A stretch of 64,000 nt of DNA, taken from positions 1 through 64,000 of the forward strand of contig LQXN01000055.1 in the NCBI GenBank assembly GCA_001648575.1, in the 5' to 3' direction. Shown here piece after piece: positions 1 to 64,000 of this stretch. The stretch is from Sutcliffiella horikoshii DSM 8719. Its GTDB lineage: Bacteria > Bacillota > Bacilli > Bacillales > Bacillaceae_I. The notes under the pieces were generated by a model, which had not been told where the DNA came from, did no database searches, and saw only the letters and a program-made list of their open reading frames with translations. The translations under genes and the position numbers were made by a program. Each line of letters begins with the position of its first letter. Position 1 is the first letter of the stretch.

Positions 1-32
1 GTAAATGTATTTTCTAGTTTCGTAATGGACAT
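1..32 (-). CDS. Start of an unidentified CDS running off the left edge
   Basis: On the minus strand an AAGGAG ribosome site is followed after a short spacer by ATG at 32, and the frame stays open for the ten codons to the window edge (MSITKLENTF). In B. subtilis the gene downstream of tpx is ytxK, an adenine methyltransferase-like protein, so ytxK is a reasonable guess from gene order only. Ten residues are too few to identify a family. Confidence 0.5.
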   Translation of the reverse strand, partial: MSITKLENTF

Positions 33-91
33 TATGCCACTCCTTTGAAAATTTCAGTATTCCTATTCTACATGGAGATTGGTCAAAAATA

Positions 92-124
92 AAGCAGACT
101 GCTATTAACACAGTCTGCTTTTCT
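92..124 (-). terminator. Rho-independent terminator after tpx
   Basis: A 10-bp stem AAGCAGACTG / CAGTCTGCTT with a nine-base loop lies 30 bases past the tpx stop codon. A-rich and T-rich flanks on the two sides suggest it works in both directions. Confidence 0.85.
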
Positions 125-157
125 TGGTGCATTTGATATTTTAAAGTATGTTAAGTT

Positions 158-658
158 TTATTCTGCAGCTTTAACTGCTTCGATTGCCGACTCATAATTA
201 GGGTGGTCTGTACCTTCCCCTACATATTCAACGTATGTTACTTTGTCGTTGGAATCCACAACAAACGTGGAGCGGGCAAGCAGACGGAGCTCTTGCATCA
301 ACACTCCGTAAGCTTCACCAAAAGAAGCATCGCGGTGGTCAGATACTATCTCGACATTGTCAAGACCACTAGCTGCGCACCAGCGCTTTTGAGCGAAAGG
401 CAAGTCCATGCTGACAGTAATAATTTTTACGTTCTCAAGCTTTGAAGCCTCTTCATTGAATTTGCGAGTTTGTTGATCACATACACCTGTATCAATGGAT
501 GGTACTACACTGATTAATTTCTTAAATCCTTTATAGTTTTCTAATGTTACTGCTGATAGGTCATTCGCAAGAACGGAGAAATTTGGAGCTTGGTCCCCTA
601 CTTTTACTTCACTGCCGACTAATGTCATTGGGTTCCCTTTAAATGTTACGTTTGCCAT
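158..658 (-). CDS. tpx: Thiol peroxidase (atypical 2-Cys peroxiredoxin)
   Basis: Cytoplasmic peroxidase that reduces hydrogen peroxide and alkyl peroxides with electrons from thioredoxin. The 166-residue product has the usual family length. The peroxidatic cysteine is Cys60 in the SIDTGVC motif and the resolving cysteine is Cys94 in RWCAASG, the Tpx arrangement. I start at the ATG at 658 rather than the upstream in-frame ATG at 664: AGGAGG lies 9 bases from 658 but only 3 from the upstream codon, and family members begin MANVTF. The gene is monocistronic, with its own promoter upstream and a strong hairpin downstream. Family and start are both secure. Confidence 0.96.
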
Positions 659-694
659 GTTCATTTCCCTCCTCAAATTGTATGTACACTTGTT

Positions 695-723
695 ATAATA
701 GCTATGTTTTGGGAGTTTTGCAA
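695..723 (-). promoter_or_regulatory. Sigma-A-like promoter of tpx
   Basis: On the minus strand TTGCAA (718-723) and TATTAT (695-700) are separated by exactly 17 bases, about 37 bases upstream of the tpx start. This is by eye and has not been tested against known regulators such as Spx. Confidence 0.55.
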
Positions 724-840
724 TTAATCAAACTTTATAGGTGCGGCGGGGGAGAATGGTGGTTTTCGTTTGGGGTATCTGTTTGTCGAAATGGGTAGCT
801 TTCTTGATGGTGCATGGCAAAATTTCTGATACTCATCTTA

Positions 841-1061
841 GATTTCAGGGTAAATTCGGAGATTTCAAGATAAATCCCGACTTTTCAGGGTAAACTCCTA
901 GTTTTCAGGATAAATCCCAAAATTTCAGGATATCCCCCTAGTTTTCCGGATAAATCCCAAAATTTCAGGATACCCCCCCTAGTTTCCCGGATAACCCCCA
1001 AAATTTCAGGATACCCCCCTAGTTTTCCGGATAACCCCCAAAATTTCCAGGACGCTCCCCC
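841..1061. repeat. Array of eleven imperfect 20-bp tandem repeats
   Basis: Eleven contiguous units with a strict 20-base period (one unit has 21) fill the gap between gerW and tpx. A typical unit is GTTTTCCGGATAAATCCCAA; it alternates with AATTTCAGGATACCCCCCTA, so the array also reads as 40-bp pairs. Units drift toward C-rich sequence to the right and decay at both ends. There are no unique spacers, so it is not a CRISPR array. Function unknown. The rest of the 677-1130 gap holds only the tpx promoter. Confidence 0.9.
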
Positions 1062-1130
1062 TTAATTCCCCCAATATCACACTGCACTTCAATCCAAACA
1101 AAAAGCCAACTGCAGCGCAGCCGGCGAATT

Positions 1131-1610
1131 TTAGAAGTCCAAATCCTGCTTATGGTCATTATAAGATTGATCCGAATGACTTCCTCTGTTCTGTTTATTG
1201 TTATTTAACATGTGCTGTACCTTTTCAACTGCCTGTGGAGCAAGGTCCAACAATCTTTCATAGATACTGGTGCTTTCATCGAGGTGTAACATTTTCACAC
1301 CATGAGAATTTACAATTAGGAATGCGATCGGCGTAATGGATACACCGCCCCCGCTACCTCCGCCAAACGGAAGCTTATGGCCTTGGTTTTGTTGGTTGCC
1401 GCCACCATCATGTTTCTCAGGACCAGATGAACCACCACCCTGGAACTCACTTCCTCCTGCAGCAAATCCAAAACCGACTTTGGAAACAGTCAGGATGACA
1501 CTTCCATCTGGTGTTTCTACTGGATCACCGATGATAGTATTGACATCAATCATATCTTTCAGGTTTTCCATCGCAGTCGTCATCAAACTTTTAATAGGAT
1601 GTTCAGACAT
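1131..1610 (-). CDS. gerW: GerW family sporulation/germination protein (YtfJ)
   Basis: A 159-residue member of the YtfJ/GerW family, known in Bacillus as a sporulation protein needed for a normal L-alanine germination response. The N-terminal 60 residues carry the family signature around DVNTIIGDPVETPDGSVI, followed by a glycine-rich stretch (GGSGGG) near residues 70-95. The C-terminus is polar and rich in Gln, Asn and His. It follows ytfI by 21 bases on the same strand, as in B. subtilis. No transmembrane segment is visible. Confidence 0.93.
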   Translation of the reverse strand: MSEHPIKSLMTTAMENLKDMIDVNTIIGDPVETPDGSVILTVSKVGFGFAAGGSEFQGGGSSGPEKHDGGGNQQNQGHKLPFGGGSGGGVSITPIAFLIVNSHGVKMLHLDESTSIYERLLDLAPQAVEKVQHMLNNNKQNRGSHSDQSYNDHKQDLDF

Positions 1611-1631
1611 ATAGATCCTCCTTTTTTCCTG

Positions 1632-2336
1632 TTACATGGATTCGTGTTTTTCCTCTTTCGATAACACGGATAACGGACGGGTTTTGAATTTCGGTCGTCC
1701 GCCCTTCCAATATTTAACGATTCTTATTCCTGCCAACATAGCATGCCCGATTCGGAAACGAAACATACACCTTATTAAAGTTTGGGAAACTGTTTGTTGA
1801 AAATATGGTGTGATGGAAAGAACGGGTTGTGCCTTCAATTCAGTGTACTCACTTAAAATCCCCACTACCCCTCCTTTTATCGACCAGCCAACTCCTACAA
1901 ACATGCCTGTATGCGCAGCATCCCCTACTCCGATATTGCTATGCCATTCCAACTGTTTAACCTCTATTCTTGCCAGCATTCTACGCACTATCTCATGCAT
2001 CCCTACTACATGCCGAACTAGTTCATAGGTATCCTGAAAGCTTTGCCAAATCTCTTTCGGGGAGAAATCCTTCTCCTTTTGTTTCCCATTTGCCGGATCT
2101 CCTGCTCCCATCTTGGTTGTTTCCTCAACATGAATGGATGCTGTATCCGTATCCACACTAATAAGTGGCACATCAATGGTATATCTCAACAATCCGAACC
2201 ATGCACTCAGTTTCACAGTCATCTGGTCATCATTGTCCTGTTGATGATGGAAATAAAATTGAATGGTAATTCTTGTGACGAGAACCACGAATATGAGAAA
2301 AAGTATGATGGCAATGATAATAATGGTCCAAATCAC
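1632..2336 (-). CDS. ytfI: DUF2953 membrane-anchored protein (YtfI)
   Basis: A 234-residue protein with one N-terminal hydrophobic helix (about residues 2-22, IIIIAIILFLIFVVLV) and a soluble remainder, matching the DUF2953 family encoded next to gerW in Bacillus. The C-terminal part is basic. It probably forms a sporulation-time transcription unit with gerW, but no promoter could be assigned with confidence. Molecular function is unknown. Confidence 0.85.
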   Translation of the reverse strand: MIWTIIIIAIILFLIFVVLVTRITIQFYFHHQQDNDDQMTVKLSAWFGLLRYTIDVPLISVDTDTASIHVEETTKMGAGDPANGKQKEKDFSPKEIWQSFQDTYELVRHVVGMHEIVRRMLARIEVKQLEWHSNIGVGDAAHTGMFVGVGWSIKGGVVGILSEYTELKAQPVLSITPYFQQTVSQTLIRCMFRFRIGHAMLAGIRIVKYWKGGRPKFKTRPLSVLSKEEKHESM

Positions 2337-2380
2337 GTTTTCACAACCTTTCTATCCCCTTCCATTATCTCCGAGCGAAA

Positions 2381-2423
2381 AAAAAATAAACCTGCCGGCC
2401 ATATAAGGCCAACAGGTTTATTT
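2381..2423 (-). terminator. Terminator after yteJ
   Basis: The inverted repeat AAATAAACCTG ... CAGGTTTATTT contains an inner GGCC/GGCC pair, with a long T-run on the minus strand. It sits between the yteJ stop and the ytfI start, separating the two transcription units. Confidence 0.85.
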
Positions 2424-3008
2424 TTAATTTTCATGTACTACGGTAGTGTCTGCGATAAAATCGTGCACTCCCTGTTTTTTGCTTGTAAAAGCTGCAACAA
2501 GAAAGACGATATACGTTAACGGAAAATAGAACAAGGCAATATAACGCCCTACTCCTTCACGGAAGAGAATACTTTTCCATGTCAAATGTTCATGCTTCAA
2601 ATCTATCACTTTCAAGCCAAACACCATCTTGCCCAGTGTTTGTTTGAAATACTTCGTCATTAAAATGAAGTAACCGTACAAAATGATGGTTGTAGCGATT
2701 GATGCAGGGGAGAATAAGAAACTCTGGCTTTCAGAAATTCCCAGCAATCTAAATAAAGGAAATACCACAATTGCACCTATGCTCCATATAATCAGTAAAT
2801 CTAATAGGAACGCCCATAACCTCATCCAGAACCCTGCATAACGGTAAGCAGGAACCGCAGTTCTATCAGAAGCCGCCAGGATGTGGTCCCCTTCTGTTTC
2901 CAATGATGTTCTGCTTTCCACTAATCTAGATTCCTCATGGGGTTGTTGTGCATCTTCCCGCTCTGTTTTCTCGAAATCGTTTTCTTTATTCGGTTCTTCT
3001 CTCATCAT
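2424..3008 (-). CDS. yteJ: RDD family membrane protein (YteJ)
   Basis: A 194-residue protein with an acidic, charged N-terminal 55 residues followed by an RDD domain of about three membrane helices. The Arg-Asp signature is seen as FWMRLWAFLLDLLIIW near residue 60. It follows sppA by only 9 bases on the same strand, so the two are surely cotranscribed; the same sppA-yteJ pair is known in B. subtilis. RDD proteins are often linked to stress or transport. Here a link to SppA activity at the membrane is inferred from the operon alone. Confidence 0.9.
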   Translation of the reverse strand: MMREEPNKENDFEKTEREDAQQPHEESRLVESRTSLETEGDHILAASDRTAVPAYRYAGFWMRLWAFLLDLLIIWSIGAIVVFPLFRLLGISESQSFLFSPASIATTIILYGYFILMTKYFKQTLGKMVFGLKVIDLKHEHLTWKSILFREGVGRYIALFYFPLTYIVFLVAAFTSKKQGVHDFIADTTVVHEN

Positions 3009-3017
3009 ATTCCCCTC

Positions 3018-4028
3018 CTACTCTGCATACAAGTACATCAGTCTTGGAGAATTAGGCTGATTGATCATTCTTGCTAACATCTGCATTTCTGACTCTGGCT
3101 TTAATAGTGATTGGACATTCATACTGAATAAAGAGCCCCATCCGAGATTTTCTGTATATTGAACGACCTGGACATTCCCCATATCATTCTCTTCCTTCAT
3201 CGCATCGATGACATCCTCGAAGTAGCCAAGCTCATCCACAATATTAATGTCTTTTGCCTGTTGCCCATCATAGATTCTTCCGTCAGCAAAGTTACGCACT
3301 TCCGCCTCGCTCATCCCTCTTCCTTCTGCAATGACCTCAACAAACTGGTTATACATATTGTCTACCATGGATTGAAGGATTTCGCGCTCCTCTTCTGACA
3401 TATCCTTTGTCGGGGACATGATGTCTTTATATGGACCGCTCTTGATTGTTTCAAATTTCACTCCATAATTCTCAGCAAGTTCTTTATAATTGATTCCCTG
3501 CATAATGACACCTATGGAACCTGTAATCGTTTCAGGTGAGGCAAAGATTTTGTCTGCAGGAGCAGCTATATAATAACCGCCTGAAGCAGCCATCGTACCC
3601 ATGGAGATGTAGATCGGCTTTTCTGTTTCTTCCTTGATCTCCACCAATCGTTTATGTATCTCTGCACTCTCGGACACTCCGCCACCCGGAGAATTCACAC
3701 GTACAATTATACCCTGGACAGAGTTATCTTCCTTTGCCTGATCTAACATTCTTAAAAACTGACGGTGATTGTATCCTGGTGATTGAAAGATGGAAGTAAC
3801 ATCACTTCCGGTATCTTGAATGACACCGTTCACTTCCAACACTAGAATCTTTCGGTTTGGACTTCCTTCTTGAATCACTTTCTCAATAAACTCTTCCTCG
3901 CCACCGAAAATACTGGAAAATGACTCAGATGTGGAGCTTTCTGATGGTCTTGTCGCTATGCTAGTGATGATGGATACAAAAAATAACAATGCCGCTATCC
4001 CTAACGCGGCCCAACGTTTTCCATTCAT
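3018..4028 (-). CDS. sppA: Signal peptide peptidase SppA
   Basis: Membrane-anchored serine protease of family S49 that degrades cleaved signal peptides. It is 336 residues with one N-terminal membrane helix (about residues 7-25). The catalytic Ser is Ser149 in GTMAASGGYY, and the general-base Lys is one of the two lysines in the segment IKSGPYKDIMSP (196-201). I start at the ATG at 4028, which is 7 bases from AGGAGG, rather than at an upstream TTG that overlaps the ribosome site. First gene of the sppA-yteJ unit. Length is as expected for the short Bacillus type. Confidence 0.95.
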   Translation of the reverse strand: MNGKRWAALGIAALLFFVSIITSIATRPSESSTSESFSSIFGGEEEFIEKVIQEGSPNRKILVLEVNGVIQDTGSDVTSIFQSPGYNHRQFLRMLDQAKEDNSVQGIIVRVNSPGGGVSESAEIHKRLVEIKEETEKPIYISMGTMAASGGYYIAAPADKIFASPETITGSIGVIMQGINYKELAENYGVKFETIKSGPYKDIMSPTKDMSEEEREILQSMVDNMYNQFVEVIAEGRGMSEAEVRNFADGRIYDGQQAKDINIVDELGYFEDVIDAMKEENDMGNVQVVQYTENLGWGSLFSMNVQSLLKPESEMQMLARMINQPNSPRLMYLYAE

Positions 4029-4207
4029 ATTCAAACCTCCTAGTTGTTCGTACAGTACCTATACGTTAAATGGTTTTAAAAAGTTTCATCAAAGTGGTAA
4101 ACTTATCACAATATAGAATTGTACTAGAATTCTTTTCGAAAAGGTAATATTATCTGGATATTTTTTGTTAGCATTCCAATTTTCATTACAATTTAGGAGG
4201 AATCAGG

Positions 4208-5008
4208 ATGACAGAACGCCGTAAAATATTCTTCTTTTATAAAAGAGAAGAAGAATTGGTGACCAAGGTTGCAAAGCTAGAGCAGTTGGCAGAACAAAAT
4301 AACTTCGAGATTCTGAATGATCATCATAATGCCAATATCATAGTAGCAGTTGGCGGAGATGGTACATTCCTTCAGGCTGTTCAAAAAACAGGCTTTAAAG
4401 AAGATTGCCTTTACGCTGGCATAAATGCTGGCGACACGTCTAGTTTTTATTGCGATTTCCATATTGACGATACGGAAAAAATGGTCGAAGCCATGACTTT
4501 TGAACAGATTGAGGTAAGAAAGTACCCTACAATTGAGGTTTCCATAGATGGAATATCCAAATTCCAGTGTTTGAACGAATGCTCCATACGATCTGCAATC
4601 ATCAAAACGTTTGCCATTGATGTTTACATAGATGACTTGCATTTCGAGACATTCCGAGGGGATGGGATGATTGTTTCTACCCCAACTGGCAGTACCGCTT
4701 ACAATAAATCCGTACAAGGTGCTGTCGTGGACCCGATGCTTCCATGTTTCCAAGTAAGCGAGCTTGCCTCCATCAATAATAACAGCTATAGGACGCTTGG
4801 ATCCCCGTTTATCATGGCTGGGGAAAGAAAGCTGACTTTAAAAGTGATTCAAGACGGTAATGACTACCCTACAATCGGCATCGATAATGAGGCCCTGAGC
4901 ATCAAGCATGTCGAGCGCTTGGATATTCAATTGACAGATCGAAAAATTAAGACGGTTAAGCTAAAAGATAACTCATTTTGGGAGAAGGTTAAGCGGACTT
5001 TCTTATAA
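4208..5008 (+). CDS. nadK: NAD kinase (second Bacillus type, YtdI-like)
   Basis: Phosphorylates NAD to NADP in the cytoplasm. The 266-residue protein has the diagnostic GGDGT motif at residues 49-53, the NE-containing segment (LNECSIRS) near residue 120 and the Gly-rich STPTGSTAYN segment near 160. TAGGAGGA lies just upstream of the ATG. By gene order (next to sppA and ytcJ) it corresponds to B. subtilis YtdI, one of two NAD kinase paralogues in that species. It is transcribed divergently from sppA; the 180-base gap holds both promoters, which I could not assign. Confidence 0.93.
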   Translation: MTERRKIFFFYKREEELVTKVAKLEQLAEQNNFEILNDHHNANIIVAVGGDGTFLQAVQKTGFKEDCLYAGINAGDTSSFYCDFHIDDTEKMVEAMTFEQIEVRKYPTIEVSIDGISKFQCLNECSIRSAIIKTFAIDVYIDDLHFETFRGDGMIVSTPTGSTAYNKSVQGAVVDPMLPCFQVSELASINNNSYRTLGSPFIMAGERKLTLKVIQDGNDYPTIGIDNEALSIKHVERLDIQLTDRKIKTVKLKDNSFWEKVKRTFL

Positions 5009-5035
5009 GGTAATATAGGGATCTTAACATATATC

Positions 5036-5079
5036 GGTAACCGGACCGGCTGTTACATGTCGCTCCGGTTACCTTTTTT
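5036..5079 (+). terminator. Terminator after the NAD kinase gene
   Basis: The 10-bp stem GGTAACCGGA / TCCGGTTACC is followed by TTTTTT. A small GACTGTTTTC...AAAGAGCC element begins seven bases further on. Confidence 0.9.
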
Positions 5080-5085
5080 ATTATT

Positions 5086-5190
5086 GACTGTTTTCGTATA
5101 CTTTGTTGCTTTTCGTATTTATGTAAGCAATGAAAAGTCCAAATGCCGACTTTTCATCCATAAATAGCCACAATCTTTGAGAAAAGAGCC
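5086..5190 (-). mobile_element. Small non-coding element, GGCTCTTTTC type, 105 bp
   Basis: The right end CTTTGAGAAAAGAGCC and the left end GACTGTTTTCGTATAC form imperfect terminal inverted repeats, and the interior matches the element at 13496-13678 in reverse orientation. The flanks TTATTATT (5078-5085) and TTATTGTT (5191-5198) match in seven of eight bases, as expected for an aged 8-bp target duplication. The right flank includes the stop codon of ytcJ. Confidence 0.65.
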
Positions 5191-6791
5191 TTATTGTTCA
5201 ATCCTATTTTTATACATCACCGTGCCGTCGATAATCGTCATTTCGACATTGGCATCCAAGATATCATCAGTGTTTGCTTGAAACAAATCAATATCCAGTA
5301 CTGTAAAATCTGCATAATAGCCTTTTTCAATGACACCTTGTTTATGTTCCTCAGAGATCGCTTGTGCACTACCTTTTGTAAAGAGCCCGATTGCCTCATA
5401 CATGGACAGGCGCTGTTCAGGTTGATAGACGGTTTGTTCAGGGTCACCTGGGGTTTGCCTTGTAACAGCTGCGTGAATGCCAAGAAGCGGGTTTACCGGC
5501 TCAATCGGGGCATCAGAGCCTCCTGCACAAATCAAGCCTTCATCCAATAGCGTTTTCCAAGCATAGGAGTAGTTTAATCTTTCTTCCCCTAAGCGCTCAA
5601 TGATCCATGGAAAATCTGTTGCCACAAAGCGCGGTTGAATATCCAGAATTAATGGAAGCTTCTTTGCTCTTGCTATCAGATCATTTGTAAGGATCTGTGC
5701 ATGGATCAACCTGTCACGCTCCCCCACTGGGGCAGGATGCTTTTCAATTGCATCGAGCATGTATTCAAATGCAAGGTCTCCAATGGTGTGGACTGCCACC
5801 GTCATTCCATAATCCCTTGCCTTTTTAACCAAGTCATGTAGCTGGGTTGGAGTATGAATGGCCACACCGGAGGTTTCTGGCGCATCATTATATGGTTTGC
5901 TCAGTAGCGCGGTTCTGCCCCCCAGTGCGCCATCGGCAAAAATCTTCATGGAACCTAAGGTGATATAGTCTGTGGAATCTTTATAACGGTGACCTTCTTC
6001 GTGCATATCATCTACTACTTCATGGTGAACGAGCAGATGTGCTCTATATTTATAGCCATCCCGTTCTATAAGGTTTTTAAAAGCTCCGTAAGTCTTTGTA
6101 AAACTGCCGTAATAGCTTAAATCTTCGCTGTGGCTTCCAACGAGCCCGAGGCTCACGCAATCCTCAATGGAGGTCTTCAAAGCTTGATATAGGTAGCTTT
6201 CACTTGCTTTCGGAATCTTTTTTTCACCAACTCCTGTGCCTGATCAAGCAGGTACCCAGTAGGCACTCCATTTATATCTTTTACAATTACTCCTCCGGGA
6301 GGATTTTCTGCATCCTTTGTGATCCCAGCGATTTCTAAGGCTTTTGTATTAACTAAAACGGCATGCCTGCAAACTCTTGATAGGATCATGGGATGGGAAG
6401 AAGTGATTTCATCCAATTCCGATTTGTGAAAGATTTTTCGGTCCACAAAATTATTTTCGTTCCATCCCTCCCCGAAAATCCATTCGCCTTCAGGAGTCTC
6501 TTGAACCTTTTTCAGAAGCGCCTCTTTCACATCTTGAGAAGCAGTGTATGTTGAGAGATCGAGGCGAAGCAGCTTCTCGCCATGACCTATCAGGTGCATA
6601 TGGCTGTCTGTGAAGCCAGGATACATGACAGCGCCTTTAAGATCTTGTTTTATTGCATTTGGATAGGTAGTAAACAAGATTTCTTTTATTCCTATGTCTT
6701 TAATGAGCCCATCTTCCGTATAGACGGCCTCAACCGTTTCCATTTCCGCTTTCATTGTATAAATAGTTCCGCCGAACCAAATTTCTCCCAT
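5191..6791 (-). pseudogene. ytcJ: YtcJ-like amidohydrolase, frameshifted
   Basis: A metal-dependent hydrolase of the amidohydrolase/YtcJ family, probably about 530 residues when intact, of unknown substrate. The N-terminal part (6791 down to 6177) holds the metal site GFTDSHMHLIGHG. The C-terminal part (6180 down to 5191) holds AVHTIGD and GGSDAPIEP, matching the later metal ligands. The two frames join at a run of seven A's (6218-6224, T's on the plus strand). Eight A's would restore a continuous protein reading through KKKIPKASESYLYQALK. This is either a sequencing or assembly error or a recent inactivation; the rest of the gene shows no decay. It starts after a GGAGAAAGATCACC-type ribosome site. 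Confidence 0.88.
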
Positions 6792-6866
6792 GGTGATCTT
6801 TCTCCTTCTTTTTGTAAAATTACTATTAGATTATCATTTGTGAGGGTGAGGTACAAAAAAACTGCA

Positions 6867-6918
6867 TAAAAAAGGCAGATGTGGTGTGGTCAGGGAATTC
6901 CTTCCACACCAACCTGCC
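6867..6918 (-). terminator. Terminator after the acyl-CoA ligase gene
   Basis: An interrupted stem (GGCAG ... GGTGTGG / CCACACC ... CTGCC) is followed by a seven-base T-run on the minus strand, 17 bases past the stop codon at 6935. Confidence 0.8.
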
Positions 6919-6934
6919 CTAATAGTATTTCTTT

Positions 6935-8527
6935 TTATTTTTCTGATGCAGCCTGAGCCAATTCCTGCTGCCTCAGTTCTATTCTTCTTATTTTACCTGA
7001 CGTGGTTTTCGGAAGCTCTGCAACGAACTCAATTTTCCGAGGATATTTATAGGGTGCCGTCAGCTCCTTCACATGCTCTTGAAGTAGCTTTGTCAATGTC
7101 TCTTCTTCTTGCTCCACATTTTCTTGAAGGACGACAAATGCCTTTACCACATTCCCCCTGATTTCATCAGGACTTGCAACTACCGCACATTCACGCACCA
7201 ACGAATGCTTAATTAACGCATCTTCTACTTCAAAAGGTCCGATGGTATAACCGGAGCTGATGATAATATCATCACTCCTGCCTTCAAACCAAAAATATCC
7301 GTCCTCATCCTTTTTGGCCTTGTCCCCCGTAATATAGTAGTCCCCCCTGAATTGTCTGGAAGTACGCTCTGGATCTTTGTAGTAATGTTTAAACAATGCA
7401 GGTGTCTCCACATGTACTGCAATGTCACCCACTTCTCCGACAGCACACTCTTCTGCATCCTCATTTATGATGGTCACGCTGTTTCCAGGTGTCGGCTTAC
7501 CCATCGACCCTGATTTGATATCCATTCCTTTCAACACACCAAGAAGAAGCGTATTTTCCGTTTGGCCGTATCCATCACGAACATCTATTTGGAAATGTTT
7601 TCGGAAGGTATCAATGACTTCACGATTCAATGGTTCTCCTGCCGATACAGCACTATGAAGATGTGGCAGCTGATAGGCATTCAAATTATCCACTTTTGCC
7701 ATCAGACGATACTCTGTAGGTGTGCAGCATAATACATTCACCTCATATTGCTCCAAAAGCTTCAAATATGTGTTCGGATCGAACTTGCCATGATAAACAA
7801 AACCAGTTGCTCCAGATCCAAGCGTGGACAAGAAAGGACTCCAAATCCATTTCTGCCAACCAGGGCTAGCCGTTGCCCAGACTACATCATTTTCATCTAT
7901 TCCAAGCCAATTCTTTGAAGTGGTACGAAGATGAGCGTAAGCCCAGCCATGGGTATGCACAACTCCTTTTGGATTCCCTGTGGTACCTGATGTGTATGAT
8001 AGAAACGCCATGTCATCGCTTGAAGTAGGGGCGAATTCAAGTTCGTCTGATTGTTTTTCCATAGCTTCCTTCAGGTCTGTCCAACCTTTGTCCGCCAATC
8101 CACCGACACTGAACTTTATCAGGTTTCCTACTTCCTCCAGTTTATCAGCATGTTCTAAAAATGGCTGATAGGTGATAATGCCTTTGACATCACCATGCTC
8201 AATCCGATATGCCAGATCTTTCTCCCTTAACATCTCAGAACATGGAATCACTACGATCCCTGCTTTTAGGGCTCCAAGATATACCTGGTAGGAATCAATC
8301 AGCCTTGGCATCATGACAAGGACTACATCCCCTTTTTTTAAACCTTCTGAGAGTAAAGCGTTTCCAATTTTATTTGCTGCTTTCATTAATTGTTGATAAG
8401 TTACTTGTTCCTTCTCCCCTTGCTCGCTTTCCCAGATCAAAGCCAGCCTCTCACTATCACTTGCGAACTTTTCTATTTCTTCAACCAGATTGTACTTTTG
8501 CGGTGCTAAAAGTTCTTCTCTTCTCAT
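6935..8527 (-). CDS. mbcS: Acyl-CoA synthetase (AMP-forming), YtcI/MbcS-like
   Basis: Adenylate-forming enzyme that activates a short acid to its acyl-CoA. It is 530 residues with the phosphate-binding motif YTSGTTGNPKG near residue 175, the DGYGQTEN segment near 320, the hinge region around YFWFEGRSDDIIISSGYTIGP and the C-terminal catalytic lysine in PKTTSGKIRR. Position beside the spore protein and ytcJ corresponds to B. subtilis YtcI, related to methylbutyryl-CoA synthetase. Substrate choice (acetate, propionate or branched acids) cannot be read from sequence, so the symbol is provisional. AAGGGGATGAC precedes the ATG. A second, distinct enzyme of the same superfamily (acsA) lies at 31.6 kb. 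Confidence 0.85.
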   Translation of the reverse strand: MRREELLAPQKYNLVEEIEKFASDSERLALIWESEQGEKEQVTYQQLMKAANKIGNALLSEGLKKGDVVLVMMPRLIDSYQVYLGALKAGIVVIPCSEMLREKDLAYRIEHGDVKGIITYQPFLEHADKLEEVGNLIKFSVGGLADKGWTDLKEAMEKQSDELEFAPTSSDDMAFLSYTSGTTGNPKGVVHTHGWAYAHLRTTSKNWLGIDENDVVWATASPGWQKWIWSPFLSTLGSGATGFVYHGKFDPNTYLKLLEQYEVNVLCCTPTEYRLMAKVDNLNAYQLPHLHSAVSAGEPLNREVIDTFRKHFQIDVRDGYGQTENTLLLGVLKGMDIKSGSMGKPTPGNSVTIINEDAEECAVGEVGDIAVHVETPALFKHYYKDPERTSRQFRGDYYITGDKAKKDEDGYFWFEGRSDDIIISSGYTIGPFEVEDALIKHSLVRECAVVASPDEIRGNVVKAFVVLQENVEQEEETLTKLLQEHVKELTAPYKYPRKIEFVAELPKTTSGKIRRIELRQQELAQAASEK

Positions 8528-8695
8528 ATGAAGTCATCCCCTTTGTAATAGTACTACCTACATATTACAAAAGATTTTTAATAATTTGAATTATTTTGCG
8601 GGTTTTTCTATAAAAGAAATAAAATAGAGGTTGCCGAATGGTCGTTGTTTGAAGGAAGGGCGTCGCGAAATCGTCTTTTTCCGTCTATATTAAAA

Positions 8696-8716
8696 ACACC
8701 TTCATTTAGAAGGTGC
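8696..8716 (-). terminator. Left copy of a duplicated terminator hairpin
   Basis: CACCTTCATTTAGAAGGTGC folds into a perfect stem and is followed by a T-run on the minus strand. An identical 20-bp copy lies at 8937-8956, on the other side of the inserted element. It is the functional terminator for the small gene ending at 8966, because only this copy has the T-run. Confidence 0.8.
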
Positions 8717-8935
8717 CAGTGTGTAGAAAAAGTTATTTTATCTTTGAGATATGCAAACCCATGTTGATCGTAGTGGAAGGCGCGCAGACTTCTGCGAGAG
8801 GAAGGGACAGGGAAGACCCCGCAGGGCGAAAGCCCGAGGAGGCTTCCGGACCGCCCGCGAAAAGCGAAGCGCCTGGAACGAAGATCAACAGCAGGATGCA
8901 AATTTAAAAGTATTTAGGGCTTTGTCAACAGTCTG
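8717..8935 (+). mobile_element. Terminator-associated non-coding element, copy A (219 bp, long subtype)
   Basis: It begins CAGTGTGTAG and ends GTCAACAGTCTG, imperfect terminal inverted repeats. The terminator hairpin is duplicated exactly on both sides. The GC-rich core (about 8762-8890) folds: GTTGATC/GATCAAC, GGCGC/GCGCC, GGAAG/CTTCC and GGGC/GCCC pairs are visible. Open frames across it are translations of the repeat and also occur in the other copies, so I do not call genes here. Confidence 0.85.
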
Positions 8936-8965
8936 GCACCTTCATTTAGAAGGTGCCAGAAAGAT

Positions 8966-9061
8966 TTATTGTTCATTTGATTTTTTAGCATGCTTTGGTT
9001 CGTTACGGCGTTTTCTACCTTGCTTTTTTTGTTGCTTTTCTACTTGATTTTGCTCCTTCAT
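8966..9061 (-). CDS. Small basic protein, 31 residues
   Basis: A 31-codon frame starts with ATG at 9061, 7 bases after TTGGAGGTG, a strong ribosome site. It is rich in Lys, Gln and Arg (QQKKQGRKRRNEPKHAKK). It is followed at once by the terminator hairpin that has been split by element copy A. It lies just downstream of the spore protein gene but behind its own ribosome site. I do not recognise a family. Its size and charge resemble many small sporulation-associated proteins, but that is only a guess. Confidence 0.6.
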   Translation of the reverse strand: MKEQNQVEKQQKKQGRKRRNEPKHAKKSNEQ

Positions 9062-9087
9062 TAAAAAACACCTCCAAGTTCCGAGAA

Positions 9088-9115
9088 TAAAAGAAAGGTG
9101 GGGTTTCCCCCACCT
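9088..9115 (-). terminator. Terminator after the spore protein gene
   Basis: The stem AGGTGGGG / CCCCCACCT with a three-base loop is followed on the minus strand by TTTCTTTTA, 18 bases past the stop codon. Confidence 0.8.
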
Positions 9116-9132
9116 CGTAGCCATTATATATA

Positions 9133-9339
9133 TTATTTTTGGTAACCGCCACCGAAGCTTTGTTCAGCCATTTGAACTAAGCGTTTAGTGATTTCTCCAC
9201 CAACGGAACCGTTAGCGCGAGCAGTTGCATCAGGACCAAGTTGAACTCCGAATTCAGAAGCGATTTCGTATTTCATTTGATCAAGAGCTTGTTGTACACC
9301 AGGTACAAGCAATTGATTTGAGCTGCTGTTGTTTGCCAT
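9133..9339 (-). CDS. sspA: Alpha/beta-type small acid-soluble spore protein
   Basis: DNA-binding protein of the dormant spore core that protects DNA and is cut by the Gpr protease at germination. The 68 residues show the family pattern: a Gln/Asn/Ser-rich start, the conserved segment [20 protein letters not shown] and the C-terminal [10 protein letters not shown] helix. The Gpr recognition region is the [10 protein letters not shown] stretch. An AGGAGGTG ribosome site lies just upstream, and a sigma-G-like promoter is visible. By location it matches sspA, but alpha/beta SASP paralogues are nearly interchangeable in sequence. Confidence 0.95.
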
Positions 9340-9362
9340 GTGTTTTCACCTCCTTGTGAATA

Positions 9363-9393
9363 TAGAATGTGTAAAAACACATGGCATCATTCA
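9363..9393 (-). promoter_or_regulatory. Sigma-G-like promoter of the spore protein gene
   Basis: On the minus strand TGAATG (9388-9393) and CATTCTA (9363-9369) are 18 bases apart, close to the forespore sigma-G consensus (TGAATA, CATACTA), and lie about 25 bases upstream of the start codon. This fits known forespore control of sspA-type genes. Confidence 0.7.
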
Positions 9394-9430
9394 TGTTTTA
9401 AAAATGGTAATTCTTCACAATGTGCAACTA

Positions 9431-10639
9431 TTAAAATAAATCATTGATAATACTGTCCTCTACTTTCTTTTTTCCTGATATATGCAATTTTTCGGTACGC
9501 TCCACTGCCTCTTCCACCATCTTATCAACATCAAAAAAGCTCTCATAGTAATTGATTTTTTCCTTTTTTGGCTTTGTCTTTGGCGCAGAAGGAGTGAAGA
9601 TGGTACAACAGTCCTCATAAGGCCTGTTGGATATTTCCAACGTATCAATCTTTCTTGCAATATCCATGATCTCGATTTTGTCCATGGTTATCAAGGGTCT
9701 AATGATAGGTGTGGAAGTGACCTCATTAATCGCTGACATACTCTGTAATGTTTGACTTGCTACCTGTCCAAGGCTCTCCCCTGTGATAATGGCAAGCCCT
9801 TGTTCTTTTTCACGGATTTTATCAGCAATCTTCAACATGAATCTCCTTGTAGAGGTCATGGTATAGTTTTCAGGCACCTGCTTTTGAATGGCAACCTGTA
9901 TTTCTGTAAATGGCACGATATGCAAATTGATTGAGTGGCCAAAGTGCGTAAGCCTTTCTGTAAGTTCCACCACTTTCTGTTTCGCACGTTCACTTGTATA
10001 AGGCGGGCTAAAGAAATGCACCACCTCCAGTGTAATTCCACGTTTCATGGACAAATAACCAGCTACAGGACTGTCAATGCCACCGGAAAGCATAAGCACC
10101 GCTGTGCCGCTTGTCCCGACAGGAAGCCCGCCTGCACCCTTAATATCTTTACAGGTAATATAGCTTGCTTCCTCCCTTACTTCCACTCTCACATTAATAT
10201 CAGGTTGTTTTACATTGACCGTTAAATCTTCTGTGTTTATCAATAGATGTGATCCGATCGCATGATTGAGACCATTTGTATCAAGCTCGAAATTCTTATA
10301 GGAACGTTTAGCCGTAACCTTGAATGTCTTCCCTTTATAAGGCAGTGCTTTAAGAGCAAACAAAGCCCCCTCTTTCATACTCTCGATTTCCGTTTTCGTT
10401 TTCACAGCCAGACTAAAAGACTGAATTCCAAAGATGCTTTGGAGGCGGTCTATAATCTGCTCATGCGGCTCGCCATTTAACTTGATGAACATTCTGTCTC
10501 TGCTCTTTTCAATCCGAACATCAGGAAAGTCTTTAATCTTTTCAAGAATATTAAAACTCAGACGTTGGACAAACTGCTTTCTGTTTCTTCCTTTGGTGGA
10601 CAATTCACCAAAGCGGATTAGTATATGATCATAATTCAT
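9431..10639 (-). CDS. thiI: tRNA 4-thiouridine synthase ThiI
   Basis: Adenylates and sulfurates uridine 8 of tRNA, with sulfur handed over by a cysteine desulfurase. It is 402 residues: an N-terminal ferredoxin-like region and THUMP domain (about 1-165), then a PP-loop ATPase with LSGGIDSPVAGY at about 184-195. It stops without the C-terminal rhodanese domain found in E. coli, the normal short Bacillus form. It starts 5 bases after the desulfurase stop codon, so the two are translationally close and work as a pair. Confidence 0.96.
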   Translation of the reverse strand: MNYDHILIRFGELSTKGRNRKQFVQRLSFNILEKIKDFPDVRIEKSRDRMFIKLNGEPHEQIIDRLQSIFGIQSFSLAVKTKTEIESMKEGALFALKALPYKGKTFKVTAKRSYKNFELDTNGLNHAIGSHLLINTEDLTVNVKQPDINVRVEVREEASYITCKDIKGAGGLPVGTSGTAVLMLSGGIDSPVAGYLSMKRGITLEVVHFFSPPYTSERAKQKVVELTERLTHFGHSINLHIVPFTEIQVAIQKQVPENYTMTSTRRFMLKIADKIREKEQGLAIITGESLGQVASQTLQSMSAINEVTSTPIIRPLITMDKIEIMDIARKIDTLEISNRPYEDCCTIFTPSAPKTKPKKEKINYYESFFDVDKMVEEAVERTEKLHISGKKKVEDSIINDLF

Positions 10640-10644
10640 GTTCT

Positions 10645-11781
10645 CTACCTCGTTACTTCTTTTATTGTAAAAATTGCATGATGCAGTTCGTTGAGGAAAG
10701 TTTGGAGTTCCGGTTTGGTGGTTTGATATGTCATACTGACTCTTATCGCACTTTCTGCCTTGGACCTCGAAACCCCCATTGCCATTAGTGTTTTACTTGG
10801 TGCTTTTCGTTTGGAAGAACAGGCGGAAGTCGTGGAGACGAATATTCCCTTCGTTCCTAGTGCATGCACCAACACTTCTGACTTGATCCCTGGCACAGAG
10901 AAATTGATGATGTGGGGAGCTGAATGCTGCTCCGGCGTATGCAAGAAAACACCATCCATTTTCATCAGTTCCTCCATGCAGAATTGTTTTAATGTCTCCA
11001 TTTGCAGTAGGCCCTGTTCACTTTTTTCAAGTGTCAATCTAAGTGCCTTGGTCATTGCGACGATTCCAGCTACATTCTCTGTTCCGGACCTAAGCGTCCA
11101 TTCCTGATTTCCTCCACTTAGGATAGGATGAAGTTTCACGCCATTCTTTGCAATCAGGATTCCATTTCCTTTCAGACCATGAAACTTATGGGCAGACAGG
11201 GAGCAAAGGTCGATGCTCTCCATATTTAATGGAACTTTGCCTATTCCTTGGATATGATCTACGTGAAATGTCACTTGGGGATAATCAGCAAGAAGTTGAC
11301 CGATTTCTTCCACAGGCTGCATGACTCCCGTTTCATTGTTTACATGCATGATGGAAACTAGAATCGTGTCCTTTCTGATAGCTTCCTCCACTTGCCCGGT
11401 TGTTATTTGTCCATCCTTATCTACCGGTAAAATAGTAACCGTGAACCCTTCTGCTTCTAGATCATTTATCGCATTAGTTACAGATGGGTGCTCGATTGCG
11501 GTTGTGATGATGTGGTTGCCAACAATCTTTTTGCTGAGTGCGCATCCTTTTATGGCAAGATTGTTACTCTCTGTTCCGCCAGATGTAAAAATAACTTCCT
11601 TATGGCTTACACTCAAAAGGGCAGCGATAGTTTCACGGGACCTGTGCAAAAGTTTCTCGGCCTCGCCACCCATAGAATGAATCGAGGACGGGTTCCCAAA
11701 GTAATTAGTAGAAACTGTCAGGAAAGAATCCAACACTTCTTTATATGGTTTTGTTGTTGCACTATTGTCTAAATAAATCAT
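10645..11781 (-). CDS. nifZ: Cysteine desulfurase (NifZ/IscS type) paired with ThiI
   Basis: PLP enzyme that takes sulfur from cysteine for tRNA thiolation. It is 378 residues from the ATG at 11781, chosen because GTGGAGGATG lies directly upstream and the protein then begins MIYLDNSATT like its relatives; an upstream in-frame start at 11820 lacks a ribosome site. The PLP lysine is Lys199 in SLSAHKFHG, and the catalytic cysteine is Cys321 in STTSACSSK. In B. subtilis the same pair is called nifZ-thiI. The IscS and NifS names are also used for this family. Confidence 0.94.
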   Translation of the reverse strand: MIYLDNSATTKPYKEVLDSFLTVSTNYFGNPSSIHSMGGEAEKLLHRSRETIAALLSVSHKEVIFTSGGTESNNLAIKGCALSKKIVGNHIITTAIEHPSVTNAINDLEAEGFTVTILPVDKDGQITTGQVEEAIRKDTILVSIMHVNNETGVMQPVEEIGQLLADYPQVTFHVDHIQGIGKVPLNMESIDLCSLSAHKFHGLKGNGILIAKNGVKLHPILSGGNQEWTLRSGTENVAGIVAMTKALRLTLEKSEQGLLQMETLKQFCMEELMKMDGVFLHTPEQHSAPHIINFSVPGIKSEVLVHALGTKGIFVSTTSACSSKRKAPSKTLMAMGVSRSKAESAIRVSMTYQTTKPELQTFLNELHHAIFTIKEVTR

Positions 11782-12159
11782 GTCATCCTCCACTTTTCCA
11801 TGAGGAATAGAATTCTTCAATATACATAGATAAATTTTTATTCTAAGCGAATATTAATGTTAGCATACTTTATATCCGTGGAAAAGATAAGCGTAGTTCA
11901 TCTTTGATAAAGGCTCTTTTCTCAAAGCTTGTTGCCATTCACTAGTAACCTTTAAATAGGCACGCAGTCTATTTCTTTCAGCAAGAAATTATAGGAAATC
12001 CACAATTTCTCCTTTCTAATCTTGTATAGACATGTTAAACTAATAAATGTTTTTCTAATATATCGAATTATTGAACTTTTAAGTTATTCGACAAATTTCA
12101 CCAAAATTATGATAGGATGAAAACGTATTCATTCATTTTCTCATCAGGAGGATCATTCA
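11782..12159. other. Intergenic region between the desulfurase and the transporter
   Basis: A 378-base gap between divergent genes. It contains one isolated end of the small GGCTCTTTTC element family (11907-11932, GGCTCTTTTCTCAAAGCTTGTTGCC) with no matching right end. AT-rich sequence follows with a weak promoter-like stretch near 12090-12115. I saw no T-box or other riboswitch here. Confidence 0.5.
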
Positions 12160-13492
12160 TGCAAAAAAAATATATACAAATAAGGATATTTTGGTATTGG
12201 GACTAATGCTTTTTGCCTTATTCCTTGGCGCAGGAAATATGATTTTCCCCCCTTTACTTGGACAGGCAGCCGGAGATAATGTCGGCGTGTCCGTCATTGG
12301 ATTCCTGATAACCGGAGTGGGATTACCGCTGCTAGGGGTAATGGCAATAGCGTACACTGGTGGAGATTTACAGACACTTGCCAATCGTGTAAACCCAATT
12401 TTCGGAATTATTTTTACTATCATTATGTATTTGGCAATCGGGCCATTTTTCGGCATCCCAAGAACTGGCACCGTTGCCTTTGAAATAGGAGCAACTCCAT
12501 TCATGCCGGAATCGGTAAACCCGCAAGGTTGGGCGTTGTTTCTTTTTACTGTTGTATTTTTTGCGATAACGTATTATTTAGCACTTAATCCTACAAAGCT
12601 TGTAGATAGGATAGGGAAAATATTGACTCCTATTTTATTGAGCGTTATAGGAATTCTTGTGGTGAAAAGTATTGTTACACCAATGGGGGGTATTGGAGCT
12701 CCAACGGAAAGTTACAGTAATTCCCCATTTTTTAAAGGGTTCCTTGAAGGATATCTGACGATGGATACCATTGCAGCTTTAGTTTTCGGAATTGTTGTAA
12801 TTTCTGCAATTAAAGATAAGGGGGTAACGGATAAAAAAACGATTACTTCCCTTTGCTTAAAGGCGGGCTTCATTGCCGCAACAGGTCTTACAATCGTCTA
12901 TGCAGGGCTTGCCTACCTTGGTGCAACAAGTCTTGATGCAATAGGGACAGCTGGAAACGGAGGCCAAATATTATCAGGGTCTGCGAACTTTCTATTTGGA
13001 TCAATCGGTGCAGTCATCCTTGGACTAGCCATCACTTTTGCTTGCTTGACTACATCTGTCGGGCTGGTTTCTGCAACAAGTAAATTCTTTTCTAAGATTA
13101 TGCCATCTGTTTCTTATAAAGTATTTGTAGCAATTCTGAGTGTTTTCAGTTTAATCGTATCAAATGTCGGTCTGGAGCAGTTGATTGCGTTCTCCCTACC
13201 AGTATTGATTATGATCTATCCATTGGCGATAGTATTGATTTTATTATCTTTCTATAGATGGAAAAATGAATCCTACGTTTATGGATTTGCTCTTCTTTTC
13301 ACTGGTGCCGTAAGCTTTGTGGACGGCTTGGCTATTGCAGAGATCCATATTACCTTCTTGCAGGATATCTTCAGTATTCTTCCATTATATAATGAAGGTG
13401 TAGGCTGGTTGGTACCTGCCATCATCGGTGCATTGATCGGAATGATCGTAGGTGCGCTGACTACGAAGCAATCGCATGAAAGCATTATTTAA
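12160..13492 (+). CDS. brnQ: Branched-chain amino acid:cation symporter, N-terminal frameshift
   Basis: Inner-membrane transporter for Leu, Ile and Val of the BrnQ/BraB family (LIVCS). About 440 residues with roughly twelve hydrophobic segments; the signature GLMLFALFLGAGNMIFPP sits at the start of helix 1. AGGAGG (12147-12152) positions translation at ATG 12160, but that frame stops after seven codons (MQKNIYK). Six A's instead of seven at 12164-12170 would join it to the main frame as MQKIYTNKDILVLGL. Otherwise the only open start is a TTG at 12191 with no ribosome site, losing part of the N-terminus. Either a homopolymer error or a real lesion. Confidence 0.88.
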
Positions 13493-13495
13493 ATA

Positions 13496-13678
13496 GGCTC
13501 TTTTCTCAAAGATTGTTGCTATTTATTTGTGAAAAGTCGGATATTGGACTTTTTACTGCTTTCATACTCTAAAAGGTGCAAGTATTTCTTAATTACAGCA
13601 GGGAAAAGAGCACGACAGTAAGAAAGATAACGGTTTATGTATCCATACGAAAAAGCAACAAAGTTTACGAAAAGAGCC
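13496..13678 (+). mobile_element. Small non-coding element, GGCTCTTTTC type, 183 bp
   Basis: Terminal inverted repeats: GGCTCTTTTC at the left and GAAAAGAGCC at the right, with a less perfect extension to GTTGC / GCAAC about 25 bases in. The 8-bp sequence TTTAAATA is present directly on both sides (13488-13495 and 13679-13686), a perfect target duplication, and the left copy includes the brnQ stop codon. No reading frame. Shorter or partial relatives lie at 5086-5190, 11907, 31576 and 61322-61461. Confidence 0.8.
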
Positions 13679-13689
13679 TTTAAATAAAA

Positions 13690-13730
13690 AACAGCCCGGA
13701 AAGTATTCTACTACTTTCCGGGCTGTTTTT
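13690..13730 (-). terminator. Terminator of the ezrA unit
   Basis: A near-perfect stem of AACAGCCCGGAAAGTA and its complement around a short loop, flanked by A-run and T-run so it may serve both the ezrA transcript and brnQ. Confidence 0.9.
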
Positions 13731-13737
13731 CTGCATT

Positions 13738-14046
13738 TTATTCATCATGTTCTTCAATAAGAGATAGCAGATGATCGATACCTATTCCATCTTTTCCGAT
13801 ATTCCAATCCTTCACCATTTCTTGAGTTATACCTTCATTGACTTTCATGATTAACTGCATATCCTCCTTCAGATTTTCTTCAGGAATCGCAGTTTTATCC
13901 TCTACTTGAGGTTTGACGAACACCACCGGTTCAGATCCTTTCTCCTTAAAGGTTGTGATGACAGCGGACCATGTAAATCCACCTACAATGAGGATAAGGG
14001 ATATTAGAGCATACGGTAGGTAATTAACAATTTTATCGTTTTTCAC
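13738..14046 (-). CDS. Small membrane-anchored protein of unknown function
   Basis: A 102-residue protein with one N-terminal membrane helix (about residues 9-28, YLPYALISLILIVGGFTW) and an acidic extracytoplasmic or cytoplasmic tail ending LLSLIEEHDE. It starts 4 bases after the ezrA stop codon and is followed by the terminator, so it is cotranscribed with ezrA. I do not recognise a family. The tight coupling to ezrA makes a role near the divisome possible but unproven. Confidence 0.75.
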   Translation of the reverse strand: MKNDKIVNYLPYALISLILIVGGFTWSAVITTFKEKGSEPVVFVKPQVEDKTAIPEENLKEDMQLIMKVNEGITQEMVKDWNIGKDGIGIDHLLSLIEEHDE

Positions 14047-14050
14047 CTGT

Positions 14051-15742
14051 TTAGCTCTCTTTTTCTAAAATCTTTTCTATTTTTTTCATGACGCCCGGTT
14101 CTACTTTTTCCAATGAAGTAGCAGCTTCATCTAATGCATTCTTATATTCATAATTTCGGAACAACTGCTCTGCTTCCACAAGGCTTTCATGTACAGAAGG
14201 ATTCTTGCTGCGGTATCTGTTCCCATATTGGATGACACTCTCTGCAAGATAAGCATGGTCTAAGATGTCCATCGCTTCTTCATGACATTTCTCAACACTT
14301 GTGACAGCTTGTTGGAGGATATTGTTGACTTCCACTATGTTCAGCGGTTTTTCCTCTAGCTTATCCATTACAGCTTTTAACTGATCATTTGCCAAAGATA
14401 AATCCTGATAGACAGTCTTAGGCAAGCCGGGGATATTGCTTTTTTCAATGGATCGTTTAACTTCGAACAGCATTTTTCTTAATGAGTTCAACTGATCTCT
14501 TGCAGCCATTTCGTCTTTTCTTAAGGCCATCAGGATATCTATGTATTGTTGATGGATTTCCTGCAGGGAATTTATCTGTTCGCATATATCCTCCAGCTCT
14601 TCTTTAAGAACGGTGAAAGCTACAGTCTGTTCCTTCAGGTGGCCGCTGAGCTTTTCATAACGATCATTGAGTGCGAGCATTGACTCTTCAATCTTGCGTT
14701 GAGTCTGGATATCTTCCTCTTGAAGTTGGTAGCTTTCCTGTACCACATATGTTTCCTGCTTGGTCTTTTCACTTGCAGATGATAAAGCAGACAGAATTGC
14801 TTCCACTGCGGGAAGTTCTTTTATAACGAAATGTTTGGCAAGAACTTCTTTCTCAATTTGATCGTATAAAACATCCATTTCAGTTTTAATGACTTCAATG
14901 CCTTCCTTAGCTTCCATAACTTTTGTTTCCAACAAAAGAATGGATGTCTGCTTCATTTTATCTTGTAGACTTGTCAGACTTTCTTCAAGGTTCACATGGT
15001 CAAGGATATATCCTTCAGCAAGCATCTCCTTGTATCCCGTCTCCACCTCAGCAAGTTGGCTTGGAATTACAGATTGGCATTCTATCAATAGACCTGGAAT
15101 GAATTCAATCTTCGCTTCGAGATCAGAAAGCTCCGTTTCCATTTTGATGATCATTTCTCGCGCAACCAAGTAGTTGCCATTTGAAATTGCCTCATTGAAG
15201 TCTACGAAAAGCTGCTCAATCTGTTCGAGTTCTTTTTCCAATAAAGGCGTAGTAGACCCATATTGATGGCTCTGATTTAATAGTTGCTTCTTTAAAGAAG
15301 CATACTTCTCTTCCAGTTTTTCATTCTGCTCCAGACTTTTTGCCTGACTGCCAATTAAATCTTCCAATTCATCATAGATAGATTTTATTTTCCGTTCGAT
15401 ATCACGCAGTTTGTCATCTGCCATGGATAGGATTTCTTTAGCTTTTTTAAAGCGATATTTATCTACATAATCCTCTGCATCGAAAAGGTATTCCTCGATG
15501 GACACAAGCTCTGTTGATAAAATATCATCCCATTGATATCTCCAGTTTTCAAATAACTCCTCTGTCTGGCCGGTCATATTCAAGTCTTTCACTTTGGATA
15601 GCTCTTCGGATACGGGTTTGTTCATGATGGAAACCTTCCACGTTTCCAGTCGATCCACTTCCTCGTAAATCTTTTTCCTTCTTAAAAAACTGACGCTGAT
15701 AAATATAACTACTAGTGCTAAAATCCCGATAATTATTTCCAT
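14051..15742 (-). CDS. ezrA: Septation ring formation regulator EzrA
   Basis: Membrane protein that limits Z-ring formation to midcell and links FtsZ to wall synthesis. It is 563 residues, the usual length, with a short N-terminal helix (about 3-22) and then almost continuous coiled coil or spectrin-like helical repeats to the C-terminus. The C-terminal NYEYKNALDEAATSLEKVEPG segment contains the conserved EzrA patch. AAGGGGA precedes the ATG. First gene of a two-gene unit with the small membrane protein downstream. Confidence 0.95.
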   Translation of the reverse strand: MEIIIGILALVVIFISVSFLRRKKIYEEVDRLETWKVSIMNKPVSEELSKVKDLNMTGQTEELFENWRYQWDDILSTELVSIEEYLFDAEDYVDKYRFKKAKEILSMADDKLRDIERKIKSIYDELEDLIGSQAKSLEQNEKLEEKYASLKKQLLNQSHQYGSTTPLLEKELEQIEQLFVDFNEAISNGNYLVAREMIIKMETELSDLEAKIEFIPGLLIECQSVIPSQLAEVETGYKEMLAEGYILDHVNLEESLTSLQDKMKQTSILLLETKVMEAKEGIEVIKTEMDVLYDQIEKEVLAKHFVIKELPAVEAILSALSSASEKTKQETYVVQESYQLQEEDIQTQRKIEESMLALNDRYEKLSGHLKEQTVAFTVLKEELEDICEQINSLQEIHQQYIDILMALRKDEMAARDQLNSLRKMLFEVKRSIEKSNIPGLPKTVYQDLSLANDQLKAVMDKLEEKPLNIVEVNNILQQAVTSVEKCHEEAMDILDHAYLAESVIQYGNRYRSKNPSVHESLVEAEQLFRNYEYKNALDEAATSLEKVEPGVMKKIEKILEKES

Positions 15743-15983
15743 GCCTAGTCCCCTTCTACCCGGATGGTGTTATCCAATCTTCTATGTTTATAATAATTCG
15801 AATGAAAAAATCGCTATTCTTCCGTTGTAGCAATTATGTATTAAAAATGGGTGTATGGGTCGATATGTATATCTGCCCCATTTTATTTATATTTGAATGC
15901 TTTTATGATACCATGTAAACGACATTTTTTGACCAATATTTTTAAATTTTTTACATATTTCTTCTAGTATCGGAGGGTTTTTC

Positions 15984-16790
15984 TTGATAATCGACAAACA
16001 TATACATTCTCCCTATTGTCCGCATGGTAGCACAGATAGTTTAGATAAGTATATTAATCAAGCTTTAGGACTTAAATATCAAGAAATTACATTTACAGAA
16101 CATGCGCCATTGCCACAGGGTTTCGATGATCCTGCACCAGATAAAGATAGTGCCATGGAATGGGCAGACCTCCCCTCTTATTTAAATGAAATACAGAAAT
16201 TGAAATCATATTATTCTAAGAGTATAAAAATAAATATCGGTCTTGAAGTCGATTATATCGATGGGTTTGAGACAGAGACTATGGAACTTCTTAATGAAGT
16301 CGGACCTTCCTTGGATGACAGCATATTATCTGTTCATTTTCTGAAGAAAGAGGGAAGATATTATTGCTTGGATTTCAGTGAAGAAGAGTTCGAACGGATG
16401 ATGGGAATTTTCGGGGGCCTCCACTCTGTTTATGAAAGCTATTTTTCCACCCTTATAAAATCCATTGAAAGTGATCTGGGCAAATATAAACCCCGCCGAA
16501 TCGGACATATCACTCTAGTGGAGAAATTCAAGAAAAAGTTTCCTCACTCCACTCCGATACTGGAATATACAAACCCGATCCTTGATGCAATCGCCGCTAA
16601 GGGATATGAGTTAGATTACAACGGTGCTGGATTTGTCAAACCCTTATGTGGGGACTCTTACCCTCCAGCACACATCGCAAAAGAAGCCCACAAAAGAAAA
16701 ATCCCATTAATCTATGGGTCTGATGCCCATACAGCAAAGGGATTAGCGCAAGGCTATGAATTTATGGATAAAAATCTATTTAAGAAATAG
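15984..16790 (+). CDS. hisJ: Histidinol-phosphatase, PHP family
   Basis: Removes phosphate from histidinol phosphate in histidine synthesis. It is 268 residues with PHP metal motifs: DKHIHSPYCPHG at the N-terminus, TFTEHAP near 36, EVDYIDG near 90, RRIGHITL near 172 and YGSDAH near 247. Translation begins at TTG 15984 behind CGGAGGG; no ATG fits. The location between ezrA and refZ matches B. subtilis hisJ (ytvP), far from the main his operon. Its 3' end converges on refZ with only 15 bases between. Confidence 0.93.
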   Translation: MIIDKHIHSPYCPHGSTDSLDKYINQALGLKYQEITFTEHAPLPQGFDDPAPDKDSAMEWADLPSYLNEIQKLKSYYSKSIKINIGLEVDYIDGFETETMELLNEVGPSLDDSILSVHFLKKEGRYYCLDFSEEEFERMMGIFGGLHSVYESYFSTLIKSIESDLGKYKPRRIGHITLVEKFKKKFPHSTPILEYTNPILDAIAAKGYELDYNGAGFVKPLCGDSYPPAHIAKEAHKRKIPLIYGSDAHTAKGLAQGYEFMDKNLFKK

Positions 16791-16805
16791 GATTGTTGCT
16801 AGAGG

Positions 16806-17438
16806 CTATAAAGCTATTCTGTCAAGCTTTGGTTTAGTAAAGATCGACTGTTCCAGCCATTGCACAATCACTTTCTCATACTGATCAATGGCTGATGTCT
16901 CGTAAGGCATGATATGCCATACTTCCGCTAAATACTGGGACTGGAGAAAGGGAGTGCTGATCATGCTCTTCAATTGCATGACAGCCAATAACACAGAGGG
17001 AACGATAAACTCCTTTGCTTTATGCCCTTTTTCCAGAATCGCTTTATAATAGTACTTTTCCTTAGTAAGATAAGTTGACATAATCTCCCTGACAAGCATC
17101 GTATCCAATGTGACCTCACGATAGACATACCGTGCAAGCTGACGGTTCTCCCTATGAAACTTCATTGTTTTCTCCACACATTCCAAGATGCATTCTTTAG
17201 CTGAAATGGCCGGCATCCTCTTATAAACGTTTTCTAAAATAGTTACATATTGGTCAAAGAAGCTCGAAAGAAGATGTTCATGCAGTCCTGCTTTATTCTC
17301 AAAATAATATGAAATATGCCCCACATTGACATTCGCCTTTTTTGACAGTTCCCTGATCGAGGTTCCATCATAACCTTTTGTCGTGAAAAGAATAATCGCT
17401 GCGTCAATAATCCTTTGCTTTGTCTTTTCCATCTTCAT
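16806..17438 (-). CDS. refZ: TetR-family regulator RefZ
   Basis: DNA-binding protein that in B. subtilis acts on the Z-ring and on chromosome capture at the start of sporulation by binding motifs near the origin. It is 210 residues with an N-terminal TetR helix-turn-helix (about 5-50, GTSIRELSKKANVNVGHISY), followed by the helical regulatory domain. Identification rests on the TetR fold and the location between hisJ and ytsP. A bare TetR hit elsewhere would not justify the name. Confidence 0.9.
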   Translation of the reverse strand: MKMEKTKQRIIDAAIILFTTKGYDGTSIRELSKKANVNVGHISYYFENKAGLHEHLLSSFFDQYVTILENVYKRMPAISAKECILECVEKTMKFHRENRQLARYVYREVTLDTMLVREIMSTYLTKEKYYYKAILEKGHKAKEFIVPSVLLAVMQLKSMISTPFLQSQYLAEVWHIMPYETSAIDQYEKVIVQWLEQSIFTKPKLDRIAL

Positions 17439-17585
17439 TCACCCTTTCTGGTGATTTCGAATCTTAATTATTGATTTCGTGAAGATGAACGTATATCCTT
17501 TTATTAAATGTCGACAACTTCAATTGGTATTCTGTATAAATAGTTGTTTTTCCACAATAAGTTCTGAAAATGCGAGGGGATTATG

Positions 17586-18074
17586 ATGTTTCAAGTCGAA
17601 AATTACAAAGGAACTCGAGAAGAAAATTACGAGCTTGTCCTCAAACAGCTGCAAGCATTAATTGCCGATGAACCAAATTTCATCGCCAACCTTTCCAATG
17701 CTTCTTCTTTATTAAATGTCTTTTTAGAAAATACAAACTGGGTAGGCTTCTACCTGACCGATGAAACCAAGCAAGACATGCTGGTACTTGGTCCATTCCA
17801 AGGTCTCCCTGCATGTGTAAGAATTCCGTTCGGTCGTGGAGTTTGCGGAACTGCCGCTTCGACTCAAGAAACACAGCTCATTGCAGATGTGCATGCATTT
17901 CCTGGTCATATCGCATGTGACGCCGCTTCACAATCTGAAATCGTCGTTCCAATGGTGGTGGATGGTAAGGTGATAGGGGTATTGGATATCGATAGTCCAA
18001 TCAAGGATCGTTTTGACGAAATGGACAAGGTGTACCTAGAGAAATTTGTTGCCATATTGCTTGCTGAAGCATGA
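17586..18074 (+). CDS. ytsP: Free methionine-(R)-sulfoxide reductase (GAF domain)
   Basis: Repairs free methionine R-sulfoxide in the cytoplasm. A 162-residue single GAF domain with the three catalytic-type cysteines in LPACVRIPFGRGVCGTAA and GHIACDAASQSEI. Two ATGs are adjacent; the second (17586) is better placed behind GAGGGGA, and family members begin MF. The gene ends in a terminator hairpin that has been split by element copy B, so its message now carries that element in the 3' untranslated region. Confidence 0.93.
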   Translation: MFQVENYKGTREENYELVLKQLQALIADEPNFIANLSNASSLLNVFLENTNWVGFYLTDETKQDMLVLGPFQGLPACVRIPFGRGVCGTAASTQETQLIADVHAFPGHIACDAASQSEIVVPMVVDGKVIGVLDIDSPIKDRFDEMDKVYLEKFVAILLAEA

Positions 18075-18102
18075 AAAAAGCGCGTTCAGAGTACGGCGCT
18101 TT

Positions 18103-18311
18103 CAGTGTGCAGACAAAGCTTAAAATAGTGAAATTCCCTAGTTGATCGCAGTGGAAGGAGCGAAGACTCCCGCGGGAGGAAGGGACATGTAAGACCCCGC
18201 AGGCGAAGCCGAGGAGGCTTACGGACCGCCCGCAGGAAAGCGTAGCTCCTGCAACGGAGATTAACTGTTCCAACCAATAACTTATCTGCTAGATAGTTTG
18301 TCAACAGTCTG
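18103..18311 (+). mobile_element. Terminator-associated non-coding element, copy B (209 bp, short subtype)
   Basis: Begins CAGTGTGCAGACAAAG and ends TTTGTCAACAGTCTG. The flanks are two copies of the ytsP terminator hairpin (AAAGCGC ... GGCGCTTT) at 18077-18102 and 18312-18338, differing by one indel and one substitution. Only the distal copy has the T-run. Compared with copy A, stems have changed in a compensatory way (GGAGC/GCTCC instead of GGCGC/GCGCC, GTAAG/CTTAC instead of GGAAG/CTTCC). Confidence 0.85.
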
Positions 18312-18346
18312 AAAGCGCCGTTCAGAGCACGGCGCTTTTTCTTTAT
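18312..18346 (+). terminator. Distal, T-tailed copy of the ytsP terminator
   Basis: The stem AAAGCGCCG / CGGCGCTTT is followed by TTTCTTTATTT. It serves ytsP through the inserted element, and the hairpin can also act for the lyase gene ending at 18349. Confidence 0.8.
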
Positions 18347-18348
18347 TT

Positions 18349-19563
18349 CTATAAGTTATCTAGGGCCTGCTTTAAATCCAACCAAATATCTTCTTTACCT
18401 TCAAGGCCCACAGATAAACGTAAAAGTCCGTCTGTTATTCCCATTTGCTCACGGTTATCCTTTGGTACCACGGCATGAGTCATGGTGGCAGGATGCTGAA
18501 TCAATGTTTCTGCATCCCCAAGGCTTACAGCGATTTTTATTAACTTCAACTGATTTAATAATTTTTGTGCCTCTTCTTTTCCACCTTTAACAGTAAAAGA
18601 GATTAGCCCGCCACCCCTTTTCATCTGCTTTTGCATAATGGGATAGGCTTCACCTTTTTTATCACCAGGGTAATATACATTTTCAACCATATGGTGTGCT
18701 TCTAGTTGCTCAAATACATATTCGGCATTATCACAATGTCGATCTAAACGAACATGCAATGTCTTCAGCCCACGGATAAGAAGCCACGCATCAAACGGCG
18801 ACATCACCCCGCCGATATCCTTCAATGTTGTCATCGAGATTTCCGTAATCATTTCTTTGGAGCCTACTATCAAACCTGCAATTACATCGCCATGCCCACC
18901 GATATATTTGGTAGCACTGTGAATGACAATATCACAGCCGATATCAAGTGGCTTCTGCAGATAAGGGGAGCAGAAAGTATTATCCACAATCACTTTTATA
19001 TTTTTCTCTTTTGCAATAGATACTATAAGATCAAGGTCGATCAGCGCCATTGTAGGGTTTATTGGCGTTTCAACATAAATACAAGTGGTATTCGGTTGTA
19101 TCGATGCCCTGATTTCCTCCTCGGTTTGCATCGTACAAAAGCTATGTGATACCTCATATTTATTTTTCAACAATTGTAATAATCCAAATGTACAACCATA
19201 AATCCCCTGAGAACAGAGAATATGATCATTGCTTCTTGTGAGGGCAATCAATACCGCTGAAACTGCTGCCATTCCTGAACCGAATGCAAGTCCAGCTTCC
19301 CCATTTTCCAGTGCCGCGATCCGATCTTCAAGCATTTTCACTGTCGGATTGCCCAATCTGGAATATATATAACCTTCTTCTTCCCCAGCAAATCTATTTT
19401 CCCCTTGCTGTGCCGTTTGAAAGGAAAAGGTAGAAGTTTGAAAGATTGGCGGTGCCAAGCTCCCCTGATAAATGGAACTATCATATCCATGATGAATTAC
19501 TTCTGTCTCAAACTGCTGCTTATTTTGCTTTTCTATAAAAATTTCTCCCTTCCAATTTCCCAT
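18349..19563 (-). CDS. megL: Methionine gamma-lyase-like PLP enzyme
   Basis: Trans-sulfuration family (Cys/Met metabolism) enzyme of 404 residues. The PLP lysine is in SATKYIGGHGD near residue 210. The residues after the PLP-phosphate site read YGCTFGLL, and a Cys directly after YG is characteristic of methionine gamma-lyase rather than cystathionine lyases. Expected reaction: methionine to methanethiol, 2-oxobutyrate and ammonia. The start is unclear: ATG 19563 has no ribosome site, while GGAAGGGAG inside the frame points to an ATA codon at residue 10. A cre-like site lies 32 bases upstream of ATG. The gene is not part of the usual B. subtilis order here. Confidence 0.82.
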   Translation of the reverse strand: MGNWKGEIFIEKQNKQQFETEVIHHGYDSSIYQGSLAPPIFQTSTFSFQTAQQGENRFAGEEEGYIYSRLGNPTVKMLEDRIAALENGEAGLAFGSGMAAVSAVLIALTRSNDHILCSQGIYGCTFGLLQLLKNKYEVSHSFCTMQTEEEIRASIQPNTTCIYVETPINPTMALIDLDLIVSIAKEKNIKVIVDNTFCSPYLQKPLDIGCDIVIHSATKYIGGHGDVIAGLIVGSKEMITEISMTTLKDIGGVMSPFDAWLLIRGLKTLHVRLDRHCDNAEYVFEQLEAHHMVENVYYPGDKKGEAYPIMQKQMKRGGGLISFTVKGGKEEAQKLLNQLKLIKIAVSLGDAETLIQHPATMTHAVVPKDNREQMGITDGLLRLSVGLEGKEDIWLDLKQALDNL

Positions 19564-19594
19564 CCATTACTAGCATATGGCAAACAAAGAAAAA

Positions 19595-19610
19595 ATGAAA
19601 GCGTTTTCTT
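19595..19610. promoter_or_regulatory. Candidate cre (CcpA) site upstream of the lyase gene
   Basis: ATGAAAGCGTTTTCTT matches the catabolite-responsive element consensus WTGAAARCGYTTTCAW at all but one position. It sits between the lyase start and the ytrP terminator, well placed for catabolite control of the lyase. CcpA is encoded at 38 kb. Confidence 0.5.
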
Positions 19611-19629
19611 TAAAATTATGTTTCATAAG

Positions 19630-19662
19630 AAAAACCCCCTCCTTTTAAACAGGGAGAGGGGT
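19630..19662 (-). terminator. Terminator after ytrP
   Basis: The stem CCCCTCTCC / GGAGGGGG is followed by TTTTTCTT on the minus strand, just past the ytrP stop codon. Confidence 0.85.
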
Positions 19663-19681
19663 CTTCAACATTTTTAGTATA

Positions 19682-21484
19682 TCAACTCTTAATTTTATTG
19701 TGTCTATCAGATGATTCGATGCAGAGCTGGTCTTTCCCTTGATCTTTTGCTTTATAGAGGGCATAGTCTGCGCGATGAAAAAGATCTCTCGGTGTATCCT
19801 GAGTATTCTTATTCCAATGTGATATTCCACAGGAAACCGTTATACTTGGTTCTGTCTCTTTTCTTATCTTATCTATTATTCTTGCAACTATTCCCTCTCC
19901 CAATTCAAGGTCGATTTTCGGCAAATAGATGGCAAGCTCTTCTCCTCCCCACCTTGCACCTATATCTGTCTCCCTGAGGTTTGATTTAATGATATTTGCC
20001 ACTTGGATCAGGATCTTATCCCCAATCTGATGTCCGTACGTATCATTGACAATTTTGAAATCATCAATATCCAACAGAATGAACGTACCACATACATCAT
20101 CATCCATAGACCTTTCAATTTTCTCATCTAAATATTTTCGCGAGTAAAGCTTTGTCAAATAATCTGTTATCACATAACGTTCCAACTCTTCCCGCAACAT
20201 GGAATTATTAAAAGCCAATGTGGAATGGTGAATAAGTGATTGAAGCAACTTGAACTGTTCAAAACTGAAGTAATATGGCAATGGATGCGTAACGACACAT
20301 GCACCCTTCAATCCATTTGGTACTGGCATCGGAATTATCATGCAAGAGCAGAAAGGAAGTTCTGGCAACCGTTTGTGCACTCGCAAATCCCCAATGAAAA
20401 GCGGATCTCCATCCGTTAGTAGATACTCTTCTATATGTATCAAGTAGGAGCAGACATCCTCTTGTTGAAAGAATAAAGTTGAACCTGGCAATACTTCCGC
20501 TCCATTTTCATTGAATAAGATAAAAGCGGCTTCCTTTGCCTCAAAAGAAGTTAAGATTTTTTGGACCATGAACGTAGTAATTTCTGACAACCTGAGATTG
20601 GCGTTCAATTGATGAGACGTTTCATTTATCAAATGCAAGTCTGAAATGACTTGTTTGGATTGTTGATATAACTGCGTATTTTCTAGTGCCGAGCCGGCAG
20701 CGTCGACAATTTGCTTGATGAATTCTATTTCTGCTTCTGGCAGCGTGGTTGCATCCAGGGAAATAATCTGTAAAACCCCGTACACCCCTTGCCCGCCTTT
20801 TATTGGAATATAAATATTTGCCCTTCTGTCCCTGATGGAATTCTCATATTGTACATTTCCAGTTACATAGGCATTCATTGCACAAAGATTGGAATCATCA
20901 AAATCCAATTTTTTGATTGGTAAATGCTGAAGGCCGTCATTATCCGAAGTGAGCAACAATAAATATGAAAAGTCATCATACATCTTTTGTAAAAGTTTGA
21001 TAACTTCTGTTAGTATGGTATCGATTTTCATCTCAGAATGAAAGTTCGATGTTATCTTATATAGTTCTTCGTATTTCTTTTCTTGGGCCCTTTTATGTAT
21101 GAACTTATTGTAGTGTTGAAAGATCGTTGAGAGTTCTTTCGATAAATAGTTGAAGCTATCTAATGGAAGGGGTAACGGAGAAAGGAAATGAAGATCTATT
21201 TTACCAATGGTGTTACCCTCCCGAAACAGAGGAATAACCACTTTTTCCATTTTGTTCCCTTTATTCACAGGCAATGTGTAGGAAACCTTCTGCTCACAAA
21301 CAGCAGACTGCCTGCGATAAATTGGCCTATCTTCTAATGTGATAACAGCCTGTTCCGCACGTAGTTCCTCTTTCAACAACAGCTGTAGCTGTATCAGAAA
21401 AGTGGATGGTGTAAAATCTGAAGACGAAAGGAAAAAATCAAATATTTTGCTTTTAATCTCGAGCATCTTGTTATTAGATTCCAT
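19682..21484 (-). CDS. ytrP: GAF and GGDEF domain protein (YtrP-like diguanylate cyclase)
   Basis: About 600 residues: two or more GAF-like sensor regions (about 10-170 and 140-430), then a GGDEF domain (about 440-595). The active-site loop reads RWGGEELAIY, i.e. GGEEL, compatible with cyclic di-GMP synthesis. The substrate-binding segment FILLDIDDFKIVNDTYGHQIGD is intact. I prefer ATG 21484 to the upstream GTG at 21493 because AAAGGTG then lies at a normal distance. Location beside rpsD matches B. subtilis ytrP. No membrane helix is visible, so sensing is likely cytoplasmic. Confidence 0.9.
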   Translation of the reverse strand: MESNNKMLEIKSKIFDFFLSSSDFTPSTFLIQLQLLLKEELRAEQAVITLEDRPIYRRQSAVCEQKVSYTLPVNKGNKMEKVVIPLFREGNTIGKIDLHFLSPLPLPLDSFNYLSKELSTIFQHYNKFIHKRAQEKKYEELYKITSNFHSEMKIDTILTEVIKLLQKMYDDFSYLLLLTSDNDGLQHLPIKKLDFDDSNLCAMNAYVTGNVQYENSIRDRRANIYIPIKGGQGVYGVLQIISLDATTLPEAEIEFIKQIVDAAGSALENTQLYQQSKQVISDLHLINETSHQLNANLRLSEITTFMVQKILTSFEAKEAAFILFNENGAEVLPGSTLFFQQEDVCSYLIHIEEYLLTDGDPLFIGDLRVHKRLPELPFCSCMIIPMPVPNGLKGACVVTHPLPYYFSFEQFKLLQSLIHHSTLAFNNSMLREELERYVITDYLTKLYSRKYLDEKIERSMDDDVCGTFILLDIDDFKIVNDTYGHQIGDKILIQVANIIKSNLRETDIGARWGGEELAIYLPKIDLELGEGIVARIIDKIRKETEPSITVSCGISHWNKNTQDTPRDLFHRADYALYKAKDQGKDQLCIESSDRHNKIKS

Positions 21485-21555
21485 TATTTTCACCTTTTAC
21501 ATTACTTAATACCTACTATTATAACGGTAATAGGTAACTTTTTCCTAGCATTATT

Positions 21556-22179
21556 TTAAGGCACAAGCAAAATTGTATCTTTTTCAAATAGTACAAACCA
21601 CAAATCATTCTCTTCGGAAAGACGGACAATTGATACTGGTTTTTCCTCTAAAGTCTTTTCAAGGATTGGACCCTGCTCATCCATTACCTTCAAAAGGAAT
21701 TTACCATCCTCTTTTACCTCTGTATCAAAGAAAAAGCCGTCTTCACTCTCCATTTTGTATTTCTCTTGTCTTTTTTCTGTTTGCAATTGTCGGTTGTAAT
21801 AGATCCAGTCAGATGCTTCTTTCAGCCAAATCCCATCTGTTACTTTATCCAGTTGGATCTCTGTTGGGGAATTTTCCAAATTGACGGCATCTATCGTTTC
21901 AAAGCGATAATTGTTTGCTGTATCCACTTGATAAGTGACAAGATACGGTTCTCCCTCATGCTCTTTGACCATCGCAAGGATTGGGGCGCCTTCAATTTGA
22001 GTTCGTTCCTGCAGGACAATAGCCATTTGCTGCACCTTTTCATGCTGGATGGAAGTGGTGGTGGATTCTTCTTGTGGAGCATATTGATTTACAAATAAGT
22101 ACAATGTTACTGTTGCGATAGCGGCAATAATCGAAAATCGAATGATCTTTTCCTTGCCTGTTTCCTTATACATCTTCAT
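21556..22179 (-). CDS. Membrane-anchored protein of unknown function
   Basis: A 207-residue protein with one N-terminal membrane helix (about 12-27, IRFSIIAAIATVTLYLFV) and a polar outer domain rich in Glu and Lys with alternating hydrophobic residues suggesting beta structure. It lies upstream of ytrP on the same strand with a 62-base gap. I recognise no motif or family. The N-terminal anchor and beta-rich tail suggest a surface or periplasm-facing role, which is inference. Confidence 0.75.
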   Translation of the reverse strand: MKMYKETGKEKIIRFSIIAAIATVTLYLFVNQYAPQEESTTTSIQHEKVQQMAIVLQERTQIEGAPILAMVKEHEGEPYLVTYQVDTANNYRFETIDAVNLENSPTEIQLDKVTDGIWLKEASDWIYYNRQLQTEKRQEKYKMESEDGFFFDTEVKEDGKFLLKVMDEQGPILEKTLEEKPVSIVRLSEENDLWFVLFEKDTILLVP

Positions 22180-22298
22180 TCCACCTTGATTAATTTCTGA
22201 GAAGATTATATCATAATAATCTGCTAGCTTTTTCTATTATAAATGCCACTAAGGAAAATCTTCATCCCCTATGTCCCCAAAACTTTTCTGATCTATAC

Positions 22299-22328
22299 TT
22301 GACTTCTTACCTTAATTTCCGATATAAT
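22299..22328 (+). promoter_or_regulatory. Sigma-A promoter of rpsD
   Basis: TTGACT (22299-22304) and TATAAT (22323-22328) with an 18-base spacer, about 190 bases upstream of the rpsD start codon, leaving room for a long structured leader. Confidence 0.75.
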
Positions 22329-22334
22329 AGCCTT

Positions 22335-22510
22335 TGTGTAAAATATTGCAGCCTATGTGGTATGCTATGTTGATTCATTCTGTTCCCCGTAACATTTTTA
22401 CGGAGGTGTATCGTGTAACTCTTTGCTGCAGAGCGAGGATACATGAAAACAAAATGGTCAAGTAGATGAGTCACATCTGTTATTATTTTACAACAAATAA
22501 TAACACGAAG
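22335..22510 (+). promoter_or_regulatory. Probable S4 autoregulatory leader of rpsD
   Basis: A long untranslated leader between the promoter and AAGGAGG. It contains an inverted repeat (CCCCGTAACA ... TTTTACGGAGG) and further pairings toward the ribosome site. Bacillus rpsD is known to be repressed by its product S4 binding such a leader. The assignment rests on position and length; I did not derive the pseudoknot. Confidence 0.5.
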
Positions 22511-22522
22511 GAGGAGTCATTC

Positions 22523-23125
22523 ATGGCTCGATATACAGGTCCAAGTTGGAAACTCTCTCGCCGTCTAGGCGTTTCATTAAGCGGAACAGGTAAAGAATTA
22601 GAAAAGCGTCCTTACGCACCAGGACAACACGGTCCTAACCAACGCAGAAAGCTTTCTGAGTATGGCTTGCAATTACAAGAAAAACAAAAACTACGTCACA
22701 TGTACGGCGTAAATGAGCGTCAATTCCGTAGCATTTTCGATGCTGCTGGTAAAATGCAAGGTAAGCACGGTGAAAACTTCATGATTCTTTTAGAATCTCG
22801 TTTAGACAACCTAGTTTACCGTTTAGGTCTTGCTCGCACTCGTCGTGGAGCTCGTCAATTAGTTAACCACGGTCACATCACGGTTGATGGATCTCGCGTA
22901 GACATCCCATCTTTCCGCGTTAAGCCTGGTCAAGTAATCGGAGTTCGCGAAAAGTCTCGCAACCTAAGCTCTGTTAAGGAATCTGTAGAAGTAAACAACT
23001 TCGTACCAGAATACCTTACTTTCACTGCTGACGCTTTAGAAGGTACGTTCACTCGTTTACCTGAGCGCACTGAATTAGCTGCTGAAATCAATGAAGCACT
23101 AATCGTTGAGTTCTACTCTCGTTAA
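22523..23125 (+). CDS. rpsD: 30S ribosomal protein S4
   Basis: Primary 16S rRNA-binding protein of the small subunit, 200 residues. The start is ATG 22523 ([16 protein letters not shown]) behind AAGGAGGAG; the upstream ATG at 22466 has no ribosome site and lies in the leader. The S4 domain is visible around [20 protein letters not shown]. It lacks the zinc-finger cysteines found in one class of bacterial S4. A strong terminator follows. Confidence 0.98.
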
Positions 23126-23155
23126 GTGAATTGCTATGTAAATTGCATTACAAAA

Positions 23156-23200
23156 AAACCTTGCAAACATTGTTATATCAACGTTTGCAAGGTTTTTATT
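23156..23200 (+). terminator. Terminator after rpsD
   Basis: The 13-bp stem AAACCTTGCAAAC / GTTTGCAAGGTTT with a T-run on the plus side. Confidence 0.92.
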
Positions 23201-23727
23201 TTTTCTCTGATTTGTAAAACAACTTATTCTAAATGAATTTTTTGGGGGAGATTTTCTTCAACAAGGACAGACGTTCTCTCCTAACCTATCTTTTTTAAAG
23301 CCTCACTTCGAATTGACGCCTACATTTAGTACCTTTACTCCTTTTCCCGTAGATTGATCAATTGAATGTATTGGGGATAAATCGATATTATAGTCGATGT
23401 CTAGGAGATTGATAGTAAATAAGATAACAACGATTGAACTTTTGTTCAGCTCCTTAATAACAAGTGTGGTAAGCCTAATATTAATAAATCCACTATACAC
23501 TTATCATTATTAGGGCCAACATAAACTCTTTCAAACTTTTAATTAAATTCCCAACTTTATCATGCAAACAACTAAGTATTTCAACTGCATCAAAATAGTC
23601 TACATAATTCACATATCATCTTCCTTATGTTGTTTTATGAGACTATATTGCTATACATCCTTCAGTAATAAAGCCTTTATTCCTACAAGAATAAAATAGA
23701 CACCATAATAAGGGTCCTATCAATATA
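23201..23727. other. AT-rich non-coding stretch after rpsD
   Basis: About 530 bases with no gene I can support. A 65-codon minus-strand frame (23303-23500) has no ribosome site and no recognisable family; it may be a gene remnant. This marks the left edge of the accessory patch that ends with the IS remnant at 25.7 kb. Confidence 0.4.
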
Positions 23728-24414
23728 TTATTCTTTTACTTTTGTAATTAATTCTTCTAATTCTTTTACTTTAATTCCGCTAAATTCATCGGTTATATTT
23801 TCAAAAGTAGGTCCATTGACAGTAGTTTTACTCGTCTTTTGGACATTAGTTTTATCTTCTTTAAAAAGATTGCTTATTACTACTAGTTCTTCATTTTCTA
23901 ATGAAAATTGAAAAGGTTCTGAAGCTGCATAATAATGGTCAAAATTATGATTATATTGAAGAAACAAAACATACTTTTGATCACTCACTGGTTCAATAAA
24001 GAATGGATCAGTATAATTTATACTTTCTACACTACCATCATCATGTGGTACATCAATTCTTTCAAAATGTCTTAAATTAACAAGAATAGACGTTTCATCG
24101 ATTACATTTGAACTATACAAAATTTCATCAATAGAAAAATTATAAATGAGTCCTTCTGTATAATACTCTTCATCATCTAATTCTATATCATCGGGATTAC
24201 GTGCCATATTCCATTTTGAATTTAGTTCATTGTAATTTCCACTTACTATTAATTCTGACTTTTCTAAAAGAGATTCATAGTTATTACTAAGCGAATAATC
24301 ATAATCTATGCCGATTACTCGTACTTCATCATTACTACTTTCAGAATTCTCTATACTTGAACAACCAACTAATATAATTAAAACAGTAAAAAAGACGCAA
24401 AAGTGCTTTTTCAT
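23728..24414 (-). CDS. Putative lipoprotein of unknown function
   Basis: A 228-residue protein with a lipoprotein signal: basic MKK, a hydrophobic stretch and the lipobox ILVGC (Cys18). The mature part is acidic, rich in Asp, Glu, Asn and Tyr, with no motif I know. Codon use is more AT-rich than in the flanking core genes. An AGGTTAAC-type ribosome site precedes the ATG. It lies next to a truncated protease gene and an IS remnant, and is absent from the usual Bacillus order here, so acquired DNA is likely. Confidence 0.75.
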   Translation of the reverse strand: MKKHFCVFFTVLIILVGCSSIENSESSNDEVRVIGIDYDYSLSNNYESLLEKSELIVSGNYNELNSKWNMARNPDDIELDDEEYYTEGLIYNFSIDEILYSSNVIDETSILVNLRHFERIDVPHDDGSVESINYTDPFFIEPVSDQKYVLFLQYNHNFDHYYAASEPFQFSLENEELVVISNLFKEDKTNVQKTSKTTVNGPTFENITDEFSGIKVKELEELITKVKE

Positions 24415-24435
24415 AAGTTAACCTCCCAAATTAGA

Positions 24436-24822
24436 TTAATCGATATTTACTCTACTTTGTTGTGCGGAATAATAAGTGTTTATTCGCGTTTTATCAATTG
24501 ATTGTAGAGTATGAATCCTCGTTCGGTCACGGTTGCCGTTCATGATTGTAGTACCACTAGTTAAGTCGTCAAGACCGATAGCATGTGCTAGTTCGTGTAC
24601 CCCTGTACTTTTTGCCACAGTGGAATTCCCTGTTAAATTCTTATTTCCAACATTTAACATAACGGTAAATTCAACTAATATACCATTTGATACTCTATTG
24701 TATTGAATTCTTCCATAATTGGTACTACTTACTTCATTATAAGTATTTAATATTCTTTTTGTCGGTGAACTAGCCAAGGAGAATCGAACAAGGCGCAGTT
24801 TTATATCCAGCATCCACCACAA
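24436..24822 (-). pseudogene. Decapitated metzincin zinc protease fused to IS sequence
   Basis: The catalytic part of a small secreted-type metalloprotease. HELAHAIGLDD gives the zinc motif HExxHxxGxxD, followed by a Met-turn in GTTIMNGNRD, as in matrixin-like enzymes. About 105 residues (from SPTKRILNTYNEV on) look genuine. The first 19 codons of the open frame are the IS1182 transposase gene read in another frame. Signal peptide, propeptide and the N-terminal half are gone, so this is a deletion or insertion product. The reading frame survives, but a secreted active enzyme is unlikely. Confidence 0.75.
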
Positions 24823-25630
24823 CAGCTGTGGGCTTTCCTACTTTCTCTTTTACTTCATTCACGAGGGATTCTAGCATGCGGCTATCATGAACATTGGCTC
24901 CTGTAACTTGAGTGGCAAGAATAAAACCTTTGGAATCACAAGCTGTGTGAAAGGAATAAGCAAACTGTTTTTCCCGTTCATCTTTTACATAATAACCACT
25001 TTCCGGATCCGTAGTGCTCACTTTAATTTGTTTTGTTTCAGTCTTTGTCTGAGGGGTGAAGGGCTTTTTTCCATGGCTACCCTGTCTTCATTTATTTCCT
25101 TATCTAATTGTTCCTGGTAACACCTTGTTTCCACATTGACGACTTCTTTAGTGAATTTCTTTTTATTGGCGTTGGCTTTCACTTGAGTCGAATCAATAAA
25201 AGCTACAGAGGGATCAACGAACCCTTTTTTCATCGCTTCATTTAAGATGTGGTAGAAGATGCTTTCGAAGATTTCTGTATCTTTGAACCGGCGGATGTAG
25301 TTCTTACCGAAGGTAGAAAAATGAGGGATTGGTTGATCAAAGTCAAAACCTAAAAACCAACGGTACGCCACATTGGTTTCTATTTCTCTGATCGTTTGTC
25401 GCATAGATCGAATTCCAAAAAAATACTGAATGAACACCATCTTAATAGACAACAGGGTCGATGCTTGGCCGCCCATTGTCCATAGAATATTTATCTTCCA
25501 CCAAATCATAAATAAAGTTAAAGTCTAAGGCTTTTTCAATTTTACGTACAAGGTGGTTCTCAGGCACAATTTGATCAAGAGCTATCATAGAAACTTGATA
25601 GCGTCCTTCCATTGATTGTTTCGATAACAT
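24785..25630 (-). pseudogene. IS1182-family transposase, frameshifted and truncated
   Basis: Three frames together give the N-terminal two thirds of an IS1182-type DDE transposase: the start MLSKQSMEGRYQVSMIAL behind GAGGGGTG, then KMVFIQYFFGIRSMRQTI, then STTDPESGYYVKDEREKQ and VVVDAGYKT. The first break is near 25445-25455. The second falls at a six-A run near 25064-25069, where one more A restores KKPFTPQTKTETK. The C-terminal third, with the last catalytic acid, is absent. It cannot supply active transposase. Confidence 0.85.
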
Positions 25631-25719
25631 CTTTAACACCCCTCAAACAGACATACTTAATTTATTCAACAAAAAAAGCCTGTAGACCTGCCTAGTAACT
25701 AGACTTTGTCTACAAGCTG
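24785..25719 (-). mobile_element. IS1182-type insertion sequence, truncated
   Basis: The right boundary is clear: the element ends CTTTGTCTACAAGCTG at 25719 and the next base starts a perfect terminator hairpin (25720-25743) with a T-run. Read outward, the end is CAGCTTGTAGACAAAG, matching the terminal repeat of the small terminator-associated elements (CAGTGTGTAGACAAAG) at 14 of 16 positions. The left end is missing; at about 24785 the sequence changes into the protease gene. The transposase inside is broken. Confidence 0.8.
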
Positions 25720-25750
25720 ACAGGACGGAATTTACCGTCCTGTTTTTTTA
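25720..25750 (+). terminator. Terminator hairpin abutting the IS end
   Basis: ACAGGACGG / CCGTCCTGT with a six-base loop and a T-run on the plus strand. It begins on the base after the IS end. For the GNAT gene on the minus strand the hairpin now runs into IS sequence instead of its own T-run. Confidence 0.8.
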
Positions 25751-26413
25751 TTGCCTAAAGGGATTTTTCCATTCCATCAAGGTGGCATGGTTACGTGAGT
25801 CCTCGTCTTCCAGGTAGTTTTTCGCTACTTTAACAGGGGTCCTTCCACAGCGTAAAAGGAAGGTAATGACAGGATCTTTGATTTCGCCGCTTACCACTTT
25901 TTCAAGGTAGGCTTCTGCTGACATTTCATCCTCATACTTATGAAAATGCGGCATCCTTCCACCGCCCAGTAAGCGTTCTATCCCAAGCTGTATGACCACT
26001 TCATACATAGATTGCATGAGCCACTTCCCAAGTCCAAGTTTCCGGTAAGTCGGACTGACACTGATATCCACCACATACAAAGTGTTCCCTTCAGACTGGT
26101 GGTTCCGTATATAGCCGTTATCCGTGATTTGCTCCCATGAATGATCAGGCTCACCAGGAGAATAATTAACGCGCAAGCCAGTCATTGACCCAGCAATCTC
26201 CCCATCAATTTCTACACAAAGTGCCCCTTCCGGAAACAAATTCACATGATTCTTTAGCTGTTCCTCGTTCCACCACAGCTCTGAAGGAAATGGTGGCGGA
26301 AAACATTCCTGCTGTACGCGGATTAATTGCTCAAAGTCTGTCTCCTGATAGTTTCGGATAATAGCTTTTACCGGCTTGTCCCGATCAAAGACATAAACCT
26401 CTTTTCGATACAA
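25748..26413 (-). CDS. GNAT family N-acetyltransferase
   Basis: A 221-residue acetyl-CoA-dependent acyltransferase. The acetyl-CoA loop is RKLGLGKWLM (near residue 132), preceded by the beta strand LYVVDISVSPTYR. Relatives of this type often form the N-terminal domain of fusions with carbon-nitrogen hydrolases, but here it stands alone. The start is TTG 26413, eight bases from AGGAGGG; the nearby ATG is out of frame. Substrate unknown. Between this start and the tyrS stop there are about 200 bases without features except a weak hairpin. Confidence 0.85.
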   Translation of the reverse strand: MYRKEVYVFDRDKPVKAIIRNYQETDFEQLIRVQQECFPPPFPSELWWNEEQLKNHVNLFPEGALCVEIDGEIAGSMTGLRVNYSPGEPDHSWEQITDNGYIRNHQSEGNTLYVVDISVSPTYRKLGLGKWLMQSMYEVVIQLGIERLLGGGRMPHFHKYEDEMSAEAYLEKVVSGEIKDPVITFLLRCGRTPVKVAKNYLEDEDSRNHATLMEWKNPFRQ

Positions 26414-26621
26414 TTCCCATCCCTCCTAAGAGTTCCACTTTACAATTAAGTCTACCACCTATTAATCTGGAGTGTAATAAAACTGCTTAGAACCGTCTTG
26501 AATTCAGGAAACTACTTTTTGAGGACTTCTCTTATTCTTTTCCAGCTTCACGGAGGTCCTCATCCAAAAGCTTGCAACGTATAAAGAAAAGACTGCCCCA
26601 AAAGACAGCCCTCACAAAAGA

Positions 26622-28045
<1,424 letters not shown>

Positions 28046-28070
28046 GGTGTTAAGCAGTACCTAAACACAA

Positions 28071-28330
28071 AAAAACCCATCCCTTCTATAAAAGAAGGGA
28101 CGAGTTTATACGCGGTACCACCCTAATTGAAAAGCAGACAAAAATGCTTTCCCACTCAAAAATGTAACGGTTCTCACCGTCTTTAACTACTAAGCCAAAG
28201 CATGGCCGTTCCCAAAAGATGCTCGAGGAGGTAATTCATCCAAACAGGTGTACTGATTTTCACCAACCATCAGCTCTCTTTAAGCATGCCTATTTGTACT
28301 ACTTATTCCTGTCTTAGCGCATTCTATAAT
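28071..28330 (-). promoter_or_regulatory. Tyrosyl T-box riboswitch with terminator
   Basis: On the minus strand the T-box sequence AGGGTGGTACCGCG (28111-28124) is followed by a terminator stem CCCTTCTTTTATAGAAGGG and a T-run (about 28071-28099). Stem I begins near 28325, and a TAC tyrosine codon in GAATTACC is the candidate specifier. Uncharged tRNA-Tyr is expected to stabilise the antiterminator and turn tyrS on. Confidence 0.92.
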
Positions 28331-28353
28331 TAATCAAAAATTTATATAAAGTC

Positions 28354-28383
28354 TTTTTACCATAAAATGAAGTTGAATGTCAA
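28354..28383 (-). promoter_or_regulatory. Candidate tyrS promoter
   Basis: On the minus strand TTGACA (28378-28383) and a weaker TAAAAA (28354-28359) are 18 bases apart, directly upstream of the T-box stem I. Confidence 0.45.
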
Positions 28384-28482
28384 TAGAATTATCAAGAAAA
28401 TATTGGTAAGGAAGAAAAAGTTTGTCGCTATAAAACCTCAATATGCTATAATTATAATGATTTGCCGGGGGGTAGATAAAAT

Positions 28483-31425
28483 ATGTCAAACTACGACAAG
28501 TTCAAAGAAAAGTCGCAGTCCTTTTTTCGATTTTTTGTAAATAAAAAGACGAAAAAAGGGGCCAACATTACATATTTAGTAGTGTGGAACTTAATCTTGA
28601 TTTTTCTCGTTATCGGATTGATCGGTGTATCATTTGCCGGTGGTGCCGGTGCTGGTTATTTTGCCGCATTGGTCAAAGAGGAGCCAGTCCGCTCTTATGA
28701 AGATATGAGAACAAACATTTACAACTATGAAGAATCTACAGAAATGTATTTTGCAGGAGACGTCTATCTGGGAAAATATCGTGCAGATCTGCTTCGTGAA
28801 GAAGTGTCCCTTGATAACGTATCAAAGCATTTAATCAACGCACTTGTCTCCACTGAGGATGAGTACTTCTATGAGCATGAAGGAATCGTGCCTAAAGCGA
28901 TTGTCCGTGCAATTGTTCAGGAAGTTACTAACTCCGCCAATCAGACCGGTGGTAGTACGTTGACACAGCAATTAATAAAAAACCAAGTACTGACTAATGA
29001 GGTTTCTTTTGACCGTAAAGCCAAAGAGATTCTCCTTGCCCTTCGATTGGAGAACTATTTCTCAAAAGAAGAGATACTTGAAGCGTACCTGAATGTTTCC
29101 CCATTCGGAAGGGATTCAAACGGAAGAAACATTGCAGGAGCCCAAACGGCTGCCGAAGGTATTTTCGGGGTGGATATCAGCGAATTGACGATTCCACAAG
29201 CGGCATTCATTGCCGGCTTGCCGCAAAGTCCTTTTGCCTATACACCGTTTACGCGCTCAGCAGAAGTGAAAACGCCGGAAGGACTTGAACCAGGCATTGA
29301 AAGAATGCGCTATGTCCTACACAGAATGCATGCGATGGGACATATCGATGCCAAGCAATACGAAGAAGCAATGGCATATGATATCACGAAGGACTTAACA
29401 GGTCCAACAAACAGTGCCATTGACGAGTTTCCTTATGTAGCATTTGAAATTGAAGAAAGAGCACAGGAAATCATTGCAGAGCAATTAGCATTAAATGATG
29501 GGTATGAGATAACAGACCTTGAGAATAATGAAGAATTGTATAGAGAATACAAACGTTTGGCAGACTCTGCTCTAAGACAAAAAGGATATGTCATCAAAAC
29601 GACAATAGATAAAGACATCTATTCGAAAATGAGGGAAATAACACAAGAGTTCCCTTATTTCAACGAAACCAAAGTATACTCTTATGAAGAAGATACAATT
29701 CCTGATACCGGGGAATTGGTTGCTAAAAACGCCGAACAGGTTGGAGCATTGCTGTTGGACAACAAAACAGGTGCCATCATCAGCTTTGTTGGAGGACGCG
29801 ACTTCAAGTTGAAAGATTTGAACTTTGCAACGAATACATGGCGTCATAACGGTTCCACGATGAAGCCATTGCTTGGTTACGCACCTGCCTATGAGATGGG
29901 GACGTTACAACCAGGTAGTGTACTTGCTGATACACCGTTGACGGTACAAGATGGTCCACGAACATGGTCACCAAATAACTGGAATAATCGATTCAACGGT
30001 TTGCAAACCGTTCGTGAATCCGTAGCATTGTCTCATAACTTAGCGGCAGTCCGAGGATATATGGAAATCCTGCCGCAACGTCCGATGGACTATCTCTTCA
30101 AACAAAACTTCACGAAACTAACTGAAGGCGATGCACATAATCTTTCTGCAGTTCTTGGTTCCCCAGCAGTCGGTGTAAGCGTGGAGGAAAACACTGCAGG
30201 TTACGTAACTTTTGCAAACGGTGGAAATTACGTAAAACCATATCTGATTGAAAGCATTACTACTAAAGATGGCAATGTCGTCTATGAACATAAGGTGGAG
30301 CCTGTTGAAATATATTCTCCTCAAACAGCCTATCTGATGATTGATACGATGCGTGATACCTTTAGAAGAGGAACAGCAAATGTAGCCAGGGATAACCTGC
30401 AATTCAGATCAGACTTCGCAGGTAAAACAGGTACAACCCAAGATACACATGACATTTGGATGATGGGGTCCAACCCGAACATCACGTTTGGATTGTGGAT
30501 GGGATATGATGAAAGACATGTCCTACAAAGCAACAGTGGAAGAACGCCTACGCAAAGAAGTCAGGTACTATGGGCACAGCTATTAAATGGCGCCTATGAC
30601 ATCAATCCTGAACTAATCGGTCCATCCGAACAGTTCCAGATGCCAGGCGGAATCGTCCGACGCAGCTACTGTAAATTGTCCGGATTGCTTCCTTCCGACC
30701 TATGTAGTAAGGCAGGTTTGGTTGGAGAAGATCTTTTCAATGCAAAATATGCTCCAACGAGAACGGACGACAGCCTGACAACTGGGAAATATGTTCAAAT
30801 TGGCGATGTGGCGTATGAACCTTTAAGCTCGACTCCGAGAGAGTTTGTTAAGGAAGGGCCGATGCTAAAGCCTGATTTCTTAAAGAAACTTCAAATCAGC
30901 AGCATTGAAGAACTTGCAGAGTACATGCCAAACAGCTCGATTTTCGATGGCTTGACCGTACTATCAACTGACCCACTTCCAGCCAATAGTTCAGCACCTG
31001 GACAAGTTGGCGGAGTCAGCATTTCCGGTTCAACCTTGAAATGGTCAGCAAGCTCTCAAAAGGACGTTATTGGATATTACGTCTACTATAAAGCAAATAG
31101 TTCTAGTTCTGCCAGTAAGATAGCGGCTGTACAAGCCGGGAAAAATCTATCAACAAATGTATCACAAAAATCTGGATTCTTCTATGTCACTGCCGTGAAT
31201 GCAAGTGGCAAAGAGTCGTCTCCTTCAAGCTCTGTGAAGCTTGGAGATCCAGATAAGAAAGAAGATCCTAAACCAAAACCTAAACCAGATCCTAAACCAC
31301 CTTCCAATGGCGGTGGAAATGGAAATGGTGGTGGAAACGGTGGTGGTGGAAACGGCGGCGGAAGTGGTGACGATAACTCCACTGATCCACCACCAGATGA
31401 TAACGGAGATGACGAGGAAGATTAA
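28483..31425 (+). CDS. Class A penicillin-binding protein (PBP1A type)
   Basis: Bifunctional membrane enzyme that polymerises and cross-links peptidoglycan, 980 residues. Order: cytoplasmic basic tail, membrane helix (about 30-55), glycosyltransferase 51 domain with EDEYFYEHEG (near 123), GGSTLTQQLIKN and KAKEILLALRLE, then transpeptidase motifs STMK (near 464), SHN (near 514) and KTGTT (near 646). A fibronectin type III-like domain follows (about 840-915). The tail is a low-complexity Lys/Pro then Gly/Asn repeat ending in Asp/Glu. GGGGGG serves as ribosome site. It lies between tyrS and acsA, which are adjacent in B. subtilis. Confidence 0.93.
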   Translation: MSNYDKFKEKSQSFFRFFVNKKTKKGANITYLVVWNLILIFLVIGLIGVSFAGGAGAGYFAALVKEEPVRSYEDMRTNIYNYEESTEMYFAGDVYLGKYRADLLREEVSLDNVSKHLINALVSTEDEYFYEHEGIVPKAIVRAIVQEVTNSANQTGGSTLTQQLIKNQVLTNEVSFDRKAKEILLALRLENYFSKEEILEAYLNVSPFGRDSNGRNIAGAQTAAEGIFGVDISELTIPQAAFIAGLPQSPFAYTPFTRSAEVKTPEGLEPGIERMRYVLHRMHAMGHIDAKQYEEAMAYDITKDLTGPTNSAIDEFPYVAFEIEERAQEIIAEQLALNDGYEITDLENNEELYREYKRLADSALRQKGYVIKTTIDKDIYSKMREITQEFPYFNETKVYSYEEDTIPDTGELVAKNAEQVGALLLDNKTGAIISFVGGRDFKLKDLNFATNTWRHNGSTMKPLLGYAPAYEMGTLQPGSVLADTPLTVQDGPRTWSPNNWNNRFNGLQTVRESVALSHNLAAVRGYMEILPQRPMDYLFKQNFTKLTEGDAHNLSAVLGSPAVGVSVEENTAGYVTFANGGNYVKPYLIESITTKDGNVVYEHKVEPVEIYSPQTAYLMIDTMRDTFRRGTANVARDNLQFRSDFAGKTGTTQDTHDIWMMGSNPNITFGLWMGYDERHVLQSNSGRTPTQRSQVLWAQLLNGAYDINPELIGPSEQFQMPGGIVRRSYCKLSGLLPSDLCSKAGLVGEDLFNAKYAPTRTDDSLTTGKYVQIGDVAYEPLSSTPREFVKEGPMLKPDFLKKLQISSIEELAEYMPNSSIFDGLTVLSTDPLPANSSAPGQVGGVSISGSTLKWSASSQKDVIGYYVYYKANSSSSASKIAAVQAGKNLSTNVSQKSGFFYVTAVNASGKESSPSSSVKLGDPDKKEDPKPKPKPDPKPPSNGGGNGNGGGNGGGGNGGGSGDDNSTDPPPDDNGDDEED

Positions 31426-31448
31426 TTTCTTATTCACGAATCCACAGA

Positions 31449-31480
31449 GGCACTTGATCACTAGATCAAGTGCCTTTTTT
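31449..31480 (+). terminator. Terminator after the PBP gene
   Basis: The 11-bp stem GGCACTTGATC / GATCAAGTGCC with a four-base loop and TTTTTT. Confidence 0.93.
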
Positions 31481-31516
31481 ATATTACATCAATGCTGCTT
31501 CCTGCTTCATCCACCG

Positions 31517-31560
31517 AAAAAAAAACAACCCACCGCTTAATGAACGGCAGGTTGTTTATT
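31517..31560 (-). terminator. Terminator after acsA
   Basis: The stem AACAACCTGCCG / CGGTGGGTTGTT (one mismatch) is followed by a T-run on the minus strand. Between it and the acsA stop lies one isolated GGCTCTTTTC-type element end (about 31576-31595, CTTTGAGAAAAAAGCC). Confidence 0.85.
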
Positions 31561-31597
31561 AAATTCATCTTCAAAAATCTTTGAGAAAAAAGCCTTA

Positions 31598-33316
31598 TTA
31601 ATCTTCCATTGTGGACAAATCACCAGTTGGCAGATCAAGCTCCCACGCTTTCAATACGCGACGCATGATTTTCCCGCTACGAGTCTTTGGAAGCTTATCA
31701 CGGAATTCGATTTCACGCGGTGCCGCATGTGCAGCAAGGCCTCGTTTAACAAATTGGCGGATTTCCTCTTTCAGCTCGTCGCTTGCAGTGTGTCCATCAC
31801 GAAGCGCTACAAACGCTTTGATGATTTCGCCGCGCACCGGGTCAGGCTTTCCGATTACTCCAGCCTCTGCTACTGCAGGATGCTCGACAAGCTTGCTTTC
31901 CACTTCAAATGGTCCTACACGTTCACCGGATGTCATGATAACATCATCGATACGGCCTTGGAACCAGAAGTAGCCTTCTTCATCCATATATGCGGAGTCC
32001 CCTGAAACATACCAGTCTCCAGGCATGAAGTAGGATTCATATTTCTCTTTGTTGTTCCAAATGGTGTGCATCATGGATGGCCAGCCCTTCTTGATGGCAA
32101 GGTTCCCCATGCGATATGGCGGCAATTCATTCCCTTGATCGTCAACAATCGCAGCTTCTACACCGGGGATCGGTTTCCCCATGGAACCTGGCTTGATTTC
32201 CAATGACGGATAGTTACAAATAAGCTGTGCACCTGTTTCCGTCATCCACCATGTATCATGAACACGGAGGTTGAAGACTTTCACTCCCCAGCGAATGACT
32301 TCGGGGTTCAATGGCTCCCCGACACTCAGAATATGGCGAAGTGAGGAAAGATCATATTTCTTTACTACTTCATCCCCTGCTCCCATTAGCATACGGAATG
32401 CTGTTGGTGCACTATACCATACTGATACGCCGTAATCCTCGATTGTTTCATACCATGCTTCCGGTCTGAAACGGCCGCCGACAATGACATTCGATGCACC
32501 GACAAGCCACGGACCGAAGATTCCGTATGCTGTGCCTGTCACCCAACCAGGATCTGCTGTACACCAGTATACATCTTCTTCCTTCAGGTCAAGTACCCAT
32601 TTTGCCGTCTGATAATGCTGCACCATCGCATTATGCACATGCAGCACGCCCTTTGGCTTCCCTGTGGATCCACTTGTATAGTGAAGGACCAATCCGTCAG
32701 TCTTTTCCACCCATTCCACTTGAAGCTTTTTACTCGCCTCTTTCATACGGGAAAGGAAGTCCACAAAAGGACCTTCTTCTTTAACATCTTCCCCGACAAG
32801 AACCACATGCTTTAATGCAGGGAGGTCATCAAGAGGAATTCTTTTTAGAAGTTCAGGAGTCGTGATGATCACTTTTGCTTCACTATCTTCCAGGCGATCT
32901 TTTACAGCGCCTTCCATGAATGCTTCAAATAGCGGCCCGACGATTGCACCTAGCTTGATGGCCCCTAGGGCGGCAAAATATAATTCCGGTGAGCGCGGCA
33001 TAAAGATGAAGACACGGTCTCCCTTTTCCACATCACACGTCTGTTTTAGAATATTTCCCGCTTTGTTGGACATCTCTTTCATTTCCTTGAACGTATATTT
33101 CTCATCACGCTCCGGATCTCGGTAATATAGTGCGACTTTATTTTTCCGTGCAGAATCTGCATGGCGGTCAATTGCTTCGTATGCTACATTAACTCTTCCT
33201 GTTTCAGCAAAACTGAAGTTTTTTTCCACCTCTGACCAATCAAAATTATGATAGGTTTGTTCATAGTCTTCTAGATTGTAGTTTCCCTTCGTCACTGGTA
33301 ACGCTTCCACTTTCAT
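31598..33316 (-). CDS. acsA: Acetyl-CoA synthetase (AMP-forming)
   Basis: Converts acetate, ATP and CoA to acetyl-CoA for growth on acetate or overflow products. It is 572 residues, the same as the B. subtilis enzyme. Motifs: HYTSGSTGKPKGVLH near 216, WMTETGA near 362, the hinge GRIDDVIMTSGERVGP and the C-terminal PKTRSGKIMRR, whose lysine is the known acetylation site in this family. The start is ATG 33316 (AGGGGTG seven bases upstream) rather than the in-frame TTG at 33322. Divergent from acuABC, whose products acetylate and deacetylate it. Confidence 0.96.
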   Translation of the reverse strand: MKVEALPVTKGNYNLEDYEQTYHNFDWSEVEKNFSFAETGRVNVAYEAIDRHADSARKNKVALYYRDPERDEKYTFKEMKEMSNKAGNILKQTCDVEKGDRVFIFMPRSPELYFAALGAIKLGAIVGPLFEAFMEGAVKDRLEDSEAKVIITTPELLKRIPLDDLPALKHVVLVGEDVKEEGPFVDFLSRMKEASKKLQVEWVEKTDGLVLHYTSGSTGKPKGVLHVHNAMVQHYQTAKWVLDLKEEDVYWCTADPGWVTGTAYGIFGPWLVGASNVIVGGRFRPEAWYETIEDYGVSVWYSAPTAFRMLMGAGDEVVKKYDLSSLRHILSVGEPLNPEVIRWGVKVFNLRVHDTWWMTETGAQLICNYPSLEIKPGSMGKPIPGVEAAIVDDQGNELPPYRMGNLAIKKGWPSMMHTIWNNKEKYESYFMPGDWYVSGDSAYMDEEGYFWFQGRIDDVIMTSGERVGPFEVESKLVEHPAVAEAGVIGKPDPVRGEIIKAFVALRDGHTASDELKEEIRQFVKRGLAAHAAPREIEFRDKLPKTRSGKIMRRVLKAWELDLPTGDLSTMED

Positions 33317-33350
33317 CCACAAACACCCCTTATGTATAATCTACAATTCT

Positions 33351-33379
33351 ATTATAGTACAGATATAGTTTTTTCTCAA
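33351..33379 (-). promoter_or_regulatory. Sigma-A promoter of acsA
   Basis: On the minus strand TTGAGA (33374-33379) and a perfect TATAAT (33351-33356) with a 17-base spacer. Confidence 0.75.
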
Positions 33380-33446
33380 TTTTTAAAAAATTGATAGTAT
33401 TACATGAATAATTTTATATTTTCTAGTAGACTAGAGATAGAGCGTG

Positions 33447-33462
33447 ATGAAAGCGTTTTATT
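33447..33462. promoter_or_regulatory. Candidate cre (CcpA) site between acsA and acuA
   Basis: ATGAAAGCGTTTTATT matches the cre consensus except near its right end. It lies in the divergent acsA/acuA control region, where CcpA control is known in B. subtilis. Confidence 0.6.
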
Positions 33463-33546
33463 TATCTTGTGTTTTTTCTGTAAAATGAGAAAATATAGCT
33501 AGAGATTCACTATTATTCTTGTAGGTAAAAGTAGGTGGGAACTTAG

Positions 33547-34179
33547 ATGGAACACAGAAAAACGTATAATGCCAAAGAAATTAAAACAAGAAACAGCCGC
33601 TTGATCATAGAAGGACCGGTTAATCCCGAGAAACTGGCAAGCTATGAGTTTCATAAAGATCTTGTTGCATTTAGACCTCCTGAACAGCAACGAAAAGCCT
33701 TGATTGAAATTGCAGGACTGCCAGAGGGCAGAATCATCATTGCAAGAACACAAGATACCATCGTAGGATATGTGACCTATTTGTATCCCGATCCAATGGA
33801 GAGATGGTCTGAAGGCAAGATGGAGAACCTTATTGAGCTTGGTGCGATTGAAGTGGTGCCGGAAGTCCGCGGCAGCTCAGTTGGAAAATCACTGTTACAG
33901 GTCTCTATGATGGATGAAATGATGGAAAATTATATTGTGATAACAACAGAGTACTACTGGCACTGGGATTTGAAAGGTACTGGTCTGAATGTCTGGGAAT
34001 ACAGAAAAATAATGGAGAAGATGATGAACGCCGGTGGACTGGAATATTATGCAACAGATGACCCGGAGATCAGCTCACATCCTGCCAATTGTTTGATGGC
34101 ACGCATCGGTAAAAACATCGATCAGGAGTCTGTTCAGAAATTCGATCAACTTCGCTTTCACAACCGCTTCATGTACTAG
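33547..34179 (+). CDS. acuA: Protein acetyltransferase AcuA
   Basis: GNAT enzyme that acetylates the active-site lysine of AcsA and so turns it off. It is 210 residues with the GNAT core around ELGAIEVVPEVRGSSVGKSL (near 98-117), where the acetyl-CoA loop reads RGSSVGK. It begins 46 bases before acuB's ribosome site region and heads the acuABC operon. Identification rests on the family pattern plus exact operon context. Confidence 0.95.
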   Translation: MEHRKTYNAKEIKTRNSRLIIEGPVNPEKLASYEFHKDLVAFRPPEQQRKALIEIAGLPEGRIIIARTQDTIVGYVTYLYPDPMERWSEGKMENLIELGAIEVVPEVRGSSVGKSLLQVSMMDEMMENYIVITTEYYWHWDLKGTGLNVWEYRKIMEKMMNAGGLEYYATDDPEISSHPANCLMARIGKNIDQESVQKFDQLRFHNRFMY

Positions 34180-34224
34180 CATATGATGTCTTAATCGGAA
34201 CTTGTTTGACAAGGAGGAAAGACC

Positions 34225-34869
34225 ATGATCGTAGAAAGAATTATGAAGAAGGATGTCTTTACACTGCTACCGACAGATACAGTTGAACGCGCACTTCTTC
34301 TTATGGAAGAAAAAAGCATCCGGCACATTCCCATTGTGAATGACAATCATCAATTGGTAGGCATCATTTCTGACAGGGATGTAAGGAATGGCTTGCAGGC
34401 TGCCTTGTATGGCAATAGCACGCAAAATGATTTACAGCAGCCTTTGTCCAAAGTGATGAAGACCAACCTGTTAACCGGACATCCTCTTGATTTTGTAGAG
34501 GAAGTGGCGGCAACATTTTATGAATATAAAGTAGGCTGCCTACCAATCATCCAAGATTCAAAGCTTGTCGGGATTGTCACAGAAACAGATCTTTTATATA
34601 CTTTTGTACAGTTGACAGGCGCAAACCAGCCGGCTTCCCAGTTTGAAGTGAAGGTGGAAAACATTGCAGGGAAATTGGCAGAAGTAACCTCCATTTTAAG
34701 TAAAAGAAAATTAAATATTCTCAGTGTGCTTGTCTACCCTCATCAGGATGAGCAGTCTAAGATCCTAGTCTTCCGTGTACAGACGATGAACCCAACAGGA
34801 GTCATCCACGATTTACAACAAGAAGGCTATGAAGTGCTATGGCCAAATCTGCCTGGTGTTACTTCATGA
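34225..34869 (+). CDS. acuB: AcuB, CBS-pair and ACT domain protein
   Basis: 214 residues: two CBS motifs (about 1-60 and 75-130, with HIPIVNDNHQLVGIISDRDV and CLPIIQDSKLVGIVTETDL), then an ACT-like domain (about 140-212). Such modules bind adenylates or amino acids. The exact role in acetate or acetoin use is not settled. AAGGAGGAAAGACC precedes the ATG, and its stop overlaps the acuC start in ATGA, indicating coupled translation. Confidence 0.94.
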   Translation: MIVERIMKKDVFTLLPTDTVERALLLMEEKSIRHIPIVNDNHQLVGIISDRDVRNGLQAALYGNSTQNDLQQPLSKVMKTNLLTGHPLDFVEEVAATFYEYKVGCLPIIQDSKLVGIVTETDLLYTFVQLTGANQPASQFEVKVENIAGKLAEVTSILSKRKLNILSVLVYPHQDEQSKILVFRVQTMNPTGVIHDLQQEGYEVLWPNLPGVTS

Positions 34870-36041
34870 AAAAAGCTGTCTTTGTCTACTCGGATGATTT
34901 CCAAACTTATAAATTCAGTGAAAATCATCCCTTCAATCAACTGAGAGTCAAACTGACCTATGATTTGCTGCAGAAAAGCAAATTTCTGTCATTCCAGGAT
35001 ATCATTCCGCCAAGAATGGCAACAGATGAGGAATTGGCGCTGGTGCATGACCCTCGCTATATTGAAGCTGTAAAACTGGCTGGGAAAGGGCAATTGCCAA
35101 AGGAAAAAGCAAACAACTATGGTCTCGGGACGGAGGATACTCCTATCTTCCCGAATATGCATGAGGCAAGCTCTTTGCTTGTGGGGGGAACATTAACTGC
35201 AGTCGATCATGTCATGACGGGTAAGTCTGAACATGCATTGAATCTTGGCGGTGGACTTCATCATGGCTTCCGTGGCAAGGCATCCGGCTTTTGCATTTAT
35301 AATGATACGGCTGTCGCCATCAAGTATCTTCAAGAAAAATATGGTGCCAGAGTTCTTTACGTCGACACAGATGCCCATCATGGTGATGGTGTCCAGTGGG
35401 CATTTTATGAGGATCCTGATGTCTGCACCCTTTCCATTCATGAAACGGGGCGCTATTTATTCCCTGGGACGGGGAATGTGAATGAGCGTGGACAGGGAGA
35501 CGGCTACGGCTATTCTTTTAATATCCCGATTGACGCTTTCACTGAAGATGATTCCTTTTTGGAAGTATACGAACAATCCCTAACGGAAATTGCTGCGTTT
35601 TTCAAGCCCGATGTCATACTTACTCAAAATGGTGCGGACGCTCATTTTTATGATCCCCTCACCCACCTTTCAACATCTATAAAGGTTTACCGTGAGATAC
35701 CTAAGCTCGCCCATAAAATTGCACATCAATATTGCAAAGGGAGATGGATTGGCGTCGGAGGCGGAGGTTATGACATTTGGAGGGTCGTACCAAGGGCATG
35801 GTCTCATATCTGGTTGGAAATGATTGAAAAGAACGATGTGCAAGGTTATTTGTCAGAAGATTGGATAAACGAATGGAAAGATCAATCACCAGTGGATTTA
35901 CCTGTTACTTGGGAAGACAAAGCTGATTTGTACAAACCAATCCCGCGAAAACAAGAAATCACCGAAAAAAACAAGCAAATCTTAACCAAAGCCTTATATC
36001 CTATCAGTCACCTCCGAAAGGATAATACACAAATTGGATAA
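34866..36041 (+). CDS. acuC: Protein deacetylase AcuC (histone deacetylase-like)
   Basis: Zinc hydrolase that removes acetyl groups from lysine, reactivating AcsA. It is 391 residues from ATG 34866, which overlaps the acuB stop as ATGA; the longer open frame from 34839 lies inside acuB. Class I HDAC motifs: GGGLHHGFRGKASGFCIYND (active-site His pair region), VDTDAHHGDGVQ (metal ligands), NGADAHFYDPL and GGGGYD. Last gene of acuABC, followed by a terminator. Confidence 0.96.
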   Translation: MKKAVFVYSDDFQTYKFSENHPFNQLRVKLTYDLLQKSKFLSFQDIIPPRMATDEELALVHDPRYIEAVKLAGKGQLPKEKANNYGLGTEDTPIFPNMHEASSLLVGGTLTAVDHVMTGKSEHALNLGGGLHHGFRGKASGFCIYNDTAVAIKYLQEKYGARVLYVDTDAHHGDGVQWAFYEDPDVCTLSIHETGRYLFPGTGNVNERGQGDGYGYSFNIPIDAFTEDDSFLEVYEQSLTEIAAFFKPDVILTQNGADAHFYDPLTHLSTSIKVYREIPKLAHKIAHQYCKGRWIGVGGGGYDIWRVVPRAWSHIWLEMIEKNDVQGYLSEDWINEWKDQSPVDLPVTWEDKADLYKPIPRKQEITEKNKQILTKALYPISHLRKDNTQIG

Positions 36042-36070
36042 GCGCCTTACACGAATATCAATCGCAATAC

Positions 36071-36115
36071 AAAAAAAGCCAGATCTACGCTAAAGGCGTT
36101 GCTCTGGCTTTTGAT
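36071..36115 (+). terminator. Bidirectional terminator between acuC and motS
   Basis: AAAGCCAGA / TCTGGCTTT stem with an inner ACGC ... GCGT pairing and A-runs or T-runs on both sides. Serves the convergent acuABC and ccpA-motPS units. Confidence 0.85.
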
Positions 36116-36119
36116 ATTT

Positions 36120-36887
36120 TTAATCGATTCTTTCTACATGCTGCGGATCCGATATGACTATTTCGACCCTTCTATTCTTCTGGTAATTTTCACTTGAAGT
36201 ATTTTCTACAATCGGTCTTGTGTCACCATACCCCACTGCAATGAATCGTTCAGGATCTAAGTCGTGTGTACCCACAAGATAGCGAATGACGCTACTGGCC
36301 CTTGCAGCAGATAGCTCCCAGTTGGAAGGGAATTTGTCTGTGGATATTGGTCGATTATCTGTATGCCCCTCTATCTTGACAAGGTTAGGAATCCTTGTAA
36401 GAAGTGTCCCCACCTTATCCAGGAAGGGATAGGCGATTGGAAGGATCCTAGCCTCAGCTGTTTCATATAAGACCTTCTCTTCCAGGACAAGAACTATTCC
36501 CCGTTCGGTCCTGTTGGCAATTACCACCTCTTCCAGGTCATTTTCCGCCAAGAAAATCTGCACTTCCACTAACAATTCCTGAAGGCTATCATTCTCCATT
36601 TCCGTATGAGCACTTTCCTCTTGTTTTGCGACATCATCCTGGTTATTGGTGGATTCGGTGTTGACGGAAAAATCTGTCGGGTGCTCAAATGGAACAGCAG
36701 AAGGATTATAATCAAGTATATTCACTTGCTTGAATGATTCTGCCACTGCTTTGAATTTCACTAAATCTATCTGGGACATGGAAAAGAGTAATATGAAAAA
36801 TACAAGGACAAGCATGAACAGGTCTGAAAAGGTAACCATCCATTTTGGTGCGCCTTTTTCATGGACAACTCTTTTTCTACGCTTCAT
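36120..36887 (-). CDS. motS: Flagellar stator protein MotS (MotB family)
   Basis: Peptidoglycan-anchored half of a sodium-driven flagellar stator. It is 255 residues: one membrane helix (about 20-40) with the ion-binding Asp in FSDLFMLVLVFF, a linker, and an OmpA-like domain with IEGHTDNRPISTDKFPSNW near 175 that binds the wall. Its start overlaps the motP stop by four bases. The MotPS label rests on location downstream of ccpA, where B. subtilis keeps motPS, and on family likeness. Ion choice cannot be proven from sequence. Confidence 0.92.
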   Translation of the reverse strand: MKRRKRVVHEKGAPKWMVTFSDLFMLVLVFFILLFSMSQIDLVKFKAVAESFKQVNILDYNPSAVPFEHPTDFSVNTESTNNQDDVAKQEESAHTEMENDSLQELLVEVQIFLAENDLEEVVIANRTERGIVLVLEEKVLYETAEARILPIAYPFLDKVGTLLTRIPNLVKIEGHTDNRPISTDKFPSNWELSAARASSVIRYLVGTHDLDPERFIAVGYGDTRPIVENTSSENYQKNRRVEIVISDPQHVERID

Positions 36888-37699
36888 TGAAAGTTCTCCT
36901 CAAGCGTTTCTGACACTGCTTCTTCTTTTTTAGCACGATCTTGATTGGAAAGGAAAGCAGACAGTTTTTCTTCTAATATTTTCGGGTTTTGACCAGATTG
37001 TACGCCAATGACCCCTTCTATGATAATTTGCTTAAGGAATACTTCTTTTTCTGTTTTATTCGCTAATTTACTAGCAATAGGGAGAAAAACAAGATTGGCT
37101 AACATTGTTCCATATAAAGTAGTTAAAATGGCAATTGCCATATTTGGTCCGAGTGTTGTGGGGTCATTAAGGTTCTTAAGCATCAACACCAAGCCAATCA
37201 GCGTTCCAATCATCCCCCATGAAGGTGCATAATCTCCCGCTTTTTCAAGAATGCTTCTCCCTTTCAAATGCCTTTCTTCCATGGCAGAGATTTCTGCATT
37301 CATAATATCATGAATGACTTCAGGCTCGACTCCGTCCACCGCAAGCAGCACACCCTTTTTGATGAACTTGTCTTCTACTTCTTCCAATTCTGCCTCTAAA
37401 GCTAATAACCCTTCTCTTCTTGCTCTGTCTGACAGCCTTACAAAAGTTTCAATCAGATTGGGCAATTCATTTTCCTGTCGTGAAAATGCTGCCTTTACTA
37501 CCGTGGGAATCACCTTCATCTCTTTCAAGTTGAACGTAATCAACAATGCCCCAACCGTCCCCCCGATAACAATTAAGAAAGATGGTAGATGCAAGAAGTT
37601 GCTTGCACCGCTTAATCCCGAATTATTAACGATACCGAACAATATCATGGCTAAACCAAGTACAAGACCTATAGGTGTTAACACATCAAACTTTTTCAT
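36884..37699 (-). CDS. motP: Flagellar stator protein MotP (MotA family)
   Basis: Four-helix stator subunit that couples ion flow to rotor torque. It is 271 residues with helices near 5-25, 33-55, 148-170 and 180-205, and the long cytoplasmic loop between helices 2 and 3. The conserved DYAPSWGMIGTLIGLVLMLKN segment of helix 3 is present. It overlaps motS by four bases (ATGA). A GGGGAGAAAGT ribosome site precedes it. The ccpA terminator (37830-37870) lies upstream, so motPS may have partly separate expression. Confidence 0.92.
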   Translation of the reverse strand: MKKFDVLTPIGLVLGLAMILFGIVNNSGLSGASNFLHLPSFLIVIGGTVGALLITFNLKEMKVIPTVVKAAFSRQENELPNLIETFVRLSDRARREGLLALEAELEEVEDKFIKKGVLLAVDGVEPEVIHDIMNAEISAMEERHLKGRSILEKAGDYAPSWGMIGTLIGLVLMLKNLNDPTTLGPNMAIAILTTLYGTMLANLVFLPIASKLANKTEKEVFLKQIIIEGVIGVQSGQNPKILEEKLSAFLSNQDRAKKEEAVSETLEENFQ

Positions 37700-37829
37700 A
37701 CTTTCTCCCCTGACCTTAAACGCTCTTGTTTATGTTTTTAATGAAGGCTTTATCGGACTCCGATGTTGATTTCCGCACTGGGCTCGTCCGACAGCTTGGT
37801 TGTCTTGAAATCATTCTGAGCCTTCCATA

Positions 37830-37870
37830 AATAAAGAGGACAAACGTTGTTGCTTTTTGTCCTCTTCTTT
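37830..37870 (-). terminator. Terminator between ccpA and motP
   Basis: AAGAGGACAAA / TTTGTCCTCTT stem with flanking T-rich sequence, 25 bases past the ccpA stop. B. subtilis is known to transcribe ccpA and motPS partly together, so read-through is likely. Confidence 0.75.
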
Positions 37871-37893
37871 TACTATCTATATCGACAGCTTTT

Positions 37894-38892
37894 TTATTTT
37901 GTTGAGCGTCTAAATTCAATTCTATGTGGAAGTACGACAGTCTGGTCCTCCACTTTCTCTTTATTCATGAATTTCGTTAAAAGTCTCATTGCCACTGCAC
38001 CGATATCGTACATCGGTTGGACCACCGTGGAAAGCTGCGGACGTACCATTGTTGCTAGTCGAGTATTATCAAATCCGATGACTTCAATGTCCTCAGGAAT
38101 ATTCAGCCCATTATCCTGAGCCCCATGGATAACCCCTAATGCCATTTCGTCTGTTCCAACAAAAATTGCGGTAGGGCGGTCTTCCAATCCGATCAGTTTT
38201 TCAACTGCCTCGATACCTGAATCATAAGAGTAGTCACCTTCTATTACAATTTCCTCATCATATGACAAACTGGCATCTTCTAAGGCACGTTTATAACCTG
38301 TCAGCTTTTTCTCTCCGTTGATTGGTTCTTCAAAAAGCCCAGACACATACCCTACACGTTTATGGCCTTTTTCAATCAACGCTGTTACAGCATCAAATGA
38401 AGCTTGTACATAATCAATGGTTACTGAAGGTACTTTGTTGTCTTTTTCAATGGAAGCAGCAAGAACGATTGGTACAGGAGATCTTTCAAACTCCGCTGCA
38501 AGCTCTTCAGTAATGTTCCCACTCATGAAAACAATTCCATCCACTTGCTTGCCAAGCATCGTATTCAGTAAGTGTAGTTCCTTGTCGACATTCTGGTCAG
38601 AGTTGCTCAGGATGATATTGTACTTGTACATGGTTGCAATATCCTCAATTCCACGAGCTAATTCTGCATAGAAAATATTCGAGATATCAGGGATGATTAC
38701 CCCGACAGTTGTCGTCTTCTTACTCGCCAAGCCCCTTGCCACAGCATTAGGGCGATAGCCAAGACGCTCAATGGCTTCCAATACTTTTTTTCTTGTTGTT
38801 GGTTTTACATTTGGGTTTCCGTTTACCACCCGGGAAACCGTTGCCATGGAAACATTTGCTTCTCTGGCCACATCATAAATTGTTACATTCAT
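37894..38892 (-). CDS. ccpA: Catabolite control protein A
   Basis: LacI-type regulator that, with Ser46-phosphorylated HPr, binds cre sites to repress or activate carbon genes. It is 332 residues from ATG 38892 ([15 protein letters not shown]), behind AAGGAGAG; the longer frame adds 23 unrelated residues. The helix-turn-helix ([16 protein letters not shown]) and hinge ([18 protein letters not shown]) are followed by the periplasmic-binding-like core. Position between aroA and motPS is the classic Bacillus location. Two candidate target sites lie at 19595 and 33447. Confidence 0.97.
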
Positions 38893-39146
38893 TCGCACAC
38901 ACTCTCCTTCTATATTCATGCATCTATGTAAGGCAATATTTAAATAAGATAAATTTGGCAAAATAACGCATTTATCTAATAATCATACGTTATTCTTTGT
39001 CTACAATCAATGAATTTACTATACTCCTAGCTATATCTTTTACTAAATGTAAACTTTTTATGAAAACTTATGAAAAGGCTGTTTTCTAAATCTTTGATGT
39101 TTAATTTTTTTTGTTTTCATCCGATATATCTCTGTAAAAGATATAC
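38893..39146. other. ccpA upstream region
   Basis: AT-rich control region. At 38995-39006 the sequence CTTTGTCTACAA repeats the inner part of the IS1182/small-element terminal repeat without any element attached, possibly a relic or chance. I could not assign the ccpA promoter. Confidence 0.35.
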
Positions 39147-39343
39147 CATTGTGTAGACAAAGCTTAAAATAATGAAATTCCCTAGTTGATTGCAGTGGAA
39201 GGCGCGTAGACTCCCGCACAAGTAAGACTCCCAAGCGTTGTGAAGAGGCTTACGTACCGCCCGCAGGAAAGCGAAGAGCCTGTAACGAAGATCAAACTGT
39301 TCCAACAGATAACCTAATTAATTTATAGTTTATCAACAGTCTG
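39147..39343 (+). mobile_element. Terminator-associated non-coding element, copy D (197 bp, degenerate)
   Basis: Begins CATTGTGTAGACAAAG and ends TATCAACAGTCTG, with the short-subtype interior carrying deletions and substitutions in the core. The left flank has a hairpin-like TATATCTCTGTAAAAGATATA; the right flank (ATACTCTTTGC) is no longer a clear duplicate. The oldest-looking copy in the window. Confidence 0.75.
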
Positions 39344-39423
39344 ATACTCTTTGCTTACTTTCAGGCAGGTGGACTTTCTACTAGCAAATTGGCACAAGTA
39401 TAGAAACAAAGAGCTTAAAAACA

Positions 39424-39457
39424 AGAAAGACGAGCGTTTCAATCCGCTCGTCTTGGA
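39424..39457 (-). terminator. Terminator after aroA
   Basis: AAGACGAGCG / CGCTCGTCTT stem with an eight-base loop and a T-rich minus-strand tail. Confidence 0.88.
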
Positions 39458-39468
39458 GAAAATGTTTA

Positions 39469-40545
39469 TTATACCTTGTACGAATAATGACTGCGTAACT
39501 CTGTGATGAATTCGTTGAATTGGTCAATATCCATTTGCTGTGCAGCGTCAGAAAGTGCCACTGCCGGATCAGGATGTACTTCAGCCATCACTCCATCCGC
39601 ACCGATTGCAAGTGCAGCCTTTGCAGTAGGCAAAAGAAGGTCTTTTCTGCCAGTGGAGTGTGTTACATCCACAAAAACAGGTAAGTGAGTTTCTTTTTTC
39701 AGAATAGGTACAGCTGAAATATCTAATGTATTTCTAGTAGCTTTTTCGTACGTTCTGATTCCGCGCTCACATAGGATAATTTGGTCATTCCCTTGTGAGA
39801 TGATGTATTCTGCTGCGTTGACAAATTCGTCAATGGTAGCAGCAAGACCTCTCTTAAGGAGTACAGGCTTTCTGACTGCTCCTGCCGCTTTCAGCAATTC
39901 GAAGTTCTGCATGTTGCGCGCACCAATTTGAATAACATCTACGTAGTCGCATGCTACTTCAATATCTGCCGGGTTAATGATTTCACTGATGATGGCCATA
40001 TCAAATTCGTCACCGACGCGTTTTAATATTTTCAAGCCTTCAAGGCCCAGACCTTGGAAATCGTAAGGAGAGGTTCTAGGCTTGAACGCACCACCGCGAA
40101 GCAATTTAACCCCTTGCGCTTTTGCTGCTTGTGCGACTTGTGCAACTTGTTCATAGCTTTCTACGGCACAAGGTCCGATGATGAAGTTTTGTGAACCATC
40201 ACCAATTTTAACACCCTTGACTTCTACAACCGTATCTTCCGGTTTTTTCTTACGGGACACTAGTAATGCTTTTCTATGATCATCTTTTTGCAGTTCCAAA
40301 CCTGCTTTGAAAATCTCTTTGAATAAATGTTGCAGTGTGGAGGTTTCGAAAGGACCATCGTTATGCTCCGTGATCAGGTCTAGCATTTTTCTTTCACGGA
40401 CTGGGTCATATCGATTTACACCTTGCGCTTCCTTAAGCTTCCCAATTTCCTGGACAAGCTCACCGCGCTTGTTGATGACCTCTAAAAGTTGTAAGTTGAG
40501 TTCTTCGACTTGTTTTCGCAAGGCGTCTAGTTCGTTATGACTCAT
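39469..40545 (-). CDS. aroA: Bifunctional chorismate mutase / DAHP synthase
   Basis: Entry enzyme of aromatic amino acid synthesis: condenses PEP and erythrose 4-phosphate to DAHP, with an N-terminal AroQ chorismate mutase domain that also senses chorismate or prephenate. It is 358 residues: mutase domain about 1-90 ([20 protein letters not shown]), then the DAHP synthase barrel with [27 protein letters not shown] and [13 protein letters not shown]. Called aroA (aroG in some species) next to ccpA in Bacillus; unrelated to E. coli AroA. Confidence 0.96.
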
Positions 40546-40714
40546 ATTAATTCATCCTTTCTATATTTATAACAGTACCGAGTTGTGGTACATTTCTATT
40601 AATTAGTTATTATAAACGATGACTTTCAGATTGTCACGATTTTTTTCTTTATTAATTAAACGCTTTTAAGCGGTAAAGTATTATATGATGCAACAAGAGG
40701 AAGGTGAATGTTTT

Positions 40715-42859
40715 TTGATTTTCGCATTAGACATTGGAACCAGGTCAGTTGTCGGCCTGCTTTTGGAAAAAGAACAAGATAAATTTCGCATTTTAGATAT
40801 GGTCATCCAAGAACATGAAGAACGGGCGATGTTGGATGGACAGATTCATGATATTCTGGCTGTTTCCAAGGTTATAACATCTGTGAAGGAACAACTGGAG
40901 GAAAAGCATGGACCTCTTGCCAAAGTATGTGTGGCAGCTGCCGGAAGAGCCTTGAAAACTCAAACAGCCTTTTCCAGTCAGGATATTAAAGGAAAAGCGC
41001 TGTTTAATGAAGAGGACATTTTCCTCCTTGAACTTGCCGCCGTCCAGGAAGCACAACGGAACTTGCTGAAAGAGAAAGAATTGGACCAGGCTGATCAATA
41101 TTTCTGTGTCGGCTATTCGGTACTCCGCTATTATTTGGACGAAGAAGAGATTGGCAGTCTGCTTGACCAGCGAGGAGAGAAGGCTTCTGTGGAAATAATC
41201 TCCACATTCCTTCCAAAAATCGTAGTAGAATCGTTGATTTCAGCACTACAACGAGCTGACTTGCAACTTGAAGCCATGACACTTGAACCGATAGCTGCCA
41301 TCAATGCCCTAATCCCGACTTCCATGAGACGTTTGAACATTGCTTTAGTAGATATTGGAGCGGGTACCTCTGATGTAGCCATTTCGATGGACGGGACTGT
41401 TACAGCTTACGGTATGGTCCCTGTTGCAGGAGATGAAATCACAGAAGGGCTGAGCGATGCTTTCTTGCTGGACTTTCCAAAGGCTGAGCAAGCTAAAAGA
41501 GAGATGCTCACAAATGAGCAAATAACCTTTACAGATGTGCTGGGTTTCGAACAGACTCTTACGAAGTCTGACATGGTAGAGCAAATACTCCCTACAATTG
41601 AGAAACTCGCAAAAGCAATCACCAATGAAATCAAACGGCAAAATAGCCAGAAAGCTCCAAAAGCGGTCATGCTAGTAGGTGGTGGGAGCCTGACGCCTTC
41701 TCTTCCATCCTTGATTGCTAAAAACCTTGATTTGCCTGAAAATCGTGTTGCTATTAGAGGTATAGATGCCATCCAACAGCTTCTTCCGACAGATTTCCCG
41801 GTTAAGGGGCCAGAATTCATTACCCCTATCGGCATTGCCATTGCAGCTAAGGAAAAGCCGATAGAATATGTATCTATTACTGTTAATGAACAACCTGTTC
41901 GTCTTTTTGATGTAAAAAAATTGACTGTCGGTGATAGCCTTTTAGCTTCAGGGATCAGCATCAGTAAGCTTGTCGGAAAGCCAGGGTTGGCATTGATGGT
42001 AGATGTAAATGGAAAGAATGTCACAATACCCGGTAGCTTTGGAGAAGCACCGATAATTTATAAAAATGGACAAGTCACCCAAAGCTTTGATCCAATCGAA
42101 AATGGAGACGTAATTATTGTGGAAAAAGGACAAGATGGAGAAATGGCCAAGGCAACCGCCAGACAAGTAATTGGATCGGAGAGAACACTGATAGCATTAG
42201 AAGTAAACGGATCCCCGGTTGATCTTACTCCGACGCTACTAGTGAACGGGAAACAAGCAGACTTGGACATCCCCCTTTCAGATCGGGATAAAATAACGTT
42301 TACCTACCCGGGCACTATCAAAGATTTGCTAGTTTCAACTAATATGATAGCAGAAAATGAGCTTCACCCATTTTACCTATATATTAATGACGAAAAAAGC
42401 ATTTTCCCTTCTTTTTCTGTTCAAATTAAGAAAAACGGCAGTATGGTGTCTGCCACAGAGACATTTACTAATGGCGATCAGATTGACTGGGAGCATGCTA
42501 CAAGCCCAACGGTTAAAATGTTGACCCTCCTCCAACAGTACGAAACAAAACAGGAGATTGCGGTCACCTATAAAGGAAATAAAGTCATCCTATTAAAGGC
42601 ACTTCTAGAATTTTACCGTAATGGGGAAATATTGAATGAAGAAGAACTCCTGAATAGAGGTGACCACCTCCAACTCATGGTCAGACGAAAAGAACCGTTT
42701 ATCTTCCAGGATATGTTCCGTTTTGTAGATATAGAAAGACCACAAGGAGCAGGTACCTTTCATCTTAAGAGAAACGGAATGAAGGCATCCTTTTACGACC
42801 TAATAGAACACGGAGATGAACTTGACATCGAATGGGAAAACAAGAGAGTTCAGGTATAG
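40715..42859 (+). CDS. Large FtsA-like ATPase with C-terminal beta-rich repeats
   Basis: About 714 residues. The first about 380 form an actin/FtsA-type ATPase: IFALDIGTRSVVG (phosphate 1), NIALVDIGAGTSDVAI (phosphate 2) and VMLVGGGSLTPSLP (adenosine site), with a likely 1C-like insertion. The remainder is a string of beta-rich modules around VNEQPVRLFD, VDVNGKNVTIPG, VNGSPVDLTP and TYKGNKVILLK, each like a small beta-grasp or SLBB-type unit. No amphipathic C-terminal helix like that of FtsA is evident. TTG 40715 fits GAGGAAGGTGAA better than the upstream ATGs. It sits on the opposite strand between aroA and ytxJ, where B. subtilis has nothing. Function unknown; PilM is an alternative relative. 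Confidence 0.8.
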   Translation: MIFALDIGTRSVVGLLLEKEQDKFRILDMVIQEHEERAMLDGQIHDILAVSKVITSVKEQLEEKHGPLAKVCVAAAGRALKTQTAFSSQDIKGKALFNEEDIFLLELAAVQEAQRNLLKEKELDQADQYFCVGYSVLRYYLDEEEIGSLLDQRGEKASVEIISTFLPKIVVESLISALQRADLQLEAMTLEPIAAINALIPTSMRRLNIALVDIGAGTSDVAISMDGTVTAYGMVPVAGDEITEGLSDAFLLDFPKAEQAKREMLTNEQITFTDVLGFEQTLTKSDMVEQILPTIEKLAKAITNEIKRQNSQKAPKAVMLVGGGSLTPSLPSLIAKNLDLPENRVAIRGIDAIQQLLPTDFPVKGPEFITPIGIAIAAKEKPIEYVSITVNEQPVRLFDVKKLTVGDSLLASGISISKLVGKPGLALMVDVNGKNVTIPGSFGEAPIIYKNGQVTQSFDPIENGDVIIVEKGQDGEMAKATARQVIGSERTLIALEVNGSPVDLTPTLLVNGKQADLDIPLSDRDKITFTYPGTIKDLLVSTNMIAENELHPFYLYINDEKSIFPSFSVQIKKNGSMVSATETFTNGDQIDWEHATSPTVKMLTLLQQYETKQEIAVTYKGNKVILLKALLEFYRNGEILNEEELLNRGDHLQLMVRRKEPFIFQDMFRFVDIERPQGAGTFHLKRNGMKASFYDLIEHGDELDIEWENKRVQV

Positions 42860-42869
42860 TAATAAAAAT

Positions 42870-42901
42870 AAAACGAACGTGCAATTAATGCACGTTCGTT
42901 T
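42870..42901 (+). terminator. Proximal copy of a duplicated terminator hairpin
   Basis: AACGAACGTGCA / TGCACGTTCGTT stem after the FtsA-like gene. The second copy with the T-run is at 43111-43147, beyond element copy E. Confidence 0.8.
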
Positions 42902-43110
42902 CAGTGTGTAGCCAGAACCTTAGAATAATAAAATTCCCTAGTTGATCGCAGTGGAAGGAGCGAAGACTCCCGCGGGAGGAAGGGACATGTAAGACCCCGC
43001 AGGCGTAGCCGAGGAGGCTTACGGACCGCCCGCAGGAAAGCGTAGCTCCTGCAAAGAAGATCAACTGTTCCAACTGATAACTTAACTTGTTTATAGTTTG
43101 TCAACAGTCT
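42902..43110 (+). mobile_element. Terminator-associated non-coding element, copy E (209 bp, short subtype)
   Basis: Begins CAGTGTGTAGCCAGAA and ends TTTGTCAACAGTCT. About 32 bp of terminator sequence is duplicated on both sides (ACGAACGTGCA ... TGCACGTTCGT), with loop bases differing. The outer core stem reads AGTTGATC/GATCAACT, against TGTTGATC/GATCAACA in copies A and F, a compensatory change. The right hairpin copy overlaps the ytxJ stop codon. Confidence 0.85.
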
Positions 43111-43142
43111 AAAACGAACGTGCAAATGAATGCACGTTCGTT

Positions 43143-43469
43143 TTATTTTACATTTTCCTGTAATGAAGAATAAGTGATCTTCCAATGGGATGCATTCCAC
43201 ACGACTTTTCCATCCTTAAACAATAAAGCCTGAGGCGACTCATGCTTCACAGCTGTAGATTCGGCTATATGACTTGAAAGCGGTCGGGCTTCTTGTACAT
43301 TTAAATAAAAGCAAGGAACCTGATCCTGATCAGCAACATAGTTTTCAAACTCTTCAAATGCGGCATGGCTGATCGGGCAGGTTGTACTGTTTTTGAAAAA
43401 TAGGAACGTTTTATTGTCATTGAGGATTTGATCAAATTCTTCAACAGTTTGTATCATTGTCTTATCCAT
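43143..43469 (-). CDS. ytxJ: YtxJ, monothiol bacilliredoxin-like protein
   Basis: A 108-residue thioredoxin-fold protein of the DUF2847/YtxJ type. The single active-site cysteine is in STTCPISHAAF near residue 30, the monothiol form proposed to act with bacillithiol in removing mixed disulfides. AGAAGGGTG precedes the ATG. It is downstream of ytxH but separated by a strong terminator (43505-43538), so part of the ytxGHJ message probably ends before it. Its stop codon lies in the T-run of the duplicated terminator. Confidence 0.9.
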   Translation of the reverse strand: MDKTMIQTVEEFDQILNDNKTFLFFKNSTTCPISHAAFEEFENYVADQDQVPCFYLNVQEARPLSSHIAESTAVKHESPQALLFKDGKVVWNASHWKITYSSLQENVK

Positions 43470-43504
43470 AATTAAACACCCTTCTCTATTGAATCATGTA
43501 ATTA

Positions 43505-43540
43505 AAAACGGCGAAGCTATCATACCACTTCGCCGTTTGA
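43505..43540 (-). terminator. Terminator between ytxH and ytxJ
   Basis: AAACGGCGAAG / CTTCGCCGTTT stem with an 11-base loop and TTTTTAAT on the minus strand. Confidence 0.88.
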
Positions 43541-43548
43541 ATCTCAAG

Positions 43549-44100
43549 TTATGCGTTTACGTTCTGTACATTCTGTTGGTTTTGTTGGTTCTGATCATTT
43601 TTTCCTTCATCACTTGCAGATAACTTTTTCTCTACGTCTTCTAACGCAGCTTTAGTTTCTTCAAGTCGTTTCTTCACTTCATCGGACATGTCCTCGGTAC
43701 CATTTTCGATAGCAGTTGCCGCTTCAGAAATGATATCTTGAACCTGCTCTTGCAGTTCCAAAGAGACATCACCGTTTTTTTCCTTCATTTGCTTAACTTT
43801 ATCCATCACTTGCTGCGTTTGATCTGTGATGGCTTTTGTTAATTGATTTGTTTTATCCTTAGCAGTTTCAGCAAGTTCTGTAGTATACTCAGTTGCTTGA
43901 AGCTTCCAAAGGTCTGTTTTTTCCTTCAGTTGAGTTGCTTGATCTGTAATATCTGTACGAAGTTCTCTACCGGATTTAGGAGCTAAAAAGAGGGCAGTTG
44001 TAGCACCCACGATTCCTCCGATTAATGTACCGATCAATAAGTCTTTTGCGTTAATGCTGTCTTTGCTACTTTCTTGATTATTCATCTCTTCTTTGCTCAT
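43549..44100 (-). CDS. ytxH: YtxH, general stress protein
   Basis: A 183-residue protein with a glycine-rich membrane segment near the N-terminus (LIGTLIGGIVGATTALFLAP, about 21-40) and the family motif PKSGRELR right after it. A long charged coiled-coil region and a Gln/Asn-rich tail follow. ATG 44100 is chosen because GAGGAGGAATC lies just upstream; the longer open frame to 44181 overlaps ytxG. In B. subtilis ytxGHJ is a sigma-B and sigma-H regulated stress operon; the molecular function is not known. Confidence 0.9.
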   Translation of the reverse strand: MSKEEMNNQESSKDSINAKDLLIGTLIGGIVGATTALFLAPKSGRELRTDITDQATQLKEKTDLWKLQATEYTTELAETAKDKTNQLTKAITDQTQQVMDKVKQMKEKNGDVSLELQEQVQDIISEAATAIENGTEDMSDEVKKRLEETKAALEDVEKKLSASDEGKNDQNQQNQQNVQNVNA

Positions 44101-44113
44101 TTCCGATTCCTCC

Positions 44114-44548
44114 TCATAAATTGTTGATTTTGTTTTTCTGTTTTCTCTCATTCCATTTCTCGACCAGTTCCATAGCAACATTGGACCATTGTACGACTTG
44201 TGACACCTTATCCTGACTTTGATCTAGCTGCTTGGCAACATTATTAGATAAACGTGAAACGGAATGATTAAATCCTTGAATGGAAGTGCCTACATCCTTT
44301 ACAGCAGTTACAACCGTATTAAGTTGCTGTGACTTATCTTGAATGTCGTCCATTAATACATTGGTCTTATGTAATATCTGCTCTGTCTCGGATGTAATTC
44401 CCTTCATCTGAGTTTCAATGCTACCCAAAGTCCCTGCTACTTGATTTAGTGTTCCTTGTACTGATAGTAGGGTTTTTGAAACAAAAATAACCAATATTAA
44501 AAAAGCTATAGCTACAATAATTGCGCTAATGTAAAGCAATTCACTCAC
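44114..44548 (-). CDS. ytxG: YtxG, DUF948 general stress protein
   Basis: A 144-residue protein with one N-terminal membrane helix (about 3-25, LLYISAIIVAIAFLILVIFV), then a helical domain typical of DUF948 (VQGTLNQVAGTLGSIETQMK). It starts behind CAGGAGGTGTC and precedes ytxH by 13 bases. A sigma-B-like promoter lies 39 bases upstream. Probably a membrane-associated stress protein; no enzymatic motif. Confidence 0.92.
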   Translation of the reverse strand: MSELLYISAIIVAIAFLILVIFVSKTLLSVQGTLNQVAGTLGSIETQMKGITSETEQILHKTNVLMDDIQDKSQQLNTVVTAVKDVGTSIQGFNHSVSRLSNNVAKQLDQSQDKVSQVVQWSNVAMELVEKWNERKQKNKINNL

Positions 44549-44586
44549 AGTGACACCTCCTGGCTGCTGACGTACTACTAAATAGT

Positions 44587-44611
44587 TACCCCATATGGTA
44601 CAGTTTAAACA
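44587..44611 (-). promoter_or_regulatory. Sigma-B-like promoter of ytxGHJ
   Basis: On the minus strand GTTTAA (44606-44611) and GGGTAA (44587-44592) are 13 bases apart, matching the general stress sigma-B pattern, upstream of an operon known to be under sigma-B in B. subtilis. Confidence 0.75.
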
Positions 44612-44760
44612 TCCTATACCCCTTTTTATTCTAGGACAATGTTAAATTCCCTTCTAAAAATAAAAGATTTTTTGAAAATATCATATATATTTTTAAACAA
44701 AATTCGCGGAATCGGTTACAATATAGTTGTTACATAACCAATTAATTAGGGGGCCATACA

Positions 44761-45876
44761 ATGAAAGATCCTCGGATTCAAACACTGGCAAAAAATCTGA
44801 TCAATTACTCTGTGCGTCTTCAAAAAGGCGAAAAAGTGTTAATTGAAAACTTCGGTCTGCAAAGAGAACTGGTCATTGCGCTTGTAGAGGAAGCATACAA
44901 AGCAGGCGGCTACCCTTTCGTTTCCTTAAAGGACGTTCAAGTCGACCGTGCACTATTAATGGGTGCACAAGATGAACAGTTTAACATGAAAGCCGATTTC
45001 GAAGCAAATGTCATGAAGAACATGGATGCATATATCGGGCTTCGTTCTGGCGACAACATAGCTGAACTATCCGATGTACCAGATGACAAGCAAAAAATCC
45101 AAGGCAGCACAGTTGGAAAGAAAGTACACCGTGATATCCGAGTACCAAAAACCAAATGGGTTGTCTTGCGCTATCCGAATGCAAGCATGGCCCAGTTAGC
45201 TAAAATGAGCACAGAAGGTTTTGAAAACTTCTACTTTGATGTATGTAACCTGGATTATGGGAAAATGAGCAATGCCATGGATGCTTTAGTTGAGCTGATG
45301 AATAAAACGGACAAAGTCCGAATCACGGGAGAAGGGACAGACCTCACTTTCTCCATTAAAGATATCCCAGCGATAAAATGTGCAGGCGAAATGAATATCC
45401 CTGACGGAGAGGTTTATACAGCTCCAGTGAAAGACTCTGTGAATGGTACGATAACTTATAATACTCCATCTCCTTACCAAGGGTTCACATATGAAAATGT
45501 GAAATTGACATTCCGCGATGGAAAAATTGTAGAAGCAACAGCAAATGATTCTGAACGTATCAACAAGATTTTCGATACAGACGAAGGAGCTCGATATGTC
45601 GGAGAATTTGCAATCGGGGTTAATCCGTATATCCAACATCCGATGCAGGATATCCTGTTTGATGAAAAAATTGACGGAAGCTTCCACTTCACTCCTGGCC
45701 AGGCATATGAAGATGCATGGAACGGGAACAATTCCGACATCCACTGGGACATGGTCATGATTCAGCGCCCTGAATATGGCGGAGGCGAAATCTACTTTGA
45801 TGATGTATTGATCAGAAAAGATGGTAAGTTCGTCGTTACAGAACTTGAAGGGTTGAATCCAGAGAATTTGAAGTAA
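44761..45876 (+). CDS. Aminopeptidase, family M29
   Basis: A cobalt/zinc-type leucyl aminopeptidase of the AmpS/M29 family, 371 residues, slightly shorter than the roughly 410 of AmpS. Family metal-site segments are visible: GEMNIPDGEVYTAP (near 216), GEFAIGVNP (near 280) and SDIHWDMVM (near 327). The N-terminal KVLIENFGLQRELVIALVEE region is typical. It probably acts on peptides in the cytoplasm, with no signal peptide. TTAGGGGGCC precedes the ATG. It ends in a terminator split by element copy F. Confidence 0.88.
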   Translation: MKDPRIQTLAKNLINYSVRLQKGEKVLIENFGLQRELVIALVEEAYKAGGYPFVSLKDVQVDRALLMGAQDEQFNMKADFEANVMKNMDAYIGLRSGDNIAELSDVPDDKQKIQGSTVGKKVHRDIRVPKTKWVVLRYPNASMAQLAKMSTEGFENFYFDVCNLDYGKMSNAMDALVELMNKTDKVRITGEGTDLTFSIKDIPAIKCAGEMNIPDGEVYTAPVKDSVNGTITYNTPSPYQGFTYENVKLTFRDGKIVEATANDSERINKIFDTDEGARYVGEFAIGVNPYIQHPMQDILFDEKIDGSFHFTPGQAYEDAWNGNNSDIHWDMVMIQRPEYGGGEIYFDDVLIRKDGKFVVTELEGLNPENLK

Positions 45877-45924
45877 GCTTGTGATAGAAGAGCGAGTCAT
45901 CCACAGTGAGAAGTGTGGATGTCC

Positions 45925-46144
45925 CAGTGTGTAGACAAAATTGTTTTATCTGGGAGATATGCAAAACCTGTGTTGATCGTAGTGGAAGGCGCGCAGACTT
46001 CTGCGGGAGGAAGGGACAAGGAAGACCCCGCAGGGCGTAAGCCCGAGGAGGCTTCCGGACCGCCCGCGAAAAGCGAAGCGCCTGGAACGAAGATCAACAT
46101 CAGGATGCAAATTTAAAAATATTTAGGGCTTTGTCAACAGTCTG
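45925..46144 (+). mobile_element. Terminator-associated non-coding element, copy F (220 bp, long subtype)
   Basis: Begins CAGTGTGTAGACAAAA and ends TTTGTCAACAGTCTG, and is nearly identical to copies A and G. The flanks are two copies of the aminopeptidase terminator (CATCCACAGTGAGA..GTGTGGATG) at about 45895-45924 and 46145-46175, differing in the loop. Only the distal copy has the T-run. Confidence 0.87.
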
Positions 46145-46182
46145 AGCCATCCACAGTGAGAATTGTGGATGGCTTTTTGTAA
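46145..46182 (+). terminator. Distal, T-tailed copy of the aminopeptidase terminator
   Basis: AGCCATCCACA / TGTGGATGGCT stem followed by TTTTTG. The 100 bases beyond it, up to the murC terminator, hold nothing I can identify. Confidence 0.8.
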
Positions 46183-46282
46183 GGAATGAGGGGTCGTTGG
46201 ACTTTGGTCGGTCTTCTCTGTTACCTTTGCTGCTATTTGCAGAGGGGCTTCGTGCTTTGAGACGGCTTCATCTAATCCAACT

Positions 46283-46321
46283 AAAAAAACCGGTCTCCCT
46301 CTTCACAAAGGGAAACCGGTC
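46283..46321 (-). terminator. Terminator after murC
   Basis: Stem ACCGGT...CCCT / AGGG...ACCGGT with a seven-base T-run on the minus strand. Confidence 0.85.
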
Positions 46322-46336
46322 CTGAATCCTAAACAA

Positions 46337-47638
46337 TCAAACTAACAGCGACTTTTCATACGCTTCCTGGAACTTTGTAACATCACCGGCACCCATAAAA
46401 ATGATTACTGCATTTTCATGCTTTGCCAACAATTCTGTTCCTTCTTCGGTCAAAATCTCAGCCTGATTTATTTTTTCCAATAGATCATTGATGGTAAGCT
46501 TCCCTTGGTTCTCACGCGCTGAGCCGAAAATATCACATAGATATACATGGTCAGCCCCGCTTAAACTTTCGGCAAACTCGGTCAAGAATGTTTGGGTTCT
46601 TGTGAAAGTGTGCGGTTGGAAGACGGCAATGACGTCACGGTCGGGATATTTTTGATTTGCGGCATCGATTGTCGCTCGAATCTCGGTCGGATGATGGGCA
46701 TAATCATCTATTAACACTTGTGAACCGACCACTTTTTCAGAAAATCTGCGTTTTACCCCTCCAAAAGTCAACAATTGGCTCTGGATTACATCCGCTGGGA
46801 TCTCTTCGTAATGACATAGCGCGATTACTGCTAATGCATTCATGATATTGTGATCGCCATAGCCATTTATTTTAAAGGTCGCATAGTGGTTGTTTCGAAC
46901 AAACACCTCGAATGTCGTACCTTCAGTAGACTTTTCAACGTGACGTGCCTGGAAATCATTTTCTTCACCAAATCCATAATAGATCACTGGGACCTTTGCT
47001 TGAATTTTTTGAAGGTATTCGTCATCTCCAAAGGCAATGATTCCTTTTTTCACTTGCAAGGCCATCTCCTGGAAAGCATTGAATACGTCATCGATGCTTC
47101 CAAAATAATCGGGGTGATCGAAATCGATATTCGTCATGATCGTATAGTCTGGGAAATAAGACAGAAAATGTCTCTTGTATTCACACGCTTCAAATACGAA
47201 ATATTCACTGTCTTCAGCTCCACGGCCAGTACCGTCTCCGATTAGATAAGACGTAGGTTTTGCCCCTTGTATGACATGGGAAAGCAACCCTGTAGTAGAT
47301 GTTTTTCCATGGGCGCCAGTCACAGCTACACTTGTAAACTTTTCCATGAACTGCCCTAAAAACTGTGGATAACGGATTACAGGTAGATTCAGTTGCTTTG
47401 CCGCTTCTATTTCCTCATGAGTATCTGGAAATGCATTTCCGGCAATCACTGTCATGCCGTCTTTAATATTGGCTTTATCGAAAGGAAGGATTGTTATCCC
47501 TTTTTCTTCTAGGCCTTTCTGAGTAAAGAACCTTTTTTCGATATCCGAGCCTTGAACTTGATAGTGCATATCGTCGAGAATCCCGGCAAGTGCACTCATT
47601 CCTGAACCTTTTATACCAACAAAATGATAAATGGTCAT
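46337..47638 (-). CDS. murC: UDP-N-acetylmuramate--L-alanine ligase
   Basis: ATP-dependent cytoplasmic ligase adding L-Ala to UDP-MurNAc, the first amino acid of the wall peptide. It is 433 residues with the Rossmann start [17 protein letters not shown], the P-loop [10 protein letters not shown] near 108, [14 protein letters not shown] near 288 and a complete C-terminal ligase domain. TTGGAGG precedes the ATG. In B. subtilis murC also lies between the ytx and sftA groups. Confidence 0.97.
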
Positions 47639-47655
47639 GAAAAAACCTCCAACAT

Positions 47656-47844
47656 TTATCTATAGAATTCGATTACTTGTTCTGCAAACGAACTGATTAA
47701 TAGTTTATTCTGTGCAAGACATCGTTTTTCCGTACATGGATATACCATTATATGATATGTGTCTAGAATTGCTAATCCCTTGCTGATTTCACTCATATCA
47801 AGGGTTCTAACCATATGTAGAAAAGTGTTTTGTCCAACGACCAC
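47656..47844 (-). CDS. Possible 62-codon small gene upstream of murC
   Basis: An open frame of 62 codons on the murC strand, ending 17 bases before murC. It would start at a GTG at 47844, with an ATG at codon 11, next to a TATAAT-like sequence (about 47850). No clear ribosome site and no family I recognise. It could instead be an untranslated murC leader. The rest of the 359-base gap (47845-47997) shows nothing definite. Confidence 0.3.
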
Positions 47845-47997
47845 CTATTATATCACTAATTTAATAATTACTCTAGTTGCCTTCAATCAGTGAAATTTAC
47901 TGAGCGACAAACTGATAGACTTGTTTGTCCACCAGTTTTAAAAAAACCGGGACGTTATGCAGAAGCCATTTAAAAATACATTAATCTGATGATCTAG

Positions 47998-49083
47998 TTA
48001 GTCCACTTTTTCCAAACGTTCATTAAAACGGTATTTTCTACCCGCTTTTGCTTGGGGTTCACCGTTTAATACAACATTGTCACCTGTAAAACCGATGTGA
48101 ATTTTCAACAGGCTGCCACCAACACCGTAGATGTCCACTGGAACTGCCTGTTCTTCAAATTCTTTGATTCGCTGTTCACTGAATCCTCCACTTACCACAA
48201 TTTTCACATGCCCGAAGCCTTCAGTATCCAATGCTTCCCTCAATGCAAATATTAGTGGTGCATTAACTCCGCGCGGGTCAAAGGTCCCCAATACATCCTG
48301 GTGACGGATGAAATGCTGGTCAATCATGGTTCTTGAAGTATCCACGCGCACACCTTTTAGTTTGTCGCCAAATTCTCTAGCTACCCGCAGAGCATCTGTA
48401 ATCACATCATTGTTGTAATCCACTAATACCAACAGCTCATCCTCTGGAAACTTGGCATGATATGCTTTTGAGGCTTCGACTACATCACCATTGAATAGCT
48501 GAATGAGTGCGTGGGGCATGGTCCCCATTCCTTTTTTCCCCCACCATTCATTCATGGCGTGCGTTGCTTGTGCAGTAGATCCTCCGATATGTGCGGCATA
48601 CCCGTCCCCTGCCTGTTGTGTATAATGATCGTCACGGTCTCCCATAAAGATGACAGGTTTTTGACCTGCCGCTTTCACCACATTATAGACATTCGTAGCT
48701 ACTGACGTTCTTCTGGCCAGGATGCCGTCAATCACACCCTCTAAAAAGCCGAAATTCTGATAAGGGCCGGTGATGGTCATAACTGTTTCAAACGGCGTAA
48801 TCTTGTCCCCATCCTTTAAAGAGTAGATTTCAAGCGATTCTGGGTTATCTGCGAAAGTTTTTATTAGAGCAATCACTTCGTCCGTTCCGCATAAAACTGC
48901 ATGATCTTTTTGAAAAAATTGCATGGTGACAATATTATCCGGTTTAAATTCTTTGACGATTTCGCGTGTTTTTAAAAAATATACGGCAGAGAACCATCCT
49001 TCTTTCACACGCTCATCAAACTTGAAGGTGCGATTGGTCAGCCTCTTTATTTTTCCCTGTATTTTCAATTCAATTTCTTTCAT
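47998..49083 (-). CDS. Nicotinate phosphoribosyltransferase family enzyme
   Basis: NAD salvage-type enzyme that joins nicotinate and PRPP. It is 361 residues, shorter than the classic PncB of about 490, and of the compact archaeal/Bacillus type. Visible family segments: FGFLEGVIDGILARRTSVAT (near 122), FMGDRDDH, GDGYAAHIGGSTAQATH (substrate loop) and GVRVDTSRT followed by VVSGGFSEQRI. AAGGAGC precedes the ATG. It sits between murC and sftA, where B. subtilis has no such gene, so it is an added or relocated paralogue. Confidence 0.85.
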   Translation of the reverse strand: MKEIELKIQGKIKRLTNRTFKFDERVKEGWFSAVYFLKTREIVKEFKPDNIVTMQFFQKDHAVLCGTDEVIALIKTFADNPESLEIYSLKDGDKITPFETVMTITGPYQNFGFLEGVIDGILARRTSVATNVYNVVKAAGQKPVIFMGDRDDHYTQQAGDGYAAHIGGSTAQATHAMNEWWGKKGMGTMPHALIQLFNGDVVEASKAYHAKFPEDELLVLVDYNNDVITDALRVAREFGDKLKGVRVDTSRTMIDQHFIRHQDVLGTFDPRGVNAPLIFALREALDTEGFGHVKIVVSGGFSEQRIKEFEEQAVPVDIYGVGGSLLKIHIGFTGDNVVLNGEPQAKAGRKYRFNERLEKVD

Positions 49084-49212
49084 TTTATAAAAGCTCCTTA
49101 CGACCCTGTATTTGGGTTACTGTCTTGCCGGATAAACCGACTCCTATTGTTTTACTATTATTTATAATAATAGAAGTTTGTATCCAATTACAACATTTCC
49201 TGTAATAGAGCT

Positions 49213-51681
49213 TTAATAGTCAGAATCTTGCATATTGATCAGTTCTTCTGCTGATACAAGCACATCTCTCGGTTTGCTGCCTTTGGGTCCTGAAATGACA
49301 CCGTGGTCTTCCATCAGCTCCATCAAGCGGGCTGCACGATTGTAGCCGATACGGAATCTTCTTTGCAGGCTTGAGGTGGAAGCGCCGTTTTGGTCTACAA
49401 CATACTGGCAAGCCTCGAAAAATAACTCGTCCTCGTCCTGGCTTGCAGCATCCTTCAACAGTTCACTTTGTTCAAAAAGATACGTAGGTTTTTGCTCTTT
49501 GCGGACATGATCTACAGCTCTTTCTATTTCTTCATCTGATACGAAGTTCCCTTGCACCCTGATCGGTTTTGGGGCTCCGTTTTCCAACAGCAGCATGTCC
49601 CCTCTGCCCAAGAGACGTTCAGCTCCACCTATATCGATGATGGTTCTGGAATCGACTTGGGAGGAAACCGAAAATGCGATCCTTGTCGGAATGTTCGCTT
49701 TGATCAATCCAGTGATGACATCAACAGACGGACGTTGGGTGGCAATCAACAGATGCATTCCGCATGCACGAGCTTTTTGAGCGATACGGCATATGGCTTC
49801 TTCTACATCGCTTGGTGCCACCATCATCAGGTCAGCCAATTCGTCGATGATGATCACCATATACGGCAATGTTTCCTGATTATGTTTCTTTGCTGTTTCA
49901 TTATATTTACCAATATCCCTTACACCTGCATGGACAAACAGCTCATAACGTCTTTCCATCTCTTCCACTGCCCATTTTAATGCGGCTGTCGCGGCTTTGA
50001 CATCTGTGATGACCGGGCTGACTAAATGTGGGATATGATTATACGGTGTAAGTTCAACCATTTTTGGGTCTATCAATAATAGTTTTACTTCATTAGGAGT
50101 ACTCTTAAATATCAAACTCATAATGATGGAGTTTACACAAACACTTTTACCCGACCCTGTTGCACCGGCTATCAAACCGTGCGGCATTTTCTGCAGATCC
50201 AATACGACTGGCTGACCGGATATATCGAGACCTAATGCTACAGTCAGCGGGGAAGTATGCTGGATAAAAGAAGGGTGGCGGATGATTTCCCTGATGAATA
50301 CAGGCTTGCTCACCCGGTTGGGTACTTCGATTCCAATCGTGTTTTTCCCTGGGATCGGTGCCTCCATCCTAATGTCCCGTGCGGACAAGCTTAGCTTGAT
50401 ATCATCACTAAGGTTTGTTATTTTATTCACTTTAACCCCTGGTTCTGGCTGCACTTCAAACTGTGTGACAGATGGCCCTTGAGTCGCTTTTACCACCTTT
50501 GCACCTACCCTGAAATGATGCAAGGTTTCATTAAGCAGCTCTCGCTGGTTTTCCACCCATTCCAAGTCATCCTCGGAATGCTGTGGCGGGATGGAAAGCA
50601 TCGTAATCGAAGGCTTTCTAAAGTATGGCTGTTCCTCCTCTTGTTCGACTACTGCCTGCCGCTTTCTTTCTTGGGATCGTTTATCTTGTTTAAGCATGAT
50701 TACATTAAAAGGAATATGCTGCTTTTTATTGGTATCCCTTTGGGCTGGCGTTTCTGTTTTTTGCTCAACCTTCCTTGCTTCAGGCTGTATATCTTCAACA
50801 GTGACTGCAGCTTCTTCAAATGAAGGAGATTCTACAATTTCAATTTCTTCTTTCTCTTCTATGAAACTCTCTTCCTCATAGTATTCCGCAGGAGGATTCT
50901 CCCCATTATTTTCTGATTCGACTATTACAACAGGCGCTTCCTCGGATAAGGACTCGGTCGGTTCCACCTTCGAATCAATTAAAATCTCAGCCGGTTCCAA
51001 CTCTTCATCCTCATCAAAAGAAGCGTCTCGCTCTTCTAGAGTTTCTTCTTCCAGATGTAGCGTTTGGTCCTCTTCAATCAAACGGTCACTGAAGGCTTGG
51101 ACCTTCTCCGGCTCTGATTCTGCAAAACCGTGATAACTTCCATAGGTATTACTTGTGTTGGACTCTGCTGATTCTGGATTAACATAATCTCTGCTTGTCA
51201 ACTCTATCTCCGGAAGATATCTTTCTCTCTTTTCGATCGATGGACGGGGCTTGTATCCATGTATAGGAGATACAAACTCTGTTGGATGAAAAGGCAGCTT
51301 CTTTTCATTTACCACTTTTTCAAATTTCTTTTGAGGCTGAGCATTATTTTTCTTAACTGCTTCCGTCTTTTTGGGAGGCTGTTTTTCTTCACTCTTTTTC
51401 TTTTCTTTTTTATATTCAAACTCTAATGGTTTAGACGCAGGTGTGCTTGATTGATCCGCCTTAACATTCTTCCTTTTTTCCCTTTTACTTGACTTTTCTT
51501 TATTCCCTTCATCAGGAATCAGAGGAAACCGAAATTTCCCTGTCGGGTATTGGTACGCCACTTTTGCGGTTGCCTGTTTCTGTTTATTTCCCGGTTTCTC
51601 AGCGTAATCTTGCTCAATTGTATTATCTTCCTCATCATTTAGCTGAGCAAACAGCTTTTTAAACCAGTTCACATCTATCAC
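49213..51681 (-). CDS. sftA: DNA translocase SftA
   Basis: Soluble FtsK/SpoIIIE-type pump that clears DNA from the closing septum. It is 822 residues with no membrane helices: an N-terminal charged, low-complexity region (about 1-330, rich in Lys and Glu), then the RecA-like motor with Walker [10 protein letters not shown] (near 510) and Walker [11 protein letters not shown], and a C-terminal winged-helix gamma domain ([20 protein letters not shown]) that reads orientation sequences. Lack of the four membrane helices separates it from SpoIIIE. The start is a GTG at 51681 with a weak ribosome site, so it is uncertain by a few codons. Confidence 0.95.
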
Positions 51682-51786
51682 ACTCTTTCTTACTTTTTGT
51701 CTTCTCGGTAACTTTCCTTTTTTCGAAGCGATTTCTATGCTATAACCTTCGCTGCCTTATCCTATTTTCCTACCATTCTGTCCGTT

Positions 51787-52599
51787 CTATTTTTTATTTT
51801 TCTTATTGTCTTTTCCTAGAATGAAGATAGGTTCGAGCTTCCCTTCTTCATATAGAAAGGATAAAGCTGTGACAGGTATTTTTCCATTTACAAAGAAACT
51901 CATTGTCAGCTCTGCAAGTATATCGAATCCCACCTCATTTTGAATGTCCGCCACTATCAGTACATCCTGGTGAGGCACAGCCACGGTCATCGTACCAGTG
52001 ATTTTCTCTTTATAGGAATCTAGAAATGATACATTTAGAATCCGGCTTGCATCGTATCCATCATTGGAACGGACAAAATAAAAAGTATTACCGGCAACCA
52101 CATCTTCCTTTACAGTGGTAGGTAATGATCTAACATTGAACATAGCCATTTCTTTTATGGTGTTTTTCGATAGACTTTCTTTTTGCAAAAGTTTTTCATC
52201 AATCAACTTATAGGATTTCCCCAAATCGATGGCATAGTAAATCCTCGTTTCAGCGGTATGGTCATCATATACCAAGGGTACATCATTGCTAGATGTAGGA
52301 AACGAAGTAGAGCGAATGACAGGATAGATATGACGCTCTGCCCCATTCAACTGAACCGGCATTTTCATACTTGTGAGTGCTTCTCTGACATAGTACACGT
52401 ATTCTTCCAATGATTTCATATCGTTTGTCTGTTCATATTTGGAAAGAACCCCTTGAAGGGAAATCGTAATCCCTTTCAATGTTTCCTTATCCTCCACACG
52501 TAAGGCCTCTTTCTCTCTATCGTATGTAAACTCCCAATTAGGGTGGGATAATTTTTCTTCTAAAAGACGCTTGATTTTAAGTATTGTCATTTTTTCCAC
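51787..52599 (-). CDS. ytpQ: YtpQ, DUF1444 family protein
   Basis: About 270 residues of the DUF1444 family, encoded next to sftA in Bacillus. No catalytic motif is known and no membrane segment is visible. Several starts are possible: TTG 52608 nearly touches AGAAAGGA, GTG 52599 is ten bases from it, and ATG 52590 is further away; I chose GTG 52599. B. subtilis has ytpR and ytpP next in line. Here ytpR is missing and ytpP lies 5 kb away beyond a protease gene. Confidence 0.87.
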
Positions 52600-52609
52600 A
52601 AGGAACAAA

Positions 52610-53258
52610 TCCTTTCTCTCAATTTAGGTCAACCTTTATTGTACAACAAAACATATGTATATTGTAATTTGTCGAACACTGTTTGGGCACCATGGGTTCT
52701 ATTAGATTCCAAACTTTTCCCATAATATCACCTCTATAGTCTTTATACCCTCATAACACTGCTTTCACCCTACTAAATACCTTCATTGTCCCAACATCAA
52801 CTATACCTTAATACTTATACAAGTTCCCTTTATTCTTTTAGGAATATGCATACTAGTAAATTTTTCTTGTTTTTATAGAAAATAAAACCACTACTTTTAA
52901 AATAGGCTATTCTTACTACGTTCAATCCTACAAATCTAAAGAGGGAAAATGATTCAAATCCCCTATAACATAAGAATTTTTTTACATTTATACATCTACT
53001 TACCACTTTCTAACCAACCTCTACCAATTAACTAACTTAGAAAACACATCTAAATCATATGTACTATTTTTAGAATATTCTGATAGTTTTCTTGTTTTTT
53101 CGACACCATTCTTCTACACATTTTATTAATCTGAAGTTGGCACCGAGATACTCCTACATAACGCAAGACTCCATCATCAATATAGACGGTGGATACTTTA
53201 AGCAAAAAGGGGGGAGATTCGTCGGTTTTTTTGCATTTAATTTTAAGGGGGATGTTGA
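52610..53258. other. Long AT-rich region upstream of the large protease
   Basis: About 650 bases, markedly AT-rich with pyrimidine-rich stretches on the plus strand, and no gene I can support. A long regulated upstream region is common for secreted proteases, but I could not name a promoter or binding site. AAGGGGG just before 53259 is the ribosome site. Confidence 0.5.
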
Positions 53259-56200
53259 ATGAGTAGGAAGAACAAACGTAATTTTGCTAGAGTATTCAGT
53301 ATCATTATGTGTTTATTACTGATCGCCCCAAGCTTTAACCCTGGTACAGCTTCTGCACAGGGTAACAAAGCTTCCGTCTCTTTGGGTGAATCTAAAGAAG
53401 TGATGGCAAGTAAAATAACGGATCGCCTATCGACACAGTTTTCTAAAGATGGGGAAAAAGTTACCTTCCTTATCAAATTTAAAGAACAGGTGGATACGCA
53501 GGCAGTAGCTGCTAAAGCTGTAGAAGCAGCCAAGGTACAGAAAGCTTCTGCTGGTCAAAAAAAACTGATGAAGCGTAATGCTGTTGTCTCTGAGTTAAGA
53601 GCAACATCAATCGAAACCCAAGCAAATGTAAAAGAGTATCTTGAAAAAGCGGTGGCAGATGGAAGAGCAAAGGATATCCAATCCTTCTATGTAGTAAACG
53701 GTATGGCCGTCACTGCTACGAAAGAAGTAATGGAAGAGCTTGCTAGATTCCCAGAAATCGAAAAGCTTCTTCCAAACGAAGTACGTCAGTTGGACCCGGC
53801 GGCAGAAGCAGCGGCTACAACTGAAATTGAAGTGGAAGAAAAACCTGCTGCAAATCTCGAGAACATCGAGTGGGGCGTTGCCCAAATCGGTGCACCTCAA
53901 GCATGGGAGATGGGCGTTGACGGTCAAGGCACTGTCGTTGCAAGCATCGATACTGGTGTTCAGTGGGATCACCCTGCATTAAAAGAAAAATATCGTGGAT
54001 TTAATGCGGCAACAGGAAATGCAAACCATGAGTATAACTGGTTTGATGCAACTCCAGCAAACCAATCCACTCCATACGATGATGACGGTCACGGAACACA
54101 CGTTACAGGTACAATGGCTGGTTCTGAGCCAAACGGATCCAACCAGGTCGGTGTTGCTCCTGGGGCAAAATGGATCGGCGTTAAAGCATTTACTCCATCA
54201 GGTGGTACCGACGTTGCCCTTCTTGCAGCCGGTGAGTGGATTCTAGCTCCTAAAGATGCTAGCGGAACCCCAAACCCTGCAATGGCTCCGGATGTTGTCA
54301 ACAACTCATGGGGCGGCGGACCTGGCTTGGATGAGTGGTACCGTCCAATGGTACAAGCATGGGTAGCTGCTGATATCTTCCCTGCTTTTGCTGCAGGAAA
54401 TACACGCATCGGAAACCCTGGTGGGCCTGGATCTGTTTCCACACCTGGTAACTATCCGGAATCTTTTGCAACTGGTGCAACTGATGTGAACATGAACCTT
54501 GCAAGTTTCTCTTTACAAGGTCCATCACCTTATCAAGAAATAAAACCTGAAGTTTCTGCACCTGGTGTTGGAGTTCGTTCTTCCTTCCCTGGTGGTCAAT
54601 ATGGTGCTGCAAGTGGAACTTCAATGGCAAGCCCGCACGTAGCAGGTGTGGTTGCACTGCTAAAGCAGGTTAACTCTAACCTGACTGTTGCAGACATCGA
54701 GGAAATCTTGATGACGACTGCAACGGCAAGAACAGATTCCAATTTCCCTGACTCTCCAAACAACGGATATGGACATGGTATCGTCAATGCATTTGATGCC
54801 GTATCTTCCATCATTTCCGGTCTTGGAAAAATCAAAGGGCAAGTTGCAAAGGATGGAGAAGATAGCGAAGCTCCAACTTTTGAGCATACAGCTCCTGCTG
54901 AAACGTATGCTGGCATGAACCTGCCTTTAAGCATTCATGTTCAGGATAATGTAAGTATTTCTTCTGTAACACTGCAATACCAAAATACTGCTGGTGAGTG
55001 GGTAGATCTTGCTGCAGAGCGAGCATCTGGTTCTTACAATGACGCTACTTACACAGCATCCATCCCTGGAGATGACATTGGTGAACCTTCTGTATCTTAT
55101 CGATGGCATATCGTTGACTTCGGTGGCAATGAAGTGACAACCGATACGTACGAAGTAAGTGTTCAACCAGGTATCACGGTTGGGTATTCTACTGACTTTG
55201 AAACAGATCCTGTAGGTTGGTATTCATTTGGAGCACAAAACTCTTGGGAGTGGGGTGTACCAACTAGCGGGCCAACTGCTGCCAATTCCGGTGAAAAAGT
55301 ATATGCAACAAATCTTGCAGGTACTTACGGGAACAGTGCTAACATGACACTTGTAATGCCTCCTATCGACCTACCAGAAGATAGTGGAGCATACCTTCAG
55401 TTCATGGACTGGTTCAATCTAGAGACTCGTTATGACTTTGGTCACGTATTTGTCTCAACAGATCAAGAAAACTGGACACAACTTCTACGTTTTGACGGTA
55501 TCAGTGAAAACTGGACTGCCAGAGAAGTAGATCTTTCTGAATATGCAGGTCAACGCATTTATATCGGCTTTAACGTTACAACTGACGGAAGTGTTGTACG
55601 TACAGGCTGGTATTTAGATGATGTTGGATTATCTGCTGAGTCTAATGCAACTACCAACTCCACGCAGTTGGAAGTAACCAAAGAAGAGAAAGTAGAAGCA
55701 AAAGAGGAGAAAGTAAATCCTGATAAAATCCATCCTGTTGCCACTCCTGAAAAAGATGAGGCTGTGAAAGAGGATGTTAACCCTGCGGCACTTCCATTAC
55801 ATGCTCAAGTAACTGTATTGGAAACAAACCGCTCAGTTAATACAAATCCTGCCAACGGACTATACGAACTGTTGCATGCAGCAGGCACATATACCGTGCA
55901 AGCTGAAGCATATGGATATCATCCGGCTCAGCAAACAGTTGAAATCGCACCAGATGGAGAAGCAGTCGCTAACTTCGTATTGGACGAAATGGCACGAGGA
56001 ACAGTAACCGGTACTGTAACAAACAGTGTCACTGGTGAACCTATTGCAAATGCTACATTAATGCTTCTTGAAGATGCAGCAGTTGCACCTGTAACAACGG
56101 ATGAAAATGGAAACTTCTCCATCACTGCATTGGAAGGCGACTATACTTTACGTGTAATGGCTCCTTCTTACTACAGTGAAACTGTAGAGGTATCTATTGA

Positions 56201-57656
56201 AGGTGATGAAACGACTAACCTTGATGTGGAATTACGCCCATTCATCGGATACCCTGGTGAAATCGGATATGACGATGGCACCGCTGAGAATGCCCGTGCA
56301 TTCTATGACGCCGGAAACGGTTGGGCAGTAAAGATGTCCCTACCTGAAGGCCAAAACAGCGCTCTAGTAACTGGTGGATTATTCCGATTCTGGGATACTA
56401 CATGGCCGACTCCTGGCGGTACAGCCTTTAAAGTAGAGGTTTGGGATGCATCTGGTTCTGATGGCGCTCCTGGATCCAAGCTTGCTGGACCATTTGACGG
56501 TACTGCACTTCGTACTGGTGAGTGGACGACCGTTGATTTAGCAGAGCATGGCATCATTGTAGAACAAGACTTCTACATGGTTTACATCCAGTCTCACCCT
56601 AATCCGAATGCACCTGGACTTGGAACAGATGAAGATGGACCAAATGCCGGACGCAGCTGGCAATATGTCGGCGGTGCATGGTCTCCTGCTCCTGAAGCTG
56701 AGGGGAACTACATGATCCGTGCATTAGTGAATTTTGAAGTGACAGCACCAACCATCACTTCTCCTGCCGATAGTTCTTATACAAATGAGTCGACTGTTAC
56801 GGTAGAAGGGAATGCTTCTCCGACTACAACGGTTCATGTAATGAACAACGGTGAAGAAGTTGCAACCACCACCGCTTCTGAAGAAGGAACTTTCGCAGTT
56901 GATGTTACCCTGACAGAAGGGGATAATGTGTTAACAGCCAAATCCTCTACCGAAACTGGGGAGACAGAAGAATCTGCACCAGTAACAGTTGTTCTGGATC
57001 AGACTTCTCCTGAACTTGCCATTACAAGTCCGGAAGATGGTTCTAAGACTAACCGTGAAACAGTCACTGTAACAGGTACTGTGGCGGATGAGAACCTGGA
57101 TTTTGTAAAAGTAAACGGAAAGAAAGCCACAGTTCAAGATGGCACATACTCTCTAAGAGTGATGCTTGATAATGGAGAAAATAATATTCGCGTTGTTGCT
57201 CAGGACTTAGCTGGCAACCGTACAAGACAAGATGTAACGGTTTATGCTAACTACGATGCACCTGAAATCACAAACTTGAAGCCAACGGAAGACAAGCACT
57301 TAAGAGCCGGAGAATCTGTGAAGATTGAATTCAACAGTGAAGAAGGCCTTCGTGCAACATTCTCTATCCGCATGCCGTTAACAAATGCTTCCATGATGAT
57401 GCAAGGAAACGATGTTAACTTCGAATTAAGCAATGCGGTTGAACTTCCATTGATGGAACAATCTCCTGGTTACTATGTAGGTTACTGGACAGCTACTTCA
57501 AATGTTGTAGCAAGCGGTGCAGAAATCGAAGTTAAAGTATCTGATGACTTTGGTAATGTAGCCCGTGCAATTGCTGACGGTAAACTTTACATTAATGATG
57601 GTAACAGTGGTAATGGCAAAGGAAAGACAGAAAAACCTGGGAAGAAAAATAACTAG
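53259..57656 (+). CDS. bpr: Bacillopeptidase F-like secreted subtilisin
   Basis: A 1465-residue secreted S8 serine protease. Order: signal peptide ending TASAQ (about 1-34), inhibitor-type prodomain (about 60-175), catalytic domain with Asp231 (SIDTG), His278 (DGHGTH) and Ser455 (GTSMASPH), then an accessory domain like that of immune inhibitor A/bacillopeptidase F (about 640-790). Next come a Lys/Glu linker, two carboxypeptidase-regulatory-like beta domains (about 850-990), another beta domain (about 1000-1160) and two Big/Ig-like repeats, ending in a Gly/Lys tail without a sorting motif. All catalytic residues are present. It resembles Bpr in plan; the symbol is provisional. It interrupts the ytpQ-ytpP neighbourhood. 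Confidence 0.9.
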   Translation: MSRKNKRNFARVFSIIMCLLLIAPSFNPGTASAQGNKASVSLGESKEVMASKITDRLSTQFSKDGEKVTFLIKFKEQVDTQAVAAKAVEAAKVQKASAGQKKLMKRNAVVSELRATSIETQANVKEYLEKAVADGRAKDIQSFYVVNGMAVTATKEVMEELARFPEIEKLLPNEVRQLDPAAEAAATTEIEVEEKPAANLENIEWGVAQIGAPQAWEMGVDGQGTVVASIDTGVQWDHPALKEKYRGFNAATGNANHEYNWFDATPANQSTPYDDDGHGTHVTGTMAGSEPNGSNQVGVAPGAKWIGVKAFTPSGGTDVALLAAGEWILAPKDASGTPNPAMAPDVVNNSWGGGPGLDEWYRPMVQAWVAADIFPAFAAGNTRIGNPGGPGSVSTPGNYPESFATGATDVNMNLASFSLQGPSPYQEIKPEVSAPGVGVRSSFPGGQYGAASGTSMASPHVAGVVALLKQVNSNLTVADIEEILMTTATARTDSNFPDSPNNGYGHGIVNAFDAVSSIISGLGKIKGQVAKDGEDSEAPTFEHTAPAETYAGMNLPLSIHVQDNVSISSVTLQYQNTAGEWVDLAAERASGSYNDATYTASIPGDDIGEPSVSYRWHIVDFGGNEVTTDTYEVSVQPGITVGYSTDFETDPVGWYSFGAQNSWEWGVPTSGPTAANSGEKVYATNLAGTYGNSANMTLVMPPIDLPEDSGAYLQFMDWFNLETRYDFGHVFVSTDQENWTQLLRFDGISENWTAREVDLSEYAGQRIYIGFNVTTDGSVVRTGWYLDDVGLSAESNATTNSTQLEVTKEEKVEAKEEKVNPDKIHPVATPEKDEAVKEDVNPAALPLHAQVTVLETNRSVNTNPANGLYELLHAAGTYTVQAEAYGYHPAQQTVEIAPDGEAVANFVLDEMARGTVTGTVTNSVTGEPIANATLMLLEDAAVAPVTTDENGNFSITALEGDYTLRVMAPSYYSETVEVSIEGDETTNLDVELRPFIGYPGEIGYDDGTAENARAFYDAGNGWAVKMSLPEGQNSALVTGGLFRFWDTTWPTPGGTAFKVEVWDASGSDGAPGSKLAGPFDGTALRTGEWTTVDLAEHGIIVEQDFYMVYIQSHPNPNAPGLGTDEDGPNAGRSWQYVGGAWSPAPEAEGNYMIRALVNFEVTAPTITSPADSSYTNESTVTVEGNASPTTTVHVMNNGEEVATTTASEEGTFAVDVTLTEGDNVLTAKSSTETGETEESAPVTVVLDQTSPELAITSPEDGSKTNRETVTVTGTVADENLDFVKVNGKKATVQDGTYSLRVMLDNGENNIRVVAQDLAGNRTRQDVTVYANYDAPEITNLKPTEDKHLRAGESVKIEFNSEEGLRATFSIRMPLTNASMMMQGNDVNFELSNAVELPLMEQSPGYYVGYWTATSNVVASGAEIEVKVSDDFGNVARAIADGKLYINDGNSGNGKGKTEKPGKKNN

Positions 57657-57667
57657 GTAGAAATTGA

Positions 57668-57709
57668 AAAGGCAGGCAATCACGGAAACGTGATTGCCTG
57701 CCTTTTTGT
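57668..57709 (+). terminator. Terminator after the protease gene
   Basis: AAAGGCAGGCAATCACG paired with its complement around GAAA, followed by TTTTTG. Convergent with ytpP. Confidence 0.95.
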
Positions 57710-57717
57710 ATAATACG

Positions 57718-58032
57718 TCAACCTAACGAACCAACAAACGCTTCGATTTCTTCCTGGGTTTTGCGGTCCTTACTTACGAAACGACCTGCTTCTTCCCCAT
57801 TTTTATATCCAACAAAACTTGGAATTCCAAATACACTCAGCTCTGCACAGAGATCAATGAATTCGTCCCTGTCGACGTAAATAAACGTGTATTGATTGAA
57901 CTTTTCCATGATTGCAGGTAGAACCGGCTCAATCACACGGCAGTCAGGGCACCAGTCCGCAGAAAACATAAATACGACATCTGTTTCATTTTTCAATTGA
58001 TTGAATTGCTCTAAGGATTGTAGCTTTTCCAT
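57718..58032 (-). CDS. ytpP: YtpP, thioredoxin-like protein
   Basis: A 104-residue thioredoxin fold with active site SADWCPDCRVI (Cys-Pro-Asp-Cys) near residue 30 and the cis-proline loop FGIPSFV near 75. A small cytoplasmic disulfide reductase; the partner is unknown. ATG 58032 is placed six bases after GGAGGGTG; upstream in-frame starts overlap that site. It lies five bases after the EIIC-like gene and is surely cotranscribed with it. Confidence 0.9.
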   Translation of the reverse strand: MEKLQSLEQFNQLKNETDVVFMFSADWCPDCRVIEPVLPAIMEKFNQYTFIYVDRDEFIDLCAELSVFGIPSFVGYKNGEEAGRFVSKDRKTQEEIEAFVGSLG

Positions 58033-58037
58033 AAACA

Positions 58038-59063
58038 TCACCCTCCAATATTGATTTTCATATCCCCTTCTTTAATGAAGGCTTTCTTTCTCATCCATTC
58101 TGATACAACTAAACTTACCACAGCGGGTCCAATAATGTGAAGCAACAAGACTTTTAACAAAACAGATACAGAAAAACCCATTGCGGCAAACGTCATAATT
58201 TGACCGACCAATCCGCTAGTTCCCATACCTGCTCCTTCTTTCACATTAGTCATTTGAAAGATGGTGGTACCTAATGGCGCAAAGATAATCCCAGCCACAG
58301 TAGGCGGAATAATGATCATGGGATTTTTAATGACATTTGGTACCTGCAGCATGGATGTCCCTATCCCCAAGGCCAATAACCCTGACATTTTATTTTCACG
58401 GTAGCTGCTAACTGCAAATCCCACCATCTGGGCTGCACAACCTATTGTAGCCGCACCTGCAGCAATTCCTTCCAATCCAAGCATCATTGCAATTGCCGCA
58501 CTGGATATCGGTGCTGTCAAAGCCCATCCCATCAACACCGCAACTAGTATTCCCATTACAATTGGCTGTTGATCTGTAGCCCACATGATTAAAGATCCCA
58601 ACGAATTCATTCCAGCATTAATGGGAGGCCCTATAAATGTAGCCACAAGGAAACCTGTCAATATAGTAATGAATGGTGTCACAAGGATATCGACTTTGGT
58701 CTCTTTTGACACAAGCTTCCCGGCCTCCGTTGCCAACAGTGCCGCTACAAAACTCCCAGCAGGGCCCCCTAGCTGTGCACCGGCAGCACCTGCTATGACA
58801 GTTGCAAAAAGAACCAAAGGCGGAGCCTTAAGCCCATAAGCCACAGCAGCACCAATTGCAGGTCCCATCAAACCCATTGCCAATACTCCCATGTCTGTGA
58901 ATAATGTCCACCCCAATTGGTCGCCAACTGTTTTTATGATCAATCCGATGATCAAGGAGGAGAATAGGCCAAGGGCCATATAGCTCAATCCATCTATCAA
59001 GTAAACCCGGGCCGACAATGTAACCCCTTTTTTATGTAGAAAAGTTCTCATTCCCTCACTCAT
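58038..59063 (-). CDS. PTS EIIC-like membrane protein
   Basis: A 341-residue integral membrane protein with about ten hydrophobic segments rich in Gly and Ala, matching the family annotated as phosphotransferase EIIC type 2 without the partner EIIA and EIIB domains. No phosphorylatable cysteine or histidine domain is attached and no PTS genes are adjacent, so sugar transport should not be assumed. It is cotranscribed with ytpP. The only start with a long enough frame is ATG 59063, with a weak ribosome site. Confidence 0.82.
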   Translation of the reverse strand: MSEGMRTFLHKKGVTLSARVYLIDGLSYMALGLFSSLIIGLIIKTVGDQLGWTLFTDMGVLAMGLMGPAIGAAVAYGLKAPPLVLFATVIAGAAGAQLGGPAGSFVAALLATEAGKLVSKETKVDILVTPFITILTGFLVATFIGPPINAGMNSLGSLIMWATDQQPIVMGILVAVLMGWALTAPISSAAIAMMLGLEGIAAGAATIGCAAQMVGFAVSSYRENKMSGLLALGIGTSMLQVPNVIKNPMIIIPPTVAGIIFAPLGTTIFQMTNVKEGAGMGTSGLVGQIMTFAAMGFSVSVLLKVLLLHIIGPAVVSLVVSEWMRKKAFIKEGDMKINIGG

Positions 59064-59170
59064 TTCTTTTTATATTTTCTGAATAATTTACATTAATAAT
59101 AGCGAATATTGGCCGATATATACTAGTAGCTATTTCAGCTTTTGTAAAAGTTTGTTCTAGGGGGGGTACC

Positions 59171-61318
59171 ATGAAAACAATAAGAGGCAGAGTAAGGTTT
59201 ATATTAATGGCAGCTATTACAGGACTCATCATTGTTTTATTATTCAATTTCTTTTTCTACTTTACTCAATCCACTGCAAAAGAGCAAGAATCCGCTTTGT
59301 TTGAAGCAGTTAATGGAAGTAAAGAAATAAAATTTGCATTTTCCGATACTCGGAAAAATGAGCAAGAGTTTTTGAGGATTCCTAGTGATGAAACATCCGT
59401 CACCATTAAGGAAAACTTGGAGAACATTCAAAAAGATGCAGCTGAAATGCAACAGCAATTTGCTGATTATGAGGAAATCACCAGCCGTTTTTCCCAAATC
59501 GAAACGGCTGCAACAAATTATTTGAATGAATTTGTTCCACTTGAAGGGTTATATAAAGAAATAGGTTTTACTGAGTTCACAGGTTTACAAGGGGATATGA
59601 ACGGTGCTGTCAGAAACCTTGTGATCAATGTACGGGGTGCAAACCGGGAGGAACTGAATACCACATTGATGAATATGAGGCTTTATGAACAACAATATCT
59701 CGCTACCAAACAGGAAGCAAGATACAGGGATTTCATGAAGAGTTCAGAAACTTTCAAAACGCAATTGGCAGAAACGGAACTTCCTGATTCCCAAAAGAAC
59801 GGGTTAATGGAGCTTTATAACCCATACGTACAAGCAATGACGGATCTATATAATAATTACACCGCTTCCTATGGCTTCGTAAGGAACTTTGAGACGATAA
59901 GCAATGAAGTAGAGGCAAGTGTTAATGAAGTTGAAGCAGCAGTGACCAGTTTGCAAGCACAGCTTCAAGAAGAATCAAATGGAAAACTTCAGACAATCAT
60001 GTTGCTAACCTTGATTATCAGTGTACTGTTATTGCTATTTTTAAGCACGACAGGATATTTCCTGAACCGCAAAATTGCCTCTTCCATCAGATCTTTAAAG
60101 GACGGGGCATCCAAGATTGGAGAAGGAAATTTCGCGTACCGGGTTCCAATCACAACTAAAGATGAAATGGCCGACCTTGCCTTGACATTTAATGCAATGG
60201 CCGAGAAAGTACAAGTCTCTCTATTAAAAGTCATGGAAGCTACCGACAAGCTCCAGTCTTCTTCTCAGAACCTTGCAGCAATTTCCGAAGAGACGACTGC
60301 CCAGTCTACAGAAGTTAATGAAGCGATAAAACAAGTAGCCATCGGTTCTAGTGAACAAGCATTACACCTTGATGAAAGTACGGACATCCTTAAAAGAGTA
60401 AAAGCCGCTGTCGAACAGGCAAACAACTTGAGTTCGGAGATCAAATCAAAAGCGGATCACGCAAGAGTGGTTGGAGAAGACGGTCTGACAGTCGTAAAGG
60501 ACTTGCACAAGTCATCCGAACAGTTCTTGGAGCTTGCCAATCATCTGACAGAGCGAGTACAACAGGCTACAAAACAATCGCAGCAAATTCATACCATTGT
60601 CGCAACCATACAAGAAATCGCTGAGAACACTGACTTGTTGGCACTTAATGCGGCTATAGAATCGGCTCGTGCCGGAGAAGCAGGAAGAGGTTTTGCCGTT
60701 GTTGCCCAAGAGGTCCGAAAGCTAGCTGAACGCTCTAAACACGAGGCGCTATCAATTAAAAAGCTAGTGACCGAAATGGGGAATCAAATGAGTAAACTAT
60801 CCAATGATGCCCTGCAGTTCAACGAATACAGAGATCTCCAGCAGCACTCTGTCGATCAAACAAAAACATCCTTTGAAAAGATTGCAGGAAACGTCCTTGA
60901 GATCAATCATAAGGTAGATGATGTCCAGCAAGCTATTGTACAAGTTACAAGCTCCAATAAACAGTTGGAAGAAAAACTTTCAGAAGTACATTACATTTCA
61001 GAAGAAGCTGCGGCCACCTCAGAACAGGTCAGCGCTTCTAGTGAACATCAAATTGTTGCAATAGAGCAGGTAAATGAAGCGGCAATATCTCTCTCCGATA
61101 TCGCAACAGAACTACAAGAGGAGGTAAGTCAGTTCATCGTGGAAGAGGAAATCACGGAGGCTAATGAGCAGACATCTGAAGCTCAAAATTTGACGGATTT
61201 TATTGAAGCCGATGAGGAGACAGTACTTGATGAAGAAGAGCCCGAAGCTGGTTTTGCTCATAAGGAAGTAGCTGCAGGCATGGAAGAAGCAGCTTCCGCA
61301 GAACAAGAAAATAAATAA
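59171..61318 (+). CDS. Methyl-accepting chemotaxis protein
   Basis: A 715-residue transmembrane chemoreceptor: TM1 about 11-32, an extracytoplasmic helical sensor (about 33-275), TM2 about 276-297, HAMP (about 298-352) and a cytoplasmic coiled coil. The conserved CheA/CheW-binding tip is [20 protein letters not shown] near 482-501. Gln/Glu-rich methylation helices flank it. The C-terminus is a long acidic tail ([16 protein letters not shown]). GGGGGG precedes the ATG. Ligand unknown. Divergent from the EIIC-like gene, with a 107-base gap. Confidence 0.92.
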
Positions 61319-61321
61319 TAA

Positions 61322-61461
61322 GGCTCTTTCCTGATATGAAAATACGAAAATAGTCTATAAAAAAAGAAAACCAGTTTGTCCGAAAAAAATAGGATAAGCT
61401 GGTTTTCATTAATTAACAGAAGTTATTCATTAAAAAAGGCTGCATCTTTGAGAAAAGAGCT
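61322..61461 (+). repeat. Divergent GGCTCTTTTC-family element
   Basis: It starts GGCTCTTTCCTG and ends CTTTGAGAAAAGAGCT, recognisable ends of the small element at 13496, but the interior differs and contains an AAAACCAG / CTGGTTTT stem that may terminate the receptor gene. No target duplication is visible. Possibly a composite or decayed copy. Confidence 0.5.
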
Positions 61462-61514
61462 TTAAAAAAAGAATACAACAGGACCTTTCCCCCATCATTT
61501 TCTTCTTGCCGTTC

Positions 61515-62042
61515 CTATTTAATTTTTACAGAAGAAACAACTTCCATCATGCTTTTGGTACTGTTCTCCATGTTTTTAGTATCAGTTACAGTGGTCATCT
61601 TCACTCCGCCTACACCGACTGTCACCTCATAAAACTCTTCCTCTTCCCCTTCAACCGGAGAAATTAGCATATAACCTAGACGTCCGTCTTCTGTGACCGT
61701 ATGATCAAGTTCCAACTTTTCATAGTTTACCTTGGTAGAATCATACAAAACCTCGGAATCTTTTGGCTCAAATGGATTTACAAATAACAGATAGGTTTGT
61801 TCTTTATGTGTAAGTACAACGTTGTTTTCGGTTTCTGTGTCAACTGCAAACTGTGAGGGAAGATGATAATTAAACGCCTCTGTCTCCTCTGCTGCTTCCA
61901 TTTCTTCAGCTTCAAAAGACTGCTCAAAAGCTTCAATGGATTTTTGTGTGGCATCTTCGATAGAGATCGAGCATCCTGCTAATATAAACAATGATATAAA
62001 TAAAATAGAAACTATGGCTCTTCCAAAATACAATATTTCCAC
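61515..62042 (-). CDS. Putative lipoprotein of unknown function
   Basis: A 175-residue protein with a lipoprotein signal (hydrophobic segment and lipobox LAGC near residue 24). The mature part starts with a Glu-rich helix (EAEEMEAAEETEAF), then a beta-rich domain of about 110 residues. I recognise no family. An AGGAGT-type site lies upstream (AAAAGGAGTGG). Likely an outer-leaflet membrane protein. Confidence 0.78.
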   Translation of the reverse strand: MEILYFGRAIVSILFISLFILAGCSISIEDATQKSIEAFEQSFEAEEMEAAEETEAFNYHLPSQFAVDTETENNVVLTHKEQTYLLFVNPFEPKDSEVLYDSTKVNYEKLELDHTVTEDGRLGYMLISPVEGEEEEFYEVTVGVGGVKMTTVTDTKNMENSTKSMMEVVSSVKIK

Positions 62043-62202
62043 TCCTTTTAGTACTAAAAGACTATGAAATTCACACTTCTTCTATAATACCTATAATTCC
62101 TTCCCGATGACAAGGATAAGTTGGAATTATCACTTAATTCCCTTATTTATGATAGACTATTTAATAGATAAATAACAAGAGGTACTATTTGGAGGGATTG
62201 TC

Positions 62203-62643
62203 ATGAAATTTACTGTTTACCTTGCTGGAGAAATTCATACTGACTGGAGAGAAGAGTTGAAGGACAAAGCAAAGGCGTTGGATCTCCCCTTGGAGTTTGT
62301 CGGACCAATGACAGATCATGAACGGTCAGATAACATCGGAGAATTAGTAATGGGGACCCAGCCAAACTCGATTGCAAAAGATGAGGCAGCGTCGCAAGTC
62401 AACAATCTGCGGACTCAGCTTCTAATGAAAAAGTCAGATGTTGTCATAGCTTTGTTTGGTGAAAAGTATAAACAGTGGAACACCGCGATGGATGCAAGTG
62501 CTGCTATCAGTCTTCAAAAACCACTTATATTGATCCGCCCAGAAAGCCTTCATCATCCGTTAAAAGAGCTATCGAATAAAGCAAATATAACCGTGGAAAC
62601 TGTGAATCAGGCATTAAAAGTACTTACGTACGTACTCGATTAG
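62203..62643 (+). CDS. ytoQ: YtoQ family protein
   Basis: A 146-residue protein of the YtoQ family, distantly related to nucleoside 2-deoxyribosyltransferases. It begins FTVYLAGEIHTDWREEL, with conserved segments FVGPMTDHERSDNIGE and DVVIALFGEKYKQWNTAMDA. TTGGAGGG precedes the ATG. Biological substrate unknown. Its terminator hairpin has been duplicated around element copy G and also overlaps the 3' end of the convergent DUF84 gene. Confidence 0.92.
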   Translation: MKFTVYLAGEIHTDWREELKDKAKALDLPLEFVGPMTDHERSDNIGELVMGTQPNSIAKDEAASQVNNLRTQLLMKKSDVVIALFGEKYKQWNTAMDASAAISLQKPLILIRPESLHHPLKELSNKANITVETVNQALKVLTYVLD

Positions 62644-62644
62644 A

Positions 62645-62665
62645 AGCAGGCAATCAACCCTGCTT
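62645..62665 (+). terminator. Proximal copy of the ytoQ terminator hairpin
   Basis: AGCAGGCAATCAACCCTGCT stem without a T-run. The T-tailed copy is at 62886-62912, beyond element copy G. Confidence 0.75.
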
Positions 62666-62884
62666 CAGACTGTTGACAAAGCCCTAAATATTTTTAAATT
62701 TGCATCCTGCTGTTGATCTTCGTTCCAGGCGCTTCGCTTTTCACGGGCGGTCCGGAAGCCTCCTCGGGCTTACGCCCTGCGGGGTCTTCCCTGTCCCTTC
62801 CTCCCGCAGAAGTCTGCGCGCCTTCCACTACGATCAACACAGGTATTGCATATCTCAAAGAAAAAATACTTTGTCTACACACTG
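62666..62884 (-). mobile_element. Terminator-associated non-coding element, copy G (219 bp, long subtype)
   Basis: In reverse orientation it starts CAGACTGTTGACAAAG and ends TTTGTCTACACACTG. The perfect 20-bp hairpin AGCAGGCAATCAACCCTGCT is on both sides. Core and subtype are the same as copies A and F. The right-hand hairpin copy still encodes the last codons and stop of the DUF84 gene (stop at 62895-62897), so insertion with duplication kept both neighbours intact. Confidence 0.88.
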
Positions 62885-62894
62885 GAGCAGGCAA

Positions 62895-63434
62895 TCAACC
62901 CTGCTTTTTTCTATCATATTTCCATTGCCCTATAAGCAATTGACATACATGCTCAAACATTTGGAGTCTTGTAACTGCCCCATCGGAAAATATCCCTACC
63001 GCCCCTTCATGTTTACGGATATCCTTACGCTGGCAATATAGATCCATTAAATCTCCAAGTTCTTTTCCAGCAAGTAGTTCTTCTCTAAAGGCTGCTGGAA
63101 GAGGAATTCGTGCCCCACCTGCAATATATTCCTTGCCATCTTTCGCTACAAGCGCCCCCCAGTTACATATCATAACAGGAAATGATGTGGTGTTATCCAA
63201 GACCACTCCTCCTTCAAGGCCAATCGCAAACTCCGCATTCCCACTTTTATCTAAAGCTTCCCTTGCACGTTGTAATGCACCTTCAATGGTTTCTTCATCT
63301 GTTAATGGCTGATTGCGTACACCTGAATCTACATCTATTGAAACTGTGTCACTGCCCTTGAGTCCAAGTCCCTCCAACGCTTGTTGTACCGCCATATATT
63401 TTGCAGGGTTTCTTGACCCGATCATCACTTTCAT
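62895..63434 (-). CDS. DUF84 NTP phosphatase (inosine/xanthosine triphosphatase type)
   Basis: A 179-residue protein of the DUF84/YjjX family, which removes phosphate from non-canonical purine triphosphates to clean the nucleotide pool. ATG 63434 fits AGAGGCGGGA and gives the usual start MKVMIGSRNPAK. Segments GSRNPAKYMAVQQAL, GVRNQPLTDEETIEGA and AEFAIGLEGGVV are characteristic. Only about 28 bases separate the gene upstream of it from the ytoP terminator. Confidence 0.9.
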   Translation of the reverse strand: MKVMIGSRNPAKYMAVQQALEGLGLKGSDTVSIDVDSGVRNQPLTDEETIEGALQRAREALDKSGNAEFAIGLEGGVVLDNTTSFPVMICNWGALVAKDGKEYIAGGARIPLPAAFREELLAGKELGDLMDLYCQRKDIRKHEGAVGIFSDGAVTRLQMFEHVCQLLIGQWKYDRKKQG

Positions 63435-63465
63435 CACAATCCCGCCTCTCACTTAAAATTTATCA

Positions 63466-63492
63466 AAAAGAAAACGATGGGGTACCCCCACC
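63466..63492 (-). terminator. Terminator after ytoP
   Basis: CGGTGGGG / CCCCATCG stem (one G-T pair) with TTTTCTTTTTG on the minus strand. Confidence 0.75.
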
Positions 63493-63521
63493 GCTTCCCG
63501 ATTTATTGTATAGCATTCTGA

Positions 63522-64000
63522 TTAGCGACTTCTGATGGAGTCAACTGTGGACTGATCCGTGGATTTAACAAGCTTCACAATCAGTTCTCTTGCTGCTGCA
63601 TAGTCATCCACATGAACTATGGAAGCATGTGTATGAATATAACGGGAACAAATCCCCACTACAGCAGAGGGTACACCCTCATTAGAAGTATGAACGCGGC
63701 CTGCATCCGTTCCTCCCTGGGAGATGAAATACTGATATGGAATACTGTTGGATTCAGCGGTATCCAATACAAAATCCCTCATCCCTGTATGTGTAATCAT
63801 AGAACGATCGTAAATTCTCAGTAATGCCCCTTTACCAAGATGACCGAATTCCTTCTTATCTCCTGTCATATCATTTGCAGGAGATGCATCTAGGGCAAAG
63901 AAGATATCAGGTTTAATCATATTCGCCGCAGTCTGTGCTCCACGCAAACCTACCTCTTCCTGGACCGTAGCTCCAGAATACAATACGTTCGGAAGCGCCT
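63522..64000 (-). CDS. ytoP: M42 family aminopeptidase YtoP, 3' part
   Basis: The C-terminal roughly 158 residues of a glutamyl/leucyl-type metallo-aminopeptidase (M42). Active-site segment [11 protein letters not shown] (catalytic Glu pair) lies near the edge, with metal-ligand segment [10 protein letters not shown] and the conserved [15 protein letters not shown]. The frame is open to the window edge, so the gene starts outside. It acts on peptides in the cytoplasm. Location beside ytoQ and ytpP matches B. subtilis ytoP. Confidence 0.92.

Follow-up and report, generated by a model that had tools for sequence, protein, structure and literature searches.

The small elements in the window (the 64-kb stretch of DNA analyzed here, from the genome of a soil bacterium, a Sutcliffiella of the S. 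horikoshii group, which is available as a draft assembly) are non-autonomous MITEs: they are short, present in many copies, devoid of a transposase gene and bounded by IS-like terminal inverted repeats. Very probably (a probability of roughly 0.85), they are moved by a DDE transposase of the IS1182 family that duplicates whole terminator palindromes. The evidence read directly consists of the ends of the elements, a dyad-centred duplication of variable length, a single hairpin at two empty sites, the same behavior in full-length IS copies and the location at gene 3' ends. Terminator-hairpin targeting by members of the IS1182 family has already been published, as the sections cited here describe, for ISCbo5 in 2011 (PMC3098183) and for IS1272 and TnSha1 in 2016-17 (PMC4923244, PMC5678879); new are the MITE family, the measurement of whole-hairpin duplication over a clade and the contrast with a fixed 7-bp duplication.

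Five copies in the window, as read and measured in the sequence, are flanked on both sides by the same terminator hairpin, just as the initial annotation had described them. Copy A (type II, 219 bp, 8717..8935, plus strand) is flanked by hairpin copies of 21 bp at 8696..8716 and 8936..8956. Copy B (type I, 209 bp, 18103..18311, plus strand) has hairpin copies of 26 bp at 18077..18102, one base shorter than its partner, and of 27 bp at 18312..18338, the latter followed by a T-run. Copy E (type I, 210 bp, 42902..43111, plus strand) lies between hairpin copies of 31 bp (42871..42901) and 32 bp (43112..43143), copy F (type II, 220 bp, 45925..46144, plus strand) between two of 30 bp (45895..45924 and 46145..46174, with a T-run after the right one), and copy G (type II, 219 bp, 62666..62884, minus strand) between two of 22 bp (62644..62665 and 62885..62906, again with a T-run after the right one). 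Copy F contains a core repeat of 127 bp (45972..46098, plus strand), which occurs elsewhere also without IS1182-type ends. Copy D (197 bp, 39147..39343, plus strand) is the decayed case that it had been taken for, and a second hairpin copy was not recognizable at its flanks. Allowing up to 3 mismatches, the left-end motif gave 12 matches in the window, where 1.85 were expected and 100 shuffles reached 6 at most.

A search of the own genome for both ends at up to 2 mismatches yielded 193 left-type and 193 right-type ends (reversed patterns: 5 and 9), which suggests about 190 copies. The elements range in size from 151 to 440 bp; four tandem pairs were seen, and three copies (L011, L014, L015) carry CAGCTTGTAGAC at one end. 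From 105 loci, 100 end-bounded copies were parsed, of which 95 are flanked by a duplicated stretch at a score of at least 13, whereas none of 300 mismatched flank pairs reached this value (maximum 10.5); the five copies below it were L130 (in its second pairing), L143, L148 (copy D), L160 and L167. Removal of the hairpin without duplication, as in IS1272, does not describe these sites, as the hairpin is found on both sides in the same 95 of 100 copies. The duplication is 18 to 39 bp long (median 26, n=95); at 80 of the 95 sites its symmetry about the hairpin is exact, and the sequence of the hairpin varies from site to site. Folding at -7 kcal/mol or lower was found for 93 of the 95 duplicated stretches, compared with 4.0% of 3000 random length-matched stretches of the window; L161 (score 13.0), which is counted among the 95, barely folds. 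The initial annotation had the length of the duplication follow the hairpin, and the length indeed correlates with twice the stem plus the loop at 0.91, a value that is in part built in, because it was the duplicated stretch itself that was folded. Pairing can be extended by at least one pair past the duplicated stretch in 62 of the 95 sites, so that the joint is close to the foot of the longest stem that could form but does not always coincide with it. The first base of the duplicated stretch is A in 82 of the 95 sites and the last is T in 81, which indicates that recognition is not purely structural.

Regarding the genes next to the elements, the outcome that most copies lie away from terminators, which would have refuted the initial annotation, did not occur: a gene 3' end faces 88 of the 95 copies (open frames of at least 80 aa within 900 bp), with a median of 37 nt from the stop codon to the edge of the element, and the neighboring genes are convergent at 38 sites, co-directional at 37 and divergent at 3. 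That only the hairpin distal to the gene keeps its T-run is a geometric consequence of the position of the T-run, which is not part of the palindrome that is duplicated. Judged from the arrangement of the sequence, termination would be preserved and the element would become part of the 3' untranslated region. The observation made in the initial annotation is thus confirmed, and was understated, whereas its interpretation is partly supported: the choice and the duplication of hairpins stand, but the element, which lacks a transposase gene, is probably not itself the recognizing agent. From its ends and its target behavior, this agent would be a transposase of the IS1182 family acting in trans.

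An intact IS with similar ends is present on the S. horikoshii plasmid pBH-BAT-167; it is 1513 bp long, carries a single open frame of 449 residues between short imperfect terminal inverted repeats, has duplicated hairpins at its flanks and is annotated by NCBI as 'IS1182 family transposase'. IS elements of this family are about 1.3-2.0 kb in size. The own genome holds a decayed IS with an IS1182-family pseudogene (G000:C4:393188-394685), also flanked by duplicated hairpins. The ends of both IS are CAGCTTGTAGACAAA and CAGACCGTAGACAAA, each deviating from the MITE ends at 2 of 15 bases. The transposase P0001 scored 477 bits on the model NF033551 (cut-off 270) and matched DDE_Tnp_1_6 and DUF772 of Pfam; the decayed IS copies of the own genome fall below the cut-off of the IS1182 model. 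The acidic residues D151, D254, D278 and E405 (P0001 numbering; 141, 244, 268 and 395 in the row trimmed by 10) were present in 67 of 67 aligned rows, and the catalytic ones are presumably among them. IS200/IS605 elements (HUH, single-strand transposition) have neither terminal inverted repeats nor target duplication; here both inverted terminal repeats and a target duplication are present and the DDE models match.

Whole-hairpin duplication (19-47 bp) was found in 49 distinct full-length relatives, so that MITE copies (95 of 100) and IS copies share the same target duplication. The first labelling of 97 IS loci, for which ends were chosen partly by the repeat itself, gave 48 hairpin, 4 short-7 and 45 unlabelled loci; the 49 distinct copies are the 48 plus L250 and L296, which were moved to hairpin, with L345 dropped as a repeat of L249. 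As a control, ends were set by the terminal motif alone; in 18 of the 97 loci the transposase match was too short, in 14 the motif rule gave no ends, and among 62 distinct loci 47 showed whole-hairpin duplication, 3 a 7-bp duplication and 12 none. Of these 12, seven carry a stable hairpin at either end, but the two differ, a pattern expected from recombination between copies; in two more (L266, L290), the ones among the 49 that the control did not recover, the first labelling had placed a whole-hairpin duplication at a more distant end, and the last three are decayed or lie at the edge of a contig.

Double hairpins at gene ends are possible in principle, and the two hairpin copies are identical at only 36 of the 95 MITE sites, the remainder having drifted, which would fit an element that had landed between two pre-existing terminators, tandem or bidirectional, with no duplication at all. 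This reading is extremely improbable, as the two copies are identical in 45 of 47 IS copies (the 49 without L250 and L296), the hairpin sequence differs between sites, and the element-free orthologous sites hold one hairpin. At site E a single hairpin is present in 8 of 9 loci of the Sutcliffiella group, and at site F a single, recognizably homologous one in 6 of 9; at the two window sites compared in this way, the relatives without the element therefore do not have the two hairpins that would have spoken against a duplication by the element. Selection that merely retained those of many random or AT-directed insertions that fell into terminators is very unlikely to explain the pattern. Terminators are safe sites, AT-rich flanks are usual for MITEs, and selection must act as well, but it cannot make duplications of 18 to 47 bp coincide with the palindrome and share its dyad as their centre, and a related clade with a fixed 7-bp duplication indicates that survivors need not look like whole-hairpin copies.

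It is also unlikely, if somewhat less so, that the MITEs were moved by another transposase and that the likeness of their ends to an IS1182 relative reflects old ancestry or chance. The ends of the MITEs and of the Sutcliffiella IS do differ at 2 of 15 positions each, and an intact copy of this IS was not seen in the own draft assembly; against this stand the likeness at both ends and the same unusual target behavior. Fragments at contig edges of the own genome were considered as a possible intact helper and rejected, since they belong to another multi-copy IS (of the type C67:28445-29743), which is 22% identical to the Sutcliffiella transposase. The alternative with the most weight, although still a doubtful one, concerns the form of the target, which could be a structure linked to transcription (a nascent RNA hairpin, a paused polymerase or a single-stranded hairpin of the lagging strand) and not a DNA cruciform. 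The location at gene 3' ends (88 of 95) and the T-run on one or the other strand in 82 of 95 sites would agree with this, whereas the orientation of the elements relative to the terminator is nearly even (of the 95 sites, 41 have the T-rich side on the right, 37 have the A-rich side on the left and 17 are equal) and the joints are symmetric on both strands, as fits a two-fold symmetric double-stranded target. Perfect hairpins are rare outside gene ends (15 of the 17 in the window are intergenic, 8 of these flanking the elements), so that a preference for terminators and one for palindromes look alike.

Under the preferred reading, a core repeat placed between the ends of an IS1182-family IS would be moved in trans by the DDE transposase. 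The transposase would select palindromes, which in practice are rho-independent terminators, and apart from favoring A at the joint would read no target sequence; on both strands, the 3' ends of the element would be joined to the palindrome's 5' foot, and gap repair would copy all that lies between the two joints, so that the element ends up with a complete hairpin on either side. The target is probably an extruded cruciform, in which the two 5' feet would be adjacent at the four-way junction at any arm length. The outer hairpin with its T-run may still terminate, which would make the insertion nearly neutral in both directions, and the two resulting hairpins could be targeted again, giving rise to the tandem pairs. 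Stated in general terms, a DDE clade may target the four-way junction of an extruded palindrome, with strand transfer at two adjacent 5' phosphates and a 'stagger' (18 to 47 bp) set by the fold of the target and not by the protein, each insertion repairing the site it used and doubling the targets, and with one clade within the group making a fixed 7-bp cut; for this wider proposal we consider the chances to be about even.

Hairpin duplication is not a trait of every relative, as one clade of the same family shows an ordinary fixed duplication of 7 bp in 21 of 30 loci. The tree, whose root depends on three distant rows with long branches, places the four fixed-7 rows in a single clade (100/100), nested within a larger supported group (97/91) of 11 rows, five of them of the hairpin type; the branching next to the fixed-7 clade is poorly supported. 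On this tree the hairpin label has to change 13 times, since 12 rows without a clear label lie dispersed between those that carry it. Position 253 (P0001 numbering) is H in 48 of 48 hairpin rows and N in 5 of 5 fixed-7 rows; position 370 is K in 46 of 48 and R in 5 of 5, respectively. The fixed-7 sites in three genomes share a common palindromic consensus, and arm pairing at the true sites (mean 9.0 of 14) is slightly above that of mismatched pairs (7.9, sd 2.2), an excess that, given the shared consensus, neither demonstrates independent hairpins nor speaks against them. The idea that the 7-bp duplications are hairpin loops copied along 'pathway c' of PMC5678879 was rejected on these grounds.

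Among known systems, ISCbo5 and ISBma2 of Clostridium resemble the window MITEs in belonging to the IS1182 family and in targeting hairpins at gene ends, but are autonomous IS. In the cited part of the report on them, all insertion sites but one are hairpin-forming inverted repeats at gene ends, taken by its authors as transcription stop signals, and the elements are intergenic, avoid genes and reach 12 to 27 chromosomal copies in the tabulated genomes (PMC3098183). IS1272 and TnSha1 of Staphylococcus, also of the IS1182 family, are described in the cited sections as using hairpin targets without a sequence consensus, several of them terminators confirmed by RNA-seq (PMC4923244, PMC5678879); they delete or replace the hairpin without target duplication, whereas the window MITEs keep and double it. 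Pathway b in Figure 13 of PMC5678879 foresees the duplication of a whole stem-loop if the element joins the 5' feet. ISPpu9, a REP-targeting IS, likewise inserts into a palindromic repeat, but its target, in the portion of the source cited, is one repeated sequence (REP) and not any hairpin (PMC8450116). The ISEfa7-like elements of Enterococcus faecium (IS1182 family) are full-length IS with transposases 58-59% identical to the Sutcliffiella one. A relative on plasmid NZ_CP014530.1 (L339) is flanked by a duplicated hairpin of 47 bp, as in the MITEs, and a copy annotated as ISEfa7 on NZ_CP027498.1 (L338) has two different hairpins at its ends.

If the preferred reading is true, the structure of a target can dictate the length of the target-site duplication, which differs from the general view of other DDE transposases, and a comparison of the two related clades, one duplicating the whole hairpin and the other 7 bp, could reveal the part of the protein that reads structure. 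It would also give a plain reason for the approximately 190 copies in a compact genome, as each insertion lies behind a gene with an apparently working terminator. For annotators it would mean that in such genomes a mobile element may go unnoticed within a 3' untranslated region, framed by a duplicated terminator hairpin.

The fold of the elements together with their hairpins is very stable (z -7.7 for copy F and -4.3 for copy B), which is no evidence for an RNA function, since palindromes and inverted ends alone give such stability. Identity with a known Rfam RNA was rejected, as the only match in the window at gathering score was a T-box at 28093-28324. The initial annotation had overlooked a transposase remnant at 24792..25719 (minus strand), a truncated and decayed element of the IS1182 family with one intact end (CAGCTTGTAGACAAA at 25705-25719); this end, at 25719, likewise adjoins a terminator hairpin (25720..25743), which is followed by a T-run.

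The six small elements in the window (copies A at 8717, B at 18103, D at 39147, E at 42902, F at 45925 and G at 62666) are copies of a MITE, a non-autonomous element of 151-440 bp with IS1182-type ends and no transposase gene; their coordinates and end sequences were correct in the initial annotation. Measurement of the window sites bore out that A, B, E, F and G are each flanked by two copies of one stem-loop and that D has decayed. With up to three mismatches allowed, 12 matches to the left-end motif were found in the window, versus 1.85 expected. In the 4.68 Mb draft genome (67 contigs), left-type and right-type ends were each found 193 times at up to two mismatches (reversed patterns: 5 and 9), which indicates about 190 MITE copies. 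A total of 105 loci was read, comprising 60 from two similarity searches (30 each), 25 stretches for the remaining listed matches plus window copies A and D, and 20 picked from the end lists with flanks still unseen (15 with both ends listed, 5 with one). These yielded 100 distinct end-bounded elements, and 95 of them have the same 18-39 bp stretch in both flanks (median 26 bp), in line with the proposed location between duplicated hairpins. Duplications were accepted at a score of at least 13, a value reached by 0 of 300 mismatched flank pairs used as control. In 80 of the 95 cases the duplication is exactly centred on the hairpin, the commonest stem is 10 bp (36/95), and the loop is 3-10. 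Folding at -7 kcal/mol or better was obtained for 93 of the 95 stretches; for 3000 stretches drawn at random from the window the figure is 4.0%. A middle hairpin is common to both members in four tandem pairs (L021, L037, L043, L155). A different multi-copy IS lies at several contig ends (L061, L065, L066, L068, L069, L072, L073), where it probably broke the assembly.

The 3' end of a gene (neighbours counted as open frames of 80 aa or more, no farther than 900 bp away) faces the element in 88 of 95 cases, with a median of 37 nt from stop codon to element. The neighbouring frames are convergent in 38 cases, co-directional in 37 and divergent in 3, and in 17 no neighbour was found on one or both sides. 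Beyond the duplicated stretch, 82 of 95 cases show a T-run or A-run (5 or more in 8) on at least one side (both sides: 22), and element orientation relative to this run is nearly even (41 vs 37). Since the T-run lies outside the palindrome, it is kept by the outer hairpin; after the inner hairpin comes the CAG end of the element, so that this hairpin should no longer terminate. Transcription would cross the element and reach the outer hairpin.

Had relatives lacking the element also carried two hairpins, an insertion origin of the duplication would have been contradicted; at the two sites compared, E and F, the check did not refute it. At site E, a single hairpin without an IS1182-ended element is present in 8 of 9 loci of the Sutcliffiella group (L169-L176, not L177), and a core-like repeat of another kind adjoins the hairpin in L170 and L175. 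At site F, a single homologous hairpin is present in 6 of 9 loci (L169-L174), no recognisably homologous hairpin was found in the other three, and in none of the nine does an end motif lie closer than 470 bases to the stop codon.

A match to the IS1182 model NF033551 in the genome of strain DSM 8719 is a pseudogene (contig C4, 393188-394685) with ends CAGCTTGTAGACAAA and CAGACCGTAGACAAA, flanked by two copies of one terminator hairpin; a truncated IS1182-family element lies at 24792-25719 of the window. No intact copy was seen in this genome among matches at E <= 1e-60. An intact copy of 1513 bp, with a 449-residue frame and a 30-bp duplicated hairpin, is present on S. horikoshii plasmid pBH-BAT-167 (NZ_CP082921.1). 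Overlapping family, order and class samples (18, 397 and 398 genomes) and plasmids were searched, and 97 IS loci were read from part of the matches. Whole-hairpin duplications of 19-47 bp flank 49 distinct full-length IS copies, some with in-frame stop codons, including copies in E. faecium (L339) and on a Klebsiella plasmid (L340). Among the 47 of these that were summarised, 46 duplications are exactly symmetric, 45 have identical hairpin copies and 39 adjoin a T-run or A-run. Because the ends had first been chosen partly by the repeat, the loci were recounted with ends set by the terminal motif alone; after removal of 18 loci with a short transposase match, 14 without ends and 3 that coincided with another locus, the remaining 62 comprised 47 with whole-hairpin duplication, 3 with a 7-bp duplication and 12 with none. 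Seven of these 12 have a stable but different hairpin at each end (L292, L300, L307, L308, L316, L334, L338), which probably reflects recombination between copies. In L266 and L290 a more distant end shows whole-hairpin duplication, while L270, L280 and L314 have either decayed or reach the edge of a contig.

Duplications of 18-47 bp cannot be accounted for by a fixed protein stagger. IS1182-family relatives in genomes G659, G754 and G526 have 39-42% identity to the Sutcliffiella transposase and CAGACTGTTGAGAAA-like ends; of their 30 loci (L346-L375), 21 are flanked by perfect duplications of 7 bp. A palindromic consensus is common to their target sites, which may or may not be hairpins. Four such proteins form one supported clade within a group that also contains hairpin-duplicating proteins. 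If the palindrome were extruded, its two 5' feet would be adjacent at the junction whatever the arm length, and joining of the element at these feet, followed by repair, would double the hairpin. Such joining corresponds to pathway b of a model in PMC5678879, drawn as a possibility by its authors, who report hairpin replacement for IS1272. A purely structural target is argued against by the base bias at the stretch ends (first base A in 82/95, last base T in 81/95) together with pairing extendable past the duplicated stretch in 62 of 95 cases. Terminator hairpins are described as targets of ISCbo5 (PMC3098183) and TnSha1/IS1272 (PMC4923244, PMC5678879); PMC7335449 quotes ISfinder for IS1182 repeats of 2-60 bp, and according to PMC12056078 IS1182 elements vary in target duplication and target structure. 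A literature search, with subscription journals mostly outside it, found no description of such a MITE or of clade-wide measured whole-hairpin duplication.

The MITE interior contains a 127-bp core (GTTGAT...ATCAAC); among 199 genomes sampled across the order, 76 have a match to it. The core is widespread in the order, but of the 55 core loci read (some from the same place) just 12 have IS1182-type ends, 11 of them in this genus, which makes the MITE an IS1182-ended carrier of this repeat. At least one core copy without such ends has other inverted ends (GGCTCTGTTAT, L380), and the core may be cargo common to several element types. Cores without IS1182-type ends occur at window 27988-28018 and at loci L100-L123 and L377-L402.

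Other window features include a T-box leader at 28093-28324 on the minus strand (Rfam RF00230, 136.8 bits), an aminopeptidase gene at 44761-45876 whose best protein matches (97-98%) are from Sutcliffiella horikoshii and near relatives, and a degenerate tandem repeat of about 20 bp with overlapping units at 797-1067 (nine overlapping 70-nt matches). A further repeat family (AATCTTTGAGAAAAGAGCC / GGCTCTTTTCTCAAAGATT), dispersed in both orientations at 5074-5193, 11899-11946, 13483-13690, 31566-31601 and 61433-61472, is perhaps another MITE-like element.
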